Source of the DNA: a virus
IMG/VR virus record: IMGVR_UViG_3300030103_003475
Location: 1,989 to 22,449 of that record
Direction: 5' to 3' (one strand)
Length of the DNA: 20,461 nucleotides
The first letter of the stretch is position 1; each line of letters opens with the position of its first letter. A program made the translations under genes and the position numbers. Positions 1 through 20,461 of the stretch are shown here, piece by piece. The notes beneath the pieces were generated by a model. The model did no database searches. It was not told where the DNA came from and saw only the letters and a program-made list of their open reading frames with translations.

Positions 1-405
1 CAGTTGCTTCAAGGGGATCATGACATTGATAATGACACTATCAATCTTGCCCTTTATACAGATTCTGCAACTTTAAATGGAAACACAACAGCCTACTCAG
101 CCACAAACGAAGTAGGTAATTCAGGAACATATACAGCAGGTGGTGCAACCTTAACAGGTGCTACTGTTGGTTTAACAGCAACTAGCGTTACAGCATCAAC
201 AGCATTCGTTGACTTTGCAAATGCAAGTTTTACATCAGCAACAATATCTGCACAAGCAGCATTGATCTATAACAGATCATCAGCCGCTACTAATGCAGCT
301 ATTTGTGTTCTTGATTTCGGAAGTGTAAAAACATCAACAAACGGTACATTCACAATCGCATTCCCAACTAACGATAAAGACAGTGCTATATTAAGATTAT
401 CTTAA
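1..405 (+). CDS. Small beta-rich virion structural protein, 5'-truncated
   Basis: The reading frame is open from base 1 (first residues QLLQGDHDI) to TAA at 403-405. The window edge therefore cuts the gene, and the TTG at position 4 is not its start. The visible 134 residues are Thr, Ala and Ser-rich with alternating polar and hydrophobic residues, as expected for beta strands. The pattern 'DTINLALYT' followed by 'TAYSATNEV' and 'YTAGGATLTG' matches, from memory, a small protein family common in marine phage structural modules, where it lies near tail or fibre genes. Its exact role is unknown to me; a decoration, neck or fibre-base protein would fit. It is followed after 17 bases by the repeat protein, which has its own ribosome-binding site. 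Confidence 0.7.
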   Translation, partial: QLLQGDHDIDNDTINLALYTDSATLNGNTTAYSATNEVGNSGTYTAGGATLTGATVGLTATSVTASTAFVDFANASFTSATISAQAALIYNRSSAATNAAICVLDFGSVKTSTNGTFTIAFPTNDKDSAILRLS

Positions 406-408
406 TAT

Positions 409-414
409 AAGAGG
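409..414 (+). promoter_or_regulatory. Ribosome-binding site for the 22-residue repeat protein
   Basis: AAGAGG lies 8 bases before the ATG at 423 and fixes that start. It is one of the clearer Shine-Dalgarno matches in a window where several genes have none. Confidence 0.6.
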
Positions 415-422
415 TCATTACC

Positions 423-1406
423 ATGGCAGATGCTTGGGGTGAAGGTACATGGGGGCAAGGCTTTTGGGGCCAACAAAGTTCGGTCACAGTATCAGTTACT
501 GGGTTATCGACAACAGCAGCGCTTGGCACAGAGTCAGTTGTTGCTGATAGTTTAGTTACATTAGACTCACTTCAATCTACTTTTACTTTAGGCACAGCAG
601 CAGCAGAACAAGAATCTGTCTTTGATTTAACAGGTGTAACATCTCAATTTAATTTAGGCACTGTAAGTGTTGAAGAAGGAGCAGGAGTTACTCTTGATAG
701 TCTATCCACATCATTTGCTGTAGGCACTGAAAGTGCATCAGGAACAGTTGATGCGGGTTGGGGAAGATCCACATGGGGGTCTTTTGCTTGGAATGAAAAC
801 ATAACACAAGAAGTCAGCGTCACGGGAGTGACTATGGCTACGACTCTAGGTACCACAACTCAAGAAGTTGGAACTGGTGTTATAGTTTCAGTTACCGGTC
901 TTGAGATGACAGGTGCATTGGGCACCACATCACAAACAGGAACAGCCGTAGAAACTCTTGATAGTCTTTCAGTAGGTGTTGCTCTCTCAGGAGCGACGGT
1001 ATCAGGTGAGGGTAGTGTTGCTGTTATAGCACCCTCTGATCAATTAGATTTTGCTATTGGAACTCCTGTAATAGATATTTTCACACAGGTAGATCCAACC
1101 GCAGTTACAATGACTGCAACTCTTGGAACTGCTGTAGCAGAGGCAGATGCTTTAGTCACTCTTGATAGTTTATCTTCATCATTTGCTACAGGAACAGAAA
1201 CAGTTGAAGTGGGAACTGGTGTAATTGTAAGTGTTTCAACAGTTGCAATGAGTTTTGCTACAGGCACGGAAACAGTTGAAGGTAGTGCTTTAGTAAACGT
1301 CACAGGACTTGACTTAACCATAGTCACAGGTAATCCTTTCTCTACACCGTGGGCGAATGTAGTTACAGGAGCAAGTAATACTTGGACAGAGGTAAATGCT
1401 GCGTGA
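423..1406 (+). CDS. Repeat-containing virion protein with Trp-Gly motifs
   Basis: This 327-residue protein begins with a Trp-rich segment (WGEGTWGQGFWG, residues 5-16). It then consists of about twelve short repeats whose marker is a hydrophobic residue followed by Gly-Thr, with Gly at residues 35, 57, 79, 101, 143, 167, 190 (degenerate), 213, 235, 257, 281 and 303. The period is 22-24 residues, broken once by a second Trp motif (WGRSTWGSFAWN, 113-124). Each repeat reads roughly V-T-x-[LV]-x3-x-x-x-GT. There is almost no Cys, Lys or His, so a regular beta structure such as a solenoid or stacked hairpins is likely. Position among fibre genes suggests a tail-fibre shaft or virion decoration protein. 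Its TGA stop overlaps the GTG start of the next gene. The family is not one I can name. Confidence 0.75.
   Translation: MADAWGEGTWGQGFWGQQSSVTVSVTGLSTTAALGTESVVADSLVTLDSLQSTFTLGTAAAEQESVFDLTGVTSQFNLGTVSVEEGAGVTLDSLSTSFAVGTESASGTVDAGWGRSTWGSFAWNENITQEVSVTGVTMATTLGTTTQEVGTGVIVSVTGLEMTGALGTTSQTGTAVETLDSLSVGVALSGATVSGEGSVAVIAPSDQLDFAIGTPVIDIFTQVDPTAVTMTATLGTAVAEADALVTLDSLSSSFATGTETVEVGTGVIVSVSTVAMSFATGTETVEGSALVNVTGLDLTIVTGNPFSTPWANVVTGASNTWTEVNAA
519..1340 (+). repeat. About twelve degenerate 66-bp coding repeats
   Basis: The 22-residue protein repeat is also visible in the DNA. Similar blocks recur, for example around 687-734 and 1155-1200 (ACTCTTGATAGT followed by TCATTTGCT) and around 861-900 and 1202-1240 (GGAACTGGTGT). 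The copies differ from one another, so this is an old in-frame expansion rather than a recent duplication. Long antisense open frames at 644-856 and 1040-1327 are by-products of this composition. Confidence 0.65.
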
Positions 1407-1861
1407 CATTTAAGGTAATAGATAATTTTCTTTCAGATAAAAATTTTGAAAAAATACAGAATACAGTATTATCGAACAAATTTGTTTGGTTTTATTCTGA
1501 TTGTGTGAGTAAACAAAACGATGGTGATTTTCAATTTTCCACTATGTTAGATACTGAAAACGATGAAATAGTAAAATTGTTTAAAGAAAAAATACAAATA
1601 GAAAAGGTGATTAGAGTTAAAATAAATCAAACTCATAGAACAAAAAATCTTTTAATTCATAAACCACATGTTGATCAACATTTTGACAGTAAAGCTATGG
1701 TTCTTTATTTGAATACAAACAACGGATACACTTATTTTGATGACCAAAAAGTGTCCTCAAAAGCCAATAGGGCGATTCTTTTTGATGCTACTGCCTTACA
1801 CGGAGGAACTACTTGCACAGATCAAAAGAGAAGAGTAGTATTGAATATGAATTATATTTAA
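1403..1861 (+). CDS. 2OG-Fe(II) oxygenase-like protein A
   Basis: This 152-residue protein is proposed to use Fe(II), O2 and 2-oxoglutarate to hydroxylate an unknown substrate in the cytoplasm. The C-terminal half carries the double-stranded beta-helix signature: H89-V-D91 as proximal iron ligands, H133 in 'ATALHGG' as the distal ligand, and R143 or R144 as the likely 2-oxoglutarate anchor. I start it at GTG 1403, not TTG 1382. AGAGG at 1388-1392 is well spaced for the GTG, and the product then begins MTFKVIDNFL, matching MDCKVIDNFL of the gene at 12521. The two also share 'LNTNNG.T.FDD' and 'ANR..[IL]FD', so they are paralogues. It overlaps the stop of the repeat-protein gene and stands apart from the two other oxygenase clusters. 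Confidence 0.72.
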   Translation: MTFKVIDNFLSDKNFEKIQNTVLSNKFVWFYSDCVSKQNDGDFQFSTMLDTENDEIVKLFKEKIQIEKVIRVKINQTHRTKNLLIHKPHVDQHFDSKAMVLYLNTNNGYTYFDDQKVSSKANRAILFDATALHGGTTCTDQKRRVVLNMNYI

Positions 1862-1863
1862 TG

Positions 1864-1891
1864 TTGAATTTTAGATGTAAAAAGATATATT
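1864..1891 (+). promoter_or_regulatory. Possible sigma-70-type promoter before the S74 fibre gene
   Basis: In the 46-base gap before the fibre gene, TTGAAT (1864-1869) and TATATT (1886-1891) are 16 bases apart. They are followed by AAGAGG and the ATG at 1908. The region is very A+T-rich, so a chance match is quite possible. Confidence 0.28.
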
Positions 1892-1907
1892 TTTAAGAGG
1901 TTTAAAC

Positions 1908-3011
1908 ATGGCAAGTACATATTCAGATAGACTCAAATTAGAACTCATGGCCACTGGCGCTAATGCCAATACATGGGGTACTAATACCAATAATAATTTA
2001 GAAGTAGTAGATGCTTTTGCAGCAGGATATTTATCAAAATCAGTTGCAGGTTCAGCAAATATTACACTTTCAACAGCTAATGCCTCTGATACAGCAGAAT
2101 CATCAAATAAAGTAATTGAACTTACAGGTGCTTTAACAGGGGATATTGTTGTCTTTATTCCTGCTGTTGAAAATAATTATACTTTTTTTAACAACACTAC
2201 AGGTTCACAAACTTTAACAATCGCAGCAACAGGACATACAGCTAATGGTACTTTGATTACACAAGGCGCACATACCACTGTTTATTGTGATGGCTCATCA
2301 GATTTTAATGTAGAAATTGCAAGTTCAACAGACGCTGCTGCTTTAAACAAAGGAACCTTACCAGATGCAAGATTTCCTGCGACATTGCCCGCAGCTTCTG
2401 GCGCTAACTTAACAAGTTTAAACGCATCAAACTTAGGATCAGGAACTGTTCCTAATGCTCGTTTAGATGCACAACTTCAAGATGTAGCAGGATTAGCTGT
2501 TACTGATGGTGGTATTATTGTCGGTGATGGTGGTAATTTTGTTTTAGAAACAGGAGCTACTGCAAGAACAAGTTTAGGTTTAGGAACATCATCTGATGTT
2601 CAATTTAATGATATGCAAGTAGACTCACTTGGTGTCGCTACTGCAGCATCAGGAACAAGTGGTGAGATTAGAGCCACAAACGACATTACTGCTTTTTTTT
2701 CATCTGATGTCGCATTAAAAGAAAATATTCACAACATATCTTCACCTATGGAAAAAGTACAAAATCTTAATGGTGTGCTTTTTGATTGGAAACAAGAATT
2801 TATTGACGCCAAAGGTGGGGAAGATGGTTATTTTGTTCGTAAAACAGACGTAGGTGTTATAGCTCAAGATGTTGAAAAAGTTTTACCAGAGGTCGTAGGC
2901 ACAAGACCTGACGGAGTTAAAGCCGTTAAATATGATCGTTTATGTGCTTTATTAATCGAATGTGTAAAGGATTTACAAACTCAGGTCAATGATCTTAAGA
3001 AGGGAGAATAA
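1908..3011 (+). CDS. Tail fibre with C-terminal S74 self-cleaving chaperone domain
   Basis: This 367-residue fibre has a conserved N-terminal virion-attachment segment (DRLKLELMATGANANTWG within residues 7-24). A low-complexity Ala, Ser, Thr and Gly beta-rich shaft runs from about 40 to 260. The C-terminal region from about residue 264 matches the peptidase S74 intramolecular chaperone (endosialidase CIMCD type). It contains S266-D267 and K271, the Ser-Lys pair spaced five residues apart as in the characterised family, then 'GVIAQDVEKVLPEVV' (316-330), 'VKYDRL' and a terminal coiled coil (about 346-365). In this family the domain trimerises the fibre and then cuts itself off just before the Ser. 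Here that would leave a mature fibre of about 265 residues. It is followed after 3 bases by the polyglycine adhesin gene, so the pair probably builds the host-binding tip. Confidence 0.88.
   Translation: MASTYSDRLKLELMATGANANTWGTNTNNNLEVVDAFAAGYLSKSVAGSANITLSTANASDTAESSNKVIELTGALTGDIVVFIPAVENNYTFFNNTTGSQTLTIAATGHTANGTLITQGAHTTVYCDGSSDFNVEIASSTDAAALNKGTLPDARFPATLPAASGANLTSLNASNLGSGTVPNARLDAQLQDVAGLAVTDGGIIVGDGGNFVLETGATARTSLGLGTSSDVQFNDMQVDSLGVATAASGTSGEIRATNDITAFFSSDVALKENIHNISSPMEKVQNLNGVLFDWKQEFIDAKGGEDGYFVRKTDVGVIAQDVEKVLPEVVGTRPDGVKAVKYDRLCALLIECVKDLQTQVNDLKKGE
2703..2720 (+). other. Predicted S74 autocleavage site and Ser-Lys dyad
   Basis: Codons 266-271 read S-D-V-A-L-K. By analogy with endosialidase and other S74 fibres, the chain is cut immediately N-terminal to S266 after trimerisation. 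The inference comes from the motif and its spacing only. Confidence 0.7.
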
Positions 3012-3014
3012 GTT

Positions 3015-3959
3015 ATGCCAACACCTTCAGGTCAAATAGGTCTTTCAGACGTAAACGCAGAATTAGGAAACTCTCCCACAGCTCAAATAAATATGGACTC
3101 TGCGCCTGTAAGAGGATTAGCAGAAGTTCCTAGTGGAGCCATATCCATGTCTGACTTGCAAAATAAGTCTAATGTAAAATTTATTGTTGCTTCAGGTGGC
3201 TCAGAAAGCACTGATGGAGATTTTAAAATTCATACTTTTAATAGTAGTGGTACATTCACCGTAAATGATGCAGGTAACTCAGGAGGATCTGACACCGTTG
3301 ACTTCTTAGTAATTGCAGGTGGTGGAGGTGGTGGTCGTGAACCAGATTCAAGAGCAGGTGGTGGAGGTGCAGGTGGTTTTAGACTTGACTATCCAAATCC
3401 CGCTACTGGAGGTTTACCAGTATCAACAGGTGGAATACCTGTCACCATTGGTGGTGGAGGTGGACCCAACAGTCCTGGCAGTTCATCAAATTTTTCTACA
3501 ATAACTTCATCTGGGGGTGGTAGCCAAGGAAGACCAGGCGGATCTGGTGGTGGACAACACACCTTTCAATCTGGTGGAACAGGTAATGCAGGGGGATTTT
3601 CACCTCCTGAGGGAAGACCAGGTGGAACTTTCTCTAACCAAGCAGGTGCAGGTGGTGGTGGAGCAGGCAGTAATGGTCAAAATGGATCAGGTAACACCGC
3701 AGGTGGTGGAGGTTCAGGATCACCTACCAATATAGATGGCACTTTCTCAAGTAGAGCAGGTGGCGGTGGAGGCTCTGGTGGAGGTTCCGAAGGTCCCGCT
3801 AATGATGGTGGTGGAGCAGGTGGTCGTCAAACAGGTGGACCTCGAGCAGGAAGACCAGGTACAGCTAATACCGGTGGCGGAGGTGGAGCAGGACCCTCTA
3901 CTCGAGCTAATGGCACAGGTGGAAGTGGTAAAGTAATTATTAGGTACAAGTTTCAGTAA
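3015..3959 (+). CDS. Glycine-rich tail-fibre adhesin (polyglycine domain)
   Basis: This 314-residue protein has three parts. The N-terminal region (1-55: 'SGQIGLSDVNAELG', 'VRGLAEVPSGAISMSDL') is typical of phage fibre adhesins. A short beta module follows (about 70-100: 'HTFNSSGTFTV' and 'VDFLVIAGG'). A very Gly-rich region then runs from about 101 to 305, made of GGGGG blocks separated by variable loops, and the protein closes with strand 'GKVIIRYKFQ'. Known Gly-rich adhesins (for example phage S16 gp38) form a packed polyglycine-II sandwich whose loops bind the receptor, and this protein probably does the same. 'GRPG' occurs three times (172, 201 and 279), a collagen-like sequence that could be a hydroxylation target. 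AAGGAG lies just ahead of the ATG. Out-of-frame open reading frames inside it are composition artefacts. Confidence 0.82.
   Translation: MPTPSGQIGLSDVNAELGNSPTAQINMDSAPVRGLAEVPSGAISMSDLQNKSNVKFIVASGGSESTDGDFKIHTFNSSGTFTVNDAGNSGGSDTVDFLVIAGGGGGGREPDSRAGGGGAGGFRLDYPNPATGGLPVSTGGIPVTIGGGGGPNSPGSSSNFSTITSSGGGSQGRPGGSGGGQHTFQSGGTGNAGGFSPPEGRPGGTFSNQAGAGGGGAGSNGQNGSGNTAGGGGSGSPTNIDGTFSSRAGGGGGSGGGSEGPANDGGGAGGRQTGGPRAGRPGTANTGGGGGAGPSTRANGTGGSGKVIIRYKFQ
3310..3935 (+). repeat. GGT/GGA-rich low-complexity tract coding for polyglycine
   Basis: Dense GGTGGTGGAGG-type runs encode the adhesin's Gly-rich domain. They stand out from the A+T-rich surroundings. Such tracts recombine and slip easily, which may help the adhesin vary its receptor loops. 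Confidence 0.75.
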
Positions 3960-4441
3960 TGGCACATTTTGCAAAATTAAGTGATGAAAATTTAGTTCTA
4001 CACGTAGAAGTTGTGGATAACTCAGTTTTAGAAGATGAAAATGGTAATGAGCAAGAGTCTTTAGGAATCGCATATTTAAATTCAATACACGGATGGCCTC
4101 ATTGGAAAAAAACCTCTTATAATACAATTAAAGGAAAACATTATGAAGCCGATCATCAAACAGAATCTTCAGATCAATCAAAAGCTTTTAGGAAAAACTT
4201 TGCCTCTATTGGTGGAAAATATGATTCTACAAAAGATGCATTTATACCTGAGCAACCTTTTAATTCTTGGATTCTTGATGAGACTACATGCACATGGATT
4301 CCTCCTATTACTGAGCCAATTACGGAAGAAGAAACAAAAAGAATTTATTGGAATGAGTCAAATCAAAGTTGGGACGCAGAAGACGTTGATGGAACAATTT
4401 TGAGATGGAGCACAGAAACATCTTCATGGAGTGCTGTTTAA
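3959..4441 (+). CDS. Conserved fibre-associated phage protein, function unknown
   Basis: This 160-residue protein starts MAHFAKLSDENLVLHVEVVD and contains 'DENGNEQESLGIAYL', 'WKKTSYN', 'FRKNFASIGGKYDSTKDAFIP' in pieces at 78-97, and 'PFNSW.L...T..W.PP'. From memory this order is typical of a small protein common in marine myo-, sipho- and podoviruses, usually found near tail-fibre genes. It ends with two Trp-containing repeats ('IYWNESNQSW' and 'LRWSTETSSW'), likely beta hairpins. A stretch of about 20 residues at 57-76 looks like a variable insertion. Its ATG overlaps the adhesin's TAA, so the two are translationally coupled. It may be a fibre component, an adhesin chaperone or an assembly factor; the sequence does not decide. 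Confidence 0.7.
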   Translation: MAHFAKLSDENLVLHVEVVDNSVLEDENGNEQESLGIAYLNSIHGWPHWKKTSYNTIKGKHYEADHQTESSDQSKAFRKNFASIGGKYDSTKDAFIPEQPFNSWILDETTCTWIPPITEPITEEETKRIYWNESNQSWDAEDVDGTILRWSTETSSWSAV

Positions 4442-4449
4442 CTTTCTAG

Positions 4450-5010
4450 ATGAAAGATAAAGTAGTCCTATCAGAATCTTTTTACATTAAAGGTTTTATT
4501 TCTAAGTCACTTGATTTAGATAAATTCTATATAAAAAATAATGTCATAAAGAATTATGCTTATGATTCACAACTTACAAAAGATAAATTATACCCCTCTA
4601 AAGATTATGTTAATTTAAGCCAAGATGAAAATGTATTAAGACTAAATCAATATTTTGTTGACTTTTACAAGTTATATCACAAAGAAAATATCGAGATAAT
4701 GCACAACTACGGTATTTTTTTAAATCAAAATCAATCAATAAATTTACATAATCACATTAATGATTACGACCTTACTAACAGTCCAGAGATTTCTGTATTG
4801 TATGTAGTTGATTGCAATGATGATTCTTTAAATGTTGAATTTCAATTTCATAAAAGACTTACAAGAAATTCAAAAAAAATGGTTACTCTAAAACAAAATG
4901 ATTACCTTGTATTTAATTCAAATTTACAACATGGCATATTAGCTAATAAAAATAATAAACCAATTTTACTTTTATCTTTTCAATTTAGAGTGAGATCTGA
5001 TCAAATATAA
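4450..5010 (+). CDS. 2OG-Fe(II) oxygenase-like protein B (HxH, divergent)
   Basis: This 186-residue protein is Asn- and Lys-rich and very A+T-rich (one sampled 60-base line was 25% G+C). The N-terminal half is unrecognised. The C-terminal half has the layout of the phage 2OG-Fe(II) oxygenase family 5 fold. It contains 'NLHNHINDYD' (H100 and H102, with D105 as an alternative ligand), hydrophobic strand 'ISVLYVVD', a late His in 'NLQHGI' (H161) and 'LLSFQFRVR' with R180 as a possible 2-oxoglutarate anchor. The metal site is less clear than in its neighbours, so activity is uncertain. It opens the first oxygenase cluster, has no obvious ribosome-binding site, and its TAA directly abuts the ATG of the next gene, suggesting coupled translation. 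Confidence 0.55.
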   Translation: MKDKVVLSESFYIKGFISKSLDLDKFYIKNNVIKNYAYDSQLTKDKLYPSKDYVNLSQDENVLRLNQYFVDFYKLYHKENIEIMHNYGIFLNQNQSINLHNHINDYDLTNSPEISVLYVVDCNDDSLNVEFQFHKRLTRNSKKMVTLKQNDYLVFNSNLQHGILANKNNKPILLLSFQFRVRSDQI

Positions 5011-5613
5011 ATGACCTTAGATAATTACTGGTATTACTTTCAAGATGCATTACCAAGTCGTTTTTGTGATGACATTATTGCTTTTGGTAATGAGCAAGTT
5101 GCTCAAACAGCAAGTGTTGAGGGCTTTCAAGGTAATGTAGATAATCAAAACGATGTATCAAAACTTTATAAAACAAGAAACTCTTCAATAGTTTGGATGA
5201 ATGAATTATGGATATGGAGAGAAATAGAGCCTTATCTAAGAGAAGCTAATAAAGCGGCAGGTTGGAATTATGATATTGTCTCTCCTGAAAGTTTTCAATT
5301 TACAAAGTACACAGAAAATCAACATTATAGTTGGCATCAAGATGCTTTTAATAAACCTGACAAAGAAGGATTAATACGTAAAATTTCTTTAACTCTTTCA
5401 TTAGAAGACGGTGACAAATATGAAGGTGGAGACTTTGAATTTGATTTAAGAAATGACAGTGAAAGTAAACCTGTCATGATGAAATGTGCAGAGGCTAGAA
5501 AAAAAGGTACATTAATATTCTTTCCCTCTTATGTTTGGCACAGAGTTACCCCTGTAACATCAGGAATAAGATATTCTTTAGTTATATGGAACAGAGGTTT
5601 ACCTTATAGATAG
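5011..5613 (+). CDS. 2OG-Fe(II) oxygenase C, PKHD/prolyl-hydroxylase type
   Basis: This 200-residue protein has the most canonical oxygenase signature in the window: 'YSWHQDAF' with H109 and D111 as iron ligands, core strands 'KISLTLSL' and 'YEGGDFEF', 'GTLIFFPSYVWHRV' with distal H177, and 'GIRYSLVIW' with R187 as the 2-oxoglutarate anchor. This arrangement matches the P4Hc/PKHD-type hydroxylases (PiuC-like), which hydroxylate protein side chains in characterised relatives. Length is normal for a single-domain enzyme. The substrate is unknown; virion proteins encoded on the same transcript are plausible. It starts on the base after the previous stop and is followed by a gene with its own GGAG site. 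Confidence 0.88.
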   Translation: MTLDNYWYYFQDALPSRFCDDIIAFGNEQVAQTASVEGFQGNVDNQNDVSKLYKTRNSSIVWMNELWIWREIEPYLREANKAAGWNYDIVSPESFQFTKYTENQHYSWHQDAFNKPDKEGLIRKISLTLSLEDGDKYEGGDFEFDLRNDSESKPVMMKCAEARKKGTLIFFPSYVWHRVTPVTSGIRYSLVIWNRGLPYR

Positions 5614-5616
5614 GAG
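5613..5616 (+). promoter_or_regulatory. Ribosome-binding site for oxygenase D
   Basis: GGAG sits 5 bases before the ATG at 5622 and supports that start. Confidence 0.5.
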
Positions 5617-5621
5617 AAGTA

Positions 5622-6269
5622 ATGAAAAAACAATCAACAGGTAATCATTTTCAAGATAATCATTATGTAGTTATAAGAGAGGCAATCAGTTCTGATTTAG
5701 CTAGTTTTGTTTATAATTACTTTCAAAATAAACGTGCAGTAGCACAAAAGCTTTTTGAGGAAAAATACATTTCTCCTTATGAGCAGTCGTGGGGACATTG
5801 GAATGATCGACAAGTGCCTGGGACTTATTCTCATTATGCTGATGTAGCAATGGAAACTTTACTCCTACGTGTCATGCCTGTTATGTCGTACATTACAGAA
5901 TTAGAGTTAGTTCCGTGTTATTCCTATGCTAGAATATATAAATATGGTGATGTCTTACACAGACATAAAGATAGACCTGAATGTGAAATCTCAACTACTA
6001 TAAATTTGGGTGGAGATAATTGGCCTATATATTTAGATCCTTCTCAAGGAGAAGGCAAAGAGGGTATTAAGGTAGATTTAAATCCTGGTGACATGTTAGT
6101 TTACAAAGGTGAAAAACTAGAACATTGGAGAGAGCCTTTTCAAGGATATGATTGTGGTCAAGTTTTTTTACACTACAATGACAAAAAAGGACCTTTTCAA
6201 GAAAAAAATAAATTTGATCATCGACCTATATTAGGATTACCAAGTGATTTAAAAAAATTTAATGCTTAA
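5622..6269 (+). CDS. 2OG-Fe(II) oxygenase-like protein D
   Basis: This is a 215-residue protein. 'YARIYKYGDVLHRHKDR' gives H115-K-D117 as iron ligands, followed by 'CEISTTINLGGDNWPIYLD', 'VDLNPGDMLVYKGEKLEHWRE' in pieces (distal H168), and 'GQVFLHYND'. From memory this is a distinct, well-conserved subfamily in marine phages and bacteria, with the Asp-Asn-Trp-Pro insertion and the 'LNPGDM' strand. The basic residue anchoring 2-oxoglutarate is not obvious: R170, next to the distal His, is one candidate. Substrate unknown. Its last 8 bases overlap the next oxygenase gene, which starts without a clear ribosome-binding site, so the two are probably coupled. Confidence 0.8.
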   Translation: MKKQSTGNHFQDNHYVVIREAISSDLASFVYNYFQNKRAVAQKLFEEKYISPYEQSWGHWNDRQVPGTYSHYADVAMETLLLRVMPVMSYITELELVPCYSYARIYKYGDVLHRHKDRPECEISTTINLGGDNWPIYLDPSQGEGKEGIKVDLNPGDMLVYKGEKLEHWREPFQGYDCGQVFLHYNDKKGPFQEKNKFDHRPILGLPSDLKKFNA

Positions 6270-6852
6270 AGAAGAATTATTTGACATAAAGAGTTTTATT
6301 GGTGGATGGTACATAGACAAATTATTATGTGATGCACTTATCGATTTTCATGAAGCAAATAAAGATAAAGTTGTGCAAGGCACTGTTGGAAAAACAATCG
6401 TAGACAAGAGCACTAAAGACAGTCTAGATCTTCGTTGTCGTCCAAACGGACATCCCGTGATAAAAGAATATCAACAACAATTACAAAAATGCCTTGATTT
6501 ATATTTAGAAAGATATGAGTCAGCTAACAATGTTAATTATTTTGCTGTTCATGAAAATATTGCAATACAAAAATATAAGATTAATGGTGGATTTAAAAAA
6601 TGGCATTGTGAAAATCAAGGTTATTCTGGAAACATTCAAAGATATTTAGTTTTTATGACATATTTAAATGATGTTAAAAACGGAGGCACAGAATTTAAAT
6701 ATCAAAAAATTAAAACTGAAGCAGTGAAAGGACTTACGCTCATTTGGCCAGCTTTTTTTACACATACTCATAGGGGCGTAATATCAAACGAAGATGAAAA
6801 ATACATCATTACGGGATGGTTCAGTTTTAATGAAGGAGAACAAAATGATTAA
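6262..6852 (+). CDS. 2OG-Fe(II) oxygenase E, P4H-like with HxE motif
   Basis: This is a 196-residue protein. 'FKKWHCENQG' supplies H115-C-E117, an HxE variant of the usual HxD pair. 'RYLVFMTYLND' and 'GGTEFKYQ' form the core strands, 'GLTLIWPAFFTHTHRG' gives the distal His (H170 most likely), and K180 in 'EKYIITGWF' fits the Lys that anchors 2-oxoglutarate in collagen-type prolyl 4-hydroxylases. The 'NGGTEF' segment and the Lys anchor place it closer to P4H enzymes than to PKHD enzymes. HxE still binds iron in some family members, so it is probably active. It overlaps both neighbours by 8 bases, and the gene just downstream is a glycosyltransferase. Confidence 0.82.
   Translation: MLKEELFDIKSFIGGWYIDKLLCDALIDFHEANKDKVVQGTVGKTIVDKSTKDSLDLRCRPNGHPVIKEYQQQLQKCLDLYLERYESANNVNYFAVHENIAIQKYKINGGFKKWHCENQGYSGNIQRYLVFMTYLNDVKNGGTEFKYQKIKTEAVKGLTLIWPAFFTHTHRGVISNEDEKYIITGWFSFNEGEQND
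6835..6838 (+). promoter_or_regulatory. Ribosome-binding site deciding the glycosyltransferase start
   Basis: GGAG lies 6 bases before the ATG at 6845. This favours 6845 over the in-frame ATG at 6794, which would overlap the upstream gene by 59 bases. Confidence 0.6.
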
Positions 6853-7648
6853 GCCGGAAGAATTAAAAGATAAAAATTTTAAAATATTTTTAGGAATGCC
6901 CATGTATGGTGGCATGGTCTCAGAAGCGACAGTTCATGGATTACTAGAATTACAACAATGGAGTATGGCAAAAAAGGTTGGACTACGATTTCAATCCATG
7001 GGTAATGAAAGTTTAATAACTAGAGCTCGTAATACAATTGTTTCCATGATGATGGATCAAACTGATTTTGTAGCAACGCATTTATTATTTATTGATGCTG
7101 ATATTGGTTTTCAGTGGCAAAATATTGAAAGATTATTATGTGCAGACAAAGACATAGTTTGTGGTATTTACCCTAGAAAACATATCTATTTAGAAAAAGT
7201 AAAAAAGATATTAGAAGAAAATCCTAATGCAACTCCTGACGAAATAGAGGCAAAAGCTTTAGGTTATAATGTTAACTTTGACAATCCAGAATTAATAAAA
7301 GGAGAGAACGGTTTTTTTAAAGTTAATGAAGCAGCTACAGGTATGATGCTAGTTAAAAGAGAAGTGTTTCGCACGATGATGAAAAAATTTCCAGAGCGTA
7401 AGTATGAGTCTGATCAAATTGTAAATGGAGGGTATTACAGATCTGATAATTGTTATGACTTATTTGCTGTTGGTCCTTATCAGACATTAGATAAAAAAAG
7501 ATATTTGTCTGAAGATTACTACTTCTCAAGACTATGGACTGAAGAGTGTGGTGGAGAGATATGGGCAGATTTATCCATGCCTTTAACACATTTTGGTAAC
7601 AGAGCATTTAAAGGTCACGTTGGGACTTTAGTGGCGGAAAAAAAATAA
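6845..7648 (+). CDS. GT-A glycosyltransferase, phage type
   Basis: This 267-residue enzyme is predicted to transfer a sugar from a nucleotide-sugar donor. It opens with 'FKIFLGMPMYGG' (12-23), the first strand of a GT-A fold. 'LITRARNTIVSMMM' (57-70) follows, then the metal/nucleotide-binding DxD motif in 'LLFIDADIGF' (D84 and D86), 'DIVCGIYPRK', an acidic 'LSEDYYFSRLW' (E223, D224) in the usual acceptor-base region, and 'LTHFGNRAFKGH' near the end. This order resembles family-2-like or Anp1-like glycosyltransferases seen in many marine phages. Donor and acceptor are unknown. It sits inside the oxygenase cluster, overlapping oxygenase E by 8 bases and oxygenase F by 1, which suggests it acts on the same targets, possibly by glycosylating hydroxylated residues. 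Confidence 0.82.
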   Translation: MIKPEELKDKNFKIFLGMPMYGGMVSEATVHGLLELQQWSMAKKVGLRFQSMGNESLITRARNTIVSMMMDQTDFVATHLLFIDADIGFQWQNIERLLCADKDIVCGIYPRKHIYLEKVKKILEENPNATPDEIEAKALGYNVNFDNPELIKGENGFFKVNEAATGMMLVKREVFRTMMKKFPERKYESDQIVNGGYYRSDNCYDLFAVGPYQTLDKKRYLSEDYYFSRLWTEECGGEIWADLSMPLTHFGNRAFKGHVGTLVAEKK

Positions 7649-8286
7649 TGGAAATAAAATCATTAGATAATGACAACGGTTACATATTAGATGATGTACC
7701 AGTTCATATTTTTGAACAATTAAAATTACATATACAAGATGTAAACTTACCTGAAGCTAATAAAGATTTAGCAGGTAACATATCTAAAGAGTTTCATTTA
7801 CCAAAAGGGCCAGAAATTCTTCAATCATATATTCTTGAATTAAAAGATATTTATACTCAAAGATTTAAAATAATGGATCATTATACTATTCTTACAGATT
7901 CATTACCTTTTTGTTTAAATAGCACATGGGTAAATTTTCAAAAAAAATATGAATTTAATCCAGTGCATGTTCATTCAGGACTTTTTAGTTTTGTTATATG
8001 GATACAAATACCTTACACAAAAGAAGAAGAATTAAATTCTGAACACTGTAAAGCAAGTAATACGAAAGCTGCAGGTGCCTTTTCTTTTGTATATCCTGAT
8101 ATACAAGGAAACATACAATCTGATATTATATGTGCTGATAAAAATTATGAAGGAAGAATAGCTTTTTTTCCTGCGAGGATGGCACATTGTGTTTATCCTT
8201 TTTACACATCAGATCAAGAGAGAATAACTGTATCAGGAAATGTTTTTTTAGAAGTAAATAATGAATATAAAAATACTACAACATAA
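7648..8286 (+). CDS. 2OG-Fe(II) oxygenase-like protein F (HxH type)
   Basis: This 212-residue protein matches the phage 2OG-Fe(II) oxygenase family 5 pattern. 'WVNFQKKYEFNPVHVHSG' holds H107 and H109, followed by the hydrophobic strand 'FSFVIWIQIP', an insertion, 'GAFSFVYPD', 'GRIAFFPARMAHCVYPF' with distal H180, and 'ERITVSGNVFLEV' with R192 as the 2-oxoglutarate anchor. The second ligand position is His rather than Asp, as I recall is usual for this family. It shares the closing 'xITxxGN' strand with the gene at 11495. The TAATG junction with the glycosyltransferase and the 26-base overlap with the next gene argue for one tightly coupled operon. Confidence 0.8.
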   Translation: MEIKSLDNDNGYILDDVPVHIFEQLKLHIQDVNLPEANKDLAGNISKEFHLPKGPEILQSYILELKDIYTQRFKIMDHYTILTDSLPFCLNSTWVNFQKKYEFNPVHVHSGLFSFVIWIQIPYTKEEELNSEHCKASNTKAAGAFSFVYPDIQGNIQSDIICADKNYEGRIAFFPARMAHCVYPFYTSDQERITVSGNVFLEVNNEYKNTTT

Positions 8287-8812
8287 TGAATTTTCTTTAT
8301 TTGCTGTATACGTTTTAGAGGACTTTTTAAGTGAACAAGAAAATTTGTTAGTCACTGAAGAAGTAAAAAAATGTATACAGGAGGATAATTTACTTACTAA
8401 TAAAACTAACGTTCATGCCGAAATGACATCTTGGCAATCAGCTTTAAAAAGGGAAAACCTAGAATTTTTCTTTAAAAAGGTAGCTGACATGGTGATGATT
8501 ATTTATAAGATGAGGGAACCCAATCCTAACCGAGCACAAGAGTTAACTTTTTTTGACTCGTGGGCAATGAAACACAATAAAAATGACTACACAAGAAACC
8601 ATATTCACGGCTCAACAATGTTTTCTGGTAGCTACAATTGTTTAGTTCCAAGCTCTGATCAATTTATGTTTTTTCCAGATTTTACAGATAATGTTCAAAT
8701 GAAGTCAAATCAACTAATATTCTTTCATGGACTTGCAAAACATAGTGTAAATAAGAACTCTTCACATAATCCACGATATTCTCTTGCTTTTAATATGGAA
8801 ATTGATTCATAG
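8261..8812 (+). CDS. 2OG-Fe(II) oxygenase-like protein G (HxH type)
   Basis: This is a 183-residue protein. 'SWAMKHNKNDYTRNHIHG' carries H114 and H116, followed by 'STMFSGSYNCLVPSSDQFMFF' in pieces (118-138), 'NQLIFFHGLAKHSV' with distal H161 (or H156), and 'NPRYSLAFNMEI' with R172 as the 2-oxoglutarate anchor. The His-x-His-Gly plus 'FSG.Y' pattern is typical of the family 5 phage oxygenases found in cyanophages and pelagiphages. The start at 8261 gives a 26-base overlap with oxygenase F; an ATG at 8286 is out of frame and stops soon after. It closes the first cluster, 19 bases before the hub gene. Confidence 0.8.
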   Translation: MNIKILQHNEFSLFAVYVLEDFLSEQENLLVTEEVKKCIQEDNLLTNKTNVHAEMTSWQSALKRENLEFFFKKVADMVMIIYKMREPNPNRAQELTFFDSWAMKHNKNDYTRNHIHGSTMFSGSYNCLVPSSDQFMFFPDFTDNVQMKSNQLIFFHGLAKHSVNKNSSHNPRYSLAFNMEIDS

Positions 8813-8831
8813 TTAGAATATATTATGCCCT

Positions 8832-10658
8832 ATGCCCTTAGTTAACTTTAGACCAGCACCAGGCATCAATAAAGAAGTGACCGACTACACAGGCGAAGGC
8901 AAGTGGACGGACGGTGATAACGTACGCTTTTTTCAAGGATTGCCACAAAAAATCAAAGGATGGGAGAAGTTTATCTCCACAACCTTAGTAGGTGTTGCAC
9001 GTGATCAACATGCTTGGGTAGCTTTAGATGGCACGAGGTATAATGCTATTGGGACAGATAGAAAACTGTATGTCGTAGAGGAAGGCCTAGCCTATGACAT
9101 TACACCTATAAGAGAAACACAAGCCTTAACTAATCCATTTACTACAAATGCAACAACATCCGTTGTTGTGACAGATACCTCTCATGGTGCTCAAAAAGGT
9201 GATTTTGTAACTTTTGATTCTTTCTCTGCAATTGATGGTCTTGACATGAATAAAGAGTTTGAGATTACCTCTATTGCTAATAGTGATGCTTATGTTGTAA
9301 CAACAACCGCTGCTGCGTCAGGATCTACTTCTGGTGGTGGTGGATCAGGTAACGCAAAGTATCAAATATCAATAGGTCCTGAGCTTTCTACATCAGCTTT
9401 TGGTTGGGGCACAGACACTTGGGGTGCGGGAGGTTGGGGCTCACCTTCGACAACATCAAATGTGACATTAGAGGCAAGACAATGGTCACTTGATAATTTT
9501 GGTGAAGATTTGATAGCCACAGTTTTAAATGGTGGAGCTTTTCAATGGGATACTTCAGTGGGCGTAAGCACTAGAGCTGCTGCTATATCTGGAGCTCCTA
9601 CAGCATCAAGATTAAGTTTAGTTTCAACCCCTGACCGACATTTAGTTTTTATGGGAACAGAAAATACGATTGGCTCATCAAACTCTCAAGATGATTTGCT
9701 TATTAGATTCTCTGATCAAGAAGATATTACTACTTATCAACCAACAGCAGAAAACACTGCTGGTTCTCTTCGTATTGCTGATGGATCACGAATCGTGGCA
9801 GCAGAGAGATCAAGAGGTCAAATACTCGTGTGGACAGACACCTCATTACATTCCATGCAATTTATCGGACCACCTTTTACGTTTGGATTACGTCAACTAG
9901 GTCAAAACTGTGGAATCATTGGTAGTCATGCAGGTATTGATTTAAATGGTGTTGCTTATTGGATGTCTCAAGATTCTTTCTTCTTGTTTGATGGTACAGT
10001 TAAAAAACTACCATGCACAGTAGAACAATTTGTATTTAATAATATTAACATTACAGGATCAGAAAACGCCTTTGCAGGGCATAATGGTGAGTTTAATGAA
10101 ATAATGTGGTTTTATCCTAGAACAGGATCAGATCAAATAAATGCTATTGTTGCTTATAATTATTTAGAACAAACATGGTGGACTGGAACATTATCAAGAA
10201 CTACATGGATTGATAGAGAAGTTTATGAAAACCCAGTTGGAACCGAATATCTATCTACTACCATAGCTAATAATGAAACAATCTCAGGATTAACAGATGG
10301 TGCAACACAATTGTATTTACATGAAACAGGCAATGATGCAGATGGAGAGGCCATGATTGCTTTTGTTAAATCAGGCTCTGTTGAAATAGGTGAGGGCAAC
10401 GATTTATTATTTGTTTCCAAGTTAATTCCAGATGTGCAGAATCAAGAGGGAACATTAAATGCAAAGCTAGAGTTTAAAAATTATCCAAACACTAGCACAA
10501 GCACTATTAAAACAGCAACCTTTACTGATGCCACCGAGTTTGTTAGTTTAAGAGGACGAGGAAGAGAATTCACAGTCAATGTTGTTTCAAATACCACTGG
10601 CACAGCATGGAGATTAGGAACACAGCGTTTTGATATACAACCTGATGGTAGAAGATAA
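8832..10658 (+). CDS. Tail hub / DNA-stabilisation-like virion protein
   Basis: This is a 608-residue protein. The N-terminus ('MPLVNFRPAPGINKEVTDY', 'GKWTDGDNVRFFQGLPQKI', 'GWEKF') is characteristic of a large structural protein of marine podovirus-like phages that I relate to the P22 gp10-type tail accessory or packaged-DNA stabilisation proteins. An inserted small domain spans about 105-165, followed by a Gly-Ser linker and a Trp-Gly motif (192-203, WGTDTWGAGGWG). The centre holds propeller-like repeats ('HLVFMGTEN', 'QILVWTDTSLHSMQFIGPPFTFG', split here at 20 or fewer residues, and 'GVAYWMSQDSFFLFDGTVKKLP'), and a beta-rich C-terminus follows. Such proteins close the portal after packaging or link portal and tail. 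G+C is higher than in the flanking oxygenase genes in the lines I counted. Exact role is inferred. Confidence 0.75.
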   Translation: MPLVNFRPAPGINKEVTDYTGEGKWTDGDNVRFFQGLPQKIKGWEKFISTTLVGVARDQHAWVALDGTRYNAIGTDRKLYVVEEGLAYDITPIRETQALTNPFTTNATTSVVVTDTSHGAQKGDFVTFDSFSAIDGLDMNKEFEITSIANSDAYVVTTTAAASGSTSGGGGSGNAKYQISIGPELSTSAFGWGTDTWGAGGWGSPSTTSNVTLEARQWSLDNFGEDLIATVLNGGAFQWDTSVGVSTRAAAISGAPTASRLSLVSTPDRHLVFMGTENTIGSSNSQDDLLIRFSDQEDITTYQPTAENTAGSLRIADGSRIVAAERSRGQILVWTDTSLHSMQFIGPPFTFGLRQLGQNCGIIGSHAGIDLNGVAYWMSQDSFFLFDGTVKKLPCTVEQFVFNNINITGSENAFAGHNGEFNEIMWFYPRTGSDQINAIVAYNYLEQTWWTGTLSRTTWIDREVYENPVGTEYLSTTIANNETISGLTDGATQLYLHETGNDADGEAMIAFVKSGSVEIGEGNDLLFVSKLIPDVQNQEGTLNAKLEFKNYPNTSTSTIKTATFTDATEFVSLRGRGREFTVNVVSNTTGTAWRLGTQRFDIQPDGRR

Positions 10659-10825
10659 TGGCTAAATTAGTATTACAAAGGTTCCCAGATCCTAGAGATG
10701 AATATCAAAGAGAGCAACAAGCTGAACTTATTAGACAACTAGAGGAATTAGTGCAACAATTAAACACTCAATATACACAAGATACTCAAGAGGAATCCAC
10801 AAGAAGAACGTGGTTTTTTAAATAA
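10658..10825 (+). CDS. Small coiled-coil virion-module protein (55 aa)
   Basis: The ATG at 10658 overlaps the hub gene's TAA, and the TAA at 10823-10825 directly precedes the next ATG, so this 55-residue gene fits exactly between two structural genes. It begins MAKLVLQRFPDPRDEYQ, continues with a Glu/Gln/Leu-rich helix (about 17-45, 'LIRQLEELVQQLN') able to form a coiled coil, and ends 'EESTRRTWFFK'. From memory, similar proteins of about 55-60 residues follow the hub gene in many marine podovirus-like phages. The function is unknown; a small virion or assembly component is likely. Its position and perfect packing are stronger evidence than its sequence. Confidence 0.75.
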   Translation: MAKLVLQRFPDPRDEYQREQQAELIRQLEELVQQLNTQYTQDTQEESTRRTWFFK

Positions 10826-11182
10826 ATGGCTGACGTTTTTAAAAGATTTATTGCAAATTTGACAACTACAGATTTAACAACTGTTTTTGAAGTGCCTACT
10901 GCAAACGTAGCGTCAACACCACCAACACCAGTTTCTACATTTATAGTGCAAACTATAAATACACATAATTATGACGGATCAAGTGCGGTAACTGTTAATT
11001 TTGACCACAATAATGGAAGTGCTGATTTTCAAATATTTCAAGTAGATGTATCAGCATCTGATACGAATACAATAAGCACAAGTATGGTCTATCAAGAGGG
11101 AGATAAAATGAAGGTACAGGCTAACGCTGCCTCAAGGGCAATAATTGAGGTATCTTTATTAGAGGTAAAACAGCAACAATAA
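10826..11182 (+). CDS. Small beta-rich virion protein
   Basis: This 118-residue protein begins MADVFKRFIANLTTTDLTTVF, followed by a Thr-, Val- and Asp-rich beta-strand pattern ('STFIVQTINTHNYDG', 'VTVNFDH', 'FQIFQVDV') and the closing 'VYQEGDKMKVQANAASRAIIEVSLLEV'-type segment (89-113). This ending is, in my memory, widespread in small phage structural proteins encoded next to hub genes. A head-decoration, neck or fibre-adaptor role is possible. It starts on the base after the 55-residue gene and overlaps the following gene by one base. Confidence 0.65.
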   Translation: MADVFKRFIANLTTTDLTTVFEVPTANVASTPPTPVSTFIVQTINTHNYDGSSAVTVNFDHNNGSADFQIFQVDVSASDTNTISTSMVYQEGDKMKVQANAASRAIIEVSLLEVKQQQ

Positions 11183-11505
11183 TGTCTCCTTTTCAACTGT
11201 TACAAGTTTGGAGAAATAAACCTTTTAAAAAAACAAACTATGAAAATATCAAAGCATTCTATGATGATTATAAATACGTAGAAATGAAACCTAATTCACA
11301 GATTAGTTTGACAGAGGGACTGTTTCATATCATTTTACCTCACCCTGGAGAATGGGTGAAACAAAATTTCAAATTAGAAAGATATATAACTTTATGTAAT
11401 GAAACTAATTCATTCTTATATTTTACTTTAAAGCAGTCATTACTTTTTGACGATGAGCAAGAATACAAACTGCACGTAAAAAATGGTGTGAACCTTGCAA
11501 ATTGA
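11182..11505 (+). CDS. Unrecognised 107-residue phage protein
   Basis: I do not recognise this protein. It starts MSPFQLLQVWRNKPFKKTNY, is rich in aromatic and charged residues, and has no signal peptide, membrane segment or HxD/HxH...H oxygenase motif. The middle ('SLTEGLFHIILPHPGEW', about 42-58) has beta-strand character. It is coupled to the upstream virion gene by a TAATG junction and overlaps the next oxygenase gene by 11 bases, so it opens the second accessory cluster. It might be an oxygenase partner, a virion adaptor or an unrelated accessory protein; nothing in the sequence decides. Confidence 0.6.
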   Translation: MSPFQLLQVWRNKPFKKTNYENIKAFYDDYKYVEMKPNSQISLTEGLFHIILPHPGEWVKQNFKLERYITLCNETNSFLYFTLKQSLLFDDEQEYKLHVKNGVNLAN

Positions 11506-12034
11506 CTTATTTTCAATACCTATTTGGATAGGTAATATTGATACATCAAAAATTATTCTTGATACTAAAGAATTAAAACCGACTTTCGGATCTGAATTAA
11601 ATACAACATTTGATGATGGGGAAGGCAGTAAAGTCACACAAGATAGTATTGATTATTTAAACTCAGTAATTATTGGCCAGTTGAATAATTTTTTTAAAAG
11701 AAATTATGTGATTGACATTACTAATATTTGGGAAAATCATTATAATCAAGATGATTTTCAAGAAAATCATATACATGCTAATTCTGATCTTTCTTTTATA
11801 ATTTATAAGAAAATTAAAGAAGCTAGGACACAATTTGTAAATCCATCCGCAAAACTTTTAGATGCATTTTATTCAAGCTGTATCATAAAAAAAAATATAT
11901 TAGGTCAAGAATTTTTTGTTCCAGAGTGTAGAGAAAACCAAATTGTAATTTTTCCTAGCTATTTAGAACACTTTGTGAGAAAAACAAATGATGCTATAAC
12001 AATAGCAGGTAATTTAAATATTACATTTGAATGA
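11495..12034 (+). CDS. 2OG oxygenase-like protein H lacking the usual Arg
   Basis: This is a 179-residue protein. The TTG start is chosen because the product then begins 'MQIDLFSIPIWIGNI', a typical opening for phage 2OG oxygenases of this type ('LF..P[IV]W'). 'FQENHIHANSDLSFIIY' provides H92 and H94 (HxH type), and 'NQIVIFPSYLEHFV' provides the distal H159. The last strand reads 'NDAITIAGNLNI', whereas oxygenase F has 'QERITVSGNVFL'. The Arg that should anchor 2-oxoglutarate is therefore replaced by Ala167. It may use a different basic residue (K163 or R162), a different cosubstrate, or be inactive. It overlaps the next gene by 4 bases (ATGA). Confidence 0.72.
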   Translation: MQIDLFSIPIWIGNIDTSKIILDTKELKPTFGSELNTTFDDGEGSKVTQDSIDYLNSVIIGQLNNFFKRNYVIDITNIWENHYNQDDFQENHIHANSDLSFIIYKKIKEARTQFVNPSAKLLDAFYSSCIIKKNILGQEFFVPECRENQIVIFPSYLEHFVRKTNDAITIAGNLNITFE

Positions 12035-12531
12035 GATTCATAGAAGATAAATTAATTTTTATAAGTAAAATTAGAAATTATGCAGATAATAATAAAAAAA
12101 TACTCGCATGCATAGATGGATTAAACGATAAAGGTTTATCTTCTACTAATGAACAAATAACAAAAACTGATTGGGACAGTGTAAACTCAAAGAAAGATTA
12201 TTTTTTTCACATTGATTGGGATGTAGACAAACATTTGGAAAAACAATGTGCTATCTTAGGAGCTAATGAAGCTGAGATAGATAAGGTATGGTATCAACAA
12301 TATAGAACTAATTCATCTCATGGGTGGCATACACACGCAGGCGCACATTTTAGCAATGTATACTTTGTTGAATGTAAGAAAGGACAACAAACAGAATTTA
12401 AAAATTTTGATATTGAAGTAGAAGAAGGAGATTTAATTAGTTTTCCAGCATTTTTACCTCACAGGTCAAAAGAAATTATTGATAGTAGAAAAACAGTAAT
12501 AGCTTTTAATACTCAAATACATGGATTGTAA
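12031..12531 (+). CDS. 2OG-Fe(II) oxygenase-like protein I (HxH type)
   Basis: This is a 166-residue protein. 'HGWHTHAGAHFSNVYFVE' gives H100 and H102, 'GDLISFPAFLPHRS' gives the distal H144, and 'SRKTVIAFN' gives R153 or K154 as the 2-oxoglutarate anchor. The short interval between strands and lack of extensions make it a minimal single-domain member. The N-terminal 80 residues are mostly helical with no recognised motif. It overlaps the neighbouring oxygenase genes by 4 and 11 bases. Substrate unknown. Confidence 0.76.
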   Translation: MRFIEDKLIFISKIRNYADNNKKILACIDGLNDKGLSSTNEQITKTDWDSVNSKKDYFFHIDWDVDKHLEKQCAILGANEAEIDKVWYQQYRTNSSHGWHTHAGAHFSNVYFVECKKGQQTEFKNFDIEVEEGDLISFPAFLPHRSKEIIDSRKTVIAFNTQIHGL

Positions 12532-13012
12532 AGTCATAGATAATTTTCTTCCACAAGATATTTTTAACAATATTCAAGAATTGTTAATTAGTGATAAGTT
12601 TGGGTGGTTTTATTGCAATGCAGTGGGAAACCCCTTAGATGATGAAGATGATTATTATATTCATCATTTTTTTGAAGATGGTAAAATTCATAGTCTATAC
12701 TTTGAAAAAGTAATGATCCCTATTTTGTGCAGATTATCTTTTTCGACTAATAATTTAGATAGAGCAAGAGCAAATATGTATACGAAAAAAGAAGAGAGAT
12801 TTATTCATGATTTACATAATGATTCAGATAATAAACACGTTGTAGGTTTATTTTCCTTAAATACAAATAATGGATTTACAATGTTTGATGATGGAAGAAG
12901 GTTTAAATCCACAGCAAATAGAATGCTTATATTTGACGGATCTCAAAGACATTGTAGTGTCACACAGACTGATACGAATATAAGATACAATATCAACATT
13001 AACTTCGTATAG
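12521..13012 (+). CDS. 2OG-Fe(II) oxygenase-like protein J, paralogue of protein A
   Basis: This is a 163-residue protein. 'FIHDLHNDSDNKHVVG' gives H99-N-D101 as iron ligands, 'LIFDGSQRHCSV' gives distal H144, and 'NIRYNINI' gives R155 as the 2-oxoglutarate anchor. It resembles the protein at 1403 along its length: 'KVIDNFL' at residue 4, 'KFGWFY' against 'KFVWFY', 'LNTNNGFTMFDD' against 'LNTNNGYTYFDD', and 'ANRMLIFD' against 'ANRAILFD'. DNA similarity is visible too, for example ATAGATAATTTTCTT near both starts. The pair therefore arose by duplication, or by separate acquisition of two close relatives. It ends the second oxygenase cluster, just before a 43-base gap. Confidence 0.8.
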   Translation: MDCKVIDNFLPQDIFNNIQELLISDKFGWFYCNAVGNPLDDEDDYYIHHFFEDGKIHSLYFEKVMIPILCRLSFSTNNLDRARANMYTKKEERFIHDLHNDSDNKHVVGLFSLNTNNGFTMFDDGRRFKSTANRMLIFDGSQRHCSVTQTDTNIRYNININFV

Positions 13013-13020
13013 AAAAGCTA

Positions 13021-13047
13021 TTGATTTCCTAAGTTTTCGCCTATAAA
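13021..13047 (+). promoter_or_regulatory. Possible promoter before the ejection-protein block
   Basis: The 43-base gap 13013-13055 is one of the two largest gaps in the window. It contains TTGATT (13021-13026) and TATAAA (13042-13047), 15 bases apart, and no Shine-Dalgarno sequence before the ATG at 13056. Transcription starting near 13054 would give an almost leaderless message. The match is weak in such A+T-rich DNA. Confidence 0.25.
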
Positions 13048-13055
13048 ACTATAGT

Positions 13056-13307
13056 ATGGCGAAAATTGTAGATGAACCTAAAATCTTGCGTTACGACATG
13101 ATTGATGGTGAAAAAGTCCCTGTTTATAGTGCTAAAGTAGAAACTACAATAACAAACACTAAAACAGGTCAAGAATATAATTCACATGAGGAGTGTCAGG
13201 CCGACATTGACAATCCTGATACAGAAACAACAGAGGAACATATTAGAAGAGATGTTCACGTAACGGCTCCTAATGTATTTGCTGGAGCACACACACTACC
13301 GGAGTAA
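13056..13307 (+). CDS. Conserved small acidic phage protein, function unknown
   Basis: This 83-residue protein contains 'PKILRYDMIDGEKVPVYSAKV' (within 8-28), 'TTITNTKTGQEYNS', and an acidic stretch ('DNPDTETTEE'). I recall proteins of this form, with the conserved 'VPVY' and 'TITNTKTG.EY' segments, from many marine phages, usually beside virion genes and always without a known function. No membrane segment, catalytic motif or coiled coil is visible. Its ATG lacks a ribosome-binding site. GGAG inside its last codons serves the next gene. Confidence 0.7.
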   Translation: MAKIVDEPKILRYDMIDGEKVPVYSAKVETTITNTKTGQEYNSHEECQADIDNPDTETTEEHIRRDVHVTAPNVFAGAHTLPE

Positions 13308-13309
13308 AA

Positions 13310-14212
13310 ATGTTTAAAAAGATTTTTTCAGCAGCAAAGAACTTACTTAAAAGTCCTGTTGGACAAATCGGTATTGGATTACTATTACCCACATTCGCAC
13401 CCGCTCTTGGCACTATGGCTAAAGCAGGAGGACTTAAAGGTTTAGTCGGTGGTATTGGATCTTTTGCAGCGGCAAATCCCATGCTTACTCAAGCTGGTCT
13501 GGGTTTACTTGCAGGTGATAAGCCTGCGAACGTTGCAAGAAACGTAGCCCTCGGATCACTGACCAGGGGCATTGATGCACTAGGTAAAGGCAATACATTT
13601 ATGAGTGGTGTTCAAAGTGGTTTTGGTATAACTCCTGCTGGCGCAACAGAACAAATTTTTGACCCAGTTTCTGGTGCTATGAGAGATTCACTTGTAACTC
13701 CTTCAGCTATAAAAAAGCCAGGATTTTTAGAAGGCTTAATAAAAAAAACGAAAGTTATAACAAATGCAGATGGTTCACAATCCGTCGTTCCAGTTACAGA
13801 CTTCTTTGAAAAATATGGCACTTTATTAAAATTAGGTTCTGTTGGTGCAACTGTTGCAGCAGCAGCAATGACTGATGAAGAAAAAGAATTTTTTTATGAC
13901 CCGAATAGAAACCCTTACTTAAAAACAGGTAGTGCTGACAAAGACTTCTTTGAAGATATAAACCCTTATTACTCAATGAACCAAGGTGGAGGAGTGATGG
14001 ACTTTCCTGAAAAAGACGGTATGATTAATGGTCCAGGTGACGGTCAATCCGACGATATCCCTGCAATGCTCTCCGATGGCGAATTTGTAATGACTAAGCA
14101 AGCAGTAATGGCTGCTGGCAACGGAAATAGAAGTGAAGGCACAAAAAAAATGTATGACATAATGAATTCATTAGAAGATAAAGCAAGAAACATGGGAATA
14201 GGAAGAGTCTAA
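13310..14212 (+). CDS. Predicted internal virion / DNA-ejection protein 1
   Basis: This 300-residue protein starts with a basic segment and a long Gly/Ala hydrophobic region (about 15-70). A second hydrophobic helix lies near 171-187 ('TLLKLGSVGATVAAAAM'), compatible with membrane insertion during genome ejection. The C-terminal region carries the well-conserved 'MINGPGDGQSDDIPAMLSDG' with 'EFVMTKQAV' following (238-266), which I recall in many marine phage virion proteins, here followed by 'GNRSEGTKKMYDIMNSLE'. GGAG (13301-13304) lies 5 bases before the ATG. It is overlapped by one base by the next gene and heads a run of large proteins with the order expected of an ejection-protein operon. 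The ejection role is inferred from composition and place. Confidence 0.68.
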   Translation: MFKKIFSAAKNLLKSPVGQIGIGLLLPTFAPALGTMAKAGGLKGLVGGIGSFAAANPMLTQAGLGLLAGDKPANVARNVALGSLTRGIDALGKGNTFMSGVQSGFGITPAGATEQIFDPVSGAMRDSLVTPSAIKKPGFLEGLIKKTKVITNADGSQSVVPVTDFFEKYGTLLKLGSVGATVAAAAMTDEEKEFFYDPNRNPYLKTGSADKDFFEDINPYYSMNQGGGVMDFPEKDGMINGPGDGQSDDIPAMLSDGEFVMTKQAVMAAGNGNRSEGTKKMYDIMNSLEDKARNMGIGRV

Positions 14213-15096
14213 TGTCGCCAGAAGAATTACAAAAATTAATTGCACAACAATATGGTAACGTGCTAACTGCTGGTCAAGCTTTAACATCAAAACCAAAACC
14301 TATACCGACTCAAAAAGTTGTTCAACCTTCCGCTGCTATAGGTCAAGCCACTAATTTAGCTGCAAATGCTGCTACAACTGGACCAGATTTTTTTGGTATG
14401 GGTGTGGGTGCACTACAAGGTGCTCAATCAGCTATTGGCAATGCCATGGCAACGTCAGCTCAAACAACCGGGGCCTACGATCCACAGTCTTATCAAGCTT
14501 TTATGAATCCTTTTCAACAAGAGGTTATTGATCGATATACCCAAGAAATGCAAAGACAGTTTGACATCACTGGTCAACGTAGAAAAGCAGATGCTATCAG
14601 TGCAGGCGCTTTTGGTGGTGGTCGTGAGGGTGTATTAGAGGCAGAGGCACAAAGAGGTTTTCAACAACAATTAGGTACTGGCATCGCTGGTCTTTTATCA
14701 TCAGGTTTTCAAACTGCACAACAACAAGCTCAACAAGCATTTGAAAATCAAAGAAAAGCACAACAAGCACAAGCAGGTTTAACACTTGCTGGTGGTGAAT
14801 TAGGAACTGGTATTGGTCAGCTCTTTGGAACATTCGGTGTACAAGCACCAACAACACAAGCAAATTTAGCAGCACAACTAAGTCAATTAGGAGTTACAGA
14901 AACTGCTGCACAACAACAAGCAGCACAACAAGCATTTCAAAATCAAATGGCTCAGTTTAGACAACCATATGATCAATTAACATTTCAAGCTGGTTTACTT
15001 GGTGGTGCGGCGCCAGCCTTCATGTCACCAGCAACACCAGGTATGGGTAACCCACTTTTACAAGGAATAAGTGCATTAGGCGGGTACGCAAGATAA
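14212..15096 (+). CDS. Predicted internal virion protein 2, Gln/Ala-rich
   Basis: This 294-residue protein has two conserved segments, 'QAFMNPFQQEVIDRY' (96-110) and 'AISAGAFGGGREGVLEAE' (128-145). The rest is helical and very rich in Gln and Ala (runs of 'AQQQA' around 165-190 and 220-240). From memory the 'MNP[FY]QQ.V.D' plus 'GAFGGGR' combination marks a conserved structural protein of marine podovirus-like phages. Long amphipathic Gln/Ala helices fit an internal core or ejection protein, or a scaffold-like role. It lies between the membrane-active protein and two large internal proteins. TAA at 15094-15096 overlaps the strong ribosome-binding site of the next gene. Confidence 0.66.
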   Translation: MSPEELQKLIAQQYGNVLTAGQALTSKPKPIPTQKVVQPSAAIGQATNLAANAATTGPDFFGMGVGALQGAQSAIGNAMATSAQTTGAYDPQSYQAFMNPFQQEVIDRYTQEMQRQFDITGQRRKADAISAGAFGGGREGVLEAEAQRGFQQQLGTGIAGLLSSGFQTAQQQAQQAFENQRKAQQAQAGLTLAGGELGTGIGQLFGTFGVQAPTTQANLAAQLSQLGVTETAAQQQAAQQAFQNQMAQFRQPYDQLTFQAGLLGGAAPAFMSPATPGMGNPLLQGISALGGYAR

Positions 15097-15102
15097 GGAG
15101 GG
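15095..15102 (+). promoter_or_regulatory. Strong ribosome-binding site for the 622-residue protein
   Basis: AAGGAGGG is the best Shine-Dalgarno match in the window and lies 3 bases before the ATG at 15106 (about 5 from the AGGAGG core). It suggests high expression of the downstream internal proteins. Confidence 0.7.
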
Positions 15103-15105
15103 TCA

Positions 15106-16974
15106 ATGAGTTCTACAGGATATGACACTCTTAGCGATTTTAAAATCGATCTCACAGTTGATCCTATTCAACCAATAAATTCTATTAGACCACATCAAGG
15201 TGGTGGTAAATTTACTATTTCTGATCAGATGGAGACACCAACTCCAGAGATGGAAGCTAACGCTGCCACGAGCATGCAACAAGCTACTCAAGAAGTTGAC
15301 GTTACATCTTACATGAATGCGATGGCAAATCAGTTTGCTGGTCAATACTTACCAGTAAGAGATCAAAGAAGAGCTTACGCTGATCAATATTACAAAGCTC
15401 TAGGTTTAGGCAGTCGATATAATCCTGCTGATTTTGAAGCTGAGATCAGACAATCTTTAGGTGAGTTACCAAAAAGAAGTGGTTTAGATTCTACTTTGAA
15501 CTTTGTTATCGATGCTTTAAATGGCAGAACACAGTTTAAAGGTGTTGCAGGTGCACTTGATGTATTAGCACAAGCTACTGGTAAAGCGTTAGGTCGAGCA
15601 GAGCAAGATCGTTTAAACAGAATTAATTATCAAATGAAAGTTGGAGAGCTTGCTGTTCAACAAGCACAAGACGCCAATAAAATCATTATGGAAAAAGAAG
15701 CTGACTTTTTCTTAAAAATGATGGGTTATGACAATGAAGACATGACCAAGTTTATGAGTTTTAATGCAGACATTTTAAAAGATGTATCAGAGCATAATTT
15801 AGATGTGCAAAAAGAAAGAATTAAATCTTCTTTAGCGATGTTAAATAATTTAGATGCACCTTTAAATGTAAGTTATATAGATAACACTGGAGCCAGACAA
15901 ACGGGTATGGCAAAGATGGTCGCTTCTGATGTTGGCCCACAATTAATGTTAGGTCGTCTTATGGACTTACCTGATGGTAGAAAAGTACAAATATATGATA
16001 TTCCTATTGATGTAAGTAACGCAACTATCATTGGCAAAAGTCAACCAGGCACAGAGGCTGCAACATTAGCGAGTATGACACCATCATCTCAAAAGATTGT
16101 AGAAGGTGTTCAAGACTTTGCATCTTTAGATGGTATTAGAACAGACATTTCGAATATCTTAATTACCGCTTCTAATGACATAAACAAGTTAGGTTTGCCA
16201 GGTAACATACAAAGTGTTATTCAGACTGTAGGATTTAACATTGAATCAATCTTAAACGAACTATCTAAAAATTCTGGTGGTAGTGGTGCCGTTGGTACAA
16301 ATGCGACCAACAAAGGTGAGATGTTTTTTAATAGGGATCAATTAAAATTTGATGATTACGATCAAGAGGAAACAACTATAACTTTAACAGATCTACCAAA
16401 AGGCAATAACCCTTTTGCAACCACAACAAAAGATGTGTCTGTGTCTATGAATGATTTATTTAGTGAAGACTGGTTTGTCAGTCAAGGTTATGACACCAGT
16501 TATGCAGAAAACAAAGTTCGTGAAAACTTTATTATTTATGGTTTAGCAAGAGCTAACAAACCTACCGGTCGTTTGAACGTGGATGATATCAAACGTGCGA
16601 GTGATGCTATATCTATTTATGGTGCAAAAGCTCCTCAAGATGTGATCGCTGCGTTGAAAGAGGTTGATCGCAAAATTAGACAAGCTCAACAAGGTTTAAT
16701 ACGTGCTTATCCTGAGATTATACTTCGAGATCCTACGTTCTCTAATCCTGATAAAACAAATGAAATTTTAAAAGGCTTAGGATTAGATCCTAATGATTTT
16801 GAAACATACTTAAATCAATTAACACAATCAGGAACAAGTCCTGATGCTAATGCTATTCAAAGTGAACAACCACAAAATGAACAACAAAGAACAGTGCCCA
16901 ATGAGTTTGATAATGAAGGTGAAGCTGTAGATATCGATGACTTATTTAGTATATCTGTTGAGGGAGTAATTTAA
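15106..16974 (+). CDS. Predicted large internal virion protein 3
   Basis: This 622-residue protein has no domain I can name. The N-terminus is Ser/Thr/Pro-rich with 'IRPHQGGGKFTISDQ' (about 28-42). A helical, Gln/Ala/Asp-rich body follows, with 'VRDQRRAYADQYYKALGLG' (about 83-101) and 'GALDVLAQATGKALGRAEQ' (about 148-166). An acidic, Asn/Gln-rich C-terminal tail runs from about 570. There is no lysozyme or transglycosylase signature that I can see. Position, size and soluble helical character fit the middle member of a three-protein ejection set, as in T7 gp14-15-16 or P22 gp7-20-16, but sequence similarity to those is not evident. It is joined to the next gene by a TAATG junction. Confidence 0.62.
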   Translation: MSSTGYDTLSDFKIDLTVDPIQPINSIRPHQGGGKFTISDQMETPTPEMEANAATSMQQATQEVDVTSYMNAMANQFAGQYLPVRDQRRAYADQYYKALGLGSRYNPADFEAEIRQSLGELPKRSGLDSTLNFVIDALNGRTQFKGVAGALDVLAQATGKALGRAEQDRLNRINYQMKVGELAVQQAQDANKIIMEKEADFFLKMMGYDNEDMTKFMSFNADILKDVSEHNLDVQKERIKSSLAMLNNLDAPLNVSYIDNTGARQTGMAKMVASDVGPQLMLGRLMDLPDGRKVQIYDIPIDVSNATIIGKSQPGTEAATLASMTPSSQKIVEGVQDFASLDGIRTDISNILITASNDINKLGLPGNIQSVIQTVGFNIESILNELSKNSGGSGAVGTNATNKGEMFFNRDQLKFDDYDQEETTITLTDLPKGNNPFATTTKDVSVSMNDLFSEDWFVSQGYDTSYAENKVRENFIIYGLARANKPTGRLNVDDIKRASDAISIYGAKAPQDVIAALKEVDRKIRQAQQGLIRAYPEIILRDPTFSNPDKTNEILKGLGLDPNDFETYLNQLTQSGTSPDANAIQSEQPQNEQQRTVPNEFDNEGEAVDIDDLFSISVEGVI

Positions 16975-19832
16975 TGGAAGAAGATAATATTGTACAAATA
17001 GGTTCTTTCTTACCTGGCGCTAAAAAAGGTAAGCCAATTACTTTAATGAAAGGCACACCTAATCAAAAAACATTAATGTTAGAAATGCCTGGTGGTAAGA
17101 TGTCTGCTCAAGATTTACAGACTATAAAAAAAGCCTATGGCTTACCTGCCGATATAAGTTTTCAACAAACACAAGACCTCTTAAAAAAAATTGAAGCAAG
17201 TGACAGACAATCAGTTTTACAAAGTATTGATCAGTTTGAAAAAGGCACACCAGAATACTTTGGAGAACTAGCGGGTCAAACTGCTGATGCAATTGCAAGA
17301 GATCAATTAATAAAAGATCCAATGAACTTTTATTATAATCAAGCAGCAAAAGAGTTTTCAATACCTAACCCCGGTTCTTACATTCCTTTTTTAGGTCAGT
17401 ATTTACCTGATGATATAAGACTACCACAAGATTTAGTTTCTAAACCTTCGTTTGAAATGATTGGTGGCATGACTGGTGTAACAGCAGCGCAAACTGCAAA
17501 GATTCTTGGCACACGAAATCCTTTTGCTTTATTAACACCACAAGAATTATATGGCTCTGAACTTTTAGGAACCTCTGCTGGTAATGCAGCATATGTTTTA
17601 GGCAATAATATTTTAAGAAGTTTATTAGATTTACCTGAAGAAAGTTTAAAAGATCAAGGTTCACAGTTTTTATATGACACAATGTTAAATACAATGTTTA
17701 CAGGTGGTGCTGCAGCATTAGGGCCAGTCTTTAATCATACTAAAGGATTTATTGGCAAAAACATTTTTGGTATTGATCCAACTAAAAAGAATTTACAAAA
17801 ACTTGCAGAGATATCTGACACCTATGGTATGCCTCTTGGTATTATTCAAGCAACAAACATGCCTTTCTGGAGAGCTTACAGTAAAGTGATTGGTGTTTTA
17901 CCATGGGTAGGTAAGGAATTTGGTAGACAGCAGCAAGCAGTTCAAGAAGGTTCTAGACAATATTTAGGCAAGTTGATGAATTCTGTTGCTCCTTTACAAA
18001 CTGTATCGATGTTAGGAAAGGATTTATCAAAGATGATGCAAGATAATTATGAGTCTGTAAGAGCTGCTCAGCGATATTTATATGAAAACTTTGAAGAGTA
18101 CGCAAAAAAATTAAAAGGTAAAAAAGTTATAAACATTGATAACTTTAGAAATTTAGCAGAAGAAACAAGAAAAGCTTATCAAGAAGGTATACCTGGTTTG
18201 AGAACAGGTGAGCAGTTTAGATATCCTGGCTCTCGTTCTCAAGAGTCATTTGGAGAGTTATATAAGATGTTAAGCAATCTTGAACCAAACATTACAATGG
18301 AACAAGCCATTACACTTCGTCAAATGTTTAATGATTTTGCTGTAAACTTTAAAACTGAATTCAAAGGAAAAATACCAGAAAATCAAGCACAGGCATTAAG
18401 TAATTTAGCTGTTATGTTAGAAATGGATATTAGTAATCTTAAAAATATTGGTAATGAAATTGATGACGTTGTGTTTAATACTGCGTTGAAAAAACTTTCT
18501 GCTGCGAATGATTATTTTGCAGCAACTATTCCTGATTATACAGGAGGCGTTGCATCTAATTTAAAACAAGTCAATGCTAATATATTTGGCCCTGGACCTG
18601 ACACGAGATATGGCATGATGTACACAAAAGAAGTTTTCGATGTAATTCTACAGAGAGCTAAAAATGATCCAGAGGCTATGAAGCATTTATTAGAATTATC
18701 CAAAGCAACTCCAGAACAAATTCAAGCTTATAAAAAAGCAGGTAATAAATCAGGTGTCGTTGTCGAGATCGATGCTTTGGTTAAGGACATGGATAAAAAT
18801 AGTCCTACCTACAATCAAACTGTTAAAAAGAAAATTCCAGTTACAAGTGTTGCTCCAAATGCAGGACAACTCAAAGTAGTAAGAAGATTACTTGATGATG
18901 CTCTAAATGATTCATTAGCTGGCCTTCCCGTTGGTGTCACACCAAATCAATATTTAAATGTTACATCTGCTAGTCCAGAACTAATACAGAAAAAAGGATT
19001 AAAAGGTGCAGCTCCAGAAATGTTAGAGTTTGGTCAAGTAGAATTTAGTCCGCAAATGTTTGCAAAAAAATTAGGTCTAGATAGTGAAGATGGTATTGAA
19101 GTTTTAGAAACAGCATTAAAAGGCACAGGAGTTAGTGTGCAAGGTATTAGAGATTTCTTATCAGCAGCAGACGCTGCCGGTGCATTTATTGTTAATGATC
19201 CTTCTACATTCGTAACTAGAAGAATTACCTTGAGTGGCTTTAAAGGTATCATGTTAGGTTCTGCGATTGGAACTGGTGCAGGTGGTTTTGTTGCAATGAA
19301 TCCTGTTATGACTGCTTTAATGTTAAAATATGGATCTAAACTTTTGACTGATCCTAAAGCTCTTAAAGCATTTACTGATGTGTATATTGATGCGGTGAAG
19401 TTCCCTACAAAAGATCCTCTTACAAAGTCAAGAAGAAATGACATTTTAGCTTGGGCTAGTGAGTTCTTACCAACAGATGAAGAGTTAGATCAACAAGACT
19501 TTATAAAAGATATTGATCAATCAATTATCAGCTTAATACAAAATCCAGCAGGAAAACTTGAACAAAATGCTGCAAGAGATAAACAAATAGAACTAATGAC
19601 AGAACAACCAACAGGTCGTGATTTAGAAACATTACGTGATATTGATAGAAGAATTACACCTGATACTGAGGAGCAGCGTTTTTATGATACGACTTTTCAA
19701 CCAGACGTTTCATTACAACCAAACATACCTGGAACACAACTTAATCCACAAACAAGAAGTGATTTAGCATTTGGAACTTTAGATGACGCATTAGAAACAC
19801 AAATGATGAACAGAGGAATAGGCACATTATGA
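16974..19832 (+). CDS. Predicted very large internal / DNA-ejection protein 4
   Basis: At 952 residues this is the largest protein in the window. It begins acidic ('MEEDNIVQIGSFLPGAKKGK'), then alternates helical regions with Gly/Ala hydrophobic stretches at about 160-180, 235-255 and 754-800 ('IMLGSAIGTGAGGFVAMNP', 'MTALMLKYGSKLL'). The last resembles a membrane hairpin. No catalytic motif is recognised, and I do not see the soluble lytic transglycosylase signature of T7 gp16. Size, membrane-like segments and place at the end of the internal-protein run suggest the main ejection-channel protein. GAGGGAG lies just before the ATG. ATGA at the end couples it to the proline-rich gene. Confidence 0.64.
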   Translation: MEEDNIVQIGSFLPGAKKGKPITLMKGTPNQKTLMLEMPGGKMSAQDLQTIKKAYGLPADISFQQTQDLLKKIEASDRQSVLQSIDQFEKGTPEYFGELAGQTADAIARDQLIKDPMNFYYNQAAKEFSIPNPGSYIPFLGQYLPDDIRLPQDLVSKPSFEMIGGMTGVTAAQTAKILGTRNPFALLTPQELYGSELLGTSAGNAAYVLGNNILRSLLDLPEESLKDQGSQFLYDTMLNTMFTGGAAALGPVFNHTKGFIGKNIFGIDPTKKNLQKLAEISDTYGMPLGIIQATNMPFWRAYSKVIGVLPWVGKEFGRQQQAVQEGSRQYLGKLMNSVAPLQTVSMLGKDLSKMMQDNYESVRAAQRYLYENFEEYAKKLKGKKVINIDNFRNLAEETRKAYQEGIPGLRTGEQFRYPGSRSQESFGELYKMLSNLEPNITMEQAITLRQMFNDFAVNFKTEFKGKIPENQAQALSNLAVMLEMDISNLKNIGNEIDDVVFNTALKKLSAANDYFAATIPDYTGGVASNLKQVNANIFGPGPDTRYGMMYTKEVFDVILQRAKNDPEAMKHLLELSKATPEQIQAYKKAGNKSGVVVEIDALVKDMDKNSPTYNQTVKKKIPVTSVAPNAGQLKVVRRLLDDALNDSLAGLPVGVTPNQYLNVTSASPELIQKKGLKGAAPEMLEFGQVEFSPQMFAKKLGLDSEDGIEVLETALKGTGVSVQGIRDFLSAADAAGAFIVNDPSTFVTRRITLSGFKGIMLGSAIGTGAGGFVAMNPVMTALMLKYGSKLLTDPKALKAFTDVYIDAVKFPTKDPLTKSRRNDILAWASEFLPTDEELDQQDFIKDIDQSIISLIQNPAGKLEQNAARDKQIELMTEQPTGRDLETLRDIDRRITPDTEEQRFYDTTFQPDVSLQPNIPGTQLNPQTRSDLAFGTLDDALETQMMNRGIGTL

Positions 19833-20383
19833 TCGCTTTAGATGCAGTTACACCGTTAAGTCAGATACCTGAAAAACCAAGAAAGGTTATTAGAATGCAA
19901 ACTGGTGGTGATGCAATTGAAAAACTTGCAGAGGGTCCACCAGAAAACATAGATATGTTACCTAGGTTTGAGGGCTTTGAACCAGGACCTAATCAGTTTA
20001 TGTTATCAGAAGAAGAGACAGTAATATCTAGTGAGCCTAATTTAATGTCAGAACCCACACCAAATACATTTCCTATACCGGTCCCTAAGAATATGCCCAT
20101 ACCAAGTGAGCCATCATTTGACACTGGAAAACAAGAGTTTCCAGGACCAGGTATGAAAATGCAAGATTTTATTTTTAATACGCCTTCGATTAGACCACAA
20201 GAAGTATATCCCATGGACCCCGATCCAGGAATCATGGGCATCATGCCAAATCCTAATATGATTGGTGGCATGCCACAATTATTACAAGCCAACTTGCAAA
20301 ATGTTGGGAACAATGGTATTATGGATTTTGATTTAATAGGAAAGTTAAACTATGAAAAACCTGTGGGCAGTTATCCAATTTAA
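19829..20383 (+). CDS. Proline/methionine-rich, probably disordered phage protein
   Basis: This 184-residue protein is rich in Pro, Met, Asn and Glu with almost no Cys. Segments such as 'PIPVPKNMPIPSEPSF', 'EFPGPGMKMQDF' and 'PMDPDPGIMGIMPNPNMIGG' suggest an extended, disordered chain. The N-terminal 'RKVIRMQTGGDAIEKL' echoes short Gly-Gly segments in internal proteins 1 and 3 ('MNQGGGVMDF', 'RPHQGGGKF'), which may mark a common assembly interface. The start overlaps the large internal gene by 4 bases. It could be an internal virion component, a scaffold or a linker. The many prolines make it another possible target for the prolyl-hydroxylase-like enzymes upstream, but this is speculation. 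Confidence 0.6.
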   Translation: MIALDAVTPLSQIPEKPRKVIRMQTGGDAIEKLAEGPPENIDMLPRFEGFEPGPNQFMLSEEETVISSEPNLMSEPTPNTFPIPVPKNMPIPSEPSFDTGKQEFPGPGMKMQDFIFNTPSIRPQEVYPMDPDPGIMGIMPNPNMIGGMPQLLQANLQNVGNNGIMDFDLIGKLNYEKPVGSYPI

Positions 20384-20450
20384 AATTAAAAATTTATTTA
20401 AGAAAGGAGATCCCGATGAACATCAAGAACATTGGGGAATAGGATCATGA
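20352..20450 (+). CDS. Possible 32-residue protein
   Basis: The ATG at 20352 follows AGGAAAG (20338-20344), and the frame runs to TGA at 20448-20450. The product starts 'MKNLWAVIQFKIKNLFKKG', a short amphipathic basic helix, and ends 'DEHQEHWGIGS'. It overlaps the proline-rich gene by 32 bases, and its TGA overlaps the next ATG (ATGA), a coupling pattern used throughout this window. The length is too short for certainty. A small membrane-associated protein is one possibility. Confidence 0.45.
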   Translation: MKNLWAVIQFKIKNLFKKGDPDEHQEHWGIGS

Positions 20451-20461
20451 TTGATTTAACA
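20447..20461 (+). CDS. Start of next gene, 3'-truncated by window
   Basis: ATG at 20447 overlaps the preceding TGA and opens MIDLT before the window ends. GGGGA (20434-20438) is a possible ribosome-binding site. The product cannot be identified from five residues. Confidence 0.4.

Follow-up and report, generated by a model that had tools for sequence, protein, structure and literature searches.

What a marine podovirus does with ten oxygenase-like genes interleaved with those of its virion is the question raised by the stretch of DNA analysed here (IMG/VR record IMGVR_UViG_3300030103_003475, positions 1,989 to 22,449 of the record; 20,461 nucleotides, hereafter the window). 2-Oxoglutarate (2OG) oxygenases rank with the commonest marine-phage genes that still lack an explanation, and they are generally classed as host-metabolic. 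Judged by sequence, the window phage is an HTVC023P-like marine podovirus: it shares the virion module and the 2OG cluster with that lineage, and 2OG genes lie directly upstream of the gp10-like gene in both HTVC023P and 023Pt_psg01. The window is a metagenomic contig, for which we infer a SAR11 host from cultured relatives. The comparison sample comprised 81 loci, with the P22 gp10-like gene as anchor. The genes of the region are as follows, with the oxygenase-fold members (DSBH, double-stranded beta-helix) lettered A to J.

1403..1861, + strand: A, predicted 2OG oxygenase, P4H-like, HVD...H...R, GTG start (phrog_274 3.5e-41; PF13640 2.4e-5, below the curated cut-off; A/J profile against PDB prolyl hydroxylases 3.6e-5)
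1908..3011, + strand: tail fibre with C-terminal endosialidase-type chaperone (Peptidase_S74; PF13884 8.7e-14; tail-fibre PHROGs; 57/81 loci)
3015..3959, + strand: glycine-rich tail-tip protein, proposed adhesin, 'gly/p160' type (PF21722 6.7e-12; phrog_2295)
3959..4441, + strand: p160, partner of the glycine-rich tail-tip type (phrog_7759)
4450..5010, + strand: B, DSBH protein, HxH...H, no 2OG anchor (phrog_81 1.6e-7; AlphaFold pLDDT 88.7; Foldseek best match 3bvc, E 4e-7)
5011..5613, + strand: C, predicted 2OG oxygenase, PKHD/PiuC-like, HQD...H...R (PF13640 3.8e-16; PDB PKHD hydroxylase 3dkq 4e-6)
5622..6269, + strand: D, P4H-like DSBH protein (phrog_2954; AlphaFold pLDDT 94.4; Foldseek best match P. 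putida P4H 4iw3, E 1.6e-9)
6262..6852, + strand: E, predicted 2OG oxygenase, HCE...H (PF13640 8.2e-8, above the cut-off; phrog_61 4e-36)
6845..7648, + strand: glycosyltransferase-like protein, DxD motif (phrog_1574; weak match to phrog_34859 glycosyltransferase, 4.5e-5)
7648..8286, + strand: F, DSBH protein of PF13759 type, HVH...H...R (PF13759 1.9e-9)
8261..8812, + strand: G, DSBH protein of PF13759 type, HIH...H...R (PF13759 8.3e-8)
8832..10658, + strand: P22 gp10-like stabilisation protein (phrog_3287 6e-86; 43% identity to the HTVC023P protein)
10826..11182, + strand: p118, conserved small gene (71/81 loci)
11182..11505, + strand: p107, small gene, co-occurring with the gly/p160 tail-tip type although unlinked
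11495..12034, + strand: H, DSBH protein of PF13759 type, HIH...H, no basic anchor, TTG start (PF13759 4.7e-10; profile against 3bvc/2rg4 1e-16)
12031..12531, + strand: I, DSBH protein of PF13759 type, HTH...H...K (PF13759 2.6e-6; phrog_81 1e-20)
12521..13012, + strand: J, predicted 2OG oxygenase, P4H-like, HND...H...R (phrog_274 8e-37; 33% identical to A)

The ten oxygenase genes all exist as open reading frames at the positions given in the first-pass annotation and are mostly tightly packed, with overlaps between D and E, F and G, H and I, and I and J, and all carry the proximal histidine motif and distal histidine reported in the first-pass annotation of this DNA. All ten proteins fall in the DSBH (2OG-oxygenase) superfamily, whether through a profile, a homologue of solved structure or the fold predicted for them. 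The profile searches and structure prediction that the annotation had proposed as a check place C, E, F, G, H and I there through curated Pfam families (F to I above the PF13759 curated cut-off), A and J through profiles that match solved prolyl hydroxylases, and B and D, for neither of which the Pfam search gave a significant match, through AlphaFold models whose best Foldseek matches in the PDB were 3bvc and a P4H, respectively. Matches to PHROGs ranged from 1.6e-7 (B) to 3e-50 (D), and the best TIGR02466 score in the window, 29.6 bits, lay below the cut-off of 62.5 bits. The family profile of B found no match in the PDB, though its predicted fold did; for H, a single-sequence phmmer search of the PDB found none, though the family profile did. 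For D, A/J and C the nearest solved folds or profiles are prolyl 4-hydroxylases from bacteria, algae and viruses (4iw3, 5hv0 and PBCV-1 vCPH 5c5t) and PKHD-type PiuC, at only 10-15% identity in the fold matches.

The canonical HxD/E...H iron triad is found in five of the ten (proximal motif and distal histidine: A, HVD at 89 and H133; C, HQD at 109 and H177; D, HKD at 115 and H168; E, HCE at 115 and H168; J, HND at 99 and H144). The other five have HxH...H instead, as in the PF13759/TIGR02466 type (B, HNH at 100 and H161; F, HVH at 107 and H180; G, HIH at 114 and H161; H, HIH at 92 and H159; I, HTH at 100 and H144). The same HxH...H occurs in the solved proteins 3bvc and 2rg4, which share the fold and the full HxH...H...R arrangement with F, G and I, and with H except for the Arg. 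The accompanying claim of a basic 2OG anchor after the distal histidine holds for A, C, E, F, G, I and J (R/K) and fails for B and H, which have none, and for D, which has none at the usual place though R104, R118 and R170 are invariant. HKD...H in D is itself invariant across 53 homologues; in B orthologues the histidine ligands are often lost, and HHH is retained in 11/29. A to J are candidate O2- and 2OG-dependent hydroxylases, though the HxH proteins may not use 2OG. A and J are the only close pair, at 33% identity, and no other pair aligns well, which bears out the reported diversity of the set and rules out tandem duplication as the origin of the ten. The diversity may, as the annotation suggested, reflect selection for several substrates, though half of the set has the HxH motif and B is degenerate in many orthologues. 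Inflation of the count by profile drift is likewise ruled out, since the same iterated search begun from ten adjacent non-oxygenase genes gave zero overlap with the oxygenase set; if anything the count is too low, as OG40, OG54, OG75 and OG113, all of them oxygenase- or JmjC-like, escaped detection.

Two database labels borne by these families, 'ferrochelatase' for phrog_2954 (D) and 'DNA endonuclease V' for phrog_274 (A and J), appear to be wrong. The published identification of D as a ferrochelatase is ruled out by Pfam, profile and P4H-like fold: the ferrochelatase Pfam family had no match in D, in 52 aligned relatives of D or in phage proteins annotated as ferrochelatase, and no ferrochelatase was among the 50 best PDB fold matches of D. 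T4 endonuclease V (DenV) is ruled out for A and J, which have no PF03013 match; nor does the S-SM1 'denV', which matches J at 7e-33. A true pyrimidine-dimer glycosylase in S-CREM1 does match PF03013 (4e-13), and the oxygenase profiles do not match it. Both labels have been used in recent ecology papers and appear to hide further oxygenases, so published claims on phage haem metabolism and DNA repair that rest on them need review.

The number of oxygenases is less informative than it first seemed. Ten genes within 11.6 kb had been taken as an extreme density, but this is ordinary for the lineage, and we dropped it as the main finding: in a fixed interval the relatives carry a median of 5 (range 3-9, with the window at the top), and their whole-locus counts reach 10-11. 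Related phages thus routinely match the count, the outcome that the annotation had named as a refutation. The same kind of cluster is present in cultured HTVC023P, 023Pt_psg01, HTVC033P and HTVC008M and in the cyanophages S-SM1 and S-CREM1. Oxygenase clustering was already reported in 2022, and eight non-orthologous 2OG families, often clustered with one or two 'ferrochelatases', have been described in HTVC023P-type pelagiphages (PMC9599517), the same lineage, genes and region as in the window. Among cyanophages, S-SCSM1 has 24 2OG oxygenases (PMC9602691) and S-CREM1 ten (PMC9964418). These sets and that of S-SM1 are likewise made up of numerous small, divergent 2OG proteins of PF13640, PF13759 and TIGR02466 type but, unlike those of the window, are dispersed over myovirus genomes of 150-230 kb. 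The clusters of S-SM1 and HTVC008M lie close to fibre or other virion genes and include 'ferrochelatase'- and 'denV'-labelled members. In the literature on cyanophage multi-2OG sets we found no description of a link between oxygenase subtype and fibre type.

What appears to be new is the organisation of the genes into slots. The slots flank the P22 gp10-like gene and the nearly invariant glycosyltransferase-like gene (78/81 loci) and hold 62 oxygenase orthogroups across the 81 loci. The former, at 8832, had been read as a hub gene; its product resembles P22 gp10, a DNA-stabilisation (head completion) protein, and is no baseplate hub. The open frame of the latter begins at 6794, with the conserved start, M18, at 6845 by alignment; Pfam gave no support for it and its profile against the PDB nothing useful, and its glycosyltransferase assignment is weak. 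Beside these conserved genes, the content of slots other than C/D changes freely: oxygenases occupy them in some loci, and in others carbamoyltransferase (PF16861 2.9e-44), sulfotransferase, methyltransferase, JmjC-like or weakly GT9-like genes. F is the commonest floating orthogroup (42 of the 81 loci) and has no tip-type link; F, G, I and most subtypes of J are less constrained than C/D, and F5, I13, G18 and J37 show little or no dependence on the tip.

C and D form an adjacent or fused unit whose subtype follows the type of the tail-tip gene, with no crossover in the 14 or more switches counted on the gp10 tree. OG10/11 is the sole tip type found with C12 (24/26), as gly/p160 is with C19 (12/14) and APC with C28 (11/13), while D9 is found in 25/26 OG10/11 loci and nowhere else. 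In independent pairs on the gp10 tree, C12 and D9 moved with OG10/11 in about 7-8 of 8 and never in the opposite direction (median p for C12, 0.016); C19 moved with gly/p160 in 5 of 6 and the unlinked p107 in 4-5 of 6, with none opposite in either (p >0.05 for both). Unlinked cases are few, and much of the association involves adjacent genes and may have arisen through the exchange of whole blocks.

The swapping of C/D with fibre-tip genes suggests that these enzymes act on the host-binding parts of the phage or on their target, and not on host metabolism. It also backs the first-pass suggestion, drawn from gene placement, of virion or surface modification, and does so in some cases where the genes are unlinked. 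We read the region as one of exchangeable surface tailoring, in which the tail-tip adhesin would be hydroxylated by C and D, with swappable surface-tailoring enzymes in the remaining slots, and give this about an even chance (probability near 0.5). The tip-type genes are proposed to be adhesins from their position and their glycine-rich or tail-assembly-chaperone domain. Late in infection C and D would work as hydroxylases dependent on Fe(II), 2-oxoglutarate and O2, and their action on proline or similar side chains of freshly made adhesin would mature it or set its receptor specificity. The floating enzymes would hydroxylate further groups on the virion surface or derivatise their hydroxyls, possibly on a glycan that the product of the conserved glycosyltransferase-like gene attaches; proteins of the B type may have partly decayed into a non-catalytic scaffold, and selection for host range or for decoys would diversify the set through the swapping of cassettes. 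The nearest analogy, by function alone, is the Mimivirus-type collagen lysyl hydroxylase/glucosyltransferase, a virus-encoded hydroxylase and glycosyltransferase acting on fibre-like proteins; in the window the functions would fall to separate genes. A literature search for prolyl hydroxylation of phage tail fibres found no paper, and related searches found none proposing virion modification.

The main rival places the substrate on the host cell: an outer-membrane glycan or receptor protein would be masked or altered, sparing progeny from loss on debris or infected cells. An enzyme acting on the adhesin's receptor predicts the co-switching of C/D and tip equally well, and the carbamoyl-, sulfo-, methyl- and weakly GT9-like slot genes are typical of glycan tailoring. 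The oxygenase genes, however, sit inside the virion gene block, and C and D resemble protein (PKHD/prolyl) hydroxylases, though fold does not fix substrate; on balance we consider a host-surface target rather unlikely. An auxiliary role in the host's metabolism of iron, haem, nitrogen or 2OG, in which the 'ferrochelatase' would be a partner, has been proposed for cyanophages (PMC3037559) and for HTVC023P-type pelagiphages (PMC9599517) and is used in PMC11561400. It is improbable here, because the supposed ferrochelatase has the oxygenase fold, an invariant HxD...H and no match to that family in Pfam, and is fused or adjacent to C in a pair tied to tail-tip type, and because a metabolic role predicts neither this matching nor the position in the virion module.

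Hitchhiking of tip, C and D as one recombination block, with oxygenase substrates that are separate or not shared, draws on the adjacency of the three in most loci and on the cassette that the window shares with locus L024, which is nearly identical in the two although their flanking gp10 genes share only 93% identity, a sign that blocks move whole. Neighbour concordance is 352/352 from C to D and 0.80 from tip to C. Yet equally close neighbours are shuffled (D to next gene 0.16, glycosyltransferase-like gene to next 0.13, gp10 to next 0.10), C19 and p107 keep to the tip type when separated from the tip (C19 also downstream of gp10, in L053, L059 and L060), and several genomes encode C and D as one protein (D-C fusion ORFs in the four close relatives L009, L011, L014 and L033), which makes hitchhiking, too, improbable. 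That some of the enzymes act on nucleic acid, in AlkB/TET-like base or tRNA modification, in line with the DNA repair role suggested for homologues in cyanophages (cited in PMC9146016 and PMC3037559), is highly improbable: AlkB is among the fold matches of D and Tet-like enzymes among the weak profile matches of A/J, but prolyl hydroxylases match better, and the genes lie among virion genes in a window without replication genes.

Exchangeable tailoring of the tail-tip adhesin and virion surface thus remains our preferred reading. More tentatively, it may extend to a combinatorial modification of the virion, in which a type-matched C/D pair hydroxylates adhesins while exchangeable oxygenases and carbamoyl-, sulfo-, methyl- and glycosyltransferases decorate the surface, a chemical host-range or decoy code evolving by cassette swapping in abundant ocean phages. 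If C/D and the floating slots do modify adhesins or receptors, a large share of this gene class would belong to host recognition and no longer to metabolism, and one way in which phages vary their host range would become testable in existing isolates.

All ten small genes that the first-pass annotation had called 2OG-Fe(II) oxygenase-like (A to J, window 1403-13012) are real open reading frames. Each encodes a His motif followed further along by a distal His, and each has a significant PHROGs match:

1403, + strand: A, canonical HxD/E...H, phrog_274, just below the curated PF13640 cut-off
4450, + strand: B, HxH...H, phrog_81
5011, + strand: C, canonical, phrog_61, above the PF13640 cut-off
5622, + strand: D, canonical, phrog_2954
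6262, + strand: E, canonical, phrog_61, above the PF13640 cut-off
7648, + strand: F, HxH...H, phrog_81, above the curated PF13759 cut-off
8261, + strand: G, as F
11495, + strand: H, as F
12031, + strand: I, as F
12521, + strand: J, canonical, phrog_274

B and D, which Pfam supports least, were chosen for structure modelling. The top PDB matches of the D model (pLDDT 94.4) are prolyl-4-hydroxylases (4iw3, E 1.6e-9), and that of the B model (pLDDT 88.7) is 3bvc (E 4e-7), a PF13759 structure. A search with the A/J profile hit solved prolyl 4- and 3-hydroxylases (3.6e-5 and 1.2e-4), and profile-profile comparison joins the PF13759 group to A/J (E 1e-9) and to B (4e-8), with a weaker link between D and A/J (3e-5). 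The oxygenase set had zero overlap with ten control genes of the window in an identical iterated search. Profile searches and structure prediction, the checks proposed earlier, place all ten in the double-stranded beta-helix (2OG-oxygenase) superfamily by profile, solved homologue or predicted fold.

Given the two active-site types and the degeneracy of B, the set is better described as five canonical oxygenases, four relatives with HxH and one protein from a family in decay than as ten oxygenases. All three His and one Trp are invariant in the PF13759 alignment of F, G, H, I and their relatives, and the second His of HxH stands at the Asp position in the profile alignment. The same motif occurs in 3bvc and 2rg4, solved structures of no assigned function, and 2OG use by the HxH proteins is at most putative. 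In the B family the three His are kept in 11 of 29 aligned members; most others, including gp64 of pelagiphage HTVC023P, have Tyr in place of the distal His and no longer have the proximal pair. The B-family proteins of HTVC023P (gp64, L004:9542-10045) and 023Pt_psg01 (L006:10820-11323) lack every iron-binding His and are probably pseudo-enzymes; their genes lie directly upstream of a predicted active C gene, or one gene off.

The density of ten, previously considered extreme, is not so for this lineage. The P22 gp10-like stabilisation protein (gene at 8832..10658) is 43% identical to its counterpart in HTVC023P, which has at least 4 oxygenase-fold genes just upstream of the gp10-like gene, plus the B-type gp64. 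We scanned IMG/VR with the window protein and kept the best 80 of 367 relatives. Loci that extend at least 5 kb upstream of the gp10-like gene and 2.6 kb past it (n=35) carry 3 to 9 oxygenases in that interval (median 5; window 9), and whole loci up to 10-11 (L024, L074-L076, L085). Counts are lower in a second sample, centred on HTVC023P itself, where the upstream 5 kb contains 1.6 on average. Ten and 24 2OG oxygenases are published for cyanophages S-CREM1 (PMC9964418) and S-SCSM1 (PMC9602691), respectively. Within its lineage, the window thus falls at the rich end of what is normal.

The 81 loci (the window and 80 others) share a frame of S74 fibre, tail-tip genes, slots, a glycosyltransferase-like gene, slots, the gp10-like gene, the small gene p118, slots and p83. 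The glycosyltransferase-like gene is nearly invariant (78 of 81 loci) and was assigned from a DxD motif and a weak PHROG match; its annotated start lies within E (window 6794-6852), and alignment of 21 relatives favours 6845. The slots hold 62 oxygenase orthogroups (45% identity), together with carbamoyltransferases (PF16861, 2.9e-44), a sulfotransferase (PF13469, 7e-11), methyltransferases (PF13578, 7e-13), JmjC/cupin proteins and a weak GT9-like gene. The carbamoyltransferases in oxygenase slots include NodU-type genes of three orthogroups: OG90 (L035, L045, L054), OG123 (L074/L075) and OG45 (L062 and other loci). A further 2OG-like family, OG40 (L042:14226-14879; DUF6445/PF13640), belongs to phrog_1644, labelled 'minor coat protein', and was not picked up by the window-derived oxygenase profiles. 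A DUF6065/phrog_7084 family of ~240 aa (OG24, OG35, OG72) often comes next after D (L056:7919-8632, L082:2667-3395). Near-identical cassettes move between phages: L024 has a D gene 100% identical to that of the window, a gp10-like protein 93% identical, and an additional F-type gene between p118 and the small gene p107. The IMG/VR record is 22.4 kb long, and the window spans its bases 1989-22449. An N run at ~1981-1992 (L002), just upstream of the window start, shows the record to be a scaffold whose gap adjoins the window.

Within this frame, C and D form one unit that is matched to the type of tail tip. After the fibre comes one of four tip types: gly/p160 (window), OG10/11, APC (with a tail-assembly-chaperone domain) and OG61. 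Subtype C12 occurs only with OG10/11 tips (24 of 26 loci), C19 only with gly/p160 (12/14) and C28 only with APC (11/13), while D9, present in 25 of 26 OG10/11 loci, is absent from all other types. In the OG61 type, C is not lost: it is joined to D as a single 374-389 aa protein (L009, L011, L014, L033); the fusion recurs in four genome contigs and in phrog_3531 (D at 63-174, C at 186-361). The gp10 tree requires at least 14 switches of tip type. Among phylogenetically independent pairs, about 7-8 of 8 show C12 and D9 switching together with the tip, and none the opposite (C12 median p 0.016); C19 (5/6) and p107, beyond gp10 (4-5/6), also never switch opposite, in samples too small to reach 0.05. 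Even where C19 lies downstream of gp10 (L053, L059, L060), p160 still accompanies it. Neighbour concordance is 352/352 for C to D and 0.80 for tip to C, and low from D (0.16), the glycosyltransferase-like gene (0.13) and gp10 (0.10) to the next gene. F5, I13, G18 and J37 depend little or not at all on tip type; some dependence is seen for E25, J30, G38 and H39. A divergent C/D pair in inverted orientation (OG114/OG115) lies beside the p160 tip in L046 and L047, possibly a recent replacement.

Two PHROG labels look wrong. The D family, found in 152 phage records and in cellular genomes, has been used as ferrochelatase (phrog_2954; PMC9599517, PMC11561400). Against this stand the invariant HKD...H across 53 aligned homologues, the prolyl-hydroxylase-like modelled fold, and the absence of a ferrochelatase Pfam match in any of those homologues or in the proteins so annotated in HTVC023P, HTVC033P, HTVC008M and S-SM1. 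Likewise, phrog_274, 'DNA endonuclease V', with S-SM1 'denV' among its members, matches the J profile (7e-33) and carries HxD...H...R, whereas a true pyrimidine-dimer glycosylase of S-CREM1 has PF03013 and is not matched by the oxygenase profiles. The S-SM1 gene, SSM1_054 (L247:7249-7737), bears the denV / DNA endonuclease V label but encodes a 2OG oxygenase of the J type. This may affect published tallies of denV in cyanophages, for example the table of PMC3037559.

That marine phages carry many 2OG oxygenases is known, and eight non-orthologous kinds, often near 'ferrochelatase', were described in HTVC023P-type phages (PMC9599517). Apparently new are the tip-matched C/D unit, the slots that oxygenases share with further tailoring enzymes, the HxH class, the degenerate class and the two relabellings; we found no earlier proposal of these in the open-access papers searched, though one may exist elsewhere.

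The folds, motifs, C/D fusion, type matching and slot exchange are shown. On the favoured reading, C/D would act late in infection as hydroxylases of the adhesin or of its chaperone complex, and the floating enzymes would decorate other surface groups, perhaps a glycan made by the conserved, putative glycosyltransferase. A rival reading, in which the enzymes modify the host receptor that each tip recognises, fits nearly as well. A metabolic role is less likely, since it predicts neither tip matching nor position and its main partner gene, the 'ferrochelatase', is misnamed.
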